64,000 bases of DNA from a virus (IMGVR_UViG_3300044644_001243:62001-126000), one strand, 5' to 3'; shown: positions 1 to 64,000, numbered from the stretch's first letter. Made by a program: numbers and translations. Notes: a model not told the origin generated them from the letters alone.

Positions 1-99
1 TTAGACGTGTTAGTTACATCTAATCTAGAAACTACAACTATTAAAAATGCAATTCAATTTGACGTAGTTAATCAATCAGATTTAAGAAAAGGACAATAA
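1..99 (+). CDS. 3' end of a truncated CDS, unknown
   Basis: The frame is open from the first base of the window and ends with TAA at 97-99, giving the last 32 residues of a protein that starts outside the window. The next gene starts one base after this stop, so the two are probably co-transcribed. The fragment is too short to assign; its place beside a virion block makes a structural protein possible, but that is only inference. Confidence 0.6.
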   Translation, partial: LDVLVTSNLETTTIKNAIQFDVVNQSDLRKGQ

Positions 100-100
100 T

Positions 101-427
101 ATGAAAAGTTTTATAAAAAAAAGAATTAGAGAACAAATTAGTTTAGATGAAAAAAATTTAAATTATTCTAATGTTTGTAAAAAAATGACTATTAATTCTT
201 TTGAAGAAGCCTTTAATAATGTTGAAGAAGCCTTAAAAAACGTTGATAGAATAACTAGGTATAAGATTATGCGAAAAATTTATACACCTTTACATAATTT
301 AAAACATGAGCAAGATTTAATAGCTAATGAAGTTAAAGAAAAAGGTATGTCTGGTGATTCAATTCCAGATGAAGCTGACACATATTGGCACCAAATACAA
401 AATATATTTTGTAAAGGTATTTACTAA
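101..427 (+). CDS. Small protein with capsid-targeting-like N-terminus
   Basis: 108 residues, lysine- and glutamate-rich and mostly helical in character. I do not recognise a family. The first residues read MKSFIKKRIREQ, matching the IKxLLRE-type N-termini at 22339, 34067 and 37200. IRE fits the (L/I)xE cleavage consensus of T4-type prohead proteases, so this could be an internal head protein trimmed during maturation (inference). It starts one base after the upstream stop, so translational coupling is likely. No SD is visible. Confidence 0.65.
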   Translation: MKSFIKKRIREQISLDEKNLNYSNVCKKMTINSFEEAFNNVEEALKNVDRITRYKIMRKIYTPLHNLKHEQDLIANEVKEKGMSGDSIPDEADTYWHQIQNIFCKGIY

Positions 428-442
428 AAACATTTTTTCACT

Positions 443-454
443 ATATTTATAAAT
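443..454 (+). promoter_or_regulatory. ATATTTATAAAT box, putative late promoter
   Basis: One copy of a box found in sense orientation upstream of at least a dozen left-side genes on both strands. Here it lies about 100 bases before the 554 start, with a possibly structured leader between. The core TATTTATA is the reverse complement of the T4 late -10 box TATAAATA, so it may be a diverged late promoter; that is inference. Confidence 0.4.
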
Positions 455-463
455 GTGTTAACT

Positions 464-530
464 CACGTATTGGTCCCGACCAGAAATGGTTTAGAGCTGT
501 CAAGGCAGCAAAGGTATCGGTACAATAATA
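464..530 (+). ncRNA. Possible structured 5' leader
   Basis: The leader between the ATATTTATA box and the 554 start is more GC-rich than its surroundings and contains short paired segments: GGTC/GACC near 471-480, GCTG/CAGC near 497-510, and an outer GTATTG/CGGTAC or TATTG/CAATA pairing. This resembles a small multi-stem leader, but the stems are short and only one copy exists, so no covariation can be tested. Confidence 0.25.
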
Positions 531-553
531 ACAAAAATTAAAAGTTAATTAAA

Positions 554-1423
554 ATGTATTTAAATTATTCTGCGGCACAATCTGTGCCTACAGCTAATAT
601 TGCTGTGAACAAATCAAGACTTAAAGTCTACAACAATACGGGCGATATGCCAACGTATTATCTACAAAAGGGACAAGAGTTCCAAATCGAATTATTTAAT
701 CCAACAACGGATGTTATTCTGGCTAAAATCATACTTAATGGTAATCCTATTTCACAAGGTGGTTTGGTATTGAACCCTGGCCAAAGAGTATTCTTAGACA
801 GATACTTAGATGTTGCTAAAAAATTCTTATTTGATACTTATGAAGTTTCAAATACTGAAGAAGTTAAAAAAGCAATCGAAAAGAATGGTGATTTCAAAGT
901 AGAATTCTACAGAGAAAGAGTTCCTAATTACTTAAACACACTAGCAATAAATAGTAATACTGCTAGAGGTTTTGGTGGAACTATAAACAATACAACAATT
1001 GGTGGGTATGCTTCATCTATACCTAACGGTAGCGTTAATATTACAAACACATCTGGTCATATTGGGTCTACTGCGTTATATACTTCTTCAGTTAGTAATA
1101 GTGTACCAACACTTGATTCAATGAATGATATGTTATCAATGGACGCACCAAAAGAAGCTAATCCAACTAGAACGCTAAAGAGTCGTTCTAAGAGCATAGA
1201 AACTGGTAGAGTAGAGCAAGGTTCAGTTTCTGACCAAAAGGTTGTTACAGTGGATAAAAAGTTTGAATACTGGGCTTTTCACACTATTGAATGTAAAATG
1301 TTACCAGTGTCACAAAAAATAAACACAGTTGAAGATATCAATGTAAAAGTATACTGCACAAACTGTGGTGCTAAATTAGGAAAAGGACACAAGTTTTGTG
1401 GTCAATGCGGCACAAAAGCATAA
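554..1423 (+). CDS. Putative virion protein with C-terminal zinc ribbon
   Basis: 289 residues. Residues 1-125 are beta-rich and hydrophobic and could be a structural domain. Residues 130-215 are rich in N, S, T and G, like a linker. The C-terminus carries two CxxC pairs (CTNCGAK and CGQCGTK, about 268-286), a zinc-ribbon of the kind often written zinc_ribbon_2. A strong terminator follows. It lies next to the head genes but on the opposite strand, so a decoration or neck role is possible but not shown. No SD is visible before the ATG. Confidence 0.65.
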   Translation: MYLNYSAAQSVPTANIAVNKSRLKVYNNTGDMPTYYLQKGQEFQIELFNPTTDVILAKIILNGNPISQGGLVLNPGQRVFLDRYLDVAKKFLFDTYEVSNTEEVKKAIEKNGDFKVEFYRERVPNYLNTLAINSNTARGFGGTINNTTIGGYASSIPNGSVNITNTSGHIGSTALYTSSVSNSVPTLDSMNDMLSMDAPKEANPTRTLKSRSKSIETGRVEQGSVSDQKVVTVDKKFEYWAFHTIECKMLPVSQKINTVEDINVKVYCTNCGAKLGKGHKFCGQCGTKA

Positions 1424-1451
1424 AATAAATTAACGAGTTAACACATAAATT

Positions 1452-1483
1452 AAAACCGAGGATTTGCATCTTCGGTTTTTTTA
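1452..1483 (+). terminator. Intrinsic terminator after the zinc-ribbon gene
   Basis: Stem AAACCGA/TCGGTTT with an inner GAT/ATC pairing, followed by seven T, 30 bases after the 1423 stop. Confidence 0.8.
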
Positions 1484-1509
1484 TTGTACATTAGTTAAAA
1501 AATATTGTT

Positions 1510-1674
1510 ATGAAAAATATGAAATTAGAATTAGTAGAAGCAGCGTTAACTGACATTAAAAATTTAGTTAAAGAAAATCCAAATGATATGGATTTAGGTA
1601 AACGTGTTAGAAGTTACTTCCTTAATTTACCAGAAGTGGTTAAAGAATTTAAAGAAGAAATAGATAAACAATAA
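1510..1674 (+). CDS. Small protein resembling the scaffold N-terminus
   Basis: 54 residues, highly charged and helical. The segment LVEAALTDIKNL resembles the N-terminus of the acidic scaffold encoded at 4347-5618 (LEEALLDIKNI). LVE would fit an (L/I)xE prohead-protease site. It may be a head-core peptide, but this rests on a ten-residue similarity. The reading frame is uninterrupted and the codons match the neighbours. It converges with the minus-strand gene at 1704. Confidence 0.5.
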   Translation: MKNMKLELVEAALTDIKNLVKENPNDMDLGKRVRSYFLNLPEVVKEFKEEIDKQ

Positions 1675-1703
1675 TTATTTCACTTAGTTTTATATTAATA
1701 AAA

Positions 1704-2402
1704 TTAACCGTATTTAACTTTTCCCATTACACATAATTGTAAAAATACGTCTGCGTCATCTGCATCAAACTGGCCATTTAAAATTCTATAATGTATTTCA
1801 CTATATTCATTTTTTAATAAATTAATAGCATCTAATATTTTATCAATATCAACATAACCCAAATAACCCTTTTCATTCATATATTCATATCCATCATCAG
1901 AATCATCACCAATATTCTCATCTTTATCATAGAAATACATTTTACCTCCACCTAATAAAAATTTACTAATTGCTTTACTACCATGTACACCCATATGTTG
2001 AATATCATACTTAACATCTTTAGGTAGATGTTTAATATAATACCAATAATTAGAACCACCTTCTAATGCTGTTGTAAATAAGTTAATTAAATCTGTGCGT
2101 TCTAAAGGTTTAGTTTCAATATTTTTATTAGAATTACTATTAGAACTTCGTGCATGAAATTCAGCTTCTTCCTTACTTGAAATTACTCGTCTTAATGTGG
2201 TTTCCCATGCGTCTAATGAGGCTTTATCGTAAATAGATAATTCACTTTTATTTTTAATATTAGCAATTAACTTTTTTAAAACATCTATTGTTTCTTCATC
2301 ACTACTAGTAATCTCAACAATCAAACCCTTAGATACTAGATATCTTTGCTCAGCTAATAGATTAGCTTTTTGAATATTTTTGTCTTTATCAAATCTTCTC
2401 AT
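1704..2402 (-). CDS. Conserved-looking protein, unknown function
   Basis: 232 residues. The N-terminus (MRRFDKDKNIQKANLLAEQ) is basic and helical; a serine/asparagine linker lies near 85-95; the C-terminal half is acidic with a DDSDDGYEY stretch. I cannot name a family. It follows the capsid gene on the same strand but has its own ATATT box at about 2413-2425 and is separated from it by a terminator, so it is probably a separate late transcript. Confidence 0.6.
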   Translation of the reverse strand: MRRFDKDKNIQKANLLAEQRYLVSKGLIVEITSSDEETIDVLKKLIANIKNKSELSIYDKASLDAWETTLRRVISSKEEAEFHARSSNSNSNKNIETKPLERTDLINLFTTALEGGSNYWYYIKHLPKDVKYDIQHMGVHGSKAISKFLLGGGKMYFYDKDENIGDDSDDGYEYMNEKGYLGYVDIDKILDAINLLKNEYSEIHYRILNGQFDADDADVFLQLCVMGKVKYG

Positions 2403-2436
2403 ATGTTATTTTTATTAATAAATATTCCTATAAAAC

Positions 2437-2467
2437 AAAAAAGCTCCACATTTCTGTAGAGCTTTTA
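2437..2467 (-). terminator. Terminator after the major capsid gene
   Basis: Inverted repeat AAAAGCTC/GAGCTTTT with an inner ACA/TGT pairing. On the minus strand the stem runs into a T-rich tract, 20 bases after the capsid stop. Confidence 0.75.
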
Positions 2468-2487
2468 AGTTTTATGTTAAATTAAGA

Positions 2488-4314
2488 CTATCTTAATTCG
2501 TTAGGGTTGAATGTCATTACACCGTCAACTCTCAAGTGTCCGTAGAAACGATTGTTTACTACTTTCTTAGCGTAACGTGTCATGATACCTTTCACTGGAG
2601 CAAAGTTGAAAGGGTTGTACATTGTTGGAGTTAATTGTAACGGCACGTATGGTGCGTAGATATAACCAGTGTCTAACAATGATTTTCCTTTGTGACCAAT
2701 GATGATAGAGTAAGCTGGTGCATAAGGGTCACGGTACACTTGGTAACGTCCGCTTAAAGAACCGATTCTTTCAATACCCATGTTGTATTGGTCTTGCTCT
2801 GGGTTAGCATCAGATACGTGGAAGTATTCTAAATCATCAAAGATTGCAGATATCTCAGAAGATACCACGATGAAGTTAGCACCACCTCTTAACGTAGATT
2901 TGTGGATTTGAGCAGAGATTTGGTTTAATTTAGTAATTAAAGTTTGGTTCCACTCTTTTTGAGTATATGGTGATGCAGCAGAAGAAGCTTTTCTCCATCC
3001 GTTGTAATCCCATCTTAATTGCCATGCAGCAGCTTTACGGATATCTCTCAAGATTTCACGGTCAATCTCAGCAGCAACTTGTTCAGATAACATTGCAGTT
3101 AACTCAGCTTCAGCATCGATGTTGTGGAATGCACTAACGTCTTGTGCTAACTCTGGAGACCAAGTAGCTCTTAATTTTCTTTCTTCAACAGATACAACAA
3201 CTTCATCTAATTTGAAAGATACTTCTCCCATTTCAGTTTCAAGTTCTAATGTTGCATACTCAGCCCAAGCAGCGTTGAATGTGAATGCAGATACAGTAGT
3301 TGCAGAAGCACCAACATAACCATCATAAGTAGCTGTACCAGCAGCAGCAGAACCAGCAGCAGTTGTTCCAACTGGGTGGCTTAAATCTAAAGCTAAGTAT
3401 ACAGTACCAGTAGCATCTGTAATTGATGTATAATCTACAATTCCTTTACCATATTTTTGAGTTACTAATCTGAATGGTACAGATTTGTTAGTTGAAACAA
3501 CAACGTTACCATCTTTATCGTAGATGTTAGCTGTAGTAACAACGTTTAATGAAGCTAAGAAAGACTCAGTATCCATATCGTTACCGTCAGCACCAGTCAT
3601 AACCGCTTTGTTAGTGTTGTTTGGTGAGAAACCAGAAACACCAACGATAATTTCTCTAACTGAACCATCAGTAGCAGTAGCTAAAGTACCAGCAGCAGCT
3701 AATCCAGAGAATTCACCATTAGCACCTAAAGATAATTTACTAACGTTAGTATGAGTTCTAATAGTTAAAGTACCTTTAGAGTTGTCAAATAAACCATCGT
3801 TATAGAAAATATCATATAAGTTTTTAGCTTCCATTACTGTAGCAACACATGTTCCAGCAGCTGGTAATACACATGATGGCATACCAGTGTTTGCAAATGA
3901 AGTGTGAGCAGAGTACTGAGAGTTAGTGTAAGTATCAGTATCATAAGCAGAACCTTTATTACCAGCAGAATCAACTCTTGAAGATGTTTGTGGAACAAAG
4001 AAGAACAATTTACCAATTGGCATGTTCATAGCTTGTACAGATACGATATCGTTAGCTAATAATTTAGAGAAAACTCTTCTTACGATAGGGAAAACTACAG
4101 TTTCGAAAGAACCAGAGTTTGTTGCTGTCGTAGTTTCAGTTAATAATGAAGACGCTTGGTTTTCATATAACTGAGCGATGTTTTCTTTTACGTGGCCTCT
4201 AAGACCCTCTAAGAATCCTAATGATTCCCATTTGTTTTGAGTTTCCAAACGGATAGCTTTCATGTGGTTTAATCCGATGTTACCTACTTGTCCAGATGTT
4301 AATAAATGTGACAT
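2488..4314 (-). CDS. Major capsid protein, T4 gp23-like
   Basis: 608 residues. T4-type features: an N-terminal helical region (1-60) ending in SSLLTE, followed by a threonine-rich segment. LTE matches the (L/I)xE cleavage consensus and lies close to the T4 gp23 cleavage position (after residue 65, FLTE), so maturation probably removes residues 1-60. Later segments match the gp23 fold: VFPIVRRVFSKLLANDIVSV, LDEVVVSVEERKLRATWSPE followed by LAQDVSAFHNIDAEAELT, GRYQVYRDPYA and YIYAPYVPLQL. A central insertion (about 180-350, T/A/G-rich) makes it longer than T4 gp23 (521). It lies directly after the scaffold and protease genes, in the conserved 21-22-23 order. Confidence 0.92.
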   Translation of the reverse strand: MSHLLTSGQVGNIGLNHMKAIRLETQNKWESLGFLEGLRGHVKENIAQLYENQASSLLTETTTATNSGSFETVVFPIVRRVFSKLLANDIVSVQAMNMPIGKLFFFVPQTSSRVDSAGNKGSAYDTDTYTNSQYSAHTSFANTGMPSCVLPAAGTCVATVMEAKNLYDIFYNDGLFDNSKGTLTIRTHTNVSKLSLGANGEFSGLAAAGTLATATDGSVREIIVGVSGFSPNNTNKAVMTGADGNDMDTESFLASLNVVTTANIYDKDGNVVVSTNKSVPFRLVTQKYGKGIVDYTSITDATGTVYLALDLSHPVGTTAAGSAAAGTATYDGYVGASATTVSAFTFNAAWAEYATLELETEMGEVSFKLDEVVVSVEERKLRATWSPELAQDVSAFHNIDAEAELTAMLSEQVAAEIDREILRDIRKAAAWQLRWDYNGWRKASSAASPYTQKEWNQTLITKLNQISAQIHKSTLRGGANFIVVSSEISAIFDDLEYFHVSDANPEQDQYNMGIERIGSLSGRYQVYRDPYAPAYSIIIGHKGKSLLDTGYIYAPYVPLQLTPTMYNPFNFAPVKGIMTRYAKKVVNNRFYGHLRVDGVMTFNPNELR

Positions 4315-4346
4315 AATTGTTTTTTATTTATTGTTATTTAATGTTA

Positions 4347-5618
4347 TTATCTTTTTTCAACTCTGTTGATTAAATCTTTAATCCTTTGAGTTGAAGGGTC
4401 AACATAAGCAGTACTTTCATTTAATTGTTTTGAAGTACTTGTAGTTGATTCCTTTATTAATTTGTTTTCTAGCGATTCAGTGATTGGTTTTCTTGTTTCC
4501 AATTCATTAGAAATCACTTTGTATAATTTTTTAGATTCTACTAAGTTACTTGCTTGGTCAAATCTTTTTAAAATACTTTGTTTTTCAGCTTTAGTTGTTG
4601 AATGCTCAGTAAACAATCTTGTAATATAAGTCAAGTTTGAATTGAACACTACAGTCTCAACTAACTTTGTTCTAAATTCTTTAAGAGCTGTTCTGAATTC
4701 TTGATTCTCAGTTTTTAATTTTTTAGCCTCAGTTAATAAGCTGTTATATTTTTTTGCTGTTTCAGAAACGATTTGTCTAGCTTTTTGAACTTCTTGTAAA
4801 GATTCCTTTTCAGATTCTGGTGCTAAAGTACGGCCACCGCTGTATTTTTTACCATGAGCATGAGCAAGAGCTTGACTTTCATCTAATTCATCTTCTTCTT
4901 CAGAATCATCATTAGCAGCAATAAGGTTTGTTTCTTCCTCATCTTCTTCACCACCTTCTTCATCTTCTTCTTCTTCTTCAGAATCTTCATCGTCTAACTC
5001 AATGTTATATTCAGTGTCTTCTTCTTCTTCAGAATCATCACCACCAATAACTGTTAAATCTTCTTCATCAGAATCATCACTAGCAAATTCATCAGAACCA
5101 AAATCTTCTTCGTCATTTTCAACATCTTTTAAAGAATCTAACTTAATGATATACTCACCTGGTTCAGTAATGTTAATGTGAACTTCATCACCAACAATTT
5201 CAAAACCATCTTGAGATGTTATTTTCTTGTACATGTCAAAAATTTCTTCATCGCTACTTCCAACCATATTGGTTACCTCTGGTGCCTCAACACCCATTTC
5301 TACTTCGTCTTCCATATTCATGTCTAGACCTTCTTCTTCATAGGCTTCAGTAACTTCTTTTTTCTCTTTAGCTTCTTCACCTTTTTCATGCTCAGCTTTT
5401 TCTTTTTCTTTCGATTCAGATTTTTCATGCTCAGCGTGAGATGCTTCTTCTAAAGTTTCTTCTTCATAAATCTCTTCATCTAAAGATTCTTTCACAACAC
5501 TATCAATTTCTTCTTTCGCTACAGAACGAAGTATTTCTTTTGTGTTAGCATTAAGAGCGTTTTCGATATTTTTAATATCTAATAATGCTTCTTCTAGTAT
5601 TGATTTTTTTTCTGCCAT
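4347..5618 (-). CDS. Prohead core scaffold, gp22-like by position
   Basis: 423 residues, extremely acidic: residues 45-250 consist largely of E/D runs (EEEEDEEGGEEDEEE type), with a coiled-coil-like region at about 270-400. It lies between protease and capsid genes, where T4 encodes gp22, the scaffold that is degraded by gp21. Several (L/I)xE sites are visible. The assignment rests on position, composition and helical character rather than clear sequence identity. An ATATTTATA box lies on the minus strand near 5675-5684. Confidence 0.8.
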   Translation of the reverse strand: MAEKKSILEEALLDIKNIENALNANTKEILRSVAKEEIDSVVKESLDEEIYEEETLEEASHAEHEKSESKEKEKAEHEKGEEAKEKKEVTEAYEEEGLDMNMEDEVEMGVEAPEVTNMVGSSDEEIFDMYKKITSQDGFEIVGDEVHINITEPGEYIIKLDSLKDVENDEEDFGSDEFASDDSDEEDLTVIGGDDSEEEEDTEYNIELDDEDSEEEEEDEEGGEEDEEETNLIAANDDSEEEDELDESQALAHAHGKKYSGGRTLAPESEKESLQEVQKARQIVSETAKKYNSLLTEAKKLKTENQEFRTALKEFRTKLVETVVFNSNLTYITRLFTEHSTTKAEKQSILKRFDQASNLVESKKLYKVISNELETRKPITESLENKLIKESTTSTSKQLNESTAYVDPSTQRIKDLINRVEKR

Positions 5619-5674
5619 TTTTAATATTTTTAATTTTAAAAATTAATTTAGTAATAAGATTTTACCTCATTTGT

Positions 5675-5684
5675 TTATAAATAT
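5675..5684 (-). promoter_or_regulatory. ATATTTATAA box upstream of scaffold/capsid genes
   Basis: Sense-strand ATATTTATAA, 57 bases before the scaffold start. Part of the left-side box family; no TAnnTTTG box is present here. Confidence 0.4.
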
Positions 5685-5725
5685 GTGTGTTAGTGCGAAA
5701 AAACCTTTTTTTCGCAAAAAAAAAA

Positions 5726-6448
5726 TTATTCAGATAAAAATTTATCTAAATCATCTATTAAGTTTTCTTTTAACAAAGGCTTGGTTTTTACTTCGTTCTC
5801 AACGTAAGGTTTTAATTCTTCTATTGACGTTCCCATCCATGAACCTGGTGTACTAGGTGCTGTTACAACGTCCCAACAAATTATTTCAAAATCGTCTTGA
5901 ACTATTTGCTCACCATTTTTACCTTCTTTAAGTGAACCAACGCCACGAGAAGAAACACCGATTTTAATTCTATTTCTTAACATGTTGGCAACATCATCAC
6001 CTTTACATGATATAATTCCATAGTTAATAAAACCTGGGCTCATTATGATTTCCATCTTACCCATAAGAGTATGACCTTCCCACCATGTTTCAATAATATT
6101 GTGTGAAATTCTATCACCAGCAATAATAGAACTTTCTGGGTGGTCTAATTCACCTACAGCTCTGCGTTCACGAATTGCTTCTTGATAAAGTTTGTCTTGA
6201 CTTTTTAGAACTACTTCTGGATAAACTCTACCATTTCTATTTAAGACACCGAATTTTTGTAATACGACATAAACGATAAGAGGCTCTGCAATAACAACTT
6301 TGCCAGATTCTAATTTTTTGATTTCGTTAATGAAAGGATGGTTTCTAGGTTCATCTGGACTAATGTATCCAGCATCGTGTTCAATTAGTCCACCCCAACC
6401 GCTTTCACCACGTTTTAATATTTTAAAGTCTTTATAATTTATATCCAT
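5726..6448 (-). CDS. Prohead core protease, T4 gp21-like
   Basis: 240 residues, close to T4 gp21 (212). It matures the prohead by cutting scaffold and capsid proteins after (L/I)xE. Visible motifs: NRNGRVYP (71-77), GELDHP with the putative catalytic His103, VSSRGVGS with the putative catalytic Ser167, and CWDVVTAPS with Asp193 as the likely third member. The C-terminal tail (LLKENL, FLSE) contains possible self-processing sites. It lies immediately upstream of the scaffold and capsid genes, as in T4. An ATATTTATA box lies at 6467-6477. Confidence 0.9.
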   Translation of the reverse strand: MDINYKDFKILKRGESGWGGLIEHDAGYISPDEPRNHPFINEIKKLESGKVVIAEPLIVYVVLQKFGVLNRNGRVYPEVVLKSQDKLYQEAIRERRAVGELDHPESSIIAGDRISHNIIETWWEGHTLMGKMEIIMSPGFINYGIISCKGDDVANMLRNRIKIGVSSRGVGSLKEGKNGEQIVQDDFEIICWDVVTAPSTPGSWMGTSIEELKPYVENEVKTKPLLKENLIDDLDKFLSE

Positions 6449-6466
6449 AATTTAGTTGCTTATAGA

Positions 6467-6477
6467 TATAAATATAT
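6467..6477 (-). promoter_or_regulatory. ATATTTATA box upstream of the protease gene
   Basis: Sense ATATATTTATA, about 20 bases before the protease start. Same left-side box family. Confidence 0.4.
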
Positions 6478-6485
6478 TCTATTAA

Positions 6486-6511
6486 TAAAAAAAGCCCCAA
6501 ACGGGGCTTTA
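6486..6511 (-). terminator. Intrinsic terminator between 6513 gene and protease gene
   Basis: On the minus strand GCCCC-gttt-GGGGC followed by seven T, just after the stop of the 6513-6950 gene. Confidence 0.85.
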
Positions 6512-6512
6512 T

Positions 6513-6950
6513 TTAATTTTTTTTCTTATTAAATTTAAATGATTTGTTTGTTTCAAATGTTGCGAACATTAAATCGGTCAGTTCATCAACGGTGTTTGTA
6601 ATTTCAATTGAATTGATGGATAAAGCTTCTTTCATAAAAAAGGTTACTTCGCAATTCATAAAACTTCTTTTACCTAACTTTATACCAGATTCCCTTATAT
6701 CTAAATCAACAATTGTTCTATCTTTGTTAAAGATTGTTTTATTAGCATCTAAATAGTTAAATAACGTTTGTTTTATTTTTTTATTTAAAGACCTAATATC
6801 AAAACTATAATTGTTCGTTTCATCTTTTATCGGTTCGAGCCACGATGAAATATTTAAGTAGATTGATTTTGGGTTCTTATTGTTTACAGTACCATATGTG
6901 ATATTGTAATTTTTAAAATTGTTGTTTTTAATTTCTTTTCCAGTCTTCAT
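6513..6950 (-). CDS. Unknown protein in head-core gene cluster
   Basis: 145 residues, basic and asparagine-rich, with a C-terminal FKFNKKKN tail. No motif is recognised. It lies between portal and protease genes, where T4 has the small prohead genes 67 and 68, so a head-core or head-completion role is a positional guess only. It has its own terminator at 6486-6511. Confidence 0.55.
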   Translation of the reverse strand: MKTGKEIKNNNFKNYNITYGTVNNKNPKSIYLNISSWLEPIKDETNNYSFDIRSLNKKIKQTLFNYLDANKTIFNKDRTIVDLDIRESGIKLGKRSFMNCEVTFFMKEALSINSIEITNTVDELTDLMFATFETNKSFKFNKKKN

Positions 6951-6993
6951 ATATTTTTTATTTAATTATATGAAAAATCCTGGAATAAGTCAA

Positions 6994-7791
6994 CTACCTT
7001 GTCTTTAAACTATTCTTTAAATCAACTAATTTGCTTATGTTTTTAACATAATCTTCATTAATTTCAATTTTATCTCTTAATAATTTATCTTTAACTTTTA
7101 ACAATTTATCTTTAGTGTCCAAATCAGATTCAGTTAATTTTTCATCAATCATTGTTATACATTCTCTAAGTGTTTCTGTATAAACTGTTTTCTTTTCTTC
7201 GTCATCTGAACCAATTAAAGCTTTAATAATTTTTTTATCAGATTCCTCAAGTTCAGAATATCTTTCATTATATTTTTCAACCATTAAGTTAGTTAATAAA
7301 CTATTTGGTAAATTAAAAGATTCTTTAATTTCTTTTTCTTTATTATTTAAAATATAATTTACGATAAAATCTTTTGAATCAATAATCTTATTAATGTTCT
7401 TTGGTGTTTTATCTGTGAAAATTAAAAATGATAAATTTTCATGTAATTCTTTTTTATCATAATCATTATCATTTTCAAATAAAATATTTGTTAATAACGC
7501 ACTGTTAGCTTCCATAATATCTTTCTTTTTGAATTTAGACATAATATCTAAACACTCATCTAAAAATACTTTAGCTTTTAATTCATTACTCTCAACTTTA
7601 TTTTCAATAAGATTATATATTAAAAATTGATTCTTTAATATGACGTTTTCTTTGATGGTTCTAACGTAATCTTTAAATAAAGTTTTTTTATCTTTATCCT
7701 TTGTAACTACGCTTTCAACTAATATATCATTATATACGTTTTTAAGTTTACCAAAATTCTGAACTGTTTTTGTAATGTCTATTTTACCCAT
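6994..7791 (-). CDS. Helical protein between portal and protease genes
   Basis: 265 residues, lysine/glutamate-rich and predicted all-helical by eye, with a possible coiled coil at 205-260. No family is recognised. The position between portal (gp20) and protease (gp21) genes matches T4 genes 67/68, which encode prohead core proteins. It contains several LxE tripeptides. An ATATTTATAA box lies at 7804-7813 upstream. Confidence 0.6.
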   Translation of the reverse strand: MGKIDITKTVQNFGKLKNVYNDILVESVVTKDKDKKTLFKDYVRTIKENVILKNQFLIYNLIENKVESNELKAKVFLDECLDIMSKFKKKDIMEANSALLTNILFENDNDYDKKELHENLSFLIFTDKTPKNINKIIDSKDFIVNYILNNKEKEIKESFNLPNSLLTNLMVEKYNERYSELEESDKKIIKALIGSDDEEKKTVYTETLRECITMIDEKLTESDLDTKDKLLKVKDKLLRDKIEINEDYVKNISKLVDLKNSLKTR

Positions 7792-7803
7792 TTTAATGTT
7801 TTA

Positions 7804-7813
7804 TTATAAATAT
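7804..7813 (-). promoter_or_regulatory. ATATTTATAA box upstream of 6994 gene
   Basis: Sense ATATTTATAA, 13-22 bases before the ATG; left-side box family. Confidence 0.4.
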
Positions 7814-7832
7814 GCTGTTATAATCATAAATA

Positions 7833-9863
7833 TTACTCTTCTAACATTTTATCGATGTCATCTATAATATTATCTAATTCAGAATTTATTTTTAAATTCT
7901 TATCGTATATTTTAACTTTTTCAGATTTAACTTCGTTATCAGAATTAATACTTTCAACAAGAACATCTAAATGTCTGTTTTTATATTTTCTTTTACGGTT
8001 ATCTAAAGTTTTTGATAAGGTAGTTTTTCTTTCTGTTAATAAATTATTCAACCTATTCAATGATTCAGTTATAGTTGGAGTTGGAGCTGGTTCCTCTGGA
8101 GCAGCACCCTCTTCTGCTGGTGCTTCACCTTCTGCTGGTGCTTCACCTTCTGCTGGTGTTTCATCACCAAAATCTAAATCTTCACCACCAGTTGTTCCAC
8201 CTCCGAAACCACCACCGAAGCTTCCGCCTCCGCCTCCGCCTCCAGCAGCATCACCACCTTCTTCTGGTGCACCGCCACCGCCAGCTTTAGCAGCTTCAAT
8301 GTCACCAAAAATATTATCAACTTCGTCAAACATTCTAGTATGTTTAATAACATTAGCAGTATTAGCCAATTCAGCAGCTGCTGCTTTCTCCATACGTTGT
8401 TCAAGTAAGTCTTGTTTGATTTCATCATCAGACCATCCTAAAATTTCTCTATGAGCACGTGTCCATGACATAGCACCAAATCCGTTACCAATATCAGACA
8501 CAGCATCTTTAAGAGCTGTAATTTTAAGTTGTAAATGTTCAACGTTAAGCATCTCTGCTTGAGTTGATGGGTTATTAAGTGTTAATGAAAAATTATCCAA
8601 TTCATCTTCAAAACCTAATATGTATAAGTGAATAATTGCAATCTTATTTAATTCTTGAATCATTGATTGTTGAATGCGATTAATAGTTCTAGAGAAACGA
8701 ATATCTTGTAAAGCTAAGTTCTTACCTTCACCAGATGTTTCATCAAAACCTAAGAATGGTTTAGGTACACGTAATGCTGTAAATAAATTACCTCTTAAAT
8801 ATTCAATATCCGCAATTTGGTCCAAGTTAGATGCACCTGGCAACGTATCAATTGGGTTTGGTGCAGACTCATCCCTAACTGGAATAAAGAAATCTTGGTC
8901 ATTAGATAACTGATTGTAACGTAAATCAATTTGACCAGTTTGTGGGTCAATGATTGGCATACGTTTAAACCTATCAGCAATTGCATTTACATATTGTTCA
9001 ACATCAGCATCATCAATGTTACCAACATATATTTTGTAAACACGTCTTTCTGGAGCTCTAGTCACACGATATACAAGCATTGAATCCTCAGATAACAATA
9101 ACTGTTTCCATACACGTCTAGCCTTCTCTAATACAGATGTACCATAAGGTAAACGTCTATCATCACCTAGTAATCTAAAATGTGCCATTTGCCATGAATT
9201 AAATTCAACATCACGACCTCTCCAATAAAATTTAACTTTGTCTGAAGCTTCATCTTCTGGTTTATTTTTTTCTCTACCAGTGATTAGGTCAAACAAACTA
9301 CCTTCACGTCTTTCCATTTCATAGTTAGGCATTTGTTTTGCAGCAATAATACCATCTCTATCATTTATATTTAAAAATACAAAGTTATCACCATACTTAC
9401 ATGTGTTTCTAGTCCACATAGGTAATGATGTATGTATGTCTAATCGATTATAAAATAAATCTTCTAATATACCTTTAATTCGTTTACTATCAGAATAAAC
9501 ATTCAACATTTTACCAACTCTGTTTACAGTAGTTGATTCTTCCATCATCACATCTAACGCTGCCGCAATAGCTGGATAAAACTCCATTGATTCAAAATCA
9601 GAGTACGAACCAATACGAGTTGTTTCATAGTTTATAGATTGTTGAAACATTCCATTCTCAACTTTTTTCCAAACTTGTCCTAAATATTTATTTTGTTGAG
9701 CTTGTAATTTTGTTGTTTCAAATTCCTCACGACTAGTTGTTTTTAATAACTCACTAGAACCAATGTTATATCTTTTAGTTGAGTCTTTTGGTTGCAACTT
9801 TACACCATCTGGACTAATAACTTGGTTTAGTTTTTGAAATATTGTTAAATTTTTATTTGCCAT
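7833..9863 (-). CDS. Portal protein, T4 gp20-like
   Basis: 676 residues, against 524 for T4 gp20. It would form the dodecameric portal vertex and nucleate prohead assembly. The core (about 30-520) shows T4-type portal segments: MEFYPAIAAALDVMMEES, WTRNTCKYGDNFVFLN, WQMAHFRLLGDDRRLPYG, YRVTRAPERRVYKIYVG, EYLRGNLFTALRVPKPFLG and RFSRTINRIQQSMIQELNKI. An extra low-complexity tail follows: glycine-rich at 530-560, then EGEAPA repeats to about 600, then a helical end with ITESLNRLNNLL. The repeat tail is unusual for a portal. It lies upstream of the head-core genes and downstream of the terminase gene. Confidence 0.9.
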   Translation of the reverse strand: MANKNLTIFQKLNQVISPDGVKLQPKDSTKRYNIGSSELLKTTSREEFETTKLQAQQNKYLGQVWKKVENGMFQQSINYETTRIGSYSDFESMEFYPAIAAALDVMMEESTTVNRVGKMLNVYSDSKRIKGILEDLFYNRLDIHTSLPMWTRNTCKYGDNFVFLNINDRDGIIAAKQMPNYEMERREGSLFDLITGREKNKPEDEASDKVKFYWRGRDVEFNSWQMAHFRLLGDDRRLPYGTSVLEKARRVWKQLLLSEDSMLVYRVTRAPERRVYKIYVGNIDDADVEQYVNAIADRFKRMPIIDPQTGQIDLRYNQLSNDQDFFIPVRDESAPNPIDTLPGASNLDQIADIEYLRGNLFTALRVPKPFLGFDETSGEGKNLALQDIRFSRTINRIQQSMIQELNKIAIIHLYILGFEDELDNFSLTLNNPSTQAEMLNVEHLQLKITALKDAVSDIGNGFGAMSWTRAHREILGWSDDEIKQDLLEQRMEKAAAAELANTANVIKHTRMFDEVDNIFGDIEAAKAGGGGAPEEGGDAAGGGGGGGSFGGGFGGGTTGGEDLDFGDETPAEGEAPAEGEAPAEEGAAPEEPAPTPTITESLNRLNNLLTERKTTLSKTLDNRKRKYKNRHLDVLVESINSDNEVKSEKVKIYDKNLKINSELDNIIDDIDKMLEE
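8112..8165 (-). repeat. 18-bp tandem repeat in the portal tail
   Basis: Three copies of an 18-base unit (plus strand ttctgctggtgcttcacc, the third diverged) encode the EGEAPA repeats of the portal C-terminal tail. The reading frame is kept. Confidence 0.8.
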
Positions 9864-9910
9864 CTTTTCTTTTTCTTTAAATATACTTAAATCTTTAATA
9901 AATTAAATAG

Positions 9911-10150
9911 TTATTCCACATAATCGCAAGCTACATAAGCTTCACGTTTTATTGTCGAACCAACATATACATCTAAATAAGCATAAGTTGTAATCCAATC
10001 TTCACCATTAGAAAAAGGGATTGCGGTACAATAATTTTTATTTGCATTATCGTTATCTCGGTTATTTTTACCAGAACCAAAATCGTTAGGTAGTGGTGAC
10101 CAACTGTAAATATAATTTGATAAATTCTTTCTAATAAATCTTGCTGCCAT
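9911..10150 (-). CDS. Small unknown protein between terminase and portal genes
   Basis: 79 residues, rich in N, Y and aromatic residues, no recognised motif. It begins 11 bases after the terminase stop and is probably co-transcribed with terminase and portal genes. A small virion or assembly protein is possible. Confidence 0.55.
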   Translation of the reverse strand: MAARFIRKNLSNYIYSWSPLPNDFGSGKNNRDNDNANKNYCTAIPFSNGEDWITTYAYLDVYVGSTIKREAYVACDYVE

Positions 10151-10161
10151 TGTTATAATTT

Positions 10162-11928
10162 TTATTTCATTTTACCGAATAACCATGCATATTCACCTTT
10201 AGGGTCTTGAACATTTTTATATGCTGCGTGATTAGGGTTTATTTTAGTTTCTGGTTTCTTTGTTTCTGGGTTTATTGTTGTTCTTGTTGGGGATGATTGA
10301 ACATTACTAGAAGTTACCCAACTAGACAAAATTGCCTTTGTCTGTTTTTCTAATCTTTCTAAATTCTTAAATGAATGTTCCATAACCCACAAAGCCATTC
10401 CCAATGACATAAGTAAATCATCATGATAACCTTCCATGTGGTCTGGTCTACCATTTTTATAAATAAATGTTTTCATTTCAGAAATAATTCGACTAGAACG
10501 TATCTTAACAGCATTGGTTCTTATCTTATACTCTAAATTTGAAATCATTGGTAGACGCACGTTTGTTGCGTGGAAACCTGGTATTTTGTTTTGTTTGTTA
10601 TATGATGTCAACTCTCTTTGTCTAGCAGATAATATTTTACCACTAGAATCATCATAATGCAATCTTTTGTATTCAAATTCCAATAGTTTCAATACCGTAG
10701 AAACACCCATACCACCAGTAACATCGACAACTGTATATGCTTTGTATAATTCACCGTATTCTTCAACTATTTGAGCCAATAAATCTGGTTGTATTTTACC
10801 TTGATACTCCATTACTTGTTCCATAGTTGTAAAATCTATGATAACAATAGTTGATGAATCCTCTCCATCACCCCTAGAAACGTCCACACCCATAATATAT
10901 TGATGGTCTTCTTGAGGTTCTTCCCACACCCATATCTCTTGTTCTAAACCACTAGTGAATTTAGGTATCATAACATTGTGTTTCTCATGAAATTCAATAT
11001 ACTCTTCATTGATTACGTTACCCCCAGAACCGATAAATGATACATCAAGCTCTTGTGCAATCATTTTAGCGTCATTATTCATACCCCTACACATTTCTTC
11101 ATACCATGAAGATGTAGGTTTCCAACCTTCGGCTATACGAGCGTTATAAGATGCAAATGTAAATTCATATTCTATTTCAGTGTCATCCCCCTTATACCAT
11201 CTTAAATCCTTATTGTAACGTAAATCTTCATACCATTTCATTTCAATGATGTTGAAGTTGTTCTTTTTGTTTCTAGCTTGGTCGTATGTTTTGTAATACA
11301 ACGCATCCATACCGTTAGGTGTGGAAATAAGCGTTGCTCTACCCCCAGTACCTAATGCTGTAAGTGCAGCACCAAATACTTCGGCACCATTATCAATATA
11401 TGCAGCCTCGTCCATGATTAAGAATGTAGGTGTAAAACCCCTTAATGCATCCTTTGATGTTGCTACCGCTTTTACACGACTACCATTAGGTAATTTGATT
11501 TCTTTTTTAGAATCCGTAAGGAATATAGATTTACCTTCGTTTTTAGCATTACCGTAATATTCATTACCCCAAACCCATCTAGGTAATTGACCTAAAAAGT
11601 CTTTAATTTTAGCTAAGAACTCGAAAGCTAACTCTTGCTTATTGGCAATGATTAGAATCGCTTCTGGGTTATCTGCGTCAGCAAAACCAACTTTTATTGA
11701 CATATAAGCAGCTGTTGTTGTTGATACACCAGCTTGCCTAGGTTTAGTTACGATGTTAAATCTATTCTTTTCGTATGCGGATATAATTTCTTTTTGTCTA
11801 GGAAATAATCTGAAAGGTACGAAACCTTCTTGCGTTTTATCAAACGTCTCCAAATATGTTTCAATAGCATAAATTGGGTTAGTTAAACACCTAGCATATT
11901 CCTTAAATATTTCTTGTCTAGTTAACAT
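10162..11928 (-). CDS. Terminase large subunit, T4 gp17-like
   Basis: 588 residues, near the T4 gp17 length (610). It packages DNA with an N-terminal ATPase and a C-terminal RNase H-fold nuclease. ATPase: Walker A KPRQAGVST (62-70), Walker B FLIMDE (169-174), coupling motif ISTP (201-204). Nuclease: acidic residues at Asp349 (GVDVSRG), Asp402 (VVDVTGG) and Asp503/504 (YHDDLLMS), the expected three positions. All key residues are present. It is followed by a small unknown gene and the portal gene. Confidence 0.94.
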   Translation of the reverse strand: MLTRQEIFKEYARCLTNPIYAIETYLETFDKTQEGFVPFRLFPRQKEIISAYEKNRFNIVTKPRQAGVSTTTAAYMSIKVGFADADNPEAILIIANKQELAFEFLAKIKDFLGQLPRWVWGNEYYGNAKNEGKSIFLTDSKKEIKLPNGSRVKAVATSKDALRGFTPTFLIMDEAAYIDNGAEVFGAALTALGTGGRATLISTPNGMDALYYKTYDQARNKKNNFNIIEMKWYEDLRYNKDLRWYKGDDTEIEYEFTFASYNARIAEGWKPTSSWYEEMCRGMNNDAKMIAQELDVSFIGSGGNVINEEYIEFHEKHNVMIPKFTSGLEQEIWVWEEPQEDHQYIMGVDVSRGDGEDSSTIVIIDFTTMEQVMEYQGKIQPDLLAQIVEEYGELYKAYTVVDVTGGMGVSTVLKLLEFEYKRLHYDDSSGKILSARQRELTSYNKQNKIPGFHATNVRLPMISNLEYKIRTNAVKIRSSRIISEMKTFIYKNGRPDHMEGYHDDLLMSLGMALWVMEHSFKNLERLEKQTKAILSSWVTSSNVQSSPTRTTINPETKKPETKINPNHAAYKNVQDPKGEYAWLFGKMK

Positions 11929-11992
11929 AAAATTAATTCAATTTATTAATAAATATGTTCAAACTAAACAAAATCGTTTATTATAAATAAAT

Positions 11993-12014
11993 AAGGGCCC
12001 TAACTAAGGGCCCT
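11993..12014 (-). terminator. Terminator-like inverted repeat
   Basis: Perfect AAGGGCCC/AAGGGCCC-type inverted repeat with a 6-7 base loop, 26 bases after the stop of the 12040 gene. The following sequence is only moderately T-rich on the minus strand. Confidence 0.55.
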
Positions 12015-12039
12015 TACTATTATTTTATGTTAGTTTAAT

Positions 12040-13344
12040 TTAAAATAATTCACCAATATCAAACCCTTCATCAGTAAAACCATCACCATCGGAATCATCA
12101 TTGTTAGTATCATTCATAAGGTCTTCAATATCAAACCCTTCATCATCGGAATAACCATCGGAATTTGCTTCGTTGTAACTATTAAGTTCGTTCATTGCCT
12201 CTTCTTCTTGTAAACCATGTTTAACTTCATTTACAATATCAGTTATAATTTTTTTACCTTGTTTTGTATTAGCCATTACTTCTTTCATTTTCATGTTAAA
12301 CTCATCTACTGGCAACGCTGATAATTCACTAAACACATGGTGTTTTAAAGAGAAATCGTCAGCTTCAAATAAATTTGTAAAACGAGACCAAAGTGCTGGA
12401 CCTAAACGCATATCCCATGGTTCAGCTGCTAAGAAATCTGCTTTATCAACAACAAACTTACCAATTTTTTTATCTTTTGGTAAACCATGTGCTGAAAGTA
12501 TTTCCATAACACCTTTAACTAATTCATGGATAAGCACTGGGAAAACCATAGCTTGTGCTGTTATAACACATTTAGGGTTTTCACTTGTAGGGAAATCAAC
12601 TCTAACTACACCACCACTAACACCGTTTTCCATATTTGGTATTATGTAATACATGTAATCAGCGTTAGCCATTAGTTTTGAATATTTGTTAGGTAATTTA
12701 GGGTCCAAATCAGATAACTCATCATCAACCATGTGATACATGTGATTACATTTTTTAGCTGAACCTTGTATCATAGCGTTAAGAAATCTACGTTTATAAA
12801 CTTCTTTGTTAGCATTAGTTAATTCATCATGATTCTCAAACTCAACTTCGGAAATAATAGGTCTAGGGTTTTTCTTAGTCCCCTCAATATTGATTTCAGT
12901 TGTTAACTCAGCGTTTATTTCAACAATATCTTCTGACATGTCAAATTCTTCTCTAATCATTTTAACTGCCAGTTCTTCTAACTTCTTTTTGTGTTTTTTC
13001 TCTAACTCAATAGTTTCTTTAACTAAAGGTAATGAATTTCTCATTACATCTGTTTCGTTAACATAGTCACACTCAAATACTCTTTTATATCTTTTAACTA
13101 CTTCAGAAAATCTTTCACCCATTACTTTTTCTTCAAATGATGAATCATCACCTTCTGGCAACGCAGCATTATTACCTAAAGAATGGTTTCTTTTGATTAA
13201 ATCTTCTTCTAATTTAGAATTCATTCTTTCAGAAATATTTTCTGGATAAACAACAGATTCATTCAATCTTTTTTCACCTTTCAATTGCTTACCTAATAAT
13301 GACTTTTTAAGTGCTTCTTCTGCTATTTTTTTATAATTACTCAT
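12040..13344 (-). CDS. Unknown protein in the virion cluster
   Basis: 434 residues. The N-terminus (KIAEEALKKSLLGKQL) and RLNESVVYP include (L/I)xE-type sites. The middle contains VLIHELVKGVMEIL, whose HELVK is reminiscent of a metallopeptidase helix but lacks the second histidine, so it is not called a peptidase. The C-terminus has an acidic duplicated motif (EGFDIEDL and EGFDIGEL). It lies upstream of the terminase gene among structural genes; a virion protein is likely but unproven. Confidence 0.65.
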   Translation of the reverse strand: MSNYKKIAEEALKKSLLGKQLKGEKRLNESVVYPENISERMNSKLEEDLIKRNHSLGNNAALPEGDDSSFEEKVMGERFSEVVKRYKRVFECDYVNETDVMRNSLPLVKETIELEKKHKKKLEELAVKMIREEFDMSEDIVEINAELTTEINIEGTKKNPRPIISEVEFENHDELTNANKEVYKRRFLNAMIQGSAKKCNHMYHMVDDELSDLDPKLPNKYSKLMANADYMYYIIPNMENGVSGGVVRVDFPTSENPKCVITAQAMVFPVLIHELVKGVMEILSAHGLPKDKKIGKFVVDKADFLAAEPWDMRLGPALWSRFTNLFEADDFSLKHHVFSELSALPVDEFNMKMKEVMANTKQGKKIITDIVNEVKHGLQEEEAMNELNSYNEANSDGYSDDEGFDIEDLMNDTNNDDSDGDGFTDEGFDIGELF

Positions 13345-13366
13345 TTACTTATTTATTATAACTTTA

Positions 13367-14014
13367 TTATTGTTCTGAACCTTCATCAGTTATTTGTTTT
13401 TTACCAAACACTTTACCTTCATAGAATTTTTTAAATTCTCTTAGATTCATATATTTTTCTTCTTCACTTAATCCGTTCTTAACTAATTCTTGGATTGTTT
13501 TGAATTTTTTAAAACTATTACTTTTTTCATTGACAACATAGTGTTTATATTCAGATAAACCCATTTCTTTTATCTCATCAATATCATCTTTAGCAACATG
13601 TTGTGTGTTTTCTTTCTCTAACATTTCTTTCATTGGTAATGCAACTTCTTTTTCAAAATGCTCAACTTCATAAATGTTTCTGTCCTCTAAACACATAACT
13701 GACAATACAACTTCTTTATTAGGTTTAACCCCTCTAACCATTCTGTAATTTTTGTCACCAATAGCAAATGGTTGTGATATTTTACCAGTTTTGTCATCAA
13801 CCACATTTGATAAATATTTTATTGTTGCTTGGTCTTGTGGTTCAATAACAGCATCAATATCTTCTTCTTCATTGAATAATGAGTCTGGTGTTACTTGGAT
13901 ATCTACTTTTTTACCTTTTAAAGCGTCAACAGTTGATGCTAATTCATTTTTCGGTGTAAAAACAGTAGTACCATCATCTCCTAAAGCTTCTTGTAGTTTA
14001 TTTTTGTTTTTCAT
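13367..14014 (-). CDS. Unknown protein in the virion cluster
   Basis: 215 residues, acidic and charged. It starts MKNKNKLQEALGDD; LQE followed by A fits a prohead-protease site. The start of the protein at 16048-17142 (MKNKNLINP) is similar. No family is recognised. Its start overlaps the end of the upstream gene by 17 bases, so the two are translationally coupled. Confidence 0.65.
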   Translation of the reverse strand: MKNKNKLQEALGDDGTTVFTPKNELASTVDALKGKKVDIQVTPDSLFNEEEDIDAVIEPQDQATIKYLSNVVDDKTGKISQPFAIGDKNYRMVRGVKPNKEVVLSVMCLEDRNIYEVEHFEKEVALPMKEMLEKENTQHVAKDDIDEIKEMGLSEYKHYVVNEKSNSFKKFKTIQELVKNGLSEEEKYMNLREFKKFYEGKVFGKKQITDEGSEQ

Positions 14015-14411
14015 GATTATTTTTATTATATTGTAATGTTAGGTCTTTTTCATAAAGTTTAGTTTCAACTACACTTATTGGTTCACCAAATTTAAAGCAA
14101 ATTCGTTTTTCTGGGTAAGAATCATATGCGTTGATGTTTTCCCATGCTAATGCTATAACACCATCTATGGCATCCCAAACAGCAAAAGTATCGCTATCTT
14201 GTATTACATCAAATTTAATTTCAGACTCTAACCTACCAACCTTTTTAATAAAATGGTCGTGTGGTGCTGATGGTCTTCCAGAGGCTGGAAAAGTATCCCA
14301 GTCATCTCCATCAATATCAACTATTGAGTCTGAAAATATAAATTCGTATAGGTAGTTTTCTTTGTAGTCCTTACCTATTTTATTCATGTAAATTAAAAAC
14401 AAATCTTTCAT
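13998..14411 (-). CDS. Conserved-looking phage protein, unknown function
   Basis: 137 residues. The segment GDDWDTFPASGRPSAPHDHF followed by VIQDSDTFAVWDAIDGVIAL looks strongly constrained, and I associate similar patterns with uncharacterised proteins of T4-like phages, but I cannot name the family. It overlaps the downstream gene by 17 bases and begins at the stop of the upstream gene, so it is part of one operon. Confidence 0.65.
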   Translation of the reverse strand: MKDLFLIYMNKIGKDYKENYLYEFIFSDSIVDIDGDDWDTFPASGRPSAPHDHFIKKVGRLESEIKFDVIQDSDTFAVWDAIDGVIALAWENINAYDSYPEKRICFKFGEPISVVETKLYEKDLTLQYNKNNHEKQK

Positions 14412-16072
14412 TATTTACTTGCTTTTGGGTCTGTTTTTGGCAACGTATTAGGTTCAATAGTATACGGTTTGTTTCTTCTGCTAGGTAAATCATTAGGTTT
14501 AACTTCACTTGGGTTAGGTTTAACTTGTGGTTTAACTTGTGGTTCAACCATTGGCTCTGCATGATTAAAAGTTTCTTGAATTTTCATAGTTAGATATTTT
14601 TTATCAAATATACTACTTTTTATCGATTCTTTCAAGTCTTCACCAACAATTTTTGAAACTGGAGTTGATGACCACATTTTACAAGACCAATATTTAGGTG
14701 TTGTTCTATCTTTAGCTTGTGAACATTTATGTCTAGCTCTAAATGATTTTTTGTTTTTTGGGTTATCTCTTTTGATTTCCATTTTAGGGTCACCAAAATT
14801 AACTTTAACAACATTACCTTTACTGTTTTTAACGTAAACTTTGAATTTTTTAGAATCACCTTTGGTTGGTTTTCCTAATTTAACTTTTCTACCTTGATAT
14901 TCGGCTTCATTCAAATTAATATTCTCAACTGAACCATAATCATCTTCGTAACCACCTTCAGTAGAACCATCGTATTCCAATGCATCTTCATGGTCTTCCA
15001 TATCAACAGATTTCCATGCATCACCACTTTTAGTCTCATTCATTAAGAAATCAAACACTTGGTCCATGTTGTTTTTTGCTTCAGCAATATGGTCAGCAGC
15101 CCAATCATGACCACTATTTAATATTGCCTCAATTTTACCTTCATCTAAATCTAACATCAAACCAGCTTGTCTTCTCATTTGCTCTAAATTACTGAAAAAC
15201 ATATATCTAGTAGGTGATTCTTCACCTTCCATATTTTCATGTGTTTCTGTTAATTCATCCCATGTTTTTTTGTCTGGATAACCTTTATCACCTGGTTTTG
15301 CTGGTGCTTCACCTCTATCATGTTTAGCGTGTATGTTAGCCCATAAACCTTCAGATTCTTCTAACTTTTTTAATCTACAAGAACCTTTTGCACCTTTTTT
15401 AGTTCCAGGTACTCTTTCAGCATTATGCCAACAACCACCATCTTCAAACATGTAATCATTAGATTTTGGTTGAAACATTTCATTTCTTTTTGGTTCATCT
15501 AAGAATAAGTTTTCATAGATTGAAAGTTCTTGTAACCCTTCTTCATCATCAGCAGTATCATCTGGCATGCCACCACCAGTGTCATCACCGAAATCGCCAA
15601 AGTCGCCAGAATCATCGCTGGAATCATCTTGATTATCAGCATTAATATCTTCATTATCTTCACCATCATCACCAGATGTATTAATTTTTTTGATTATATC
15701 TTTTCTATCTTCTTCATCCATTTCAGCAGTGTTTGTTGCTGAAATAACTGAATTAATTGCAAACTTTTCTAACTCAAAATCTGGTTTACCTTGTTCTTTT
15801 GTATAACCTCTAAGTGCTTCACCTAATTTTCCAGAAAGTTGTTGAATGAATTTTTTTGGGTCGGTATCTTCGTCAGCTTCAACACCAGCGTCAAAAGGCT
15901 CATCATCAAATGGCTTATCGTCTTTTACTGGTTCTTCCTCACTACCAAAATCACCAAAACCAGCCTCATCAGCTGGTTCGGAAATAGGTTCAGCTGGAGC
16001 TGGTGCTGCTGGAGCATCAACTTTCAGCTTGTATTTTGTATCTTCGTTTACTTTAGTGCTTTTTTTTTTAAT
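14411..16072 (-). CDS. Downstream part of a frameshifted virion protein
   Basis: The frame is open from 16072, just after a TGA at 16073-16075, to the stop at 14411, but the first ATG is at 15721 (436 residues from there). The 117 codons before that ATG are clearly coding: acidic, P/A/E-rich linkers and a helical segment with FIQQLSGKLGEALRGYTKEQ. The simplest reading is that it continues the 16048-17142 protein through a -1 shift at A9 (16060-16068), giving about 915 residues. C-terminal motifs SFRARHKC and TTPKYWSCKMW resemble modules I associate with virion proteins of T4-like marine phages. Internal LNEA and LKES fit prohead-protease sites. Confidence 0.7.
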   Translation of the reverse strand: MKKKSTKVNEDTKYKLKVDAPAAPAPAEPISEPADEAGFGDFGSEEEPVKDDKPFDDEPFDAGVEADEDTDPKKFIQQLSGKLGEALRGYTKEQGKPDFELEKFAINSVISATNTAEMDEEDRKDIIKKINTSGDDGEDNEDINADNQDDSSDDSGDFGDFGDDTGGGMPDDTADDEEGLQELSIYENLFLDEPKRNEMFQPKSNDYMFEDGGCWHNAERVPGTKKGAKGSCRLKKLEESEGLWANIHAKHDRGEAPAKPGDKGYPDKKTWDELTETHENMEGEESPTRYMFFSNLEQMRRQAGLMLDLDEGKIEAILNSGHDWAADHIAEAKNNMDQVFDFLMNETKSGDAWKSVDMEDHEDALEYDGSTEGGYEDDYGSVENINLNEAEYQGRKVKLGKPTKGDSKKFKVYVKNSKGNVVKVNFGDPKMEIKRDNPKNKKSFRARHKCSQAKDRTTPKYWSCKMWSSTPVSKIVGEDLKESIKSSIFDKKYLTMKIQETFNHAEPMVEPQVKPQVKPNPSEVKPNDLPSRRNKPYTIEPNTLPKTDPKASK

Positions 16073-17142
16073 TCACCATCTAAAAGTGTATCTAATCTAT
16101 TGATAGATTCTTCTAAACTATGACCATAAGGACCAACATCTGTTTTAACTGAAGACGTAGTTGGTGTTTTTAAAACTCTTAACTTACCTTCTGTGTCATC
16201 CATTAAATTTTTAATGTTTTCATTACCGTTAGAATTACGGTATAAATCTCTATAATAATCTAATACTTTTTCTAATGCATTTACACTCATTGAGTCATGA
16301 ACTTGACTTGAAGACACTGTAATTTCTTCCAACTCAACCCCACCTCTTAATTTAGCGAAATCTTCACCATCAATTTTTGTTGGGTCACCACCTAAAGCAG
16401 CTAAATCTTTTTGTTTATCAGAGTATTCTTTTTCTTCTTCTGCCATTCTATCTATTATTTCTTGAATAGCCATCTCTTCTTCAGTCATTTCCATGTCATC
16501 ACCCATGTATGCTTTATTCCCATGTAAATTACCTTCACCAGTAAAGCCCATACCAAATGCTTCGCTAACGTTTACTTTTTCAAATTCATCAGCAGCATCT
16601 TTATCAGCAACATTGTCACCGAATTGACCTTCTTCTTTACCTTCTTTAGCTTTGTTGGATAACGGAGTACCAGCTTTATCAACAATATATTCTGTATTGT
16701 CACCAACACCTTTAGTAGCACTTAATGAAGCGTTATCTTTCATACCAGTGTGGTGTTCTAATAAATTATCATCTTCAAATACGTTAATATCACCACCTCT
16801 GTTATAAGATTCAGATAATGATTTGAATTTTAAATTTAATTGTTTGATTGCTTTAGCATATGAAGGATAAGCTTCAGATTTTTTGTTTTGTAGACCACCA
16901 ATATATTTGAAATCTTCTAAAACTAAACCAGTTGTTTTGTCAGTTTTTTTGATGTAATATTCATGGTTTTCTCTAACGATAGCATAAGCATTACCATCTG
17001 GACCAACTTTAGTTAATTCAACAGCATGGTTAGATTTATTTTCATTTTCATTCAAAGGTTTAATACCCATAAGTGCTAATTGACGCTCATGAATTTCGTT
17101 ACCTTTAAGACCAATTGGATTGATTAAATTTTTATTTTTCAT
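16048..17142 (-). CDS. Upstream part of a frameshifted virion protein
   Basis: 364 residues ending at 16048 just after a lysine run. Residues 1-100 start MKNKNLINPIGLKGNEIHE; the rest is acidic and charged with glycine-rich stretches. The end, ESINRLDTLLDGELKKK, resembles the portal tail ESLNRLNNLL. The run AAAAAAAAAG (minus strand) sits at the end; in the zero frame the stop follows four codons later, while the -1 frame stays open for another 550 codons. No function is recognised; a head-core or virion protein is likely from position. Confidence 0.7.
   Translation of the reverse strand: MKNKNLINPIGLKGNEIHERQLALMGIKPLNENENKSNHAVELTKVGPDGNAYAIVRENHEYYIKKTDKTTGLVLEDFKYIGGLQNKKSEAYPSYAKAIKQLNLKFKSLSESYNRGGDINVFEDDNLLEHHTGMKDNASLSATKGVGDNTEYIVDKAGTPLSNKAKEGKEEGQFGDNVADKDAADEFEKVNVSEAFGMGFTGEGNLHGNKAYMGDDMEMTEEEMAIQEIIDRMAEEEKEYSDKQKDLAALGGDPTKIDGEDFAKLRGGVELEEITVSSSQVHDSMSVNALEKVLDYYRDLYRNSNGNENIKNLMDDTEGKLRVLKTPTTSSVKTDVGPYGHSLEESINRLDTLLDGELKKKALK
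16060..16069 (-). other. A9 homopolymer, candidate -1 frameshift site
   Basis: The minus strand reads TTA AAA AAA AAA GCA CTA AAG TAA in the upstream frame. It contains the canonical slippery heptamer A AAA AAA. Slipping back one base joins the upstream frame to the long open downstream frame. A missing base in the assembly (ten A read as nine) would give the same picture. Confidence 0.55.
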
Positions 17143-17158
17143 ATGTTTAATTTGTTTT

Positions 17159-17404
17159 TTATTTAAAAGATGTACTACCTAATATAACATCTTTATTAAC
17201 ACCTAGTAAGTAACATCCAGTACCGCCACTTACAGAATTTATGTTTATATAAATACTTGATGCACCACCCATATTCATAGTTAATCCATTCAAAACAATA
17301 GAACAACCAGAAGGGCCACCATACAATTCAGAATAAGTATGTGCTGTTAAATTGGCAGCATTAGCTGGAACTATTACACTATGTACTTCATTTATTTTTG
17401 CCAT
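17159..17404 (-). CDS. Small glycine/serine-rich protein, possibly virion
   Basis: 81 residues, beta-rich, with CSIVLNGLTMNMG and GCYLLGVNKD. It looks like a small structural subunit, but no family is certain. It is 16 bases upstream of the next virion gene and has an ATATTTATAATT box at about 17418-17430, consistent with late expression. Confidence 0.55.
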   Translation of the reverse strand: MAKINEVHSVIVPANAANLTAHTYSELYGGPSGCSIVLNGLTMNMGGASSIYININSVSGGTGCYLLGVNKDVILGSTSFK

Positions 17405-17441
17405 TTTATTATATTTAATTATAAATATTGTAAAAAAATAA

Positions 17442-17466
17442 AAAAAGCACCTTTTGGGTGCTTTTT
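17442..17466 (-). terminator. Terminator overlapping the 17465 stop
   Basis: AGCACC/GGTGCT stem with flanking A/T runs; on the minus strand it is followed by seven T. The hairpin overlaps the stop codon of the 17465 gene. Confidence 0.75.
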
Positions 17467-17665
17467 ATTTGTCTTTCTTTATTGATATGTATATATCACC
17501 ATACCAACCGAATACTTCATCGTCAAATTCAGTTGATGGTTTAAATTCACTAATATTAATTTCCATTTCTTCAAAATAAGATTCATTTGGAAATCTAACC
17601 TTAACTTTTGTTTTCCTTCTATGGTGAGGAATTAAGTCACTATAATTGTCGCTTCTTTCTGGCAT
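17465..17665 (-). CDS. Small unknown protein downstream of thyA
   Basis: 66 residues, basic N-terminus (PHHRRKTKVKVRF) and acidic middle. It starts 13 bases after the thymidylate synthase stop, so it is part of that transcript. No motif is recognised. Confidence 0.55.
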   Translation of the reverse strand: MPERSDNYSDLIPHHRRKTKVKVRFPNESYFEEMEINISEFKPSTEFDDEVFGWYGDIYISIKKDK

Positions 17666-17678
17666 ATATTTTTAATTT

Positions 17679-18956
17679 TTAATTTGATAATGGTGCTTTT
17701 ATAGTTGGGTGGGCTTTATAACCTATTATTTCAAAATCATCAATCAACCATTGTTCTGGAACAAATGATGGTTCATTATTAAAATGAAGTTTAATATTTA
17801 GTGTAGGTAATGGATATGGTTCTCTAGTTCTTTTGGGTATTTCAAACTCATCACACACTTTTGTGAATTTTTCATCACTCATTCCTTCTTGTAATCTACT
17901 TAAATCCAATTTAGGATTCTCATAACACATACAAACTCTTTCATCAACTCTCAAGTATCTACCAATCTGTTCCATGGCTTGTTCAACATGATTTGAATAC
18001 AAGTGAACATCACCCAAGTTCCCTATTAATTCATCTGGAACCATATTAACTTCTTTTGCAATGATTTCCAATAACAATCCATAAGAAGCAATGTTGAATG
18101 GTAAACCTAAGAATGTATCCACTGAACGTTGATTCCACATTAATGAAATTGCTCTGGTTGGGATATTTAATTTTTCACATTGTTCTATCCAACCTTCTTC
18201 ACTTTGGTTTCCTAAAAATGTATTTAATATTGGTAATACTTTTTTAGCAATAACTTTTCTTTCTTCCAAACTCAATTCTCTTGTATAAACTTGAAATCCA
18301 TAATGACAAGGTGGAAGTACCATTGAATCTAATTCTCCAACATTCCAAGCGTTTACCATCAAACGTCTTGAATCTGGATTGTTTTTAAGGTCATTGATTA
18401 GGTTTGCGATTTGGTCTATCTCATATTCTTTAAAAAATAAACCTCTACCACCTAATAATGGGTCTTCAATATTATCTGTATTTAAAAATGAGTCTGTATC
18501 TATACCACCCCAACTTCTCCATTGCTTACCATATACTGGACCTAAATCACCCCACTTATTAGCAAACTTATCATCTGTTTTGATTTTGTTGATGAATTCT
18601 TCTTGTGTTAATGTTGGTAACTTAATTGATGTAGGCCCAAATCCATCATATTCTGAGGTTTCTATACTATTCCAATAGTTCTTATAAGCATCACCATTCC
18701 AAATATGACAATCATTATCCAAAAGGTATTTGATGTTGGTATCACCACGTAAGAACCATATAAGTTCAGTTATAATACCTTTCATATACATCTTCTTTGT
18801 TGTAAGAAGTGGAAAACCATCACTCATTTTGTGACGAATTTGTCTCCCAAAGACAGAAATGGTACCCGTTCCAGTTCTATCACCTTTCTGAGTACCATTT
18901 TCTAAAATGTCTTTTAATAAATCTGTATAAGTTTTATCTAGATTATTCATGGACAA
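17679..18956 (-). CDS. thyA: Thymidylate synthase
   Basis: 425 residues, against about 264-290 for most ThyA. It methylates dUMP to dTMP with methylenetetrahydrofolate, supplying dTTP for an AT-rich genome. Conserved segments: GDRTGTGTISVFGRQIRH (25-42), ELIWFLRGDTN (64-74), GPVYGKQWRSWG (139-150), DSRRLMVNAWN (195-205), catalytic Cys217 in LPPCHYGFQ, LMWNQRSVDTFLGLPFNIASY, and GDVHLYSNH. Extra sequence occurs at about 100-135, 152-180 and 228-268, between core elements; all core motifs remain. The start overlaps the KTSC gene by 14 bases. Confidence 0.95.
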   Translation of the reverse strand: MSMNNLDKTYTDLLKDILENGTQKGDRTGTGTISVFGRQIRHKMSDGFPLLTTKKMYMKGIITELIWFLRGDTNIKYLLDNDCHIWNGDAYKNYWNSIETSEYDGFGPTSIKLPTLTQEEFINKIKTDDKFANKWGDLGPVYGKQWRSWGGIDTDSFLNTDNIEDPLLGGRGLFFKEYEIDQIANLINDLKNNPDSRRLMVNAWNVGELDSMVLPPCHYGFQVYTRELSLEERKVIAKKVLPILNTFLGNQSEEGWIEQCEKLNIPTRAISLMWNQRSVDTFLGLPFNIASYGLLLEIIAKEVNMVPDELIGNLGDVHLYSNHVEQAMEQIGRYLRVDERVCMCYENPKLDLSRLQEGMSDEKFTKVCDEFEIPKRTREPYPLPTLNIKLHFNNEPSFVPEQWLIDDFEIIGYKAHPTIKAPLSN

Positions 18957-19410
18957 TTTCTGGTTTTAAATTTTTAACTTTTTCAAAAGTTGAAATTTTA
19001 TCTTTTAATCCAGTTAATGAAGCTGTTGTTACATTACCATTTTTCAAATAGTTGCTGATAATATCACTCATGTTTTGTAACATTTCTTTTACAGCAGCAT
19101 CTGGTGTAATCTGTGATACTTCTAAATCTTTAATTTGTTCTACTTCTTTTAATATTTCAGTTGTGTCAACATTATCCAATTTGCTGCTAGTGTATTTTTT
19201 GATGTTTGTGTTTAACACTGAACCTTGACTATCTGCTGTTTCAAAACGCATGTAATCAGTTGCTGCAACATCAACGTATTTGTATTGGCCTCCATTACTG
19301 AAAATAATTGTTAATTCATTTGTAACAGTGTTGTAAACCGATGCACAAATGTTTGATGACGAATAAATTGCTTTTACGATTCCGTCTTTTTCTTTTCTTT
19401 TTAAAATCAT
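18943..19410 (-). CDS. KTSC-domain protein
   Basis: 155 residues. The first 70 match the KTSC pattern: SSSNICASVY, LTIIFSNGGQYKYVDV, and an IKKY near the end. The domain is small, often phage-borne and of unknown function. The C-terminal half is helical. It overlaps thyA by 14 bases and follows the 19427 gene by 16, suggesting one transcript. Confidence 0.75.
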   Translation of the reverse strand: MILKRKEKDGIVKAIYSSSNICASVYNTVTNELTIIFSNGGQYKYVDVAATDYMRFETADSQGSVLNTNIKKYTSSKLDNVDTTEILKEVEQIKDLEVSQITPDAAVKEMLQNMSDIISNYLKNGNVTTASLTGLKDKISTFEKVKNLKPEIVHE

Positions 19411-19426
19411 ACTTTTTTATTTTTAT

Positions 19427-19669
19427 TTATTTTTTATTATGTGTTCTATAAGAATTTATCTCATTTAAATGAAATATTTTTGATGTTTGGATAACTTCTT
19501 TAATCTCTTCATTATATTCTTTCGTGGTGATTACCACGTAGTTACCAGTTATGAACATTCCAGCATCTTCAAATTCAACCTTACTTAACGAAGGCATAAC
19601 TACGTCATTTACAACTGTTTTGACTAACAATTCAACCTTTCTAAAGGTAGGTATAATATTTGAATTCAT
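19427..19669 (-). CDS. Small unknown protein heading the thyA operon
   Basis: 80 residues, mixed alpha/beta, no recognised motif. A host-type -7 box (TATATTTG on the minus strand, 19684-19691) lies just upstream, diverging from the clp promoter, so this gene may lead a KTSC-thyA transcript. Confidence 0.55.
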   Translation of the reverse strand: MNSNIIPTFRKVELLVKTVVNDVVMPSLSKVEFEDAGMFITGNYVVITTKEYNEEIKEVIQTSKIFHLNEINSYRTHNKK

Positions 19670-19717
19670 TATTTACTTTTTATACAAATATACTAATATT
19701 TATGTTAGAAGTCAAGA

Positions 19718-19748
19718 TTGACTAATTAAAAAATTATATGTATTTTTG
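19718..19748 (+). promoter_or_regulatory. Host-type promoter of the clp gene
   Basis: TTG (19718-19720), 20 bases, TATTTTTG (19741-19748): matches the Bacteroidetes TTG/TAnnTTTG pattern, 30 bases before the ATG. It marks clp as probably early, unlike the virion genes. Confidence 0.65.
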
Positions 19749-19778
19749 CACATAATTAAACTAAATTAAATATAAATT

Positions 19779-22292
19779 ATGAATAGAGAAGTTTACCCAA
19801 AAGTAAAACAGATTATGAGCAAATCAGCTGGAGAAGCTAAAGCTTTTGAAGATGTTAAAGTAAGACCAGAACATATCCTTTTATCTATATTAGCAGACAA
19901 TGATAACACGTGTACAAAAATGTTAAAAGACCATTTTAAACTTGATGTTATAGATTTATATGATAAGTTTTCTGATTTTATTAGAAAAAATGATTTAACA
20001 CCTAGAGGTTATACTAGCACTAGAAAAACGTTACCATTTTCAGATGAAACAAAAACGTTAATCAAAGAATTAGAAAAACAATGTGAAGAGTTAAATCATA
20101 ACATGATTGACACGCAACATATACTATTAGTTATGTTGAACAATAAAAATAATATTTCTGAATTTTTAAGCAAAATTGGGTTAAACTATTACGATTTTAG
20201 ACGAATTGTTAAGTTAGATTCACCATCTGGTGATAAGTTTACTAACAGTTCAATTGATGATGATAATGACGAAACTGAAAGTTTTAGAAAGAAAAGTAAA
20301 ATTGTTGAAAACAAAAGTAAAACTCCAGTGTTAGATAATTTCTGTAGAGATGTATCTAAAGCTGTTGAAAAAGGTGAAATTGACCCAGTTGTTGGTCGTG
20401 AAAAAGAAATCAAAAGAGTATCTCAAATTTTATCTAGAAGAAAAAAGAATAATCCAGTTTTGATAGGTGAGCCTGGTGTTGGTAAAACATCTATTGTTGA
20501 AGGACTTGCTCAACTTATTAAAGACGGTAACGCACCTAGAACATTAATCAACAAGAAAATTTATAGTTTAGACTTAGCGTCAATTGTTGCTGGTACAAAA
20601 TATCGTGGACAGTTTGAAGAAAGAATGAAAGCTGTTCTAGAAGAATGTAAAGCAAATCCAGATGTTGTCTTGTTTATAGATGAGTTACATACAATTGTAG
20701 GTGCTGGTAATGCTTCTGGTTCACTAGATGCTTCAAACATCTTTAAACCAGCTTTAGCACGTGGTGAGCTGCAAGTAATTGGTGCAACAACATTAGATGA
20801 ATACAGAGAAAACATTGAGAAAGATGGTGCGTTGACTAGACGTTTCCAACAAGTACTTGTTGAAGAACCAACATTGGAAGAAACAAAAGTTATCTTAAAC
20901 AATATCAAAGAAAAATATGAAAATCATCATAAAGTAAAATACACTGACGAAGCAATTGAAGAATGTGTTAAATTATCTGCTAGATATATCATGGATAGGT
21001 CTATGCCAGATAAAGCTATTGATGTATTGGATGAAGCTGGTGCAACAACTAATGTTGGTGTTGAAAAACCAGAAAACATTAAAGAATTAGAATCAAAAAT
21101 TAAAGAAATCAACGAAAAGAAAAAAGATGTTGTAAAAAAACAAAAATATGAAGAAGCAGCTAAACTTCGTGATGATGAGAAAAAAATCACTGAAGAGTTA
21201 GAAAAAGTAATGGCTGAATGGCAATCAACTTTAGATAAAAAAGTTACTGAAGTTGGTGTTGAAATTATTTCTGAGGTGGTTTCAATGATGACTGGTATTC
21301 CGTTAACAAAAATATCTACACAAGAAAGTAAAAGATTAATGAACTTAGATAAAGAGTTAATGGGTAAAGTTATTGGTCAAGATGAAGCAGTAACTAAAGT
21401 TATTAAAGCAATCAAAAGAAATAGAATTGGAATTAAAGATAAAAACAAACCAGTTGGTTCATTTATCTTCTTAGGTCCTACTGGTGTCGGTAAAACGTTG
21501 TTAGCTAAATTTTTAGCAGAGCAAGTTTATGGTGACGCAGAATCTTTAATTAGAATTGACATGTCAGAATACATGGAGAAACATTCGGTATCTAGATTAG
21601 TAGGTCCACCTCCAGGTTACGTTGGTTATGACCAAGGTGGTCAGTTAACTGAAAAAGTTAGACGTAAACCACATTGTGTTATTTTATTTGACGAGATTGA
21701 AAAAGCACATGAAGATGTTTTCAATATTTTACTTCAATTATTAGATGAAGGACATCTAACAGATGGTTTAGGTAGAAAAATTAACTTTAAAAACTCTCTT
21801 ATTATTATGACATCAAACATTGGTGTTAAAGAAGTTGCAACATTTGGTCAAACAATGGGGTTTGAAACAGCAGCATCAATTGTTGGTGAAGAAAATAGAG
21901 CTCGTTCAATTATTGAAAAAGCATTAAAGAAAAAATTCAAACCAGAGTTTTTAAATCGTATTGATGAAGCTATCGTATTCAAAAGTTTATCACAAGAAGA
22001 TATCCATAAAATTATTTACTTGGAAATCAAAAAACTTGAAGAACGTGTAATCGAAATGGGTTATAAATTAAATGTGACCAAAGAAGCTATTGAATTCTTA
22101 GGAAGACAAGGTTATGACGAAGCATATGGTGCTAGACCATTAGCTAGAGCAATCCAACATTATGTTGAGGACACAGTAGCCGATGAGATTCTAAATGAAA
22201 ATTTCAAAGAGGGTGAAACCATAGAAGTTTCATTCGATGAGAAGAAAGAAGAATTGGTCATAAAGCAAGCAAAGACTAAAAAAACAAAATAA
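19779..22292 (+). CDS. ClpC-like AAA+ unfoldase
   Basis: 837 residues with a complete ClpA/B/C architecture. Clp-N repeats 1-145; first AAA+ with Walker A GEPGVGKTS (230-238) and Walker B VLFIDE (297-302); a short middle region with a UVR-like helix KQKYEEAAKLRDDE (454-467), which favours ClpC over ClpB (no long M-domain); second AAA+ with GPTGVGKT (566-573) and VILFDE (634-639); C-terminal D2-small domain. A loop MGF at 693-695 sits where ClpC carries its ClpP-binding (I/V/L)GF tripeptide, so it may dock on host ClpP. No clpP is in the window. Own host-type promoter and a strong terminator make it monocistronic. Confidence 0.9.
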   Translation: MNREVYPKVKQIMSKSAGEAKAFEDVKVRPEHILLSILADNDNTCTKMLKDHFKLDVIDLYDKFSDFIRKNDLTPRGYTSTRKTLPFSDETKTLIKELEKQCEELNHNMIDTQHILLVMLNNKNNISEFLSKIGLNYYDFRRIVKLDSPSGDKFTNSSIDDDNDETESFRKKSKIVENKSKTPVLDNFCRDVSKAVEKGEIDPVVGREKEIKRVSQILSRRKKNNPVLIGEPGVGKTSIVEGLAQLIKDGNAPRTLINKKIYSLDLASIVAGTKYRGQFEERMKAVLEECKANPDVVLFIDELHTIVGAGNASGSLDASNIFKPALARGELQVIGATTLDEYRENIEKDGALTRRFQQVLVEEPTLEETKVILNNIKEKYENHHKVKYTDEAIEECVKLSARYIMDRSMPDKAIDVLDEAGATTNVGVEKPENIKELESKIKEINEKKKDVVKKQKYEEAAKLRDDEKKITEELEKVMAEWQSTLDKKVTEVGVEIISEVVSMMTGIPLTKISTQESKRLMNLDKELMGKVIGQDEAVTKVIKAIKRNRIGIKDKNKPVGSFIFLGPTGVGKTLLAKFLAEQVYGDAESLIRIDMSEYMEKHSVSRLVGPPPGYVGYDQGGQLTEKVRRKPHCVILFDEIEKAHEDVFNILLQLLDEGHLTDGLGRKINFKNSLIIMTSNIGVKEVATFGQTMGFETAASIVGEENRARSIIEKALKKKFKPEFLNRIDEAIVFKSLSQEDIHKIIYLEIKKLEERVIEMGYKLNVTKEAIEFLGRQGYDEAYGARPLARAIQHYVEDTVADEILNENFKEGETIEVSFDEKKEELVIKQAKTKKTK

Positions 22293-22296
22293 TAAT

Positions 22297-22327
22297 TAAA
22301 GGCTGAATTTTTTTCAGCCTTTTTTTA
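22297..22327 (+). terminator. Terminator after clp
   Basis: AAAGGCTGAA/TTCAGCCTTT stem followed by T-run; the ATATTTATA box of the next gene begins immediately after. Confidence 0.88.
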
Positions 22328-22336
22328 TATTTATAT
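22327..22336 (+). promoter_or_regulatory. ATATTTATAT box upstream of metallopeptidase gene
   Basis: Sense ATATTTATAT directly before the 22339 ATG. So short a leader suggests either a near-leaderless transcript or an element that is not a promoter. Confidence 0.35.
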
Positions 22337-22338
22337 GT

Positions 22339-22743
22339 ATGAAACCAACAATTAAACAATTATTAAGAGAAAGACTTTTAACAAAAGATGAAACTGATGT
22401 TAGAGACGTTGCTGATTTCGTAAATTTTGCAAAAGATTATCTTAAAATAGAAGATGATGTTAAAGTTGAATTAGCGTTTAAAAAAACACCAGATTTAAGA
22501 ACAACAGCTTACTACAATAATGGTGATAAAAGAGTTAAGATTTATGTTAAAGATAGAGCAATTATCGATGTATGTAGGTCAATTGCTCATGAATTAGTTC
22601 ATCATAAACAAAATATAAGTGGTGCTTTTGAAGATGCGGAAGACCCAGGTGCGGATGGTAGTGAATTTGAAAATGAAGCTAATGCAGTTGCTGGTGTGAT
22701 AATAAGAAAATGGGGTAGAATACACCCAGAAATATACGAATAA
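22339..22743 (+). CDS. HExxH metallopeptidase with capsid-targeting-like N-terminus
   Basis: 134 residues. AHELVHHK gives the zincin motif H84-E-x-x-H88; a downstream FENEANAVAG (110-119) supplies a likely third ligand. The N-terminus MKPTIKQLLRER matches the modules at 101, 34067 and 37200; LRE fits the (L/I)xE prohead-protease site, so the peptidase may be packaged and trimmed in the head (inference). It may cut host proteins on entry or act in assembly. It has an ATATTTATA box and is followed four bases later by the 22748 gene. Confidence 0.75.
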   Translation: MKPTIKQLLRERLLTKDETDVRDVADFVNFAKDYLKIEDDVKVELAFKKTPDLRTTAYYNNGDKRVKIYVKDRAIIDVCRSIAHELVHHKQNISGAFEDAEDPGADGSEFENEANAVAGVIIRKWGRIHPEIYE

Positions 22744-22747
22744 GATT

Positions 22748-24193
22748 ATGCCATATACACATAGAGAAGTTGGTGATAAAGATTGCGTTTATAAAAAAGG
22801 TAGCGAAAAAAAAGTTGGTTGTACTACTGGTGATGTTAATGATTATTTAGGTGCTCTTCACGCTAATGTTAAAACAGAAGAATTAGAAGAACTAAATGAA
22901 AGTTTAATCGCTGTAGGTAGAGATAAAATGTATGCTGCGATAGTTAACATTAAAGATTCAATCAAAGATAATGTAGTTAACACTTCAGATGCAGTAAAGA
23001 CAATTGTTAAATCAATCAAAACTGGTCAAGAATTAACAAAAGAACAAAAAACAAAAATAGGTGATGACCTTAAAAAACTTTTAAAAAGTTTAGGGTATGG
23101 TGCTGTGTTTATGCTGCCTGGTGGTTCAGTGTTTATAATCACCTTCAATTTAATAAAAAAAATTATGGATAAGAAAAAACTTAACGAATCAAACAAATTA
23201 AAAGGTGGTAAAGCTGATAAGCTAACACCAAAAGAAATTGCTGATAAATTTGATGTTACAACAAAAATGGTTAAAGACCAAATAAAAAAAGGAAAAAAGA
23301 TTGAATCTGAGCACACTAGTGATGAAGAAAAACAAACTGAAATTGCTGAAGACCATGTATCTGAATTTCCAGATTATTATGATAGAATTGAAAAAATGGA
23401 AAAAGAAGCTAAAAAGTATTGGGGTAAAAAAACAAATGAAACAAAAAGTTTTATTAAAAAATTGCTTAGAGAAAATCTACAACCAAACGAACCAAAAAAT
23501 TTAGATAATGAATTAATGAAAGCTGGTGTACCAGCAGATATGGTTGACGATGTACCAGTAAAATTAATATACCCTAATGGAGAAGAAAAATTATTAAACC
23601 CTAATTTAGAAGAAGGTGCTAGAGAATTTGTTTTTGCGTGTTTAATCGCTGCAAGTGGTTTAGTTCAATCATGTGCTAAAGAAGGTGATGTACATGGTTA
23701 TAACACAAACGTACATGGTATTGAATATACTGTTGTAGACGCTGCTGATGAAAACACTGTTTTAACTCCAGAAGAAGAACAACAAGGTATTAAATTAATA
23801 ACAGTTACTGCAAATAATGGTCAAACTAAAACTGTTAAGGCTAAATTATTTAAAGACCAACAAGGTAATGCTAGTGGTGGTTGGGCGTTCAAGGAAAAAC
23901 CATCTGAAATAGAATTAGCAATACATGGTTTTGGTCAAACAAAAAAAGAAGAAATGAGAAGCAACGCTTCTTTTAATAAAGGTGATAAAATTGCTGATTA
24001 TACAGTTGCTAAATCTAGTAAACAACCTTATGGTGTAAGTCCTTTAAAAACTATTAGAGATTCAGAGTATTTTAAAAATGCAATAAATTACATCAAACAA
24101 GGACCAATACAACAACAAGATTTCAATAAAGAAATGCAAGAAAAAGGAATAGGTATAACAGCTCAAGACGCAATAAAATATTATGGTAACTAA
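22748..24193 (+). CDS. Mosaic protein with DUF5661-like module
   Basis: 481 residues made of distinct parts. Residues 1-45 contain KDCVYKKGSEKKVGCTTG. Residues 90-145 include LKSLGYGAVFMLPGGSVFII, one membrane-like segment. Residues 155-225 (EIADKFDVTTKMVKDQIKKG, then SEHTSDEEKQTEIAEDHVSE) resemble DUF5661. At about 231-245 an internal TKSFIKKLLRENLQ repeats the N-terminal module of other genes, as if a second gene had been fused here. The rest contains a hydrophobic FACLIAASGLVQSC and a beta-rich tail. Cleavage after LRE would separate the halves. The whole is probably a virion-associated protein; each assignment is tentative. Confidence 0.6.
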   Translation: MPYTHREVGDKDCVYKKGSEKKVGCTTGDVNDYLGALHANVKTEELEELNESLIAVGRDKMYAAIVNIKDSIKDNVVNTSDAVKTIVKSIKTGQELTKEQKTKIGDDLKKLLKSLGYGAVFMLPGGSVFIITFNLIKKIMDKKKLNESNKLKGGKADKLTPKEIADKFDVTTKMVKDQIKKGKKIESEHTSDEEKQTEIAEDHVSEFPDYYDRIEKMEKEAKKYWGKKTNETKSFIKKLLRENLQPNEPKNLDNELMKAGVPADMVDDVPVKLIYPNGEEKLLNPNLEEGAREFVFACLIAASGLVQSCAKEGDVHGYNTNVHGIEYTVVDAADENTVLTPEEEQQGIKLITVTANNGQTKTVKAKLFKDQQGNASGGWAFKEKPSEIELAIHGFGQTKKEEMRSNASFNKGDKIADYTVAKSSKQPYGVSPLKTIRDSEYFKNAINYIKQGPIQQQDFNKEMQEKGIGITAQDAIKYYGN

Positions 24194-24198
24194 ATAAG

Positions 24199-24227
24199 AA
24201 AAGGAGGTTTTAAACCTCCTTTTTTAT
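24199..24227. terminator. Bidirectional terminator between convergent genes
   Basis: AAAAGGAGGTTT/AAACCTCCTTTT perfect inverted repeat with A/T runs on both sides, between the 24193 and 24210 stops. Confidence 0.88.
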
Positions 24228-24638
24228 TTCACCAATATATTCAAAACTGCCACATATTCTTTTATTATCAACGTAATGATTGTTGAATAACTTATCATGC
24301 GTTACGTCAGTCCTTAATTTCTTATTCTTAGATGTTGGTTTCCATTTATTCGATTTAATCATATAATCATACATCTTAGGGTGTGAACTTCTAGAAAAAA
24401 ATCTATGACTTTCATCTAAGTGTATTTGAGCGACTGCTTCAATAAATCTAACACCTATACCCATTCCTTGAAAATCTGGCAGCACAACGACTCTATGACC
24501 CCTCCATGCGTTTTTTAATGTACCACTAGGCATAGTTATTGATGATAAAAAACCAATAACCGTATCTTCCCATACTGCAACATAACATCTAGACGCTTTA
24601 TTTATACTTGAATCTAAATAGTGATGGTCTTTAAACAT
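24210..24638 (-). CDS. GNAT acetyltransferase domain, split from ABC ATPase
   Basis: 142 residues from the ATG, but the frame is open to 24713 and reads FFVRPEINVKVYR followed by TTNDGW upstream, which looks coding. The GNAT acetyl-CoA motif is VVVLPDFQGMGIG (50-62). ABC-type ATPases fused to a GNAT domain are a known family (COG2401). Here the two domains are in frames separated at T9 (24693-24701), so either a -1 frameshift makes the fusion or the assembly lost one base. Substrate unknown. Overlap with the ATPase gene is 25 bases. Confidence 0.8.
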   Translation of the reverse strand: MFKDHHYLDSSINKASRCYVAVWEDTVIGFLSSITMPSGTLKNAWRGHRVVVLPDFQGMGIGVRFIEAVAQIHLDESHRFFSRSSHPKMYDYMIKSNKWKPTSKNKKLRTDVTHDKLFNNHYVDNKRICGSFEYIGEIKKEV

Positions 24639-25303
24639 TCCCCAACCATCATTTGTTGTGCGATATACTTTGACATTGATTTCTGGGCGGACAAAAAAAA
24701 ACCGTCCATCAGTTCACCCGTGTCCGTATTAATAACCCAATCTGGCTCCAGCCATTCGACCACATCCATATGACATGTGGATATTACAATATTTGTTACG
24801 TCATTATTTTTAACGTATCTAGATAAAGCCACAGAAGCCGCTCTAGCAACATTTCTATCAACTACCGAGGTGTATTCATCTATGACAGCATTTGATGTTA
24901 TCTTACGAGCTAAATCAGCCCTAAATTTCTCTCCGTTGGATAATACACTATATGGTTTATACCATGATGGTATAGAATTGAATCCAACTGAACTTAATCT
25001 ATTGATTCCGTCCTCTGGATTTTCAAAATGTGATATGATTGATTTATTGTCATCCCATGTTGGTTGTTCTTCCAAACCAAAATGTTTTAACAAAGTTGAT
25101 TTACCAGAACCACTAGAACCTACAATAACACCTATCTTAAATTGTTTGGGTAGGGTAGAAGGTAATTTCCATGGGTAAAATGTTGAAGTTCCATCAAACA
25201 AACAATCAAATGCTGTTTCGCTTGCAACAATAAACTCATCTTTTTCTACGACTGATGTTAATGGTTTTTCTTCTCTTTGTAACTTTTCAATAATTGAATT
25301 CAT
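24614..25303 (-). CDS. ABC-type ATPase, partner of GNAT domain
   Basis: 229 residues. Walker A GSSGSGKST (62-70), signature LSNGEKFRAD (121-130), Walker B with catalytic Glu NAVIDE (138-143), H-loop His178 in STCHMDV. No membrane segment, so not a transporter on its own. The last 15 residues after DGFF probably arise from reading past the T9 run in the wrong frame; in the -1 frame the protein would continue into the GNAT domain. An ATATTTATT box lies just upstream (about 25313-25321). Confidence 0.82.
   Translation of the reverse strand: MNSIIEKLQREEKPLTSVVEKDEFIVASETAFDCLFDGTSTFYPWKLPSTLPKQFKIGVIVGSSGSGKSTLLKHFGLEEQPTWDDNKSIISHFENPEDGINRLSSVGFNSIPSWYKPYSVLSNGEKFRADLARKITSNAVIDEYTSVVDRNVARAASVALSRYVKNNDVTNIVISTCHMDVVEWLEPDWVINTDTGELMDGFFLSAQKSMSKYIAQQMMVGECLKTITI
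24693..24701 (-). other. T9 homopolymer, candidate -1 frameshift site
   Basis: The minus strand reads GAC GGT TTT TTT TTG TCC in the ATPase frame and contains the slippery heptamer T TTT TTT. A -1 slip joins the ATPase to the GNAT frame. One lost T in the assembly would look identical. Confidence 0.55.
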
Positions 25304-25340
25304 AAAACTTTTAAAATAAATATGAACTCAAAACAAAAAA

Positions 25341-25364
25341 AGGTTGAGAATTATTTCCCAACCT
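25341..25364 (-). terminator. Terminator-like hairpin after 25395 gene
   Basis: AGGTTG/CAACCT with inner GAA/TTC; on the minus strand it runs into seven T. Confidence 0.7.
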
Positions 25365-25394
25365 AATTTTAATTTCTTTACTAAACGATAGATA

Positions 25395-25601
25395 TTATTT
25401 TTTACTTTCAGTTAAAGCTTTGAATTTAGCTTCTAACTTAGCAATTTTACCTTCTAAGATAGCATTTTTATTCTCGTTAGCTTTAGCGTTTTCTTGAATC
25501 CATTCTTGTTTTTGGATAGCAACAGCTTCATTAACAATATTATCTATCAAATCTATTAATTTAGATTCTTTAATAGCAACAACTTTTTTACCGTTTGACA
25601 T
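25395..25601 (-). CDS. Small coiled-coil protein
   Basis: 68 residues, almost entirely helical, with a heptad-like C-terminal half (ILEGKIAKLEAKFKALTE). No family is recognised. Its ATATTTATAAAT box at about 25632-25645 suggests late expression, so a small virion or core protein is possible. Confidence 0.55.
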   Translation of the reverse strand: MSNGKKVVAIKESKLIDLIDNIVNEAVAIQKQEWIQENAKANENKNAILEGKIAKLEAKFKALTESKK

Positions 25602-25677
25602 TTTTCTAAGTTTTAATTAAATCTTATTTTTATTTATAAATATGTGTTATTTTTTAAAAAACACAATTTATTAAAAA

Positions 25678-25872
25678 TTAATTTTCAATTTCAACCACAT
25701 CAAATAAATGCAATAATGTGTTCCTATCAAATTTTTTTCTAAAACAAAAGAATTCTATAGCTTCTTCAAAATTATTAGCTGAAATTGTATTTATAACATC
25801 TCCAGATTTATTCGTTAACCCATATTTTTTCATAATAACCATTTTAGTATAAATATATAAATAATGTTTCAA
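25678..25872 (-). CDS. Small unknown protein
   Basis: 64 residues. The first codons overlap an ATATTTATA box, so the true start may be the internal Met at residue 11 or 14 (TKMVIMKKYGLTN, ATG at 25842 or 25833). No motif is recognised. Confidence 0.45.
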   Translation of the reverse strand: MKHYLYIYTKMVIMKKYGLTNKSGDVINTISANNFEEAIEFFCFRKKFDRNTLLHLFDVVEIEN

Positions 25873-25887
25873 AATATAAAGATTTAA

Positions 25888-26394
25888 TTAACATTTTTTA
25901 TCGGCAGCAGAAGAAGCAGCCCATGCATCTGGTTTAACCTTGAACTCATAACCCATACCTAAAATATAACCAACAGCTTGTTGTAAAGCTTTGTTAGACT
26001 CATGTGTTGGGTCTGGATTAATGTCAGCGTGTATTTCTAATGGAATATCATATAAATCTAACAACGGTGCTAATCCATAAGCGACTTCAACCGACTTACC
26101 AACTTCATATACCATTCTCTCATTAACCAACTCTTTATTAGTCTGTTTAAAGGCATGATAATATGTTGACGAAATGATTAAACCACCACGTCCAACAACA
26201 ACACCACCTAAATCCTCACTTGTTTTAATAAGGATAACAGTAGCGAACTTATAAGTTCCTTTTTCAGCTTTTTGTGAGTCAGTACCAATTGATACTCTCA
26301 TTGAATAACCTTTAGTTAATTCTTCTTCGATAACTTTTTCCAAATATTCAATTATTGGTTCATCGATTAATTTGTCGTTTCTTTTCCATTCCAT
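25888..26394 (-). CDS. RNase H-like protein (DUF458/YkuK type)
   Basis: 168 residues, the usual length of the family. SIGTDSQ (35-41) with Asp39, VILIKTSEDLGGVVVGRGG and EIHADINPDPTHESN give the RNase H-like fold with likely acidic active-site residues. The C-terminus KPDAWAASSAADKKC closely fits the family. Probable nuclease of unknown target. It starts just after the terminator of the LRR gene. Confidence 0.75.
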   Translation of the reverse strand: MEWKRNDKLIDEPIIEYLEKVIEEELTKGYSMRVSIGTDSQKAEKGTYKFATVILIKTSEDLGGVVVGRGGLIISSTYYHAFKQTNKELVNERMVYEVGKSVEVAYGLAPLLDLYDIPLEIHADINPDPTHESNKALQQAVGYILGMGYEFKVKPDAWAASSAADKKC

Positions 26395-26416
26395 AACGTA
26401 TTATATTAAAATAAAA

Positions 26417-26438
26417 AAGGGGCCTATTAGGTCCCCTT
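26417..26438 (-). terminator. Terminator after LRR gene
   Basis: AAGGGG(A)CC/GG(C)CCCCTT stem on the minus strand followed by TTTTTTA, five bases after the 26443 stop. Confidence 0.78.
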
Positions 26439-26442
26439 ATCT

Positions 26443-27861
26443 TTAAATTAAAGCTGTTGGTAACAACTCCTTTAATTTTTTAAAGTTTTCAGAACCTATG
26501 TCTTCTTCTTTTACACCTATTCTATATAAAGACCCACCGTTAGATTTGTCTAAATATTTTATTTCTTCTGGAATCTCCGTAATAGGATTCCCAATTATGT
26601 TTAAAAATTGTAACTTTTTCAAATTACCAATCTCTTTTGGTAATGACTTAATATTGTTTTCAGTCAATACAAGCATTTCTAACTTATCCAATTTACCAAT
26701 AGATGGGTGCAGCTCAACCATTTTAGCATTGCAGATAATTAATTGGTCTAAAATTTTAAACTTACTAATATCTGGCAACCTAGGTATTTCTCTTGTCATA
26801 AATCTTATTGTCGGTGTAGTGTCTTCAATCAATTCAAAAAGACTTTCTGCAAAACCAAACTTAATTAAATAATCTAAATAAACATTGTTTTCAATACCTT
26901 TTTTATGTGCCTTGGCCATCCCTATTAATTCTTCATAGAAAAAATTAGTAATACCTTCACTCTCCATTAATACTTTCTCAAAAATACTTACATTCTGACC
27001 ATTATGTCTATCCTTTAACTGATTAGTTTCAAAGTGAATCTGAAACACCTCACTAGTCTTACCTTCAAAGAATTCGTTTGGTACTATAATATAAATATTA
27101 GACTTATCACCGTTAGGTTTTTTATAATTCTCTGTATAATTTTTAAACATACCATTACCTTTCCTAGCAGTACACCAGTTAGCAAAATTATCAAAAGCTA
27201 CATTGGCTTCTGTTGATTTAGGTATAAAGAGAGTAAACTTTCTATCTCTAACTGGTATCTCCGCTTGACCTATCTCTACAAATTTTAAAAGTGTTCTTTC
27301 TAACGCACTTGGAGTCTTTTCAATAAATGGGTCAACAGCGTCAAACAATTGGGATAACGATTTATACTGATTAATGTCCGTTGGGTCTTTAACATCTTTT
27401 AAAATGTAACTACCGTTGCATAATTCTTTAAATTTTCGTTTCCTCTTATTGTCCTCAAAAATAGTTAAATACTTATTTGCTTGTGGTAAATCTTCCATAA
27501 CCAATCTGACAGCAATATCAATAGAGTTTTTGTTGTCATCCTTGATTAATCTAGTAAATAAATTTAACATCCATTGCAAATAAATTTTATTATCTGTTGG
27601 GTCGGCACCAATCATATCAGAAAATACTGAAGAACAAACGCTAACTATTTTTAATTTACGTTCTTTTTCATTAATCTTTTCAGATAAAATACCTATCACT
27701 TCACCAAAACTTGATTTAATAAGTTGTGGTGTGTAACCTTGTCCAACCAATTGTTCTAATTTATTGGTTATATTTGTTTGATTATCTTTAGAGTCACATT
27801 CGAAAACATCAAACAATTCAGCTAAAAAAGTTAATCTATCTTTAACGTTTATTTGTTCCAT
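26443..27861 (-). CDS. Leucine-rich-repeat protein
   Basis: 472 residues. Residues 1-340 contain a domain with NFANWCTARKGNGMFKNY and NIYIIVPNEFFEGKTSEVFQ that I do not recognise. Residues 345-440 hold about four leucine-rich repeats (LDKLEMLVLTENNIKSLPKE, then IGNLKKLQFLNIIGNPITEI) of the bacterial SDS22-like type. LRRs mediate protein binding, so a host-interaction role is plausible. A host-type promoter (TTG, 20 bases, TATATTTG at 27878-27885) lies upstream, suggesting early expression. Confidence 0.75.
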   Translation of the reverse strand: MEQINVKDRLTFLAELFDVFECDSKDNQTNITNKLEQLVGQGYTPQLIKSSFGEVIGILSEKINEKERKLKIVSVCSSVFSDMIGADPTDNKIYLQWMLNLFTRLIKDDNKNSIDIAVRLVMEDLPQANKYLTIFEDNKRKRKFKELCNGSYILKDVKDPTDINQYKSLSQLFDAVDPFIEKTPSALERTLLKFVEIGQAEIPVRDRKFTLFIPKSTEANVAFDNFANWCTARKGNGMFKNYTENYKKPNGDKSNIYIIVPNEFFEGKTSEVFQIHFETNQLKDRHNGQNVSIFEKVLMESEGITNFFYEELIGMAKAHKKGIENNVYLDYLIKFGFAESLFELIEDTTPTIRFMTREIPRLPDISKFKILDQLIICNAKMVELHPSIGKLDKLEMLVLTENNIKSLPKEIGNLKKLQFLNIIGNPITEIPEEIKYLDKSNGGSLYRIGVKEEDIGSENFKKLKELLPTALI

Positions 27862-27910
27862 ATAAAATTATTTTATTCAAATATACTAAAATAAAATGAT
27901 TTAATCAATC

Positions 27911-28255
27911 TTATTTTAAAAATTGATTAAAATAATCTTCATCGATAAATTCCTCAATTCTTTTCTTTAAAAACCAAACTAAATCGTTGACTATTTCGTT
28001 CTCCCTATCTATGATTTCTAATATAACTTTGTTATGGTCTTCACCATCACTAAAACGATATTTTACTTCTTTTATGTAATCTCTTTTTGTGTCTTTTTTA
28101 ATCTCATCGATAATTAATTCATATATCTCCCATCTCCCAGCCTTCTCCTCATCAATTGTATCTAAAATGTTACTAATGTAAGTGTTATAAGCTTTATCTA
28201 AAAATGTACGATTGTTTTTATTTGACTGGTTTAATAGACTTTTTTTTGTTGTCAT
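27911..28255 (-). CDS. Unknown helical protein, paralog of 28335
   Basis: 114 residues, highly charged. Residues 60-105 (IKEVKYRFSDGEDHNKVILE and on) align with VKELQYKLTDNLDPNAACIE of the 28335 protein, so the two look like diverged paralogs. An ATATTTATTAGT box lies upstream. Function unknown. Confidence 0.55.
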   Translation of the reverse strand: MTTKKSLLNQSNKNNRTFLDKAYNTYISNILDTIDEEKAGRWEIYELIIDEIKKDTKRDYIKEVKYRFSDGEDHNKVILEIIDRENEIVNDLVWFLKKRIEEFIDEDYFNQFLK

Positions 28256-28334
28256 CGTTAAATTTATTAATAAAAGTTATTTACTAATAAATATCAAAAT
28301 CATTCGGATTAACCTTAAAATTTATATTATTAAA

Positions 28335-28649
28335 TTAAAAATTTTTAATTTTATAGTATAACCTTTCTAACTCTGGATTTAAGAAATTTAAAGACTCTAT
28401 GACTTCAATACAAGCAGCGTTAGGGTCTAAATTATCAGTTAGTTTATATTGTAATTCTTTTACCTTAACCATATCATTTAATGAATTTTTAATCTCTAAA
28501 ATAACTTGATTATAAGTCAACCATTCAATCTTTTTATTGTCATTGATTAGTTGTTCAGTCAACTTATATTCATACTCAGTTTCTAATCTAGTAATGAAAT
28601 TACCATAGTTATCTCTAAGTATCTTTTTTATTTTAGATTTAAGTTTCAT
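28335..28649 (-). CDS. Unknown helical protein, paralog of 27911
   Basis: 104 residues. It starts MKLKSKIKKILRDNYG, similar to the IKxLLRE modules but with Asp instead of Glu, so the protease site is lost or absent. The C-terminal half resembles the 27911 protein. It starts four bases after the upstream gene's stop, so the two are co-transcribed. Confidence 0.55.
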   Translation of the reverse strand: MKLKSKIKKILRDNYGNFITRLETEYEYKLTEQLINDNKKIEWLTYNQVILEIKNSLNDMVKVKELQYKLTDNLDPNAACIEVIESLNFLNPELERLYYKIKNF

Positions 28650-28653
28650 CTCA

Positions 28654-28992
28654 TTATAATGATACGTTTTTACTCAACTGATAATCATCATTAATTGTTC
28701 CAGAAACCCAGTCTCTAATAACTTGTTTTATAAATTCTTCATTAACATCAAATTTATAATTCATGTATTCATATAATGACTTTACTGACATTAACTCTTC
28801 ATCAATCTTATTCTTTATTTTGATTTCATTAAAGTATTCTCCACCCTCTCTAACGTATGCATCAACTCGTTCATAATAATTGTCTAAAAACTCTTTTAAC
28901 GTCTTAACCATGTTGCTATGAGCATTAGCTTCAAATAGATTTTGTTTAAGAGTTTTTAATTGAGATTCTGTTATTATAATTTTCTTTTTCAT
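28654..28992 (-). CDS. Unknown protein with MKKKIIITESQL N-terminus
   Basis: 112 residues, helical and charged. The N-terminal MKKKIIITESQLKTL contains ITE, which fits the (L/I)xE prohead-protease site. An ATATTTATAGAT box lies directly before the ATG (28993-29005). It could be another packaged internal protein; no domain is recognised. Confidence 0.55.
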   Translation of the reverse strand: MKKKIIITESQLKTLKQNLFEANAHSNMVKTLKEFLDNYYERVDAYVREGGEYFNEIKIKNKIDEELMSVKSLYEYMNYKFDVNEEFIKQVIRDWVSGTINDDYQLSKNVSL

Positions 28993-29015
28993 ATCTATAA
29001 ATATCTTAATTAAAA

Positions 29016-29045
29016 TAAAAAGGCCCCTTGTGGGGCCTTTTTTTT
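29016..29045 (-). terminator. Terminator after thioredoxin gene
   Basis: AAAAGGCCCC-acaa-GGGGCCTTTT with A/T runs on both sides; overlaps the thioredoxin stop codon. Confidence 0.88.
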
Positions 29046-29367
29046 AGTTTAATAATTGGTTGATAATTTCTTGAAAACTTTTTTCGTCTTTATACCCCAC
29101 AACCCGATTTAGTTCCTCACCTTTGCTATCCATAAAGATAACTGTTGGAACACCTCTAATTGAATATTTTTGTGCTATATCAATGTTCTCATCAACATTA
29201 ACCTTACCGATAGTAACGCTATTGTCTTTGTTAGATTCAGATAATGAATCAATCACTGGAAGCAGCATTTTGCAAGGACCACACCATGGGGCCCAAAAGT
29301 CTAATACTGTGATGTTTTTTTCTTTTAAAACATCTTCAAAATTGTTTTTTGTAACGTCTATTGCCAT
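29044..29367 (-). CDS. Thioredoxin
   Basis: 107 residues, standard thioredoxin size. Active site WCGPCK (28-33), buried Asp in LDFWAP, cis-Pro74 in RGVPTV. A disulfide reductase in the cytoplasm; in T4-like phages thioredoxin-like proteins support ribonucleotide reduction, but no reductase gene is in this window. An ATATTTATAAC box lies at about 29395-29407. Confidence 0.93.
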   Translation of the reverse strand: MAIDVTKNNFEDVLKEKNITVLDFWAPWCGPCKMLLPVIDSLSESNKDNSVTIGKVNVDENIDIAQKYSIRGVPTVIFMDSKGEELNRVVGYKDEKSFQEIINQLLN

Positions 29368-29427
29368 TTACTTAAATTTATATTTTTGTTATAGTTATAA
29401 ATATACTAAATATAAATCAAAAAATCA

Positions 29428-29676
29428 ATGACTGATAAAACAATTATATTAAGATTTTTAAATAAAGAGTTTCCAGATTCACATCCAGCAATTTATATTT
29501 ATGTTTGCGGCCATAAAAGGTCAGAACAAACAGCAATAAATAAACTAATGGATTTAACTAGATTAATATTTTGCCCTCCATTAAATACTGACTATGTATT
29601 ATCAATCATCAAAGAATACCTACAAATCAAAAAAGTACAATATAAAAATGGTTTAATCAAAATTAAACCATACTAA
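29428..29676 (+). CDS. Small unknown protein
   Basis: 82 residues, basic, no recognised motif (KTIILRFLNKEFPDSHPAIY). It resembles the 30089 protein loosely in length and the INFLKRNYP/LRFLNKEFP segment near the N-terminus. It converges with the 29673 gene with a four-base overlap. Confidence 0.45.
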   Translation: MTDKTIILRFLNKEFPDSHPAIYIYVCGHKRSEQTAINKLMDLTRLIFCPPLNTDYVLSIIKEYLQIKKVQYKNGLIKIKPY

Positions 29677-29981
29677 TCAAACAAATTACCACTAGCGTTT
29701 TTTTCAGCCTCCACACACTTCTGAAACTCAATTAAAGTGTCTAATTTTAAAAACTTTTTTAAATAATCTAAAGACTCAACATCTGAAAAACCATATATTT
29801 TATTCAGATAATTGAAAACCTTTATAATCTGTGCTGTTTCTTTATTATCGATAGAATTGGTTTCTATTGAAACCTTTAAGGTTTTACAATAATTAACATA
29901 AGTCATAAAATGAGATGACTTATATAATTTATAAGTTATTTCACATATACTTAAATAAACATAATTATTAAATTTTTGCAT
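29673..29981 (-). CDS. Small unknown protein
   Basis: 102 residues, helical, with aromatic-rich first half. No family is recognised. It overlaps the convergent 29428 gene by four bases. Confidence 0.45.
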   Translation of the reverse strand: MQKFNNYVYLSICEITYKLYKSSHFMTYVNYCKTLKVSIETNSIDNKETAQIIKVFNYLNKIYGFSDVESLDYLKKFLKLDTLIEFQKCVEAEKNASGNLFD

Positions 29982-30013
29982 ATAGTTTTTAATTAAGCTG
30001 CATATTTATTTGT

Positions 30014-30088
30014 ATGGAAAATGAAGCATTAGAAATTGTTATTATTGATGAATGGGATAACCATATTGGTGACCATAATATTTTTTAA
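30014..30088 (+). CDS. Possible 24-residue peptide
   Basis: ATG at 30014 to TAA at 30086-30088, acidic (MENEALEIVIIDEWDN). It sits right after an ATATTTATTTGTATGG sequence like that before the 22339 gene, and the next gene starts at the base after its stop. It may be a real small protein or a leader that couples translation of the 30089 gene. Confidence 0.35.
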   Translation: MENEALEIVIIDEWDNHIGDHNIF

Positions 30089-30331
30089 ATGGACGAAACC
30101 GAATATAAACTAATTATTAATTTTTTGAAACGAAATTATCCTATCATGAGGATAAAAGATAAAACTCGTTTCAAAAGAGCAATTGTTTTAGATAACGGTG
30201 GTGTCTATTTTTTAAGCGATGAACAATCACATATTAAATTAAGGGGTGACTTATTGTCAGTCCTTAAATTAGTATTTTATTGCCGTGAAGATATCGCTAA
30301 ACTATCAATAAAACAATATCTAAACTTGTAG
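30089..30331 (+). CDS. Small unknown protein
   Basis: 80 residues, basic, with KLIINFLKRNYPIMRIKDK and VLDNGGVYFLSDEQ. No family is recognised. It starts directly after a 24-codon open frame and ends next to the convergent lipoprotein gene. Confidence 0.5.
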   Translation: MDETEYKLIINFLKRNYPIMRIKDKTRFKRAIVLDNGGVYFLSDEQSHIKLRGDLLSVLKLVFYCREDIAKLSIKQYLNL

Positions 30332-30916
30332 TTACCATTCTTCAATTTTTTGTAATCTTATTTCATTCCAAGTATTGCAATTATAACCATTAATACTACA
30401 TTCTATTTGGTTAATTCTCATACCTAAAATCTTATTTTCATAATCTATAACATACAAAGTAAAAGGTCTTGAACTACCACCCATCAATTGTTGCTGCATA
30501 CCTTCTATTGGGTCTTCAATTATTGTTGTATTCATTCCAATATAATTAACCATATAATGTTTTGTGGAATCATCATTAATAATTAAACGACCATTACCTG
30601 GGTAATTAAACGGTTTATAAAATGAATAAGTTGTCACATCCTTTTCAATATTTTCAATATCAAAGTATGCCCCACCCCACCTTAGACTTGAAACAGTTTT
30701 TAAACTGTCAAAATGACTATACTTAACCATCTCACCAGTTTCATGATTATTAATAAACATCGTGCCACCAATAACTAAAAATTTTCCCCATCTAGAAATT
30801 TTTTTGGTGTCTTCTTTTGATGTAAAATTATAATTATAAGTATCACTTGCAAATTTACTTTCTTTCTCACAAGAAAATAAAAATAAAACTAAAAATAAAT
30901 AAAATATTTTTTTCAT
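30332..30916 (-). CDS. Predicted lipoprotein
   Basis: 194 residues. The N-terminus MKKIFYLFLVLFLFSCEKE is a lipoprotein signal: two lysines, a hydrophobic stretch and a cysteine at 16 with FLFSC as the lipobox. The mature part is beta-rich with no recognised domain. After modification it would sit on the inner or outer membrane; surface lipoproteins of phages can block superinfection, which is only a guess here. An ATATTTATAAAT box lies at about 30929-30944. Confidence 0.65.
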   Translation of the reverse strand: MKKIFYLFLVLFLFSCEKESKFASDTYNYNFTSKEDTKKISRWGKFLVIGGTMFINNHETGEMVKYSHFDSLKTVSSLRWGGAYFDIENIEKDVTTYSFYKPFNYPGNGRLIINDDSTKHYMVNYIGMNTTIIEDPIEGMQQQLMGGSSRPFTLYVIDYENKILGMRINQIECSINGYNCNTWNEIRLQKIEEW

Positions 30917-30996
30917 AACTTTTTTTTACAAATTTATAAATATTTTTTAAATAAAACAAATTATTTACATTTTAATAAAAAATATTATTTTTTATC

Positions 30997-31626
30997 ATGG
31001 CAAAAACTAAAAAACAATTATTGGTAGAACTTATCCCAACAACATGTCATTACTCAAATGTAAGAACAACTGTTAAAACAGAAGAATGGGATAAAATTAG
31101 AAAAATATCCTACACTGCCGCTGGTAACAAATGTGAAATCTGTGGCGACACTGGTAAAAATCAAGGTAAAAGACATAACGTTGAATGTCACGAAATATGG
31201 GAATACGATGATGAAAACCATATTCAAAAACTAGTAGGTCTTATATCACTGTGTCCAAACTGCCATTTGACCAAACATATAGGTAGAGCTATGGCCATGG
31301 GGTCTGAAAAAGTATGCTATAGTCAATTAGCTAACGTAAACAAATGGTCAATGGAACAAATACAGAAGCATATTTTAGAGTCATTTGAGACCCATAAAGA
31401 GCGTTCTAAACATGAATGGACATTAGATATCAGTCTGCTAGAAAGAGAACCTTACAACATAAAATTAAAACCATTCAAAGAACGTATATTTGAAGTTAAA
31501 AAATATAAAAAACGTCCTAAGAAAAAGAAATTACCAACAGATAAAAAGAAAATACACCCAAAAGCTAAAATCGCTGCGGCACTTAAACCAAAATCAAGTA
31601 CCAGTAAAAGACCACCTAAAAGTTAA
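30997..31626 (+). CDS. HNH-type nuclease-like protein
   Basis: 209 residues. CEIC (46-49), VECHEIWEYDDE (62-73) and LCPNCHLTKH (85-94) form a zinc-bound HNH-like core. The C-terminal 50 residues are very lysine- and proline-rich (KRPKKKKLPTDKKK), suited to nucleic-acid binding. It could be a homing or DNA-processing nuclease. It ends four bases into the convergent phosphoesterase gene. Confidence 0.7.
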   Translation: MAKTKKQLLVELIPTTCHYSNVRTTVKTEEWDKIRKISYTAAGNKCEICGDTGKNQGKRHNVECHEIWEYDDENHIQKLVGLISLCPNCHLTKHIGRAMAMGSEKVCYSQLANVNKWSMEQIQKHILESFETHKERSKHEWTLDISLLEREPYNIKLKPFKERIFEVKKYKKRPKKKKLPTDKKKIHPKAKIAAALKPKSSTSKRPPKS

Positions 31627-32348
31627 TAATGAATTAGCGACCAATTACCAGAATGGTCTTCAACCAACGCTGTATTAGATTCAACCCAATCACCAGAATT
31701 CATATATTCAATACCATCAATAACTCTGATTTCAGCTTTATGTATGTGTCCACAAATAACACCATCAAAATTCAACGACTTTGAATGCGATACCATATGG
31801 TTTTCAAAATCACCAATGAAATTAGTTGCACTCTTTACAGAACTTTTTATTCTTTTTGACAATGAAAAATATTCCTTACCCCTAAATGCTCGGTATTTGT
31901 TATACCACTTGTTTAACCAAAGTGTTAAATCATAACCAATAGAACCAATCTTGGCCAACCATTTCATTTCGTTAACAAAAACATCAAAGATATCACCATG
32001 CAGCACTAAATACTTCTTTCCATTCAAAGCATATAGTTCATAATTCTCAATAATCTTTATATTACCTAAACTCATTGGTATAAAATCATGTAAAAAATCA
32101 TCATGATTCCCTCTAATCCATAAAACTTTAGTCTTATAAGCCTTTTTCATTATCTTTCTAACACATCTCATGTGTTCTTGCGACCAAGAGTTACCTCTTT
32201 TTAAAGCCCATCCATCAATAATGTCACCATTCAATATCAATGTCTCACATTTAATCTCCTCCAAAAATCTAGATATGTCCTCTGTCCTAGAATAAGTTGA
32301 ACCTAAATGTAAATCCGAAATTATAACCGTTCTATAATTCATAACCAA
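31623..32348 (-). CDS. Calcineurin-like phosphoesterase, LpxH-like
   Basis: 241 residues. Metal-binding motifs in order: SDLHLG (11-16), NGDIIDGW (40-47), RGNHDD (79-84), HGD and GHIH near the C-terminus. The order and spacing fit the UDP-2,3-diacylglucosamine hydrolase (LpxH) group, which acts in lipid A synthesis, but other phosphodiesterases share it. It overlaps the glycosyltransferase gene by 10 bases, suggesting a joint envelope-modifying role. Confidence 0.78.
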   Translation of the reverse strand: MVMNYRTVIISDLHLGSTYSRTEDISRFLEEIKCETLILNGDIIDGWALKRGNSWSQEHMRCVRKIMKKAYKTKVLWIRGNHDDFLHDFIPMSLGNIKIIENYELYALNGKKYLVLHGDIFDVFVNEMKWLAKIGSIGYDLTLWLNKWYNKYRAFRGKEYFSLSKRIKSSVKSATNFIGDFENHMVSHSKSLNFDGVICGHIHKAEIRVIDGIEYMNSGDWVESNTALVEDHSGNWSLIHY

Positions 32349-33034
32349 TAACCAACGTCTTTTTTAAAATACTCTTTGTTATTCTTCTTTATTGTATTGT
32401 TTATGAAATATTTTATCATATTTATCACTCCCAATTTTTTAAAACGTCTATCATCAGTATATGTGTATTCATTTAAAATAACATATCTTTCTGGGTTTAT
32501 TTCTTTGCTTAGAAAATAATCTTCACAATGCATAAGTGATTCATCAAAACCACCAATCTTGAAAAACATATCTTTATTTATCATCATGTAAGACCCAACA
32601 ACAAATGGTTTATCTAATTTTGATAAATAGAAAATTATATTACAAAAACTATAAACAATCTTTATCTTTAAATTGTTTTCAATATTTAATAAACAACCCA
32701 ATAAATCAGCTCTCTTTTTTTTGAAAACTTTTAAAGAATCTAAAATTAATGTTGTGTTTTTAAAATAAGTGTCCGAATCTAAAAACAATAAAATTTCACC
32801 TTCAGCCTCTAAAGCACCAAGATTCCTTCCAACAGATGGCAAACCACCTTTTATTATTTTTAAATTGGGTAATAAATCAAAATAAGAATTTATAATTTTG
32901 ATTGTATTGTCAGTCGATTCAGCGTCAGCTATGATTACCTCCACATTTTGTGGTAAATTCTGTTCAACTAAACAATCTAATAACTTACCTATGTATCTTT
33001 CTTCGTTTTTACAAGGTATAACAATTGATAACAT
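32339..33034 (-). CDS. Family 2-like glycosyltransferase
   Basis: 231 residues from the chosen start. MLSIVIPCKNEERYIGKLL, VEVIIADAESTDNTIKII and LLFLDSDTYF (the DxD equivalent) show a GT-A fold family 2 transferase. The longer start at 33064 would put an ATCTATTTATAGG box inside the gene, so Met at 33034 (or 33043) is preferred. It probably adds sugar to a host or phage surface or to DNA; nothing here shows which. Overlap of 10 bases with the phosphoesterase gene. Confidence 0.8.
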   Translation of the reverse strand: MLSIVIPCKNEERYIGKLLDCLVEQNLPQNVEVIIADAESTDNTIKIINSYFDLLPNLKIIKGGLPSVGRNLGALEAEGEILLFLDSDTYFKNTTLILDSLKVFKKKRADLLGCLLNIENNLKIKIVYSFCNIIFYLSKLDKPFVVGSYMMINKDMFFKIGGFDESLMHCEDYFLSKEINPERYVILNEYTYTDDRRFKKLGVINMIKYFINNTIKKNNKEYFKKDVGYWL

Positions 33035-33105
33035 TATTTCCATACCTATAAATAGATAATTCATAGGTAATATGATGTTAACAAATTGTCAAATTTATTT
33101 AAAGA

Positions 33106-33492
33106 TTATTTATTTTTGTTCTTCTCCATAAGTTCGTTCAATAACTTTTTCATGGCTCCATGGTCATCCAATATAACCTTATACTTTTCAGTCCTAGACC
33201 CATCAATATCATCCCATGCAATATTGCAATTAGGACATTGATAATAACCGTTCTGTCCAGTAAAATCATAATCACCGTCTGATGGTTCAATATAAATTAA
33301 ATGACTGAACCTTCTAGGGTTCTCTGGTGTCCAATTATATAACCTTTTAGCTTGATTCAATAAATCCTCTTCATTTAACGTAGGGTAATTACTTTTTAAT
33401 GCATCCATTGCATCACCTTTGTCCCATGAATGTCCACACTCTGGACAATTACCACTTGCGTTTTCTTCTGTTATTTTATATTTTTCCACCAT
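33106..33492 (-). CDS. Zinc-ribbon protein
   Basis: 128 residues. Two CxxC pairs, NCPECGHSW (15-23) and YQCPNCNIAW (84-93), frame a 70-residue segment and would bind one zinc. Function unknown. It overlaps the upstream gene by 17 bases. Confidence 0.6.
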   Translation of the reverse strand: MVEKYKITEENASGNCPECGHSWDKGDAMDALKSNYPTLNEEDLLNQAKRLYNWTPENPRRFSHLIYIEPSDGDYDFTGQNGYYQCPNCNIAWDDIDGSRTEKYKVILDDHGAMKKLLNELMEKNKNK

Positions 33493-33979
33493 TATCTATT
33501 ATTTTATCTAAATTCTTTTTAACATATGTTTCACAAAAATCTAACACTGCTTCATATATTGTTTCTTTTTTTGTCACCTCCCTCGCACCGCTGCCATACT
33601 CAGCAAACGTTGCACATTCATTGAACCACATTCTATGTGTGTTTACATCTTTGAACTTTTCAATAGTGCTGAAATAACCCATTCCCTCAATACATTCAAC
33701 AGCATACATTAACAAATCCCAGTTATCTTTAAAATTTATTTCTTTGTCATCGTAACGTTTACCGTTTATAAGATGCCATTTTTCGTGTTCATGCAAATAA
33801 AAAGCTTCATGAGTTTCTGGGTCACAAAATGCCAATATAAGAGTTTGCTTCATTTTAAACTCCATCTCAATTTTATAATCTTCCCATGTTTTAATCTTCA
33901 AATCAATCTTAAAATCAATAGGTTTTGTTTTTCGATTTCTATGATAAGCATCCCAATCATTAATACATTTTAAATCCAT
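33476..33979 (-). CDS. Unknown protein
   Basis: 167 residues. YLHEHEKWHLINGKRYDD contains several histidines but not a full HExxH. No family is recognised. It is coupled to the zinc-ribbon gene by overlap. Upstream there is no clear TAnnTTTG box (closest TATATTAG). Confidence 0.55.
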   Translation of the reverse strand: MDLKCINDWDAYHRNRKTKPIDFKIDLKIKTWEDYKIEMEFKMKQTLILAFCDPETHEAFYLHEHEKWHLINGKRYDDKEINFKDNWDLLMYAVECIEGMGYFSTIEKFKDVNTHRMWFNECATFAEYGSGAREVTKKETIYEAVLDFCETYVKKNLDKIIDNGGKI

Positions 33980-34036
33980 ATACTTTATTTTTCCCTAATA
34001 TACTCTATTATTTTAACAAAACAAACACTTATATTA

Positions 34037-34056
34037 ATATTTATATATTTATAAAA
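34037..34056 (+). promoter_or_regulatory. Double ATATTTATA box upstream of 34067 gene
   Basis: Two overlapping copies (AATATTTATATATTTATAAA) end 11 bases before the ATG; left-side box family. Confidence 0.4.
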
Positions 34057-34066
34057 TAAAAAACTT

Positions 34067-35188
34067 ATGGTTAATATTAAAAAACTAATAAAAGAATCAC
34101 TTAGAAAAAACTTTAATATGTTAGAAGCCAAATCTGATTTTGACTCTAGTATGTCTGACGTTTTTAAAACAATGTTTAAGATTGCTAAAGCACAAGAAAT
34201 GTATGGTCCTAACTCTGATGTAGATGATAATGTTAAACAATATTTTGATAGTGAATATGAAGGTCAAGCAGTATTACCAATATTAATTTCACCACGTGGT
34301 GACGCAAGATTGGGAACTAATACTGTATCTGCTGCTAATAATAAAAAAAATGATAAAATAGGTTTTATTAGAAAAAACGCTAGTTACATGTGGTTTAATA
34401 TTATGGCTAATAGAGGTATCGAACACAGTCTTAACACTAACGGACCACTTGGGTCAGCCAATGAACCTAGAGATAATTTTGCTATTACTAGAAAAGGTTT
34501 ACAATCAGCTGACGATAATTCTGTTATTAAAACAAGTAGCGGTAGAAAATTTTCAAAAGAAACTGAATACCTACAAGATAACCAAAAATTAGTTAGTTTT
34601 ATATATGGAATTAAAGATTCAAAATTAAAACAAAATATTATTAATTTAATAAATGATAAAGGGTTAGATGGTGTTGTTGACGTAGATTATGATGTGCCTG
34701 GTTCTCCAGCTTCAGATGCAATAATAAAAGCTTATTTGATTTATGGTGAAATGATATTGGATTACGTTATTATTAATACCCCTGGTTTTGATGCATATAC
34801 ATCATATGGTGATGCCAAAAATACTGATTCTTACCAACAAATGTCTGCTGACCCAGAAAGAAAAAAACAAAAATTAAGAATGGATTTCAGAACCGCATAT
34901 AAACAAAAAGTAGGTAAAGAACCATCCGAAGAAGAAATAAAAACTTTCTTACAATCAGATTCAGAAAACGCAGAACAATATTTACAAAACAATGATATCA
35001 AAAAAGGTGAAAGAGATTTAATTAGTCTTAGAAATGAACCAGATTTCGATATTAGCTCATTATCAGATAAAGATAAAAGAAGATATAGAACTTACCAAGA
35101 CTTAGTTAGAAAACAAGAACGTGGTCAAGAACTAACAAATGATGAAAAACGAGAGTTTAGAACTTTAAGTGCTAAATTTAAAAAATAA
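34067..35188 (+). CDS. Unknown protein with capsid-targeting-like N-terminus
   Basis: 373 residues. It starts MVNIKKLIKESLRKN, like the IKxLLRE modules; IKE followed by S fits the prohead-protease site. The body has no recognised motif; the C-terminal 110 residues are highly charged and helical (RKQERGQELTNDEKREF). Its own ATATTTATA boxes and a shared terminator make it monocistronic. A packaged internal protein is the best guess. Confidence 0.6.
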   Translation: MVNIKKLIKESLRKNFNMLEAKSDFDSSMSDVFKTMFKIAKAQEMYGPNSDVDDNVKQYFDSEYEGQAVLPILISPRGDARLGTNTVSAANNKKNDKIGFIRKNASYMWFNIMANRGIEHSLNTNGPLGSANEPRDNFAITRKGLQSADDNSVIKTSSGRKFSKETEYLQDNQKLVSFIYGIKDSKLKQNIINLINDKGLDGVVDVDYDVPGSPASDAIIKAYLIYGEMILDYVIINTPGFDAYTSYGDAKNTDSYQQMSADPERKKQKLRMDFRTAYKQKVGKEPSEEEIKTFLQSDSENAEQYLQNNDIKKGERDLISLRNEPDFDISSLSDKDKRRYRTYQDLVRKQERGQELTNDEKREFRTLSAKFKK

Positions 35189-35216
35189 AAAAAGGGGTTG
35201 CAAAACCCCTTTTTTA
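35189..35216. terminator. Bidirectional terminator
   Basis: AAAAAAGGGGTT/AACCCCTTTTTT between the convergent 34067 and 35219 genes, with A/T runs on both sides. Confidence 0.85.
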
Positions 35217-35218
35217 TT

Positions 35219-36442
35219 TTAAAACGGTAAATCATCTTCAATAAACTCACCCAATGGATTTGGTAAACTATCATGGAAAACATTCATACACTCTTTCTTA
35301 AAACCTTCTTCATACTTTTTAATATCTTTGTTAAACTCATCTAAATATGCGTTAACCTCGTCATACAATTCTTTTGGTGCGTCACAGTTGCCATAACCTC
35401 TAAACTGATTTATAAATAATGTTTTTTCTGAATCCATCATATTTAATTTAGGTCTATTCCATTGAATTCCATACCTTAAATCTAACGTGTACTGACCAAT
35501 AGATAATATAGAACATGTACCATTGTTTACTTGTGGTCCATATGTACCAACACAATGACTTTGTTTCTTACCCTCAGAAATTAAATCATGATTTGTTTTA
35601 AGAATCTGATAATTAGAAAAAGCAGCAAAATCTAAATAAACCGTTTTGTTTGATAACATCGATAACGGTTCAAACTCTAATATCACATCAATGTGTTTTT
35701 TATACAACATGTCATGAAACTGTTTAATCCTTTTCGCTTTCCATGCACAATTTATTTTCTCACCAAAAGATTGAGCAAATCTACATGTGTCATAAATTAA
35801 ATGGTTTTTAAAAAATTCTGGCGTTAGTTTATCTAAGTTTATAAACAAATGCTTATACTGCTTCCAAAGAAACTTTATATTATCATTTTCCTTAATAGCA
35901 ATATCCAAAACTTTTGCAACATTATGGTTAACACCATATACATGCTTTATTAATTTTTCCTTGTTAAATAACTTCTTCTTGTTAATGGTTGTCAACGTTA
36001 ATGAATAACAACTAGTAACATCTAAAGCATTTCGCAACCAACCAAATTTATTAATAAAATGTTCTCTAACTTTCCAATTGGTAAACGCATTAAAGTTTGC
36101 AACAGTCAACGGTTTCATAAGACCATTAAGTTTAAAGTAAAAAGATTTGGTCTCATGTTTATATATGAAGATATGGTTCGTCTTATTACGTCTATACATA
36201 ATATTGTTTTTTGAAAAACTAATATTGTTGGTAAATGAAACAATTCTAAAATCTTTGTTGGGATATTCAAACAACCAAATAGTATTCTCACTGTATCCGT
36301 CTCTATTAGCATTCTCAAATATGATTCTGGCTTTTTGTTTGTCTTGCTTGTAGATATCAACCAATCTATCCCTTTTTACATTATTAACATCTTTATGCAA
36401 TAACGTACTAGTAAACTCACTTTGTTCTTTTTTGTTTTTCAT
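35219..36442 (-). CDS. PcfJ-like protein
   Basis: 407 residues. The segment GKKQSHCVGTYGPQVNNGTC (291-310) matches the HCVxxY signature of PcfJ-like proteins, a family found on conjugative plasmids and phages with no proven activity. The N-terminal 280 residues are helical and basic. A host-type promoter (TACATTTG on the minus strand, 36463-36470, with TTG 20 bases away) suggests early expression. Confidence 0.65.
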   Translation of the reverse strand: MKNKKEQSEFTSTLLHKDVNNVKRDRLVDIYKQDKQKARIIFENANRDGYSENTIWLFEYPNKDFRIVSFTNNISFSKNNIMYRRNKTNHIFIYKHETKSFYFKLNGLMKPLTVANFNAFTNWKVREHFINKFGWLRNALDVTSCYSLTLTTINKKKLFNKEKLIKHVYGVNHNVAKVLDIAIKENDNIKFLWKQYKHLFINLDKLTPEFFKNHLIYDTCRFAQSFGEKINCAWKAKRIKQFHDMLYKKHIDVILEFEPLSMLSNKTVYLDFAAFSNYQILKTNHDLISEGKKQSHCVGTYGPQVNNGTCSILSIGQYTLDLRYGIQWNRPKLNMMDSEKTLFINQFRGYGNCDAPKELYDEVNAYLDEFNKDIKKYEEGFKKECMNVFHDSLPNPLGEFIEDDLPF

Positions 36443-36482
36443 GATAAATTTATTTTAAAACACAAATGTAAAAAACTTTTTT

Positions 36483-37160
36483 CTAATAAACAAATACTGA
36501 TGAAGATTTTTTTAATAATCCATACCCATCAATAATCGCTTTGTCTTCATGCAGCATAGGAACCAACCTTAATTCACCCCTACATTCTTCACCACCAACA
36601 ACACATTCCTCATCAACCGCAATTGTAATCTTAAATCCATCCTTAACACAGTTAATAAATAATCTATTGTGTATCTGCTCTAAGTATCTTGAATCAACCC
36701 AGTTATAATTATGGTCGTGTGGTGGCCCCTCATTATATACCCAACCAATTTGGTCTGGCGTGGCAATTAATTTTAAAACTTCAGCTTCATAAAAAAGTCC
36801 ACCGTTCTCATCAATAACTTTCCATCTCTCCTCTTCATCCATAAACAATCCGTTTACTTCATGTATAACACCGTTAACGTAAAATAAATCGCTTATGTTT
36901 AATAACTCATTTGAAACAATAACTGGCAGCAAAGGATATAAACTACCACCATGATATTTTTCATCAATACCATATAAACCATACATAAATCCCAATGAAT
37001 CATCAGAGATAGAATCAACCCAATAAAAATCTTCTTTTGTTGTAGGTGGGGTAGAGCTTAAAGAAACAATAGTGTCATGCTTTAAAACAATATTCTTATC
37101 AACGATAAATCTTAAATCATACTCTTTAATTTTGAACTCCATAATAAATGTTTTTATCAA
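36483..37160 (-). CDS. Unknown protein
   Basis: 225 residues, acidic, with LIATPDQIGWVYNEGPPHDH and EECVVGGEECRGELRLVP. No family is recognised. The -7 box TAGTTTTG (37158-37165) overlaps the first codons, so the true start is probably the internal Met at residue 7 (37142). Confidence 0.55.
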   Translation of the reverse strand: MIKTFIMEFKIKEYDLRFIVDKNIVLKHDTIVSLSSTPPTTKEDFYWVDSISDDSLGFMYGLYGIDEKYHGGSLYPLLPVIVSNELLNISDLFYVNGVIHEVNGLFMDEEERWKVIDENGGLFYEAEVLKLIATPDQIGWVYNEGPPHDHNYNWVDSRYLEQIHNRLFINCVKDGFKITIAVDEECVVGGEECRGELRLVPMLHEDKAIIDGYGLLKKSSSVFVY

Positions 37161-37199
37161 AACTACACACTAATTTATTATATTACAAGTTTTTTTAAA

Positions 37200-38018
37200 T
37201 TATTTTTGTAATCCCTTATAAATGTCGTTTTTTAATTTTTTATAACTTTTCTCATCAGCTGTTAAAGGTTTAAGAGAAAATAACTCAACAATAAAACTAT
37301 ATAAATCATTTTCACTCTTAAATAATTTAGCAGCTTTTATATCTTCCATATGTTCTACAACACCAAAATACATAGCATCAGCTTTATTATATGCTGTTAA
37401 ATTCTCAATAAACCACCACAACCATTTCTGCTTGTTCGCATCTTTACCAAAAACTTTTCTAATAATCGTAATTAAAGTAGATATGTTTGCTGTATATTCA
37501 TGCTGAGATTTTAAATACTTATCATAACTTTTATCATACTCACTCTTAGGGTCTCCTTTACTTAACGCAAATTTACTACCACTAGGCTCAGCACCCTTCT
37601 TATCATAATACTTATTGAACACATGCTTATCCCTAACCAATGGGTCCATAGCGTGAACCAACTCATGATTAAGCAAAGCTGAAAAAGTATTGGCATCATA
37701 ATCAAAAAACGCCAAATTTAACAATACTGTATCTGTAATTGTATCCATCCTACCAGCACCAACATCTTTACCATCATTATATAACCCAACATCAATATTT
37801 AACGGTTTACCAGCATTATCTTTTAATTTAAAATAATCTTTAAATGCTATCAAAGGATTATTATAAGACCTATTTAATGTCTTCTGCTTATAATCATCCA
37901 AATTAGTTTTTATTAAATCAAATAATACCCCAAATTTCTGAATCACATCGTTAGGTATCTCAATAGTACCTTCGTCCAATAAACTTTCCCTTAATAATGT
38001 CTTTATAATATTTTTCAT
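37200..38018 (-). CDS. HExxH metallopeptidase-like protein, targeting-like N-terminus
   Basis: 272 residues. LLNHELVHAMD gives H118-E-x-x-H122, the zincin motif; HEYTAN near 175 may supply a third ligand. The N-terminus MKNIIKTLLRESLLDE is the clearest IKxLLRE module; LRE followed by S fits the prohead-protease site. It has an ATATTTATAAAT box at 38031-38043. It is probably a second packaged peptidase (inference), unrelated in sequence to the one at 22339 apart from these motifs. Confidence 0.7.
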   Translation of the reverse strand: MKNIIKTLLRESLLDEGTIEIPNDVIQKFGVLFDLIKTNLDDYKQKTLNRSYNNPLIAFKDYFKLKDNAGKPLNIDVGLYNDGKDVGAGRMDTITDTVLLNLAFFDYDANTFSALLNHELVHAMDPLVRDKHVFNKYYDKKGAEPSGSKFALSKGDPKSEYDKSYDKYLKSQHEYTANISTLITIIRKVFGKDANKQKWLWWFIENLTAYNKADAMYFGVVEHMEDIKAAKLFKSENDLYSFIVELFSLKPLTADEKSYKKLKNDIYKGLQK

Positions 38019-38088
38019 TTAATTAATTTTATTTATAAATATTGACTTATTTTAATACAGACCATAATATTAAATAAAACGTTTTATT

Positions 38089-38766
38089 ATGGAAATTTTA
38101 TTCGATGGAAAAAATAATAGATTTATTAACGATAAACTTAAAAATGTTATCATAGATGAATATGTTAATACCGAAGCCCTTAAAAAAGACTTAACGGAAA
38201 AATATAATATAACATCATCCATCCTAAATAAAATATTAAAAAACTCAACAAAACTATATTGCAACTGCTTAATCTGTGGTCAAAATGATATTAATAAATT
38301 TAAAAAAGATAATAAGAAAAAATGCAAAGACTGCATCAATAAAGACTCTTCTGTAAGATACCAAAAACTATCCGACATAGATAAAAAAAAATATCTTATA
38401 AGACAACATAAATGGGTTAAAAATAATATCATTAAATGTAGAATACTGTCAGCAAAACATAGAGCCAAAAAAAAAGACCTTAACTTCGATATAGATGAAG
38501 ACTTTATAAACAACCTACTAATAGAACAAAATTATAAATGCAAATATAGCGGCCAGATTCTTGACATATCATCCGTAGGTTCACAAGATACTAAAATGAA
38601 TATATACGGACTCTCTATTGATAGAATAGATTCTAAAAAAGGATACACAAAAGATAACGTGGTCCTTGTTGCGTCAATTGTTAACACTATGAAAAATGAA
38701 CTTACAGAAGCAGATTTCCTAGCGTTTATAAAAACCCTATATGACTATAATTTTAAAAACGACTAA
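38089..38766 (+). CDS. HNH-like endonuclease
   Basis: 225 residues. An N-terminal zinc site (CNCLIC 58-63 and CKDC 79-82), then KCKYSGQIL and SIDRIDSKKGYTKDN (176-190), the usual pattern of phage HNH-type homing endonucleases where the DRID segment and following N form the core. It stands next to the gene-free junction at 38.77 kb, so it may be a free-standing mobile nuclease. Confidence 0.7.
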   Translation: MEILFDGKNNRFINDKLKNVIIDEYVNTEALKKDLTEKYNITSSILNKILKNSTKLYCNCLICGQNDINKFKKDNKKKCKDCINKDSSVRYQKLSDIDKKKYLIRQHKWVKNNIIKCRILSAKHRAKKKDLNFDIDEDFINNLLIEQNYKCKYSGQILDISSVGSQDTKMNIYGLSIDRIDSKKGYTKDNVVLVASIVNTMKNELTEADFLAFIKTLYDYNFKND

Positions 38767-38876
38767 CTCCTTTTTTTTTGCTGCAACTTTTTCCGAAAAA
38801 AATTTTTTTAAAATAGGGGGTCTCCTTTTTTTGTTGCAACTTTTTCCAGAAAAAAATTTTTTTAAATAAGGGGTCC
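38767..38876 (+). repeat. Imperfect direct repeat, two copies of about 54 bp
   Basis: Copies at 38767-38820 and 38822-38876 share CTCC, a T-run, GcTGCAACTTTTTCC, an AAAAAAATTTTTTT block and a GGGG end. A weaker third AAAATTTT piece follows near 38895-38920. The A-T blocks should bend DNA strongly. Confidence 0.75.
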
Positions 38877-38948
38877 TAAAAATAAAGTCAAAAAATTTTC
38901 CCAAAAAAAATTTCGTGAACAGCATCAAGCCCCACATACACCCAACAT

Positions 38949-39014
38949 ACGGGAGGGCTAACGGAGGGGGGTTACAAGGAGGGGGTACATAGGGAGGACT
39001 GCCGTATAGGGGGT
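38949..39014 (+). other. G-rich island with quadruplex potential
   Basis: The plus strand carries GGGAGGG, GGAGGGGGG, GGAGGGGG, GGGAGG and GGGGG within 66 bases, in a genome that is otherwise about two-thirds A+T. Four or more G-tracts with loops under ten bases could form a quadruplex. No gene lies here. Confidence 0.6.
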
Positions 39015-39130
39015 AATTAGCCGTTTTAAGCAACTTTCTATTAAAAGTAATATCTTTGTATACCTAACAACAAAAACACGTCTTAAAACTAATTAAAACG
39101 TGTTTTGTAATTAAAAATGTATAGGCAAAA

Positions 39131-39158
39131 AAAAAAGTACCTTTCGGTACTTTCTTTT
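39131..39158 (-). terminator. Terminator after 39160 gene
   Basis: AAAGTACC-gaaa-GGTACTTT on the minus strand followed by a long T-run. Confidence 0.85.
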
Positions 39159-39159
39159 G

Positions 39160-39744
39160 TTATAGTGTCAATCCTTGCATTTTAAATTCGCCTTGCTGAA
39201 AGATGAAAGTTTTATATTTGCTTTGCTTAAAGTCGCAAAGTTTTTTGATTTTGTTTTGTACGATTGTCAATTCTTTGCTTTTCGTTTCTTTGTATTCGAC
39301 TGCTTCCAAAACACGTTTTTTAACTACTAAACCAAACACATGAATTTCGTTTGTTTCGTTATGTACTTTAATACCTTTTGCAAGGTGCGTATAAGCCTCA
39401 ATTTGGGCTTGTGAACGTACTATTGTACTATCTTTTTCAGCCAATAATTTTGCTTTCGTTTCTGGGTTAGATAATCTTTTTTCAAGGCTTGAAAAAAGGT
39501 TATTGTAAGCCAAAGTAATTAAGTCGATAGAATAAGTTTTTTCCAACTTTTCAAAGATAGTAGTTTGATTTGCTTGTAATGAATTAAAATCATTCATTAA
39601 ACAATTTTCGTAACTAATACCACTAACGATAAGTTGTTTACTTAATTCGCCTTGTGCGTTTCTATATGTAGTACCTACAAAGGTTGTACCTTTGATTGTT
39701 TTACCTACTGCTACTACGTTGTTGTTTTGTGTTTGCGTTTTCAT
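39160..39744 (-). CDS. Unknown protein
   Basis: 194 residues, helical second half, no recognised motif. Promoter: TAACTTTG on the minus strand (39777-39784), TTG 19 bases further (39804-39806). The promoter overlaps a GTTATTAAC-type site. Confidence 0.55.
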   Translation of the reverse strand: MKTQTQNNNVVAVGKTIKGTTFVGTTYRNAQGELSKQLIVSGISYENCLMNDFNSLQANQTTIFEKLEKTYSIDLITLAYNNLFSSLEKRLSNPETKAKLLAEKDSTIVRSQAQIEAYTHLAKGIKVHNETNEIHVFGLVVKKRVLEAVEYKETKSKELTIVQNKIKKLCDFKQSKYKTFIFQQGEFKMQGLTL

Positions 39745-39756
39745 AATTTAAAAGTT

Positions 39757-40019
39757 TTAATGATTAATAACTTTGACAAAGTTACACATTAAATTGACTA
39801 TTGCAACAAAAAATTAAAAATAATTCACTCAAAGTTATTAACAATAAAAAAAATTGAATTGTTAATAACTTTTGCTTGCATATTAAATTTATCCTTCCTA
39901 TATTTGTAGTGTACAATTAAGGTACGTGCCGTGGGAATGGAAGAGTAGACTCCAACCTGGGTTTTATTTTTTTAATATGCAAGTTTTTTTTTAAAAAAAG
40001 TTATTAACAATTTAGTGTT
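39757..40019. repeat. Cluster of GTTATTAAC inverted sites
   Basis: Five TTAATAAC/GTTATTAA sites near 39764, 39833, 39863, 39999 and 40017. Two pairs form long inverted repeats: AAAGTTATTAACAAT with its exact complement (39831-39872), and the 39997-40030 pair. They surround the promoters of the 39160 gene, the first RNA element and the 40162 gene, as operators would. Confidence 0.55.
39911..39973 (+). ncRNA. RNA element copy 1 (CCGT/ATGG hairpin)
   Basis: Begins just after a TATATTTG box (39899-39906; TTG 20 bases upstream). Sequence: GGTACGTGCC, hairpin CCGT-GGGA-ATGG with a GNRA loop, AGAGTAGACTCC core, then AACCTGGG and a T-run that may terminate it. AGGT/ACCT could close the outer stem. 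Confidence 0.6.
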
Positions 40020-40051
40020 AATAACTTTGAAAAAAAAAAGTGAAAAAAGTT

Positions 40052-40081
40052 TTGGTTATTTAAAATTTATCCCTATCTTTG
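40052..40081 (+). promoter_or_regulatory. Host-type promoter of 40162 gene
   Basis: TTG, 19 bases, TATCTTTG (40074-40081). The stretch TTTGGTTATTTAAAA before it and the start GTATTGTTCAATTGAGG recur before the 41953 gene. Confidence 0.7.
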
Positions 40082-40161
40082 TATTGTTCAATTGAGGATA
40101 TGATATGTACTTCGGTTGGGCGTTAGTTCTTTTTTTATTTATTTTTTAATACTTTTTTGTT

Positions 40162-40485
40162 ATGAAAACATTGGTAAACATTTACGCACAAGTTGAGGAA
40201 AACTATGCTGCTCACACGTGGGATGGTCAAGGGGAATGTCCACAACATTGGAAAAAGAAAGGTGGTAAAATCTTTCAAGTCAACCTTAATGTTGATTACC
40301 TTATGTATGACGAGGAACGCTCAATAAACGCTTTCAAACGTCTGCTACAAGACGAGTCTAACGAGGGGTATCGGTATACGTATACCGAACACGAAATCGT
40401 GTGGCACGAACCTATCGTCTTGAATGACGACAAGTTCTTGGAATACGTGCACGCACAAGCACGTGACGTTGAAGTTGAGTACTAA
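40162..40485 (+). CDS. Unknown protein
   Basis: 107 residues, acidic, with HTWDGQGECPQHWKKKGG near the N-terminus. No family is recognised. Transcribed from the promoter at 40052-40081 with an 80-base leader ending in TTTTTGTT-ATG, and closed by a terminator. Confidence 0.6.
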   Translation: MKTLVNIYAQVEENYAAHTWDGQGECPQHWKKKGGKIFQVNLNVDYLMYDEERSINAFKRLLQDESNEGYRYTYTEHEIVWHEPIVLNDDKFLEYVHAQARDVEVEY

Positions 40486-40487
40486 AT

Positions 40488-40503
40488 GTACAGAAATCTG
40501 TCC
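40488..40503. repeat. GTACAGAAATCTGTAC palindrome, copy 1
   Basis: One-mismatch copy (GTACAGAAATCTGTCC) of a 16-base palindrome also found at 42328-42343 and 50379-50394. Confidence 0.5.
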
Positions 40504-40530
40504 ATAGGGTTATACCTTATGGACTTTTTT
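40500..40530 (+). terminator. Terminator after 40162 gene
   Basis: GTCCATA/TATGGAC stem with T-run. It overlaps the first GTACAGAAATCTGTCC site (40488-40503). Confidence 0.82.
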
Positions 40531-40615
40531 CGTTTATATTAATTTTTTTTTGGTTAGGGTATTGTGGGAATCAAAATTAATGTTATCTTTGTAGGGTAAT
40601 TCAAAATCGTTCTTT

Positions 40616-40834
40616 ATGTTACGTGTAGTTGTAAGACAAGTTGGAAATTGTCTATTAGTTAGGGAAGGTGAAAAATTCTTTGCCGAACAAGTTGGAAATG
40701 ACGTTAGGGCTGACATACCAAAAGTTAAGTATGAACGTCTAAAGATTGAATCTGACGACTTATTTGAGTATCTAATACCTATGCTTATTAGAAACGAAAT
40801 TAGTCGTCCTATCTTTGAAAAATTGGGGGTTTAA
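40616..40834 (+). CDS. Small unknown protein
   Basis: 72 residues, no recognised motif. Promoter TTG (40562-40564), 19 bases, TATCTTTG (40584-40591), 24 bases before the ATG. A terminator overlaps the stop (GGGG/CCCC with T-run, 40824-40852). Confidence 0.6.
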   Translation: MLRVVVRQVGNCLLVREGEKFFAEQVGNDVRADIPKVKYERLKIESDDLFEYLIPMLIRNEISRPIFEKLGV

Positions 40835-40861
40835 AAATCCCCTTTTTTATTTAGTATAGTT

Positions 40862-40936
40862 CGTTCACGTATGGACGTGTCGGAGTCTACTCTCTCACTT
40901 TGCTTAGCGACTTGTCTCGACTATCAATCATTGACA
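40862..40936 (-). ncRNA. RNA element copy 2, minus strand variant
   Basis: Promoter on the minus strand: TTG (40968-40970), 20 bases, TATCTTTG (40940-40947). Transcript: GTCGAGACAAGT, hairpin CGCT-AAGCAA-AGTG, AGAGTAGACTCC core, CACGTCCATACGTG hairpin. The GTCGAG start can pair with CTCCGAC, in place of the outer stem of the plus-strand copies. Confidence 0.6.
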
Positions 40937-41072
40937 AAACAAAGATAGATAATAGAAATGATATATGCAAACAATTATTAAAAATAATTTTATTTTTTTT
41001 TTCGTTAAGGTATTGTGGGAATGAAAAAAAGTATTATCTTTGTAATAAGTTATTCATTTAAATTTTTTCCTT

Positions 41073-41492
41073 ATGTCACACATTATTTCATCTTCGGCTC
41101 TTTTTTCAGTTATCAAGGCTGAAAAAAACAATAGTGGTTCTGATTTCACTATTAAGTCTATTGCTACGGGCAAAGACTACACGTATGCTATCTCTCGTTC
41201 TAAATTTAAGGGCAATTGGTACACGCATATTAGCGTTGAACAAGAGTACCAAAAATTCGTTCGTTTGGGGTCTTATTTCAAGGGTAAGATTTACCAAAAA
41301 GGGCAAGTGGTTAACTCGCCATCGGCAACAGCAATTTGTTGGGTGCTTGAAAGGGTTGAACAAAGCAAGTTCGACTTGTTGGATGAGAAGGTTCAAGTTA
41401 TGCATACGGGCAATTGCATACGTTGTGGACGCACGTTAACGGACGCACAATCCATCGAACGTGGGTTAGGTCCGACTTGTGCAAGTCTTTAA
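41073..41492 (+). CDS. DUF6011-type zinc-site protein
   Basis: 139 residues. The C-terminal CIRCGRTLTDAQSIERGLGP followed by TC (Cys115, Cys118, Cys136) is the DUF6011 signature. The N-terminal part is beta-rich. Function unknown. Promoter TTG (41013-41015), 19 bases, TATCTTTG (41035-41042); terminator at 41503-41530. Confidence 0.78.
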   Translation: MSHIISSSALFSVIKAEKNNSGSDFTIKSIATGKDYTYAISRSKFKGNWYTHISVEQEYQKFVRLGSYFKGKIYQKGQVVNSPSATAICWVLERVEQSKFDLLDEKVQVMHTGNCIRCGRTLTDAQSIERGLGPTCASL

Positions 41493-41502
41493 CCGACTGA
41501 AA

Positions 41503-41530
41503 AGGGTTCATTAAATGAACTCTTTTTTTT
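41503..41530 (+). terminator. Terminator after DUF6011 gene
   Basis: GGGTTCATT/AATGAACTC stem followed by eight T. Confidence 0.82.
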
Positions 41531-41550
41531 ATTGGCATACGTTAAAAAAG

Positions 41551-41621
41551 TATAGACGTGTCGGAGTCTAGTCTTTTGCTTTGGTTAGCAACTTGTCTCG
41601 ATTATCAATCATTGACAATAC
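41551..41621 (-). ncRNA. RNA element copy 3, minus strand variant
   Basis: Minus strand, after a GATATTTG box (41621-41628). Hairpin TTGCT-AACCAA-AGCAA differs from copy 2 (CGCT/AGTG) but keeps pairing. The core reads AGACTAGACTCC. It shares ATTGTCAATGATTGATA at its 5' end with copy 2. Confidence 0.58.
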
Positions 41622-41659
41622 AAATATCGTAATTAGATTTTAGATATGCAAGAAAAAAG

Positions 41660-41865
41660 TGAATTATTTTTAAATTATTTTTTGCTCTTATTTTAATTCG
41701 TTTTAAGACGTTTTAAAGTTGTTTTGGTATTATGTATTGGTTTAGTATTTAAAGTTTATTACAAGCAACAATACAAGCAAAAAAAGAATAAGAATAGTAT
41801 AAAGATTAATGTTATAAATAAGATTAGATAGGAATAAAAAAAAATAAAAAAAGATTAAAAAATGT
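41660..41865. other. AT-rich gene-free stretch
   Basis: About 200 bases of A/T-rich sequence between the start of RNA copy 3 and the promoter of the 41953 gene. I see no open frame, repeat or hairpin of note. Confidence 0.5.
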
Positions 41866-41952
41866 TTGGTTATTTAAAAATTATGTTTATCTTTGTATCG
41901 TCCAAATGAGGGACAAAAGTTCTTTTTCTTACTTATTTTTTTTCTTTTTGTT

Positions 41953-42213
41953 ATGGAAGCAAATTGTTTTCACGGAACTGATACGTATGGACGTTCAGTT
42001 CAAGTTGGTATACGTCAAGATGGCGTTGCATTCTTCAGAACATATCGTTATAACGGCTATGGTATGGGAATGACCAAATGGGAAATGTTGAACGATTACG
42101 TTCACCAACCATACAAAAGTTCGTCTGCCGTTTATGGCGAAAAGACTCACATCAAGTGGGGCTTTAACGAACTCACTGGGTATACCAACCCAAGAATGAG
42201 ACTACCAAAGTAG
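41953..42213 (+). CDS. Small unknown protein
   Basis: 86 residues, aromatic- and glycine-rich (GYGMGMTKWEML). The ATG at 41953 is chosen because a TATCTTTG box (41886-41893) lies inside any longer frame. Leader GTATCGTCCAAATGAGG resembles that of the 40162 gene. Terminator at 42195-42227. Confidence 0.6.
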   Translation: MEANCFHGTDTYGRSVQVGIRQDGVAFFRTYRYNGYGMGMTKWEMLNDYVHQPYKSSSAVYGEKTHIKWGFNELTGYTNPRMRLPK

Positions 42214-42227
42214 TCTCATTTTTTTTT
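42195..42227 (+). terminator. Terminator after 41953 gene
   Basis: AATGAGACTA-ccaaag-TAGTCTCATT followed by a T-run; overlaps the stop codon. Confidence 0.85.
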
Positions 42228-42327
42228 GTCTTATAATTTACTTATTGTAAGTATTATTATTCAAACATTATATTTTTTATTTGATAACAACTAATTGATT
42301 AAATTAGGGGGTGTGGTGGCAACCAAT

Positions 42328-42343
42328 GTACAGAAATATGTAC
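42328..42343. repeat. GTACAGAAATCTGTAC palindrome, copy 2
   Basis: One-mismatch copy (GTACAGAAATATGTAC), preceded by GGGGGTGTGG and GGCAACCA. The same combination occurs, inverted, near 50340-50394. Confidence 0.5.
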
Positions 42344-42368
42344 ATAGGTCGCACCTACCATTTAGTTA

Positions 42369-42665
42369 TTAATTTACATCAATTAAATTTCCGTCCCATT
42401 CAACATCATTCAGAAACCATTTACCTTTGGTTTGATTTATTTTTACGTTAGGTAAACCATTTAACCTTTCTTTTGTTGTTGCCGTTTCATACCCACAATT
42501 AGTAATTGATAAGGTTCTTTCGGGGTCGTTGTATTGATAAGCGATTGCGTTGCCAAATAGTTTTAGTATTGTTACGTTAGGCAAAACTTCTACACTTGTG
42601 TTACCATTTTTAAAAGTTTCAGCATTTAAAAACTTTTCGATTGCTTTTTCAGTAATTGTTCTCAT
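42369..42665 (-). CDS. Unknown protein
   Basis: 98 residues, beta-rich, asparagine-rich, no recognised motif. Promoter: TATCTTTA on the minus strand (42690-42697), -33 in the loop of the inverted repeat at 42706-42735. Confidence 0.5.
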   Translation of the reverse strand: MRTITEKAIEKFLNAETFKNGNTSVEVLPNVTILKLFGNAIAYQYNDPERTLSITNCGYETATTKERLNGLPNVKINQTKGKWFLNDVEWDGNLIDVN

Positions 42666-42705
42666 TGTGTTTATGTTTATTTGTTTATGTAAAGATAGTA
42701 AATAT

Positions 42706-42735
42706 AAATGGTACTACCAAACGATAGTACCATTT
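42706..42735. repeat. Inverted repeat spanning a -33 box (long-arm class)
   Basis: AAATGGTACTA/TAGTACCATTT with TTTGG of the 42369 promoter in the loop. It also lies just after the stop of the 42749 gene, so it may end that transcript. Confidence 0.65.
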
Positions 42736-42748
42736 ATTTTAATTTATT

Positions 42749-43132
42749 TTATACGTGTAGTGAATATGCTATTATCATATAAACACTATCTTCGACTTCA
42801 TCTAAATTTAGATTTTCACCTATATAATATTCTTTACCTTTCCATTTTATACATTTGTGGTCGTCCATCATTAGTTCAACATAGTGGTCTGATTCATTTT
42901 CATCAACTTCAATACCATAAGTTTCGATAAACGAATTAACTTCACTATCTTTGACTAAATCATAGTCCAATGTATATTGATTGATATACTCAAAACAATC
43001 TTCAATAGTGTTGATTGGTGCGATTCTAAATTTATCGTCATTAGCGATTAAATTAACTTTGTCAATCAATTCTTGTTTAGAATTTAATGTTGCAAGTTCT
43101 TTGTTTTTCTTTGTGTCGATTAAAGTATACAT
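42749..43132 (-). CDS. Unknown acidic protein
   Basis: 127 residues, acidic, with DDHKCIKWKGKEYYIGENLN. No family is recognised. -7 box at 43154-43161 (TATCTTTA on the minus strand). Confidence 0.5.
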   Translation of the reverse strand: MYTLIDTKKNKELATLNSKQELIDKVNLIANDDKFRIAPINTIEDCFEYINQYTLDYDLVKDSEVNSFIETYGIEVDENESDHYVELMMDDHKCIKWKGKEYYIGENLNLDEVEDSVYMIIAYSLHV

Positions 43133-43194
43133 AGTATTAATTATTTGTTTCCGTAAAGATAGTGAATAGTTTTGACTTATGCAAGTTTATTTGT

Positions 43195-43548
43195 TTATAT
43201 TTCGTTATCATTATCTACCAAACATTTGTCCATTAATTCAATTAAATTAATTCTATCCTCTATTGATAAATCCCACATTTTAATTGAATGTTTTGTAAAT
43301 TTTCCGTCTGCCGTTACTACTTCAATATCGTAGTAATTACCAACTTTAAGAACTTTTAGTGGGTGTACATCAAATACGTTGCCCGTTTCTTTATCTCTAA
43401 TTTCTAGGTAATTATCGGGTGTGTCATTTTCTAAATCTTTTTCATCAAAGATAACAAATTCTTTTTGTTGATATAACATTTCCTCGAATGTCATTTGGAT
43501 ATGTGTTTTTAAAACATCTATATCTCTTTTTAAAGCACTTATTCTCAT
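43195..43548 (-). CDS. Unknown protein, paralog of next gene
   Basis: 117 residues. DLENDTPDNYLEIRDKETGN followed by VFDVHPLKV matches DLEHDTPDDYLEMRNDITGN plus VFDVHPLKV in the 43627 protein: a tandem duplication. Function unknown. Hairpin promoter at 43580-43610. Confidence 0.6.
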   Translation of the reverse strand: MRISALKRDIDVLKTHIQMTFEEMLYQQKEFVIFDEKDLENDTPDNYLEIRDKETGNVFDVHPLKVLKVGNYYDIEVVTADGKFTKHSIKMWDLSIEDRINLIELMDKCLVDNDNEI

Positions 43549-43579
43549 TTTAGTTTATTTTAATTGTTTATTTATACAA

Positions 43580-43610
43580 CAAAGATATGGATAAGTTTTC
43601 ACTTATCCAA
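43580..43610 (-). promoter_or_regulatory. Hairpin promoter (GGATAAGT stem)
   Basis: Minus strand TTTGGATAAGTGAAAACTTA...: TTTG, a perfect GGATAAGT-GAAA-ACTTATCC inverted repeat, then TATCTTTG. It lies just before the 43627 stop's downstream side, so it can terminate that gene and start the 43195 gene. Confidence 0.7.
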
Positions 43611-43626
43611 ATCTTTTTATAGTTTT

Positions 43627-43950
43627 TTACAAACTATTTTCCATTAATTCTATTAGGGTAATTTTGTCTTGTGTGCTTGATAAATCTTGCAACTTAATCA
43701 AGTGTCTTACAAAACTTCCGTCTGCTTCAACTACAAGTATTCCATTTTGGGTTACTTTTAGTGGGTGGACATCAAACACGTTTCCCGTAATATCATTACG
43801 CATTTCAAGGTAATCATCGGGTGTGTCGTGTTCTAAATCACATTCATCAAAGATTACTATTTCTTCTTGTTTCTCCAACAACTCATTAAAGTAGTGGTAA
43901 ACTTGTTTTTCTAATTGTTCTAAATCTTTGTTTAAGTTTTTGCTTGACAT
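43627..43950 (-). CDS. Unknown protein, paralog of 43195
   Basis: 107 residues from the ATG at 43950, chosen because the promoter (43978-44008) lies inside the longer frame. Strong similarity to the 43195 protein in the central acidic segment and the VFDVHPLKV motif. Function unknown. Confidence 0.6.
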   Translation of the reverse strand: MSSKNLNKDLEQLEKQVYHYFNELLEKQEEIVIFDECDLEHDTPDDYLEMRNDITGNVFDVHPLKVTQNGILVVEADGSFVRHLIKLQDLSSTQDKITLIELMENSL

Positions 43951-43977
43951 AATATAAGTTTTAAATTGTTTGTTTAA

Positions 43978-44008
43978 CAAAGATAAGCATAATGTTTTGA
44001 TTATGCAA
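43978..44008 (-). promoter_or_regulatory. Hairpin promoter (GCATAAT stem)
   Basis: TTTGCATAATCAAAACATTA...: GCATAAT/ATTATGC arms between TTTG and TATCTTTG. The 44011 gene ends three bases away, so the hairpin can serve as its terminator. Confidence 0.68.
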
Positions 44009-44010
44009 AT

Positions 44011-44250
44011 TTATTTTGCACAATCTTTACATAAATCTACATCATCACCAAATACCATTTCATCACGTGTAAACCCACCACCACAATTTTGACAACAAAA
44101 TGTAGGTTCTTCATCCAACCATTCAACTACTCTTTTGACTACATCAACTAAATCACTTTCATCGTCAAATTCTGCGTGTTCATTATTGTCTGCGTGTTGC
44201 TCAATAATGATTTTAAATACTCTCTCTAAATTTTCTAATGTGCATTCCAT
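44011..44250 (-). CDS. Small zinc-ribbon protein
   Basis: 79 residues from 44250 (ATG-GAA-TGC), because a TATATTTG box (44276-44283, TTG 20 bases away) lies inside the longer frame. CCQNCGGGF and LCKDCAK form two CxxC pairs. Function unknown. Confidence 0.55.
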   Translation of the reverse strand: MECTLENLERVFKIIIEQHADNNEHAEFDDESDLVDVVKRVVEWLDEEPTFCCQNCGGGFTRDEMVFGDDVDLCKDCAK

Positions 44251-44390
44251 AATATATTGTTTTAAAGTTATACTACAAATATAAGCATTGAATCTTGTTG
44301 CCACAACATACTATAATTAGCATTTAATTTTTTTTAAATTATTTTCATTTTTGTGTTGGATATATCAAAATTATTTCTATCTTTGTTATG

Positions 44391-44441
44391 TCAGTAAGAC
44401 GTGCTACGAGAGTAGAAGAGTAGACTCCGTTGCGTGTATAT
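44391..44441 (+). ncRNA. RNA element copy 4
   Basis: After TATCTTTG (44378-44385). GACGTG, hairpin CTAC-GAGA-GTAG, AAGAGTAGACTCC core, then GTTGCGTG. The outer pairing is weak here (ACGT/GCGT). GGCAACC occurs twice downstream (44473-44497). Confidence 0.62.
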
Positions 44442-44543
44442 GTTTCGTGTGTGCGTTACTGCATAAAAAAAGTGGCAACCATTCGGCAACCACTTCCTCG
44501 TTATAATCAAAACACTAAACAAACACAATTTAGTTTTTTGCGT

Positions 44544-44575
44544 TGATTGAAACCCCATAATAGATTTCAATCAAC
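44544..44575 (-). terminator. Terminator-like inverted repeat
   Basis: GTTGATTGAAA/TTTCAATCAAC, 11-bp arms, downstream of the 44588 stop on the minus strand. No strong T-run. Confidence 0.5.
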
Positions 44576-44587
44576 ATTATTTCTTTA

Positions 44588-44734
44588 TCATACATAATCC
44601 TCTTGCATTAACTTGTTAATATAATTCTTTTTATGTTTATCTTTGCGTTGAAACGCTTTTTTAGACTTGTGAACACTACTCTTTAATGCTTGTTGCATTT
44701 CGTGCTGGGTTAAGGTTATTTCTTTAAATTTCAT
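44588..44734 (-). CDS. Small basic protein
   Basis: 48 residues, lysine- and glutamine-rich (SSVHKSKKAFQRKDKHKKNY). It overlaps the end of the 31-residue gene upstream by 11 bases (stop and start intertwined), forming a two-gene unit. It could bind nucleic acid. Confidence 0.5.
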   Translation of the reverse strand: MKFKEITLTQHEMQQALKSSVHKSKKAFQRKDKHKKNYINKLMQEDYV

Positions 44735-44819
44735 TTCTTTTATCTAAATAATTACACACTAATTTGATTACTGCTAATCCTCCTAATAAGATTCCTAAAT
44801 AAACGATTTTGCCTAACAT
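44724..44819 (-). CDS. 31-residue membrane peptide
   Basis: MLGKIVYLGILLGGLAVIKL gives one hydrophobic segment, followed by a short charged tail. It directly follows a hairpin promoter (44848-44878) and is coupled to the 44588 gene. Probably an inner-membrane peptide of unknown role. Confidence 0.45.
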   Translation of the reverse strand: MLGKIVYLGILLGGLAVIKLVCNYLDKRNEI

Positions 44820-44847
44820 AACTTTTTGTTTTAATTTGTTTGTGAAA

Positions 44848-44878
44848 CAAAGATAAGGATAATCTTTCGATTATCCAA
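44848..44878 (-). promoter_or_regulatory. Hairpin promoter (GGATAATC stem)
   Basis: GGATAATC-GAAA-GATTATCC between TTTG and TATCTTTG. Compared with the ATAAGT stems, both arms have changed together. Confidence 0.7.
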
Positions 44879-44896
44879 ATCTTTTTTTAAAATGTT

Positions 44897-45517
44897 TTAG
44901 TTATTTTCTAATAACTTTACAACCCCATTAGGTAATTCGTTATCAGTACCATCTAAAATCAACACTACATCAGTTCTCATAAAGTCTTTGATATAAACAT
45001 AGTTGCCATTAACTCTGCCAAACTTTTGTGCGTTTTGTGGTGTACTTTCCCCATTGTCGCCATCTTGGTATTTCTCTCTGACAAATACTCTATTATCAAC
45101 AACAACTATTTCACCAACATCACCAACTTCCTCACCACTATATTCTACCACTCCATTAAGGACATAACCATTCGGTGCTAGAATTTTGTGAATAAGATAA
45201 ACTAACCATTCAGTATAGTTATAAAACTTCTCACCACAATCCCACTCAATACCCATTCGGTCATCGCTAGGTGTCCATTGATTCCAAAGACTTGGTTGAG
45301 TGCTTGGTGGCTCATTAAAATCTACTACATTGTCTTCGTGGTCTTGTCCAAAACTTCCACCACCAAATACGTAAAACTCACCTTGTACTCCAAACACTTC
45401 ATCAGTGTTTCTTTCCATTCTGCGTGTTTCGTTGAACAATTTTAAGTATTGTTCCATCTTTGGACTTAACTCCTTGTTAAGTTCAAATCTACCACTAAAA
45501 TCAGTTGTGTAACCCAT
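44897..45517 (-). CDS. Unknown conserved-looking protein
   Basis: 206 residues, starts MGYTTDFSGRFELNKELSPK, and contains GIEWDCGEKFYNYTEWLVYL. I associate this N-terminal pattern with uncharacterised phage proteins but cannot name a family. Promoter -7 box at 45547-45554. Confidence 0.6.
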   Translation of the reverse strand: MGYTTDFSGRFELNKELSPKMEQYLKLFNETRRMERNTDEVFGVQGEFYVFGGGSFGQDHEDNVVDFNEPPSTQPSLWNQWTPSDDRMGIEWDCGEKFYNYTEWLVYLIHKILAPNGYVLNGVVEYSGEEVGDVGEIVVVDNRVFVREKYQDGDNGESTPQNAQKFGRVNGNYVYIKDFMRTDVVLILDGTDNELPNGVVKLLENN

Positions 45518-45656
45518 TGTAATTTGTTTTATTGATTAATACCTTACAAAGATAAACATTCTTTTTTAATTTCCTACTATATTGTGAAAAATAAATAAAT
45601 TATTTTTTTTTACTTTTTTTGTTGCACAAGTCAATATTATTACTATCTTTGTTATG

Positions 45657-45717
45657 TACGATTAAGGTACGTGCTGCGAGAGTAGAAGAGTAGACTCCAA
45701 CACGTCCATACGTGAAC
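45657..45717 (+). ncRNA. RNA element copy 5
   Basis: After TTG (45622-45624), 19 bases, TATCTTTG (45644-45651). GGTACGTGC, hairpin CTGC-GAGA-GTAG, AGAGTAGACTCC core, AACACGTCCATACGTGAAC. ACGTG/CACGT closes the outer stem; CACGT-CCAT-ACGTG is an alternative hairpin using the same bases. Confidence 0.66.
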
Positions 45718-45755
45718 AAAATAAAAATGAAAAAACAAAGTTGTATAAATAGGAA

Positions 45756-45782
45756 TTGGGAATAGGTAAACCCTATTCCCAA
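45756..45782 (+). ncRNA. Perfect hairpin downstream of RNA copy 5
   Basis: TTGGGAATAGG/CCTATTCCCAA, 11-bp arms, five-base loop, no T-run. It lies in a 440-base gene-free stretch. Confidence 0.5.
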
Positions 45783-45839
45783 CAACACCTCTAACGAAAC
45801 ATTCCTCTAAGTCATTTACAATATGAAAGGTTTGTCAAA

Positions 45840-45949
45840 GCATAATTAGTGATAAACAATACGGAAAGGGGAACTAATTATGCAATGATGTATCGTTACC
45901 AAGTCTACGAGGTTCAGCAGAGTATTTTCCTCTCATATAAACCCTTTCC
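45840..45949 (+). ncRNA. Candidate structured RNA with pseudoknot
   Basis: GCATAATTAGT (45840-45850) pairs with ACTAATTATGC (45873-45883). Its loop holds GGAAAGGG (45863-45870), complementary to CCCTTTCC (45942-45949). Between lies GAGG/CCTC. Strand unknown; the plus strand would extend from RNA copy 5. No protein frame is credible here. Confidence 0.4.
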
Positions 45950-45958
45950 TACTATATT

Positions 45959-46186
45959 TTAATTTTCTTCTAATTCTTCTATATCTTTAAATTCTTCTTT
46001 CATCTTGTTTTCAGTTTGTTTCTTGTCTACAAACAACACAACAGCCGATAAACACCCAAAGGTTAGAAAACTCCATAAGTTTATCATTAATGCGTCATTG
46101 GTTTCTGAATAGAAAAATATACCTACTAGTGAAACAATTTGACCTACTATACCTAATACTGCCAAAATAAATAATTCTTTTTTCAT
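45959..46186 (-). CDS. Small two-helix membrane protein
   Basis: 75 residues with two hydrophobic segments (about 5-25 and 33-53) and an acidic, lysine-rich cytoplasmic tail. Function unknown; small membrane proteins of this kind can alter host envelope or exclude phages. Promoter at 46217-46247. Confidence 0.55.
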   Translation of the reverse strand: MKKELFILAVLGIVGQIVSLVGIFFYSETNDALMINLWSFLTFGCLSAVVLFVDKKQTENKMKEEFKDIEELEEN

Positions 46187-46216
46187 AATGTTTGTTTTTT
46201 AATTGATTTCTTTTAT

Positions 46217-46247
46217 CAAAGGTAAGGAATTGTTTTTACAATTCCAA
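46217..46247 (-). promoter_or_regulatory. Hairpin promoter (GGAATTG stem)
   Basis: GGAATTG/CAATTCC arms between TTTG and TACCTTTG. Confidence 0.62.
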
Positions 46248-46264
46248 ACCTTTTTTAACTTTTT

Positions 46265-46459
46265 TTAATTTTTTTCTTGTGTTGGTTTACACCCTACATA
46301 TAAGCAAGGGATAAACGATACCATACCAACTATCATCATAGTATTGGCAACCAACTCTTCGGTTTGTGTTCTGCCACCCATTCCTACCATTAATCCGATA
46401 AGGATAACTATCAAAGTGGAAACGAACCACCAACTCCAATTGTACTGCGAAATTTTCAT
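46265..46459 (-). CDS. Small membrane protein
   Basis: 64 residues with two hydrophobic segments (about 10-28 and 37-56). Next to another small membrane protein gene. Function unknown. Promoter at 46487-46517. Confidence 0.5.
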   Translation of the reverse strand: MKISQYNWSWWFVSTLIVILIGLMVGMGGRTQTEELVANTMMIVGMVSFIPCLYVGCKPTQEKN

Positions 46460-46486
46460 CTTGTGTATGTTTTAATGATTATGAAA

Positions 46487-46517
46487 CAAAGATAAGCATA
46501 ATCTTTTGATTATGCAA
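46487..46517 (-). promoter_or_regulatory. Hairpin promoter (GCATAATC stem)
   Basis: GCATAATC-AAAA-GATTATGC between TTTG and TATCTTTG; the stop of the 46535 gene is 18 bases upstream. Confidence 0.7.
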
Positions 46518-46534
46518 ACCTTTTTTAACTTTTT

Positions 46535-46879
46535 TTATTTTAATTTTAACCAATTATGATTCAATACTACTTTAACGATTTCTTCTTCTTCCGTTTCAGA
46601 TAAAATAAAGGTATTACAAGTTTTTTGATTAAACCTTGTCATTTCTTTTACAAGTTTTTTAAACCCACTAAATGCTGTGTAACTTTCCCATACAACCCCA
46701 CCTTCATTTTTGTTACGTTGTACTGGGCTAACTGAAAGTTTTATACCTCTACCCTCAACACTACCACTAAAATAGTTCATACCACCTAAATCATAGTATA
46801 ATTCAACTTTTAAGTGTGTAATGTTTTTGTCGTTTGGTAACACTTCTAAATACTTTTTGCTAATTGATGTCTTGCTCAT
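46535..46879 (-). CDS. Unknown protein
   Basis: 114 residues, beta-rich, no recognised motif (LKVELYYDLGGMNYFSGSVE). Promoter -7 box TATATTTG on the minus strand at 46906-46913. Confidence 0.5.
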   Translation of the reverse strand: MSKTSISKKYLEVLPNDKNITHLKVELYYDLGGMNYFSGSVEGRGIKLSVSPVQRNKNEGGVVWESYTAFSGFKKLVKEMTRFNQKTCNTFILSETEEEEIVKVVLNHNWLKLK

Positions 46880-47014
46880 AATGTTTTGTTTTAATGATTA
46901 TAGTACAAATATAAACATTCTTTTTTAATTGTGCAACATTTTATATAAAATAAAAATAAAATTATTTTTACTTTTTTCTTGCATAATTGATTTATAATTC
47001 CGATATTTGTTATG

Positions 47015-47076
47015 TCAATGATTCAGACGTGCTACGAGAGTAGAAGAGTAGACTCCAACACGTCCATACGTGAACA
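47015..47076 (+). ncRNA. RNA element copy 6
   Basis: After GATATTTG (47002-47009). GACGTG, CTAC-GAGA-GTAG, AGAGTAGACTCC, CACGTC closing GACGTG (6 bp), then ACGTGAAC and GGCAACC. The terminator of the convergent 47117 gene follows and could stop it too. Confidence 0.66.
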
Positions 47077-47091
47077 ACGGCAACCAATAAA

Positions 47092-47113
47092 AAAAGGGTG
47101 TAATACCCTTTAA
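47092..47113. terminator. Terminator between RNA copy 6 and 47117 gene
   Basis: AAAGGGT/ATACCCTTT-type hairpin; on the minus strand it is followed by seven T. Confidence 0.75.
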
Positions 47114-47116
47114 TTT

Positions 47117-47245
47117 TTAATAACCTCCCGTAAAAGTAATTAATATACCTCCATTCTTTTCTTCTGACTCAAAGGTTACTCCCGATTTGATAAACCCATC
47201 TAACATATCAGTAAAAGTTTCAGTTGATACAAATAAAGTTCTCAT
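47117..47245 (-). CDS. Small unknown protein
   Basis: 42 residues (MRTLFVSTETFTDMLDG...), ends right after a terminator hairpin. A clean short frame with normal codon use and the usual AAACATTATG leader. No motif is recognised. Confidence 0.5.
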   Translation of the reverse strand: MRTLFVSTETFTDMLDGFIKSGVTFESEEKNGGILITFTGGY

Positions 47246-47275
47246 AATGTTTTGTTTTTAGGATATATTTTTAAA

Positions 47276-47491
47276 TTAATTTACATCGTGGTCTTCAACA
47301 ATTTCTAATTGTTCATCAGTTAAAACATCATCAGCAACCATTTCAACATAAAACTTTGTAAAAGGTATTTCATTTTCAAATTCCTCAACTTGTTCGTTAA
47401 AACTTTCTTTGTTATCAGCAACAATACTTCTACCAATGTTATCAGCACTATTCTTATCAAATGCTGTTATTTGTACATAAACTTTTACCAT
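47276..47491 (-). CDS. Small acidic protein
   Basis: 71 residues, acidic C-terminus (DEQLEIVEDHDVN). No motif is recognised. Hairpin promoter at 47520-47550 overlaps the end of the upstream gene. Confidence 0.5.
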   Translation of the reverse strand: MVKVYVQITAFDKNSADNIGRSIVADNKESFNEQVEEFENEIPFTKFYVEMVADDVLTDEQLEIVEDHDVN

Positions 47492-47519
47492 ACTATTTTA
47501 TTTTAATTGATTTATAAAA

Positions 47520-47550
47520 CAAAGATAAGCATAAGTTTTCACTTATGCAA
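47520..47550 (-). promoter_or_regulatory. Hairpin promoter (GCATAAGT stem)
   Basis: GCATAAGT-GAAA-ACTTATGC (47529-47548) between TTTG and TATCTTTG. The TGA of the 47539 gene lies inside the hairpin, so gene end, terminator and promoter share 30 bases. Confidence 0.75.
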
Positions 47551-47700
47551 ATCTTTTTCAAAGTTTTTTACAAAAAAATCAGTAATATTATTTAGTTTTA
47601 TTCTAACTTCTTCTGCGTCTTGTCCATTGTCTTCTAATTGGTCTGCGATGTCATAAAGACTAATCAATTCTTCCCATACTTTTTTAATTTCCTTTTCCAT
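47539..47700 (-). CDS. Small helical protein
   Basis: 53 residues from the ATG at 47700, chosen because the -7 box (47725-47732) lies in the longer frame. Charged and helical (KKVWEELISLYDIADQLE). Its stop is inside the next promoter hairpin. Confidence 0.5.
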   Translation of the reverse strand: MEKEIKKVWEELISLYDIADQLEDNGQDAEEVRIKLNNITDFFVKNFEKDLHK

Positions 47701-47724
47701 AGTTTCTAGTTGTTTAGTGTGAAA

Positions 47725-47755
47725 CAAAGATAAGGAATACATTTCAATATTCCTA
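47725..47755 (-). promoter_or_regulatory. Hairpin promoter (GGAATA stem)
   Basis: GGAATA/TATTCC arms with an 8-base loop before TATCTTTG; the -33 is weaker (CTTAGG-like). Confidence 0.55.
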
Positions 47756-47773
47756 ATCTTTTAATGATTATTT

Positions 47774-47983
47774 TTAATTTATTTTTACTTCTTTTTTAAC
47801 ACCTTTAAACTTAACAATAAATTTTTGCATTTCATTCCAAGTATTACAATTAAATATGGTTTCATTATTCCCACCAAGTGTTACCAAGTGCCAATCTCCA
47901 CCACCATTTCCCGTAAAGTTATCAGCAATAATACACTTTTCTTCGTGTCCATGATAATCTATTGTATAAACTTCTATTTTCAT
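47774..47983 (-). CDS. Small unknown protein
   Basis: 69 residues. DYHGHEEKCIIADNFTGNGG and WNEMQKFIVKFKG; no family is recognised. Hairpin promoter at 48012-48042. Confidence 0.5.
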   Translation of the reverse strand: MKIEVYTIDYHGHEEKCIIADNFTGNGGGDWHLVTLGGNNETIFNCNTWNEMQKFIVKFKGVKKEVKIN

Positions 47984-48011
47984 AACTTATATTGTTTTAA
48001 TTAGTATATAA

Positions 48012-48042
48012 CAAAGATAAGGAATACTTTTCAATATTCCAA
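48012..48042 (-). promoter_or_regulatory. Hairpin promoter (GGAATA stem)
   Basis: TTTGGAATA...TATTCC then TATCTTTG; the stop of the 48060 gene is 18 bases away. Confidence 0.62.
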
Positions 48043-48059
48043 ATCTTTTGTAATTATTT

Positions 48060-48719
48060 TTATTGTGCCAACTCAACAAGTTTTTGTTGTGTAGGTTTAT
48101 GACTTTGTATCAATTCGTCCAATGTCATAAATGTTTTACAATTTTCTTTATCTCTATGTAACCATTCGTTGGTATTATAAGTCAAACCAACAATTTTGTA
48201 TGCTTGCACTACTTTACCACTTTCAAGTGTTACTTTAACAATTTCACGTTTAAAATCAACATAGATTTTGTGGTATTGTTTGTTGTTAAAATAATCAAAG
48301 CGACTATCACCACTACTATATTTTTTTGTTTTGCTGACAAAAAATAATTGGGTTTCCCAACCTTTATGTTCACCCAATGGTTGTTCTTTTGTTCGTTCCA
48401 ACATTTTATCCAACGTGTGTTGGTCTTGCTCACTATTAGGGTATCTATACCCCAACTCAACATTTACCACTTTACCAAATTCTTTTTCAAACTCTTTAAT
48501 GTCACTCTTAAATTGCGTCACAAAAACTTTCATCATTGTAAGATTGTGTTTCGCAATAGTTTCTTTGAATCTGTCTTCTTCTTTTAGACACTCATTAATA
48601 GTATCAAAACTAAAACGTGATGTCCCATTAGTTGGTTTAGGGTTTATCCTTGTAAACTCACTAATTAAACTATTTACTAAACCTTGTTGTAAACTTGTTA
48701 ATTGTTCAAACTTTTCCAT
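48060..48719 (-). CDS. Unknown protein
   Basis: 219 residues, charged, no recognised domain (KTKKYSSGDSRFDYFNNKQY). -7 box at 48750-48757. Probably cytoplasmic. Confidence 0.55.
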   Translation of the reverse strand: MEKFEQLTSLQQGLVNSLISEFTRINPKPTNGTSRFSFDTINECLKEEDRFKETIAKHNLTMMKVFVTQFKSDIKEFEKEFGKVVNVELGYRYPNSEQDQHTLDKMLERTKEQPLGEHKGWETQLFFVSKTKKYSSGDSRFDYFNNKQYHKIYVDFKREIVKVTLESGKVVQAYKIVGLTYNTNEWLHRDKENCKTFMTLDELIQSHKPTQQKLVELAQ

Positions 48720-48860
48720 TGTGTTTTATTTTAATTGATTAATACCCTACAAAGATAAACATTATTTTTAATTCTGCAACTATTTTGTAATAAAATAAAA
48801 ATAAAATTATTTTCACTTTTTGCTTGCATATGTCAAATATTATTGCAATCTTTGTATTGT

Positions 48861-48920
48861 ACAATTAAGGTACGTGCTGCGAGAGTAGAAGAGTAGACTC
48901 CGACACGTCTATACGTGAAC
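48861..48920 (+). ncRNA. RNA element copy 7
   Basis: After AATCTTTG (about 48847-48854; TTG in TTGCATATG upstream). Same form as copy 5: GGTACGTGC, CTGC-GAGA-GTAG, AGAGTAGACTCC, GACACGTC, then ACGTGAACGGCAACC. Confidence 0.65.
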
Positions 48921-48932
48921 GGCAACCAACCA

Positions 48933-48960
48933 TAAAAAAAAGGTGACACTACTGCCACCC
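48933..48960 (-). terminator. Terminator overlapping the 48949 stop
   Basis: GGTG/CACC stem followed on the minus strand by eight T; lies just after RNA copy 7. Confidence 0.65.
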
Positions 48961-49224
48961 TTGTTTAGTTATTTTAGGTTTACCATTAATTTTTTCCCAC
49001 TTCTCAAACCATTCTCCCCATTCACCACGTCTGCTACGTGAAACAAAAACTGGGTCTTCACCAATATGATTATCCAAAATATAATCTTTTAATGCTTTCT
49101 TTAATTCAGTATAAGTATTGAATTTCTTTGTTGTGTATTCAGTTCTTACACCATATCTTTCTACTCTGTAATCGTGTAGACTTTCACTTGTCATATACGT
49201 TACTTGTGGTTTAAAATTTGCCAT
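48949..49224 (-). CDS. Small basic protein
   Basis: 91 residues, basic, with FVSRSRRGEWGEWFEKWEKI. No family is recognised. -7 box at 49249-49256. Confidence 0.5.
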   Translation of the reverse strand: MANFKPQVTYMTSESLHDYRVERYGVRTEYTTKKFNTYTELKKALKDYILDNHIGEDPVFVSRSRRGEWGEWFEKWEKINGKPKITKQGWQ

Positions 49225-49280
49225 TGTGTTTTATTTAATTTGTTTTAACAAAGATAATACTTACATTTGACAATTCCAAA

Positions 49281-49748
49281 TTATAATGGAAATATTTTTG
49301 CACTTTTAAATTTATACAAAGGTGTGCCAATCGTTTCAAGTATGTCTATTTTATTTGTAAATCTTTCGTTCATACAATCGGCAACAATATAAATTCCGTC
49401 TTTATCACCACAACCAACCAATTTAACTTTTTGCTTATAGTCAAACTTACCACCCCAACGTTTTAATAAATCTCTGCTCATTGCTATAAACTTTTGTTCA
49501 CTTGCTTTAAATGGATTAATTTTTAACATACTTGCTGTCGTGTATGGGTCACTATCACATTGTCCTTCAACTGCGTTATACATAGTTACCATTACTTTGG
49601 TATGTTTAACTTTTTTCTTTTTAGGTGCTTTTGGCTTGATTGTAGCCACTTTCGTATAGTGTGTAGTAATAGTAGTTGTCTTCAATAAATAAACGCAACC
49701 AAAGACAATTAAACTTGATACTAATACTTCTTTGAATTTATACTTCAT
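49281..49748 (-). CDS. 3D-domain (RlpA/MltA-like barrel) protein
   Basis: 155 residues. An N-terminal hydrophobic segment (8-22) suggests membrane anchoring or export, followed by a lysine/proline linker. VTMYNAVEGQCDSDPYTTAS (54-73) and YIVADCMNERF (120-130) match the 3D double-psi beta-barrel, where aspartates in DSD and AD form the conserved site. Such domains act on or bind cell-wall sugars, so a role in host-wall changes is plausible. -7 box at 49773-49780. Confidence 0.68.
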   Translation of the reverse strand: MKYKFKEVLVSSLIVFGCVYLLKTTTITTHYTKVATIKPKAPKKKKVKHTKVMVTMYNAVEGQCDSDPYTTASMLKINPFKASEQKFIAMSRDLLKRWGGKFDYKQKVKLVGCGDKDGIYIVADCMNERFTNKIDILETIGTPLYKFKSAKIFPL

Positions 49749-49850
49749 TGCTTGTTAATTTAGATTGTTTTGCAAATATAAGAAAAACTTTTTAAATAAA
49801 AAAATTTATTTTACTTGTTTTTTAAAAATATTATTACAATCTTTGTATTG

Positions 49851-49906
49851 TCGGTGGACGTGCTACAAGAGTAGAAGAGTAGACTCCGTCACGCCCATAT
49901 GCGAAC
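49851..49906 (+). ncRNA. RNA element copy 8
   Basis: After AATCTTTG (about 49839-49846). GGACGTG, hairpin CTAC-AAGA-GTAG, AGAGTAGACTCC, CACGCC. GG(A)CGTG/CACG-CC keeps the outer stem despite base changes. Confidence 0.62.
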
Positions 49907-49990
49907 GTTATGAAATTATTTAGAATGAATATAAATAACAAAATTATTTTGTTATGTGAAAAATAATGATTACTTTTGTCCCTTGAATAA

Positions 49991-50124
49991 TTATGGGTGT
50001 GACTACTCATATGAATAGTCACGCCATAACTATAAACAACAAACAAACAAGAGAGTGTTTAAGGTACAACACACAACCGATAATACTTTATAATATAGTG
50101 GTGCTATCCCACCCAAGATAGCAC
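49991..50124 (+). ncRNA. Gene-free stretch with long hairpins
   Basis: TTATGG..GTGACTA (49991-50005) pairs with TAGTCAC..CCATAA (50016-50029), and GTGCTATC (50101-50108) with GATAGCAC (50117-50124). The 650-base gap after RNA copy 8 has no credible gene; a longer plus-strand RNA or regulatory region is possible. Confidence 0.4.
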
Positions 50125-50378
50125 ACTCGCATACTCATTGGCAACCAAGGTAATTACTCCCCAATCTGCGATAAGTTAATAGTTAGACTATTCACTATAT
50201 ATATGTTTTTTTGGTTATGCTCGGAAACTTAATCCACTACACCATATACCTACCAAAAACTTTCTTTCTTATTACAAATGTATGAATTATTTTTTAAACT
50301 TCCAAATAATTCTTAAACTTTTTTTAAACTTTTTTTTCATCACCCCAACACACACCACACACCCCCATACACCACACG

Positions 50379-50394
50379 AGTACAGATTTCTGTA
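50379..50394. repeat. GTACAGAAATCTGTAC palindrome, copy 3
   Basis: Perfect 16-base palindrome on the minus strand, flanked by a C-rich stretch (50341-50378) that on the minus strand reads GGGGGTGTGTGG, like the neighbourhood of copy 2. Confidence 0.55.
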
Positions 50395-50401
50395 CAAGGT
50401 A

Positions 50402-50680
50402 TTACTTGATAGGTGCTAACACATCTATTTGAGTGTCATCAAACGTATCACTAGCATTTAATGATAGTTTATACACACCATTTGTTTTTGGGTGCAACCT
50501 ATGTCTAACTTCGTGGATAATTTTATCCTTATGTTTATAACTACCCATATATTGCCACTCTTCACCTCCATTCAATGCAACCATTGGTTCATCAATATTC
50601 TCATTGATTGGATGATTAGCAACAAAGTTCCATATGTAATCCCATTCAGTTGAATTGTGTTTTATGTTTAAAAATTCCAT
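50402..50680 (-). CDS. Small unknown protein
   Basis: 92 residues, no recognised motif (MVALNGGEEWQYMGSYKHKD). Promoter TACATTTG on the minus strand (50685-50692) with TTG at 50713-50715, exactly 20 bases away, lying inside the 3' end of the upstream gene. Confidence 0.5.
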   Translation of the reverse strand: MEFLNIKHNSTEWDYIWNFVANHPINENIDEPMVALNGGEEWQYMGSYKHKDKIIHEVRHRLHPKTNGVYKLSLNASDTFDDTQIDVLAPIK

Positions 50681-50697
50681 ATAACAAATGTATGCAA

Positions 50698-51036
50698 TTA
50701 AAATGAGAAATGCAAATGTTTATTAATAAAACTTTCAATATTTTTTCCTTGTACTGCGTCCAAAAATTCATCATCACTAGTATCCAATGTCATAAGTATA
50801 CCATCTGCTTGTTTTGGGTAACCACTATTAAATGGTTCAATACCTTTGCTACTCACATCGTAATTAGATAAAATAGGAATTGAACTAAACCCCACATACC
50901 TTGTTTCAATTTCATCGGGCAAACATTTATATGCGTCTGCCAATAACCATTTAACTTCTTCAACTCTATCTAATTCCATATCTGCACTTTGTTGTGCTAT
51001 AACATTATCGTTATAAATAAATTGTACTAATTTCAT
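50698..51036 (-). CDS. Unknown protein
   Basis: 112 residues, acidic, no recognised motif. Its start overlaps the stop of the upstream gene by four bases, an operon junction. Confidence 0.5.
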   Translation of the reverse strand: MKLVQFIYNDNVIAQQSADMELDRVEEVKWLLADAYKCLPDEIETRYVGFSSIPILSNYDVSSKGIEPFNSGYPKQADGILMTLDTSDDEFLDAVQGKNIESFINKHLHFSF

Positions 51037-51266
51037 TCCCTTGCTAATTTAACATCAATTTCTAAATCAGTTCTGCCACTTCCATAACGTGGTTCAACTT
51101 TACCATTTCTTCTCCATACAACCACAATATAACCATTGTGTAAATTTGGTTTACCACAAATAGGGTCTTGTACCAATCCAACATATAGATTATCTCTTTC
51201 TTTGTACCTTAAATCTTTTATTGGATAACCACCCAACGTTTGTGTTATTTTATCTATATTTTTCAT
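51033..51266 (-). CDS. Unknown protein
   Basis: 77 residues, basic, with GLVQDPICGKPNLHNGYIVV. Starts one base after the upstream stop and overlaps the next gene by four bases. Function unknown. Confidence 0.5.
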   Translation of the reverse strand: MKNIDKITQTLGGYPIKDLRYKERDNLYVGLVQDPICGKPNLHNGYIVVVWRRNGKVEPRYGSGRTDLEIDVKLARE

Positions 51267-51267
51267 A

Positions 51268-51510
51268 TTAATAAGTTGCTATAAATAAACAAATTTCTTT
51301 TACAAATATTAAATTACATTTTAATAAATCAAAGACAATACGTTCAGCGTTTATTGCATCTATCAAATCTTTTTTATTCATTGATAAATAAAAATAACTT
51401 GCTTCTGCTTCATCTATTTTATCAACACTTTCTGCAAAAGTATCAGTTGATAAAATATTGGTATCTAACATTCTGTTAAATTCTTCAAGTGTCCATTCTT
51501 TAAATTCCAT
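51268..51510 (-). CDS. Unknown protein heading a three-gene unit
   Basis: 80 residues, helical (FKEWTLEEFNRMLDTNILST). First of three closely spaced genes (51268, 51033, 50698). -7 box at 51536-51543. Confidence 0.5.
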   Translation of the reverse strand: MEFKEWTLEEFNRMLDTNILSTDTFAESVDKIDEAEASYFYLSMNKKDLIDAINAERIVFDLLKCNLIFVKEICLFIATY

Positions 51511-51569
51511 AATTTCTAGTGTTTATTTGTTTCTTCAAAGATAAGTAATTTATTTCAATATTCCAAACA

Positions 51570-51598
51570 AAAAAGGGTAAAATTAATTTTACCCTTAT
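51570..51598 (-). terminator. Terminator of 51605 gene, joined to a promoter
   Basis: AAGGGTAAAATTAATTTTAC... perfect inverted repeat plus T-run on the minus strand; the TTTGG -33 of the 51268 promoter begins right after. A clear separate terminator next to a promoter, for comparison with the merged ones. Confidence 0.8.
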
Positions 51599-51604
51599 TT
51601 TATT

Positions 51605-52267
51605 TTATCTTTCCATTAGGTCAAATACTAATTCAGTAAAGCCTTTTGGTATTTCTGCTTTTTTTGAAACAACACTTATTTTATCTCTCGCCCAAACTCC
51701 AATTAACTCAACGTTGCCTTGTTTCTTTTCGGTGCTAACAAAAAAGTCACCACCACCTCTGCCGTTGCCCTCACAAGTCAATAATGGTAAAGGGTGTATT
51801 TTCCATCCGTCACTATCTTTTGGTGTTTTGGTTTTATTAACAAATTCTTTTTTGTCGTGGTTCACCAAATACTTTGCCGTCAAAGGTGCAACCCCTTTGT
51901 AATCGTGTTCATATTTGCTTTTAACACTTTCAGTATGTGTAATTCTACCGATAGTATCAGATAAACTATATAAGTTCACACCTTTTTCTTTCAATACTTT
52001 GCTATTCCAATACTCACTTTCTTCGTCTGCTAATAATTTTATTTCAGCATTTGAAAGTGTTGTTGGGTCTTCCTCGTCTGCATAGTCGCCAGCCCAAACA
52101 AGTTTTTGTGGTGCAACCATAAGTTGTCGTTCAACAAATCTTACCATTGGATTTTTCTCCCAAGAATGTTCCATTAATTTTGCACCACTTCCAAAGTCGT
52201 AAGATGATACACTTGCTATTGGTTTTTGGTTCTCTGCCAAAAATACTGCTTTGTAATACTGTCCCAT
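51605..52267 (-). CDS. Unknown conserved-looking protein
   Basis: 220 residues, starts MGQYYKAVFLAENQKPIASV, a pattern I associate with uncharacterised phage proteins. GNGRGGGDFFVSTEKKQGN looks constrained. Function unknown. -7 box (TATCTTTA) at 52292-52299; leader AAACAATATATTATG-like. Confidence 0.6.
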   Translation of the reverse strand: MGQYYKAVFLAENQKPIASVSSYDFGSGAKLMEHSWEKNPMVRFVERQLMVAPQKLVWAGDYADEEDPTTLSNAEIKLLADEESEYWNSKVLKEKGVNLYSLSDTIGRITHTESVKSKYEHDYKGVAPLTAKYLVNHDKKEFVNKTKTPKDSDGWKIHPLPLLTCEGNGRGGGDFFVSTEKKQGNVELIGVWARDKISVVSKKAEIPKGFTELVFDLMER

Positions 52268-52330
52268 AATATATTGTTTTTATTTGTTTATGTAAAGATA
52301 AGTAAATTATTTCAATCTACCAAATTTATT

Positions 52331-52558
52331 TTAATCTTTTTTCAAAATAATTTCGTGTAGATAAACTTGTGCCTCACTTCCAAAATCATTGTATTGAATT
52401 AGAATAGGATACATACTAAAATCGTCATTATCAAATTCTTCATCAATGTCTTCAATGAAATTGATTGTGTAATCGTTTCCTTTGATTGGGTCGGGGTCAT
52501 TCCAAACCAATTGCTTATTCTCTGACAATGCTTGTTTTAAATCTGCTAAACTTCTCAT
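52331..52558 (-). CDS. Small acidic protein
   Basis: 75 residues, acidic, no recognised motif. The leader (AAACAATATATTATG) is the same as at 51605. -7 box TATCTTTA at 52584-52591. Confidence 0.5.
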   Translation of the reverse strand: MRSLADLKQALSENKQLVWNDPDPIKGNDYTINFIEDIDEEFDNDDFSMYPILIQYNDFGSEAQVYLHEIILKKD

Positions 52559-52620
52559 AATATATTGTTTTTATTTGTTTATGTAAAGATAAGTAATTTA
52601 TTTCAAACTACCAAATTTAT

Positions 52621-52896
52621 TTACAACATTTTTCTAACTTTTTCAAAATGTTTTTCTATTTGATTAACAAACTTAATAGCACTTTGCTTTGTTTTAGCAT
52701 AAGCGAAAAACTGACAAAACTCGCTATCAAATTCAATGCCTTTACAATTTATCTTTTCTTGTATAAACTCTTCAAAGTCATAAGCACTCTCAAACTCTTT
52801 TATAGTCATGCTTTTTTTAGGGTTGCCCGTAATGGTAATGTCATCACCATTATCATAAACTTTCATTCCAATTGGGGATATATAAATTGCTTCCAT
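52621..52896 (-). CDS. Small unknown protein
   Basis: 91 residues, no recognised motif. Hairpin promoter at 52921-52951. Confidence 0.5.
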   Translation of the reverse strand: MEAIYISPIGMKVYDNGDDITITGNPKKSMTIKEFESAYDFEEFIQEKINCKGIEFDSEFCQFFAYAKTKQSAIKFVNQIEKHFEKVRKML

Positions 52897-52920
52897 TTGT
52901 TTTTGTTTTATTTGTTTCAG

Positions 52921-52951
52921 TAAAGATAAGGATAAGTTTTCACTTATCCAA
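52921..52951 (-). promoter_or_regulatory. Hairpin promoter (GGATAAGT stem)
   Basis: GGATAAGT-GAAA-ACTTATCC (52930-52949) between TTTG and TATCTTTA; the 52968 gene ends 17 bases away. Confidence 0.7.
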
Positions 52952-52967
52952 ATCTTTTTTAATTATT

Positions 52968-53267
52968 TTACCAAAATAATTGTTTATTCATATCACTTTT
53001 AGTTTCGCACCACTCCAGTATTTGCTCTGCATAATAGTGTGTAGTCAAGTCGCTTAAAAAGTTATACATATCTCTATAAGGATTGCTAAACTTTGTACTA
53101 AACTCTCTGCGTGTCCATTCTTTTGCGTTGGATTGGTCACTACCTTTGTTGCTACCTTTTGAGTAGTCCCACTCTTTACCAATAATGGTAATTTTAGTTT
53201 TTGTTGCGTTCACGGTAATTATACCCCCTTTGCAATACTCTCCAATTTTAAATGTTCTTGTTGCCAT
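52968..53267 (-). CDS. Small basic protein
   Basis: 99 residues, basic, with EWTRREFSTKFSNPYRDMYN. No family is recognised. -7 box TATCTTTA (53297-53304) with the -33 inside an inverted repeat at 53313-53344. Confidence 0.5.
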   Translation of the reverse strand: MATRTFKIGEYCKGGIITVNATKTKITIIGKEWDYSKGSNKGSDQSNAKEWTRREFSTKFSNPYRDMYNFLSDLTTHYYAEQILEWCETKSDMNKQLFW

Positions 53268-53312
53268 TGTTTTGTTGTTTTATTGATTAATAATAGTAAA
53301 GATAATATAAAA

Positions 53313-53344
53313 GAATAACACTACCAAATTTTGATAGTGTTATT
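53313..53344. repeat. Inverted repeat spanning a -33 box (long-arm class)
   Basis: AATAACACTA/TAGTGTTATT with CCAAA (TTTGG on the minus strand) in the loop, between the 53356 stop and the 52968 promoter. Confidence 0.65.
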
Positions 53345-53355
53345 TTTAAATTATT

Positions 53356-53688
53356 TTATTTAAATAATTGTTCCAACATTTTTTGTCCTTCAAGTTTCTT
53401 TGTTATTTCACTTGCTGTCATCAAATGTGCATAAGGGAATTCATATGCGTCATCTAATGGTATGTGGATAAGTTTCATTGGTCGCATACTTAATACCATA
53501 TACTCTGCGTATCCGTCTGCTACTGCAAATCTAACGATTTCCCCAACGTTTTTACCTTTGTACCCCATATCTTTGATATGTTGTTTTAGGTCTGCAATGT
53601 ATTGTTTGCTTTCCTCTGCATACTTCTGCATAGTACCATTAATGTTAGGTACTTTAATTTCTTTCGGTGCTGAATAAATGTCTGCCAT
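53356..53688 (-). CDS. Unknown protein
   Basis: 110 residues from the ATG at 53688; the longer frame overlaps the -7 box (53713-53720). Helical N-terminal half, with GKNVGEIVRFAVADGYAEYM. Function unknown. Confidence 0.5.
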   Translation of the reverse strand: MADIYSAPKEIKVPNINGTMQKYAEESKQYIADLKQHIKDMGYKGKNVGEIVRFAVADGYAEYMVLSMRPMKLIHIPLDDAYEFPYAHLMTASEITKKLEGQKMLEQLFK

Positions 53689-53789
53689 AACTTTTAATTT
53701 AATTTGTTTCAACAAAGATAATAAATCTTTTTTAAATAAAAAAACTTTTTTTGTTAGGATATTAATTTTTTTTATCTTACATTTGTAAG

Positions 53790-53849
53790 GTCAATCAGTT
53801 AGACGTGCCGTGGGAATGGAAGACTAGACTCCAACACGTCCATACATTG
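53790..53849 (+). ncRNA. RNA element copy 9
   Basis: After TACATTTG (53778-53785). GACGTG, CCGT-GGGA-ATGG, AGACTAGACTCC, CACGTC (closing 6 bp), then GGCAACC. The core has C for G (GACTAG), as in copy 3. Confidence 0.64.
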
Positions 53850-53860
53850 GCAACCATACC

Positions 53861-53893
53861 AAAAAAAATGAGTGGTATTGCTACCACCCATTC
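53861..53893 (-). terminator. Terminator of 53915 gene
   Basis: GGGTGGTA/TACCACTC stem and eight T on the minus strand; it may also stop RNA copy 9. Confidence 0.72.
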
Positions 53894-53914
53894 TCCCATC
53901 AATCAAAACAAACA

Positions 53915-54121
53915 CTACTCGCAAATAGTTTCTTTATTATTTTCGGGTGTTAACCCAACAAATAATGTAATGCTTTCTTCACCATCATCCCAAAGTTCCA
54001 AAAAGTTAAAATACATATCGGTGTCTTCGTCTTCGGGGTGTCCAATGTTGCCTAATAAATTTATTTCAGCGTCTTGGTTTTCAATTTTTTCTAATTGTTT
54101 AATTAAATCTTTTACTTTCAT
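53915..54121 (-). CDS. Small acidic protein
   Basis: 68 residues, acidic, with LGNIGHPEDEDTDMYFNFLE. No named family. -7 box TACATTTG at 54147-54154. Confidence 0.5.
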   Translation of the reverse strand: MKVKDLIKQLEKIENQDAEINLLGNIGHPEDEDTDMYFNFLELWDDGEESITLFVGLTPENNKETICE

Positions 54122-54170
54122 AACTTGTATTGTTTAGTTGTTTCTACAAATGTACTATTCTTTTTTTAAT

Positions 54171-54374
54171 CTACCAAACGTTTTCGAAACTTTCTTTATA
54201 AATTTTTAATGCTCCACGATACTTTTCAAATAAGTCATCGTGCATACCCTCATTTGTTTTTTTAAGTTTTTCAAAGTATTGAGAAAGATTCAACTCACTT
54301 GGTTTTTTACTTTTGAATTTTAATGCTCTAATACCACTTTCTATTTTTCGTATACATAATTCTTCGATTCCCAT
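54171..54374 (-). CDS. Small basic helical protein
   Basis: 67 residues, lysine-rich, helical, no recognised motif. No clear promoter upstream; it lies 26 bases after the 54401 gene and is probably in its transcript. Confidence 0.5.
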   Translation of the reverse strand: MGIEELCIRKIESGIRALKFKSKKPSELNLSQYFEKLKKTNEGMHDDLFEKYRGALKIYKESFENVW

Positions 54375-54400
54375 TTTGATTTAGTTTTATAGTTAATATT

Positions 54401-54688
54401 TTATTGTGCACACAAACCCCATGGTTCAATACTAGTCATTGTTCGTCCGTTTACATTTAAACGCTTGCAAATGAATTCTGCTAACTTTTTATTCCCTATA
54501 GTCCCTTGGTCAATTTCACGTGTACCAATTTGCTCTATAATATAACTTGGTTCCATTCCCAACACTCTATTACAAAACTTAACATCTTGTCCTAAATAAA
54601 AACTTTTAGTCTTTTTAGGTGTTGATACTTCTAGTGTCCAATTATGGTCAAACCCATAACTGCTGCTAATTTTGATTTCTGCTTTCAT
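54401..54688 (-). CDS. Unknown protein
   Basis: 95 residues, no recognised motif (GYFDHNW-like start, FYLGQDVKFCNRVLGMEPSY). It follows the 54698 gene by nine bases and shares its promoter. Confidence 0.5.
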   Translation of the reverse strand: MKAEIKISSSYGFDHNWTLEVSTPKKTKSFYLGQDVKFCNRVLGMEPSYIIEQIGTREIDQGTIGNKKLAEFICKRLNVNGRTMTSIEPWGLCAQ

Positions 54689-54697
54689 AACGTTTGA

Positions 54698-54961
54698 TTA
54701 GATTAGTTCAACTTCATAGTCATCAAATACTTCACCAATTTCCTCATCAGAATTTTCGTACCCTATAACAATACTCAAAGGTATAATATCTTGATTACAC
54801 TCATCTAAAATTTCTTGTGGCATAATTGTTATACCTCCGTCTAATAATCCCTCAATGATTCTATAACCTAAGTTTAACGCCATATCCTCTTGGTCTTGGT
54901 CTGCACCACTATTATACATCCAATTGATAAAATCTGCCGTTTTAATTTTTAAAGTTTTCAT
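54698..54961 (-). CDS. Small acidic protein
   Basis: 87 residues from the ATG at 54961; the longer frame contains the -7 box (54987-54994). Acidic C-terminus. First gene of a probable three-gene unit with 54401 and 54171. Confidence 0.5.
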   Translation of the reverse strand: MKTLKIKTADFINWMYNSGADQDQEDMALNLGYRIIEGLLDGGITIMPQEILDECNQDIIPLSIVIGYENSDEEIGEVFDDYEVELI

Positions 54962-55000
54962 AATGTTTGTTGTTTTATTTATAATACAAAGATAAGAATA

Positions 55001-55032
55001 ATATCCCATACTACCAAATAATATGGGATATA
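55001..55032. repeat. Inverted repeat spanning a -33 box (long-arm class)
   Basis: ATATCCCATA/TATGGGATAT with CTACCAAATAA in the loop; promoter of the 54698 gene, end of the 55036 gene. Confidence 0.65.
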
Positions 55033-55035
55033 TTT

Positions 55036-55329
55036 TTATTTCTTTTTTAATTGCTCTGCAATTTTTTTAAACTCTTCCAAATTTTCATCAACAAATTTTC
55101 GGTCTTCTTCATCGTCATTTACTTGTTTTAAATTTTCCATTTCTCCAAATTCATCAATACTAAACCAAATCTGCTCCATTGTTGCTTCATTGGTCAAAGA
55201 CTGCTCCAAAATGTATTGTGCTTCATCATCATCACAATTGAATTTAGACTTAACGTCTTCCACGTGCCAAAGGTTATCTACAAAGTAACCATTTGCTTTC
55301 AATACTGCTTTTGCTTCTTCTACGTTCAT
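55036..55329 (-). CDS. Small acidic protein
   Basis: 97 residues, very acidic and helical (FNCDDDEAQYILEQSLTNEA). No family is recognised. -7 box at 55358-55365. Confidence 0.5.
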   Translation of the reverse strand: MNVEEAKAVLKANGYFVDNLWHVEDVKSKFNCDDDEAQYILEQSLTNEATMEQIWFSIDEFGEMENLKQVNDDEEDRKFVDENLEEFKKIAEQLKKK

Positions 55330-55376
55330 AATATTTGTTTTAATTGATTTATAATATCAAAGATAATAATTAGAAA

Positions 55377-55889
55377 TTACAATTCCAAATTTTTATTGAA
55401 AATAATTTCCCCAACTTTCAATTCCCCTTTTACTCGGTCAATTAATCTTTCCAACGATTTTTGTCCCGTAATAGATTTTTTAATCTCTGCAAATTTAGGA
55501 TTGCCCTTGAATGAAATTTGTTTATAACTATATCCGTTAGGTTTACCCCAAACAATATGGTTTTCACATAATTTATCAATCTTTTTTTGCTCTTTTTCTT
55601 TTTCTTTGGCAAATACTAAATCATCAATAACGCTTTCTAATGTTTGGTCAAACTCGTGTGTTTTATCTCCAAAGGTAAATTCTCGTTTTGGTAACCCTTT
55701 GCAAAATAATTCTGCTTGTTTTAACAACTCTCTTTGCCCCTCATAAGGATAATAGTCGGTGCAACCACCACGTCCGTCATTTTTAGCGTGTGCAACTTTC
55801 TTTCCGTTTACAAATACGTCAGCAATAAAACAAGTTGTTTCTTCACTAAACGCTACATTAACTTTTAAGTTTTTCAATTCGATTTTCAT
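55377..55889 (-). CDS. Unknown protein
   Basis: 170 residues. The N-terminal 60 residues are beta-rich with HAKNDGRGGCTDYYPYEGQ; the rest is charged and helical. No named family. -7 box at 55913-55920, with the long inverted repeat at 55925-55960. Confidence 0.55.
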   Translation of the reverse strand: MKIELKNLKVNVAFSEETTCFIADVFVNGKKVAHAKNDGRGGCTDYYPYEGQRELLKQAELFCKGLPKREFTFGDKTHEFDQTLESVIDDLVFAKEKEKEQKKIDKLCENHIVWGKPNGYSYKQISFKGNPKFAEIKKSITGQKSLERLIDRVKGELKVGEIIFNKNLEL

Positions 55890-55924
55890 ATTGTTTTATT
55901 TTATTGTTTTAACAAAGATAAGAA

Positions 55925-55960
55925 TAATAATCCAATCTACCAAATATAAATTGGATTATT
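55925..55960. repeat. Inverted repeat spanning a -33 box (long-arm class)
   Basis: AATAATCCAAT/ATTGGATTATT, 11-bp arms, loop containing CTACCAAA. The same arms recur at 60387-60423. Confidence 0.7.
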
Positions 55961-55969
55961 TTAATAATT

Positions 55970-56218
55970 TTATAGGTGCGTCATTAACCCACAATTCATA
56001 CACTCACAATATGGTTTCCCACCTTGTGTAACTGCTACACTTTCTTTTGGTAATAAAATCCAACTATTACAATCACACTCTGGACAATTAGCGTTAAAAC
56101 TACCCATACGTTCTTCTAATGTTAATTGGTCTGCACCTTTCAAATAAGGGTAAACGTGGTCTAACACATTTCCTTTTACTTCTTTTAATACTGCTTGAAA
56201 AAATCTTGGCTTGCTCAT
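55970..56218 (-). CDS. Zinc-ribbon protein
   Basis: 82 residues. NCPECDCNSW and YCECMNCGLMTH give two CxxC pairs about 24 residues apart. Probably binds zinc; function unknown. -7 box at 56241-56248. Confidence 0.6.
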   Translation of the reverse strand: MSKPRFFQAVLKEVKGNVLDHVYPYLKGADQLTLEERMGSFNANCPECDCNSWILLPKESVAVTQGGKPYCECMNCGLMTHL

Positions 56219-56259
56219 AAGTTCTATTGTTTTGTTTTAACAAAGATAAGTATAATATT

Positions 56260-56499
56260 TCAATTATAAAAATATTTTTGAGTATTTTTTGTTAAAATTT
56301 TACACAATTCTTCATAGTCATTATCTCGTTCTTCTTCCGTAGCATAAGAGTAACTTGTATCTTCCACATCAATAAGATAAGGAAAATCTAAATTAAAATC
56401 CTCTTCTTTTGATATAGCCATTTTAGTTATATCATTCTCAATTGATTCTTGATTCCATTTGATTTTATCAATGTCAAAGTTTAAATCTCCGTTTGTCAT
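56260..56499 (-). CDS. Small acidic protein
   Basis: 79 residues, acidic, no recognised motif. -7 box 56525-56532, with an inverted repeat at 56542-56569 (AATGaCACTA/TAGTGcCATT). Confidence 0.5.
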   Translation of the reverse strand: MTNGDLNFDIDKIKWNQESIENDITKMAISKEEDFNLDFPYLIDVEDTSYSYATEEERDNDYEELCKILTKNTQKYFYN

Positions 56500-56541
56500 A
56501 AGTTCTATGTTTTATTTGTTATAACAAAGATAGTAAAAAGA

Positions 56542-56569
56542 AATGACACTACCAAATGATAGTGCCATT
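56542..56569. repeat. Inverted repeat spanning a -33 box (long-arm class)
   Basis: Arms AATGACACTA and TAGTGCCATT with ACCAAATGA in the loop; one mismatch. Confidence 0.6.
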
Positions 56570-56577
56570 ATTTTAAA

Positions 56578-57417
56578 TTATTTTTCTACTTTTTCTAATT
56601 CCTTTTGTATTGTTGCAACCAACTCAAAGTTTTCATTTGCCAACGCAATCTCTTTAAATCGTTCCAACACATTCCTTGCATAGCCACAATCCTCGGTTGG
56701 CATATAATCTCTATCGTATGCAATTTCAATCATTGAATTTGTAAACTTTGATAATTCCTCGTCTTCATCTACATCACAAAAATCATCACCTAAATAATAG
56801 TCTTCACCACCTTGAATATTAAGAGCCATTTCGTATGCTTCACGTGTGCCACCTTCGGGTACATTTTCTTCAATTTCAACTCCACCTACCAAAGTATAAG
56901 TTCCTACATTGTAACCAAAGTCTTCATCAGCATATTCAACTTCAATACGTGCTTCGGGATATTTTTCAGATAGTTTTAAAAATAAGTTGAAAGGTGTACT
57001 CCACGCAGTATTAAAACTTACACTCTCATTATCATCACTCCAATACACATCACTTGCGTTCCACTTTGTACCCCAATTACTAATTTGCCACCCATACCAA
57101 TCAGCATAACCAAATCGTTCAATAAAATCATCGTGCATTTCTTTTGTAATACCTCTCGATACTCCAAAACGTACTTCACTTTCCGTTAATTCACCTTTGG
57201 TAATACGTTCCTCTTGTATATCGTATTCCTCTTGTGTAATAATGCGACAAGGACTTGTTGTACCTACCAATTCAGTTGGTATTGGTGCAATTTGATTAAA
57301 ATCAAATTCTTTGTCTTCACCATTACTATATGGTGTTCCTTTTACTTCTTCTCTAATCTTTGCTAATAAAGTTTCATCAGCAATGATTCTTACGTTGTTT
57401 GTAATCCAGTTTGGCAT
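56578..57417 (-). CDS. Api92/YubB-like protein
   Basis: 279 residues. Start MPNWITNNVRIIADETLLAK and YGWQISNWGTKWNASDVYWS plus FNTAWSTPFNLFLKLSEKYP are the typical signatures of the YubB ferredoxin-like family (Api92-like), found on phages and plasmids, function unknown. The acidic C-terminal 90 residues are an extension. -7 box TATATTTG at 57448-57455. Confidence 0.78.
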   Translation of the reverse strand: MPNWITNNVRIIADETLLAKIREEVKGTPYSNGEDKEFDFNQIAPIPTELVGTTSPCRIITQEEYDIQEERITKGELTESEVRFGVSRGITKEMHDDFIERFGYADWYGWQISNWGTKWNASDVYWSDDNESVSFNTAWSTPFNLFLKLSEKYPEARIEVEYADEDFGYNVGTYTLVGGVEIEENVPEGGTREAYEMALNIQGGEDYYLGDDFCDVDEDEELSKFTNSMIEIAYDRDYMPTEDCGYARNVLERFKEIALANENFELVATIQKELEKVEK

Positions 57418-57480
57418 AACTATTTATTTTTATTGATTAATACACTACAAATATAATTACTATTTTTGTTAATTCCAAAT

Positions 57481-57693
57481 TTATAACATAGAAATTATAA
57501 CTTTTATAAAAGATTTTTTAAAACCTCTTTCTTTCAATTCTCTCCATACGTGGTCGTCATCTAATAACTCACACTCTGCTTGGATTCTACCATTAAAGTA
57601 AATGTCAATTACGTAACCATTCGGATTGTAATATACTTTTACTTTTGTTAACCCTTTTTCAATTTGTCCTAAATAAACTTTTTCTTCACTCAT
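57481..57693 (-). CDS. Small unknown protein
   Basis: 70 residues, mixed, no recognised motif (KVKVYYNPNGYVIDIYFNGR). Hairpin promoter at 57716-57746. Confidence 0.5.
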   Translation of the reverse strand: MSEEKVYLGQIEKGLTKVKVYYNPNGYVIDIYFNGRIQAECELLDDDHVWRELKERGFKKSFIKVIISML

Positions 57694-57715
57694 AATGTTT
57701 TGTTTTAATGTTTAT

Positions 57716-57746
57716 CAAAGATAAGCATAAGTTTTCACTTATGCAA
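57716..57746 (-). promoter_or_regulatory. Hairpin promoter (GCATAAGT stem)
   Basis: GCATAAGT-GAAA-ACTTATGC (57725-57744), TTTG and TATCTTTG; identical stem to 47529, 58986 and 62117. Confidence 0.75.
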
Positions 57747-57764
57747 ATCTTTTTTAAAAATGTT

Positions 57765-58142
57765 TTATATTATTTTATATAAACCAAAATCAACACTACC
57801 AATTTGTTCATACTTTTGATTATCCACTACTTCACCATTTAACAACCAATTTGGTTGCACCCTTGGATTGTATTTAATTCTATGACAATAGGTATCAAGT
57901 TGTAAAAACTTATTTGTGTTAATCACAATTGATTCACACAATACCCACGCACACACAACTTTTTCACCCCCATTATAAATCTTTTCAGCGACTTTCTTAT
58001 GGTTGCCTAACTGACAATTCACCATCACCAATTGAGTGCTTGTAGGGTCATAATATTCAACTTCACCATTAGGGTATTGAACTTTCCATTTCATAAAGTT
58101 CTTACCTCTACCTAAATTGAATCTAACTTTAATTCGTTTCAT
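57765..58142 (-). CDS. Small basic protein
   Basis: 125 residues, basic, with FNLGRGKNFMKWKVQYPNGE. No family is recognised. -7 box at 58167-58174, 25 bases before the ATG. Confidence 0.5.
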   Translation of the reverse strand: MKRIKVRFNLGRGKNFMKWKVQYPNGEVEYYDPTSTQLVMVNCQLGNHKKVAEKIYNGGEKVVCAWVLCESIVINTNKFLQLDTYCHRIKYNPRVQPNWLLNGEVVDNQKYEQIGSVDFGLYKII

Positions 58143-58278
58143 AATCGTTTGTTTAATTGTTCTCTACAAAGATAGTAATTATTTCCATTCCCACAACACT
58201 TTTATTAAAAAAAAATAAAATTATTTTTTTTGCTATTTTACTTGCATATGTCAATTATTATTGCAATCTTTGTATTGT

Positions 58279-58336
58279 CAAGTTAGACGTGCCGTGGGAA
58301 TGGAAGAGTAGACTCCAACGTGCCTTTTATTTTTTT
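58279..58336 (+). ncRNA. RNA element copy 10
   Basis: After AATCTTTG (about 58265-58272; TTG in TTGCATATG upstream). GACGTGCC, CCGT-GGGA-ATGG, AGAGTAGACTCC, AACGTGCC, then a T-run that probably terminates it. Confidence 0.64.
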
Positions 58337-58344
58337 ACACGCAC

Positions 58345-58368
58345 AAAAAAAGTGGGTCACCCCACTTT
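58345..58368 (-). terminator. Terminator overlapping the 58357 stop
   Basis: AAAGTGGG/CCCACTTT with seven T on the minus strand. Confidence 0.78.
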
Positions 58369-58683
58369 GCGATAGTTTAATGGATAACCCCTATCAGTCC
58401 AACAAACGTTACCATAGGTAAATTCGTTTATATCTGCGTTCTCAACCATTGTAAGATAATATTGGTATGCTATATCCATAGACTCTTTTTTAGTCGTTTG
58501 TGGGGGATAAAACGCAAACATATTTTCTTTTGGGTGTCCATAAAATACTATGTAGATTTTATTCCCTCTGCTACCATATTGGTGTGCGTCTGCAATACTC
58601 TTAAACTTTGTAAAAGATACTGCTTTGTTATTCACTATTAACCCTAATAGTTCTAACTTGTTTCTTACTTCACTTGGTGTCAT
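58357..58683 (-). CDS. Unknown protein
   Basis: 108 residues, basic, with FYGHPKENMFAFYPPQTTKK. No family is recognised. It starts four bases after the 58687 stop, so the two form a unit. Confidence 0.5.
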   Translation of the reverse strand: MTPSEVRNKLELLGLIVNNKAVSFTKFKSIADAHQYGSRGNKIYIVFYGHPKENMFAFYPPQTTKKESMDIAYQYYLTMVENADINEFTYGNVCWTDRGYPLNYRKVG

Positions 58684-58686
58684 AAT

Positions 58687-58950
58687 CTAAATTCCTTTTT
58701 CAATTACAAAATAACCATATTTGTATGGTTGTGTACCATAGTCAATGTCGCCCATATCAACGATGTCTTCTCCGTCCTCGGTTTCGTGTACCGATACAAC
58801 TTGATACTCTTCCGTATCAAATTCTTTCACCCTATCAATTTCTTCGGGGTGTAAAAAAAGATAGTCACCATATTCTACACTATCCTCTTCTGCCACTACC
58901 AATCCACCACCATACTTTGCGAAAAATTCTGTCTTTGTCATTGTTGCCAT
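58687..58950 (-). CDS. Small acidic protein
   Basis: 87 residues from the ATG at 58950; the longer frame contains the -7 box (58977-58984). Acidic, no recognised motif. First gene of a pair with 58357. Confidence 0.5.
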   Translation of the reverse strand: MATMTKTEFFAKYGGGLVVAEEDSVEYGDYLFLHPEEIDRVKEFDTEEYQVVSVHETEDGEDIVDMGDIDYGTQPYKYGYFVIEKGI

Positions 58951-58976
58951 AACTCTTATTGTTTTTGTTTGTGAAA

Positions 58977-59007
58977 CAAAGATAAGCATAAGTTTTCACT
59001 TATGCAA
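58977..59007 (-). promoter_or_regulatory. Hairpin promoter (GCATAAGT stem)
   Basis: GCATAAGT-GAAA-ACTTATGC (58986-59005) between TTTG and TATCTTTG. Confidence 0.75.
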
Positions 59008-59025
59008 ATCTTTTTTTAATTTATT

Positions 59026-59334
59026 TTACCAACGAATATAAACATAATAACTCGGACTGCAAATAACAACTTTGAATCCTTTTTCTTCAAGGTAAGGTTT
59101 CATTTTGGTTTCAACCAATCTTTGTAGATTGCTATCATCAAATAATTCACCAACTACTTTGTTGTGTGTATCATCATTTTGATAACTACCAATGGACAAT
59201 TCATTTTTTTTCCATTTTTCTGCCACGTTAACCATTCTTGGAAAAAGTACTTCATTGTATACTCTGTCAAACTTTGGTCTATCAATATCTTTAACTTCAG
59301 ATATTAAACTTTTTAATTTTGCGATGTCATTCAT
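59026..59334 (-). CDS. Small unknown protein
   Basis: 102 residues from the ATG at 59334; the longer frame contains the -7 box (59362-59369). Helical N-terminal half. No named family. Confidence 0.5.
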   Translation of the reverse strand: MNDIAKLKSLISEVKDIDRPKFDRVYNEVLFPRMVNVAEKWKKNELSIGSYQNDDTHNKVVGELFDDSNLQRLVETKMKPYLEEKGFKVVICSPSYYVYIRW

Positions 59335-59361
59335 AATATTAGTTTTAATTTGTTTGTGAAA

Positions 59362-59392
59362 CAAAGATAAGGATAATATTTCGATTATCCAA
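59362..59392 (-). promoter_or_regulatory. Hairpin promoter (GGATAAT stem)
   Basis: GGATAAT/ATTATCC arms with a short loop, TTTG and TATCTTTG. Confidence 0.66.
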
Positions 59393-59415
59393 ATCTTTTG
59401 TTATTTTATTTTAAA

Positions 59416-59832
59416 TTATTTTGGTGCAACACAATTATACAATAAGTTCTCCACAATCAATTCCCACGTTGCCGTTTTGTCTTCCTCTGCTTCACTATCG
59501 TAGTATTTTAATACTTCGTTAATCTCTGCAATACTCGGATTCATTTTTAAATCCATAGCAACCCTTACAACGTCTTCAACACTAATTTGTTTTGTTAAGA
59601 TTTCTTCTTCGTCAAACTCACTATTATTTTGGCAACCCTCATACCATAAATCGGGACAATCAGATAAATCCATTACTGACTTGCAACACGCACATTCAAT
59701 TTCAGAATCCATTCTATCGTGTAATAATACACTACCACAATTTCCACACGTTACAATATTAATACTTGCTACTGCATTAACTCTGTTTTGTAACTCAATT
59801 TGTTTTTCTGCTAATTCTCTTTTAGTTTTCAT
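59416..59832 (-). CDS. Zinc-ribbon protein
   Basis: 138 residues. TCGNCGSVL and IECACCKSVMDLSD (about 33-60) form a four-cysteine zinc site; the C-terminal 80 residues are acidic and helical. Function unknown. -7 box at 59855-59862. Confidence 0.6.
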   Translation of the reverse strand: MKTKRELAEKQIELQNRVNAVASINIVTCGNCGSVLLHDRMDSEIECACCKSVMDLSDCPDLWYEGCQNNSEFDEEEILTKQISVEDVVRVAMDLKMNPSIAEINEVLKYYDSEAEEDKTATWELIVENLLYNCVAPK

Positions 59833-59873
59833 AATGTTTGTTTTTGATTACAATACAAATATAGTAAAAATAA

Positions 59874-59904
59874 AATAACCTACCAAATATTTGATAGGTT
59901 ATTT
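59874..59904. repeat. Inverted repeat spanning a -33 box (long-arm class)
   Basis: AATAACCTA/TAGGTTATT with CCAAATATTTG in the loop. Confidence 0.65.
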
Positions 59905-59915
59905 TTAAATTATTT

Positions 59916-60353
59916 TTAATTTCTTCTTCTTGGAAAAAACCCTTGGTCGGGGTCACCTAAACTACAAGTCTCCAAATCTTCATACGTACCTTTGAATGAA
60001 GCTGAAACTAATTTTAAAGGGTATTTAAGTTTTAATATTTGTTCATCGTAACAACCAATGTCAATACCTTTACTTCTATTGTAATCAGTATGTTCATCAA
60101 TTTGTTTCATCAATGGATATTCACCCTCAAATTTCAAATCCTCTGCATTGTTCCAAAATGCTAATAGTTCATACATATCGTATTTAGGTTCACCACTAAT
60201 TTCTTTTGTTCCTAGTTCACCATAATCTTGATAGTAATCTTTGATAAACCCACCACCAAATTCTTTTGGTATTAAGAATTTAAAAGGTGTACCATAAGCA
60301 ACATTTTCAGTGTTCGTTAATTCATCTGCTTTGTTCCAACTAAAACTTCCCAT
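59916..60353 (-). CDS. Unknown protein
   Basis: 145 residues, with FKFLIPKEFGGGFIKDYYQD and a C-terminal RRRN. No family is recognised. -7 box TATATTTG at 60376-60383. Confidence 0.5.
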   Translation of the reverse strand: MGSFSWNKADELTNTENVAYGTPFKFLIPKEFGGGFIKDYYQDYGELGTKEISGEPKYDMYELLAFWNNAEDLKFEGEYPLMKQIDEHTDYNRSKGIDIGCYDEQILKLKYPLKLVSASFKGTYEDLETCSLGDPDQGFFPRRRN

Positions 60354-60386
60354 AATCTTTATTTTTAATGTTTAACAAATATAAGA

Positions 60387-60423
60387 ATAATAATCCAATC
60401 TACCAAATATAAATTGGATTATT
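60387..60423. repeat. Inverted repeat spanning a -33 box (long-arm class)
   Basis: Same 11-bp arms AATAATCCAAT/ATTGGATTATT as at 55925-55960, with CTACCAAATATAA in the loop. Confidence 0.7.
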
Positions 60424-60429
60424 ATTAAA

Positions 60430-60624
60430 TTATTTGTTGTACTTATCTTTTAAGAAATTTTCCATACATTCGTATTCACCTTTGGTGTCAACATTGAATT
60501 TGCTTTTGTCATACTCATCATATAAACTTGGCAAATCATCCCATTGCTCGTCATAACAAGCGTCAGCAAATTCCTTGTCATAAAATTTGATAAGGTTGCT
60601 AAATAAATACATACTATAATCCAT
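60430..60624 (-). CDS. Small acidic protein
   Basis: 64 residues from the ATG at 60624; the -7 box TATATTTG (60655-60662) lies in the longer frame. Acidic (KEFADACYDEQWDDLPSLYD). No family. Confidence 0.5.
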   Translation of the reverse strand: MDYSMYLFSNLIKFYDKEFADACYDEQWDDLPSLYDEYDKSKFNVDTKGEYECMENFLKDKYNK

Positions 60625-60714
60625 AGGTTCTAAAGTTTTAATTGGTTTGTTTAACAAATATAAGAATAAAGATTGGATAAACAATAACATTCATCCAATC
60701 TTTTTAATTTTATT

Positions 60715-61554
60715 TTAAACTAATTTACCTTGGTTACTCAAAATTCGTTTCTCTTCCAACAAATCTTTTGTATTACTTTCAGTACTACTCATTATTAGTT
60801 GCCTTAACATTTGGTCTTCCATACCAACTTCCTTTAAGATATACTGCATAGTTTCTCCGTCAACATCAATTACTTTTAACTTCGCAATAATGTCTTTTAC
60901 AATATTATGGTTATCATCTGAATAACATAAAAAAGTTGGTACACTTGGTAACTCAAAGTCTTCTTTAAACATATCTCTAAAATAGCCACCATTTTGTTGG
61001 TTATTTGCTTTTTCATCCAACCATTCAACTTTAACACAATTATCGTTACTTTCGTGTTCCGTTGTATAGTCTTCGGTTACTCTCGCTTTAGCACCACCAT
61101 TAACACTATAATATTGTCTTGTTTCTTTCCACTCAACAATACTATCTTTTGGTATTAATACCTTTGGTTCTTCCTTGGGTAATGTTGCAACATATTCTGC
61201 TACACTTCTAGGTTTAAATTTATCCTCTATTTCTTCTTTTGGTTCTTCGAATAAACCATACCAATTACACTCTATTGGTTCATTAATGGTTAAATCTAAT
61301 GCAATGTTAATATCAGTAACACTTCTTTGTAGTATCTCTACATTATCATACCCAATACTTTCTTCCAATTTAACTTGATTAGTAAATAGTATCTCGTGAC
61401 TATCAACATTAGTACGTTTAACACATTCAATACGTTTTTCAACTTCTGCTATCTTATCAGACAAATCTGTCAACGCCATATCAACTTCATCACCTATTTG
61501 ATACAAGTCCCAACGTTTTAAAGTTTCTACTAAATTGTTAAATTCATTTCTCAT
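60715..61554 (-). CDS. Unknown acidic protein
   Basis: 279 residues from 61554; the -7 box (61578-61585) lies in the longer frame. Acidic, with a helical first 90 residues, a central SVAEYVATLPKEEPK and a C-terminal helical segment. No family is recognised. Longest unknown gene of this array. Confidence 0.55.
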   Translation of the reverse strand: MRNEFNNLVETLKRWDLYQIGDEVDMALTDLSDKIAEVEKRIECVKRTNVDSHEILFTNQVKLEESIGYDNVEILQRSVTDINIALDLTINEPIECNWYGLFEEPKEEIEDKFKPRSVAEYVATLPKEEPKVLIPKDSIVEWKETRQYYSVNGGAKARVTEDYTTEHESNDNCVKVEWLDEKANNQQNGGYFRDMFKEDFELPSVPTFLCYSDDNHNIVKDIIAKLKVIDVDGETMQYILKEVGMEDQMLRQLIMSSTESNTKDLLEEKRILSNQGKLV

Positions 61555-61592
61555 AATATTTGTTTTTAATTGTTTCAACAAAGATAAATAAA

Positions 61593-61862
61593 CTATTTCA
61601 ATTTTCCAAATTTATTTTCAAATTTCTTACTTACCCAACTATAATTCCCACTTGCAAAAATTTCCATTATCTCATTATCAACATAATCACCCTCGGCAAT
61701 TAGATTCATAACCCTATTATGTTTTTTAGCAAATAATTTTTTATCTTTGTGGTCGCCCATTGGATAAAAATAAATGTGTGTACTTGTTTCTAATACCCTC
61801 TCGTATTTTATATCGTCAGTACTACGTAAACAACTTTTAACTATTTTCATAACATTAATCAT
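61593..61862 (-). CDS. Small unknown protein
   Basis: 89 residues, mixed charge, no motif. Overlaps the upstream gene by eight bases, so it is co-translated with it. Confidence 0.5.
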   Translation of the reverse strand: MINVMKIVKSCLRSTDDIKYERVLETSTHIYFYPMGDHKDKKLFAKKHNRVMNLIAEGDYVDNEIMEIFASGNYSWVSKKFENKFGKLK

Positions 61863-62085
61863 TAATATGTTCCCAACCCTCTAACTCTTCCAATTCCATA
61901 CCCATAGGTCTTAACCCATATGGTTCTGCGTCCAAATAGTAATCAAAGGTATAACCCAATGGTTCTATCTCACTCAATATCCTATCTAACTCAAAATAGG
62001 TGTTTCCACTATCCTCATCAAATGATTCCAATATTGCTTGTACTTCGTTTGGTATCAACTCTGGTGTTTCAAATAAATCTTTCAT
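61855..62085 (-). CDS. Small acidic protein
   Basis: 76 residues, very acidic (PNEVQAILESFDEDSGNTYF). No family. First of a pair with 61593; hairpin promoter at 62108-62138. Confidence 0.5.
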   Translation of the reverse strand: MKDLFETPELIPNEVQAILESFDEDSGNTYFELDRILSEIEPLGYTFDYYLDAEPYGLRPMGMELEELEGWEHIND

Positions 62086-62107
62086 AACTTTTATTGTTTT
62101 GTTTAAT

Positions 62108-62138
62108 CAAAGATAAGCATAAGTTTTCACTTATGCAA
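62108..62138 (-). promoter_or_regulatory. Hairpin promoter (GCATAAGT stem)
   Basis: GCATAAGT-GAAA-ACTTATGC (62117-62136), TTTG and TATCTTTG. Confidence 0.75.
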
Positions 62139-62145
62139 ATCTTTT

Positions 62146-62685
62146 TTAATAATTCGTAACTAATTTTAATTGATAATCATAACTGAATTTTCCGTTGTTA
62201 TGTTCATCACAACATTTAGCACAAGCATAAGTCTTTCTAATCACTTTGTGTTTTGGTGTTTCTTTACCACAACTCTCACATAACAAAGTATATTTTGATT
62301 TAGGTAAATTAACACTATCACTACTAAAACATCTTTTAGCGTCACAACCAATTTGTTTTGCAATATGTTGCCAATTGTACCCATGACCTCTTCCGTCCCT
62401 TACACCATACACGTGAACACAAAATGCGTGTGCCAATTCGTGCAACATAGTGTCAGTAATCTTTGTGTCTATTTTATCTAAATTTTCATTACATAGTGGC
62501 ATAGATAAACCAATAGTTTTTTTACCATAACTACAGCAACCAAATCTACGTTTTGCACTATCAAACTTAAACGTATAACCTAATTGTTCACCACTCAATG
62601 TATAAACCCCATGGTACGTGTTAAACGTGAATTGTTTTGTCATTAATGTTTCTGCCATTAATCTTACGTCATTTAAATTTTTCAT
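62146..62685 (-). CDS. SprT-like zinc metalloprotease
   Basis: 179 residues. LHELAHAFCVH gives H82-E-x-x-H86, with a likely third ligand H101 in GRGHGYNW, and a C-terminal zinc ribbon (CESCG at 136-140, CAKC at 155-158). This is the SprT/SPRTN arrangement. Cellular relatives cut DNA-crosslinked proteins; the phage target is unknown. -7 box at 62710-62717. Confidence 0.85.
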   Translation of the reverse strand: MKNLNDVRLMAETLMTKQFTFNTYHGVYTLSGEQLGYTFKFDSAKRRFGCCSYGKKTIGLSMPLCNENLDKIDTKITDTMLHELAHAFCVHVYGVRDGRGHGYNWQHIAKQIGCDAKRCFSSDSVNLPKSKYTLLCESCGKETPKHKVIRKTYACAKCCDEHNNGKFSYDYQLKLVTNY

Positions 62686-62820
62686 TGTGTTTTGTTTTAT
62701 TGTTCCCTACAAAGATAAACATTATTTTTAATTCTGCAACTATTTTGTGAGAAAATAATTATTTTTTTTTATGCAACAAAAGTTTGTTTTTTAAATATAT
62801 TATCCCTACCTTTGTTTTGT

Positions 62821-62893
62821 TGGTGGTGATAACCGAAACGGGTCGAGGGAAATCTTGAAAGAGTAGACTCCAACCTACCTTATATTTTTTTTA
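62821..62893 (+). ncRNA. RNA element copy 11, divergent
   Basis: After TACCTTTG (62807-62814). GTTGG start can pair with CCAAC. Hairpin CGAGG-GAAA-TCTTG, then AAAGAGTAGACTCCAACC. The hairpin sequence differs fully from other copies but keeps the GNRA loop. Confidence 0.6.
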
Positions 62894-62908
62894 CCATATA
62901 AGAAAAAA

Positions 62909-62946
62909 ATTTGCAAAGGTACAAAATAAATTCGACCTTTGCAAAT
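62909..62946. repeat. Inverted repeat after RNA copy 11
   Basis: ATTTGCAAAGGT/ACCTTTGCAAAT, 12-bp perfect arms, 14-base loop. It may end RNA copy 11. Confidence 0.6.
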
Positions 62947-62954
62947 AAAGTTAT

Positions 62955-62985
62955 TTACAAGGGGGTGTTGATAACCCCCTTGTAA
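62955..62985 (-). terminator. Terminator-like hairpin after DUF932 gene
   Basis: TTACAAGGGGG/CCCCCTTGTAA with 9-base loop, six bases after the 62991 stop; no long T-run. Confidence 0.6.
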
Positions 62986-62990
62986 CTTTG

Positions 62991-63875
62991 TTAGTAATTT
63001 AAAGCAAATTCCAAACTTGCTTGGTTCATATTGTAACCCGTTCCTTGTAACAAAGTTTCAACTTTACCATTGTCACGTTTTGGTGCTGACAATTCGTGTG
63101 TAGTGTAATATGTAATTCCACTATGTAAACCCCACAACGTGTCACCTTTGCTATTCATTTCACGTTCAATAGCGTTGTATAAAGCATCCATTTTGTTTAT
63201 ACTACGTGTAGACTTATCTGACAAGTCTTTTACACTTGTATACACTTTGTCAAACCCTAATAAGTGTTTAACCATTTTGTGTGCCAAATCACGTGAAACT
63301 TGCGTACTTGCAAATTGATTGTAGATTTCAATTTGTCTTAATGATTCAGATAAAGCCGTTTCAATAAGGAAAGGAATTTCTTTGATTCTACGTTCCAAAC
63401 TTGCCGTATGACGAAATTTAGATTGTCCACTTTTGTAGAACTTAAAAAATTGGTTACTGCAACTCATAGTTAAATCACCAATACCTACCGATAGACCCGT
63501 ACTGCCGTCATTACTATCCACGATAGTAATATACTTCTTAATAGTGTCACCATTAACTTTGCCGTCACCATTGATAGCAAGTTGTAAAAACACTTTGCGT
63601 CCACCATTCAACGCACCACCTTTGGTAACTTGAATATCGTTTCCGAAAGGTTCAATTCCACGCATAACCAACTCAACAACCTCTTCGTTTTGAGATACCG
63701 TATAACCCTCTTTTACGGTGTTAATCACTTCATTCGTGCTTGAATTAATCAAACCGAAATACTCACTTGGTACATAGATACCATTAGAATTTAAAGCCAT
63801 CATAGGTGCTTTTTCAATTGTAAAATCTAATCCATTAGACTTTAAAATTTCTTGTACTTTTTCTTGTGTGTTCAT
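62991..63875 (-). CDS. DUF932 family protein
   Basis: 294 residues, a usual length for the phage/plasmid DUF932 group. Typical segments: SEYFGLINSSTNEVINTVKE, GYTVSQNEEVVELV, GGRKVFLQLAI, ITIVDSNDGSTGLSVGIGDL and MSCSNQF. The family is widespread on plasmids and phages, without proven activity. -7 box TACATTTG at 63906-63913. Confidence 0.86.
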   Translation of the reverse strand: MNTQEKVQEILKSNGLDFTIEKAPMMALNSNGIYVPSEYFGLINSSTNEVINTVKEGYTVSQNEEVVELVMRGIEPFGNDIQVTKGGALNGGRKVFLQLAINGDGKVNGDTIKKYITIVDSNDGSTGLSVGIGDLTMSCSNQFFKFYKSGQSKFRHTASLERRIKEIPFLIETALSESLRQIEIYNQFASTQVSRDLAHKMVKHLLGFDKVYTSVKDLSDKSTRSINKMDALYNAIEREMNSKGDTLWGLHSGITYYTTHELSAPKRDNGKVETLLQGTGYNMNQASLEFALNY

Positions 63876-63954
63876 CTTATTTGTTTTTTAGATTATTAAT
63901 ACATTACAAATGTAACGCTTTTTTTTTAATTTCCAAACTTTTTATATAAAATAA

Positions 63955-64000
63955 TGAAAAAAAAATTATTTTTATTTTTAATCACTTTTTTCTTGCATAT
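63955..64000 (+). promoter_or_regulatory. Left part of a further plus-strand promoter
   Basis: The window ends with an A/T-rich tract and CTTGCATAT, the same -33 context as upstream of RNA copies 7 and 10 (TTGCATATG). Another RNA element probably begins just beyond the window. Confidence 0.4.

Follow-up and report, generated by a model that had tools for sequence, protein, structure and literature searches.

A multicopy family of candidate small-RNA elements with a covarying hairpin in phages that probably infect Bacteroidota

The repeated phage elements described here look like a previously undescribed RNA family, judged by the sign that marks a new structured RNA family, covariation above a phylogenetic null, which is displayed by their variable hairpin (P2). 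Comparison of sequences supports the family itself, the pairing of P2, the conservation of the core, and the positions of the promoter, the leader hairpin and the tail. We propose, with a confidence that stands at about even, that each element is an autonomous, trans-acting phage small-RNA gene, giving an RNA of approximately 60–75 nt by which a conserved host component would be occupied or inhibited. Bacteroidota phages are poorly studied and, to our knowledge, few phage-encoded RNA effectors have been described. An RNA that is near-invariant at its core, is present in up to 13 copies and is shared by phages whose proteins hardly overlap points to a convergent host target. A wider and more tentative proposal, which we put below an even chance, is that these elements, with three or more subtypes of core, represent a large class of RNA effectors that has not been described before, whose multiple copies would be used by unrelated Bacteroidota phages to seize or disable one conserved host part.

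Copies, core subtypes and occurrence

The core AGASTAGACTCC has 11 exact matches in the window, that is, in the whole 64-kb stretch of phage DNA that was analysed, and all of them fall at the positions given by the initial annotation (Table 1). When two mismatches were allowed, the same 11 matches were returned, with a chance expectation of 2.6 and no shuffle reaching 11. The hairpins named in that annotation (CTAC-GAGA-GTAG, CTGC-GAGA-GTAG, CCGT-GGGA-ATGG, CGAGG-GAAA-TCTTG, CGCT-AAGCAA-AGTG, and TTGCT-AACCAA-AGCAA) are likewise present in the sequence. The whole virus record (128,170 bases) contains 13 copies, all of them between 101.9 and 127.6 kb, in a 26-kb block that coincides with a region of tiny genes harbouring dozens of small ORFs; across this same record, the reversed core pattern has no match. 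PHROGs assigns to the phage a terminase, plus head and portal proteins of the T4 type, and a near-identity search of the INPHARED phage collection with its DNA gave no match.

Table 1. Predicted RNAs and their features in the window, with the two copies lying beyond it (E, E-value of the covariance model hit).
Copy	Strand	Predicted +1	Predicted RNA	−7 box	Core	Covariance model hit	Other features
1	+	39911	39911–39977	39899–39906	39942–39953	39914–39973, E=6e-7	P0 GTAC-AATTAAG-GTAC at +1; U-tract after P1′
2	−	40935	40858–40935	40940–40947	40882–40893	40862–40919, E=0.034	P2 CGCT-AAGCAA-AGTG
3	−	41616	41539–41616	GATATTTG 41621–41628	AGACTAGACTCC 41563–41574		U-tract after P1′; missed by model R1, assigned from core, hairpin and promoter layout
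4	+	44390	44390–44452	44378–44385	44417–44428	E=0.006	P1 retained via G-U pairs
5	+	45656	45656–45722	45644–45651	45687–45698	E=0.0017	
6	+	47014	47014–47080	GATATTTG 47002–47009	47045–47056	E=0.0014	
7	+	48859	48859–48925	AATCTTTG 48847–48854	48890–48901	E=4e-4	
8	+	49850	49850–49911	AATCTTTG 49838–49845	49876–49887	E=3e-4	
9	+	53790	53790–53856	TACATTTG 53778–53785	AGACTAGACTCC 53821–53832	E=0.13 in one search; E=0.02 with model R1	
10	+	58277	58277–58340	AATCTTTG 58265–58272	58305–58316	E=1e-8	U-tract after P1′
11	+	62819	62819–62895	TACCTTTG 62807–62814	62860–62871	E=3e-13	P0 TTGGT-GGTGATA-ACCGA; P2 with GAAA loop; U-tract
12			record position 126066				beyond window
13			record position 127579				beyond window

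Leaving the 12 core positions free in the scan yielded 26 elements, 24 of which carry AGAGTAGACTCC, with AGAGTGGACTCC and AGAGTAGACCCC found once each. Elsewhere, we can distinguish a type 2 core (GGUUCG...CGCAG-AGGGUAGACUCC) and a type 3 core (AAAGCA...UGAGAAGUAGACUCC), plus single core variants that include UAUACUCC and UGGUCUCC. What remains near-constant across all subtypes is (G)UAGACUCC.

Patterns derived from the element were searched against IMG/VR contigs, many of which match, and an element with a scorable hairpin was found in 143 of the loci fetched from other phages. By the core pattern, 25 other phage records contain 1–13 copies each, and the covariance model search produced matches in all 22 of the records searched, two isolates among them. 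The isolate Tenacibaculum phage Larrie carries four copies (16963+, 17029−, 18812+ and 19444+), and the isolate Flavobacterium phage vB_FspM_immuto carries one variant copy. Since Larrie is a deposited isolate, the expression of the RNA and its partner are directly testable, and the covariance model provides a marker for the mining and annotation of phage dark matter. The carriers are phages with no other relationship to one another, for the most part uncultured, and their hosts are probably Bacteroidota, a phylum assigned on the basis of the promoter type and the two isolates. The ten carrier genomes compared have no protein family that occurs in all of them; the most widespread one is thymidylate synthase, present in 7/10.

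The pattern scan covered 84,980 species genomes of bacteria and archaea and matched a single contig, and model R1, a covariance model built from other phages only (zero window sequences), matched 2/297 genomes of the phylum of that contig. One match lies on that same contig, which is 27 kb long, has three copies, small ORFs and a PHROG family, and is phage-like, and that in the second genome falls inside an ORF. Since the searches of bacterial genomes gave nothing beyond these two, we consider this a phage element and not a host RNA.

The initial annotation could match the elements to no known class, and this agrees with the absence of any match in the window to Rfam 15 at the gathering threshold, as well as of any above-gathering hit overlapping an element in scans at a relaxed E-value of the element region and 11 other carriers. 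A MicX hit at 48791–48975 was discarded as AT-rich noise, having 33 bits against a gathering threshold of 75 and lying on the opposite strand. Searching the literature by core sequence returned only unrelated oligonucleotides, and no paper describing the elements was found; earlier catalogues of candidate RNAs outside Rfam and the open literature might include them.

Covariation and the consensus fold

The consensus fold is a three-way junction composed of a P1 stem, the variable P2 hairpin, and an ultra-conserved P3/core, GRG-UAGA-CUCC. When 48 elements of constant spacing were aligned without using the pairing, the strongest covarying columns were those of P2 (ranks 1, 2, 3 and 5), and from 64 diverse ungapped sequences (alignment A2) RNAalifold recovers P2 and P3 unaided. 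The covariation score of the three helices is 0.358, a value reached by none of 500 shuffles (0.189), and slid versions score no higher than 0.147.

The initial annotation had read the changes in the hairpin as compensatory, and this was put to an R-scape-like test against a tree-based null, in which each column was simulated on its own along a FastTree phylogeny, the change counts being matched (150 null alignments). Five P2 pairs (columns 15-27, 13-29, 14-28, 10-31 and 16-26) were unreached in the 150 nulls, a sixth (columns 17-25) has an E-value of 0.04, and P2 accounts for every one of the five top-ranking pairs in the whole alignment. The pair that closes P2 at the junction is C-G in 54 sequences, U-A in 10, and broken in none, at a position where the choice of anchor favoured pairing. 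This covariation lends support to the view that promoter-driven RNA elements contain a selected hairpin. Model R1, which had seen none of the window, recovers all but one of the 13 copies that this phage carries, with E-values from 5e-14 to 0.02.

The other two helices are a different matter, since neither P1 nor P3 reaches significant covariation alone against the tree-based null. P3 is formed by G-A/G-G with CUC around UAGA and is nearly invariant, which accounts for its lack of significant covariation; its variation is limited to changes from A-U to G-U plus one break, making it a plausible but unproven pairing. P1 stems of at least five pairs occur in 13 elements versus 3.2 expected, with a register that slides, which suggests, less strongly than for P2, that P1 may be real in part. 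G-U pairs are tolerated in P1, P2 and P3. The length of P2 changes in single-base steps, on which ground a coding sequence was rejected. Pairing P3 as GGA/UCC rather than GAG/CUC was rejected because the pairing is lost in many copies, and a pseudoknot between the P2 loop and the tail, judged by eye, occurs in a few sequences and is not retained in this phage.

Taken one by one, the copies have an unremarkable folding stability (z-scores from +0.8 to −1.4), and the three-way junction is the minimum-energy fold in 1/8 copies folded (the one at 47.0 kb, copy 6). As in silico folding gives the individual copies no exceptional stability, the structural argument rests on comparison. Two further traits that had been noted proved to be narrower than the family: GNRA loops are characteristic of the lineage of this phage, and the outer GACGTG/CACGTC stem, which is evident in roughly half of the copies of this phage, is weak in the rest of the family.

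Promoter, leader and 3′ end

In Flavobacterium psychrophilum, the TAnnTTTG box is located at −12 to −5, and the mapped +1 lies five bases after the box (PMC9723704). This spacing was applied here to predict the RNA starts. On the plus strand, the predicted +1 sites are at, or no more than two bases from, the starts in the initial annotation, and those of the minus strand have been reassigned as in Table 1. All 11 window RNAs are predicted to begin with GT. The TAnnTTTG box, which had been proposed for every copy, is strict in 6/11, the other five reading GATATTTG or AATCTTTG. Over the family, a TAnnTTTR box is found upstream of 110/213 elements, versus 24 in the reversed sequence and 13 in the reverse complement. 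Some carriers (e.g., L126, L137 and L163) have no recognisable promoter, and a terminator-like hairpin directly precedes the element.

Leader stems of at least four Watson-Crick pairs are present in 45/88 cases, versus 16.7 expected, and 24/76 leaders have a stem that begins at +1 to +3, versus 4.9 expected. At the other end, 40 of 109 promoter-bearing copies have a run of five or more Ts soon after the core, and 38 of these 40 runs start 10–14 nt past it, whereas A-runs, taken for comparison, are found at scattered positions. Moreover, Larrie and the carriers L134, L232 and L005 contain tail-to-tail pairs of elements with only 43–72 nt between cores; this spacing, together with U-tracts right past P1′, would leave little or no downstream transcript. 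The promoter box, the leader stems, the position of the T-runs and the tail-to-tail pairs together suggest a self-contained short RNA. The initial annotation includes neither the conserved P3 mini-hairpin nor the hairpin at the start of the leader (P0), nor the U-tract with which some members of the family end, nor the broad distribution among phages.

Proposed action, alternatives and known analogues

We infer transcription, termination, action in trans, and a role as decoy or inhibitor. According to this proposal, the host RNA polymerase would transcribe each element from its host-type promoter, and in many copies the P0 hairpin would come first, no more than two bases from the 5′ end of the RNA. 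This would be followed by the junction of P1, variable P2, and a three-pair P3 (GRG/CUC) with its near-invariant UAGA loop and, in approximately one third of the promoter-bearing copies, by direct entry into a U-tract past P1′. The multiple copies would raise the dose of an RNA acting in trans, whose conserved junction and core GUAGACUCC would dock on a component conserved in the bacterial host, most likely occupying or inhibiting it. This component is probably encoded by the host, since the ten carriers compared have no phage protein family in common. Pairing of the core with rRNA was considered and rejected: its complementarity to host 16S/23S is no better than that of shuffled cores, which equal the pairing of the 16S stretch GGAGUCUGC with GUAGACUCC in 98/200 and 123/200 cases (two operons).

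A trans-acting RNA has to be weighed against a cis-acting, promoter-proximal one, either an attenuator or an antiterminator such as put of phage HK022, altering elongation by the same polymerase that made it. HK022 put acts in cis on the genes that follow it, and the elements resemble it as promoter-proximal structured phage RNAs, lying within approximately 60 nt of the promoter in promoter-bearing copies. However, the gene upstream diverges from the element in all 12 copies of this phage that could be scored, and the one downstream runs against the RNA in 12/13, leaving no sense gene for the element to control. Unlike put, the RNA here is directed away from genes, and in many cases it appears to stop just past the structure. 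The tail-to-tail pairs and the U-tracts past P1′ tell against downstream transcription as well. Therefore, we regard a cis-acting RNA as an unlikely general explanation. The put arrangement, upstream of co-directional genes controlled in cis, is not found in this phage, and other carriers are mixed: a marine-type group has many copies between co-directional genes, some of them without a visible promoter, and in carriers with such neighbours a cis role may exist.

A special case of the trans-acting proposal would be an anti-defence RNA, imitating an antitoxin RNA or the guide RNA of a host immune system, as RNA anti-CRISPRs (Racrs) do. ToxI and its kin, from type III toxin-antitoxin systems, are short folded RNAs by which a protein is sequestered, and ToxI units are tandem pseudoknots beside the toxin gene. 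The elements share with them the condition of small structured RNAs, but each is a three-way junction on its own, driven by its own promoter, and they have no neighbouring gene in common; tandem repeats beside an endoribonuclease toxin are not seen, judging by the 26-kb spread and the protein families of the ten carriers. Phages can carry mimics of antitoxin RNAs, and Racrs are solitary units in phages, often just downstream of promoters (PMC10651486). This layout is found here too, in short solitary RNAs directly past a promoter that belong to phages rather than to their hosts, and makes Racrs what would be the nearest functional analogy, albeit one lacking the repeat mimicry that defines them. 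Whereas Racrs imitate host CRISPR repeats, these elements have no bacterial relatives in the genomes searched with model R1 and the pattern, except for the phage-like contig, and they reach up to 13 diverged copies per phage. Sequence-level mimicry predicts bacterial relatives, and the matches in 2/297 genomes (the phage-like contig and the match inside an ORF), along with the lack of any matching Rfam family, make this special case improbable in our opinion.

The size, the three helices and the approximately 12 near-invariant nucleotides would also fit a small self-cleaving ribozyme or an RNA-processing element built as a compact three-way junction. We consider this quite improbable, since no Rfam family matches, known ribozyme models included, and the stand-alone promoters and U-tracts leave no attached cargo on which such an RNA could act. 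Finally, a DNA-level element (a protein-binding palindrome or a single-strand hairpin) that lies near promoters by chance would equally be expected to show pairing and multiple copies, but it is very hard to reconcile with the strand-specific place after TAnnTTTR (110 versus 13 in the reverse complement), the tolerance of G-U pairs in all three helices, and a leader hairpin that begins near +1.

Palindromes within gene promoters

In 11 gene promoters of the window, a perfect palindrome of 6-9 bp with a GAAA- or AAAA-type loop sits precisely in the interval from the -33 TTTG to the TTATCTTTG box, as in GCATAAGT-GAAA-ACTTATGC and GGATAATC-GAAA-GATTATCC. Across these 11 palindromes the pairing is kept while the sequence varies. 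They may join terminator and promoter in one element, serve as operators, or make these hairpin promoters. The same palindrome-bearing type of promoter is present at two variant RNA elements of another phage genome, G008.

Arrangement of the RNA elements

RNA elements lie on both sides of a DUF932 gene in three phages, namely the window phage, G008 and G020, and tail-to-tail pairs separated by a few dozen bases are found at four loci of other phages, including Tenacibaculum phage Larrie (L214).

Positions of the promoter palindromes, the RNA elements around DUF932 genes and the tail-to-tail pairs
Feature	Location	Strand	Remark
Promoter palindromes	window 43610, 44008, 44878, 46247, 46517, 47550, 48042, 57746, 59007, 59392, 62138	all (-)	
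DUF932 gene	window 62991-63875	(-)	RNA elements at 62860 and record position 126066
RNA elements either side of DUF932 gene	L253 4110/5356		
RNA elements either side of DUF932 gene	L263 12749/13983		
Tail-to-tail pair	L134 9543/9610	+/-	one of each subtype (core variant)
Tail-to-tail pair	L232 12756/12823	+/-	one of each subtype
Tail-to-tail pair	L005 8777/8872	+/-	one of each subtype
Tail-to-tail pair	L214 16963/17029	+/-	

Motifs accompanying the RNA elements

Downstream of several RNA elements (window 49918-49940, and loci L014 and L082 of other phages) there is a conserved motif resembling TTTAGAATGAATATAAATAAC, which may act as a promoter or as an operator. Marine-type carriers, such as those of loci L126, L137, L152 and L163, present a long repeated hairpin, AAAAGTGTGACATTAGCCT...AGGCTAATGTCACACTTTT, ahead of the RNA element, and their genomes contain recurrent GTATAGCAC motifs (reverse complement GTGCTATAC).
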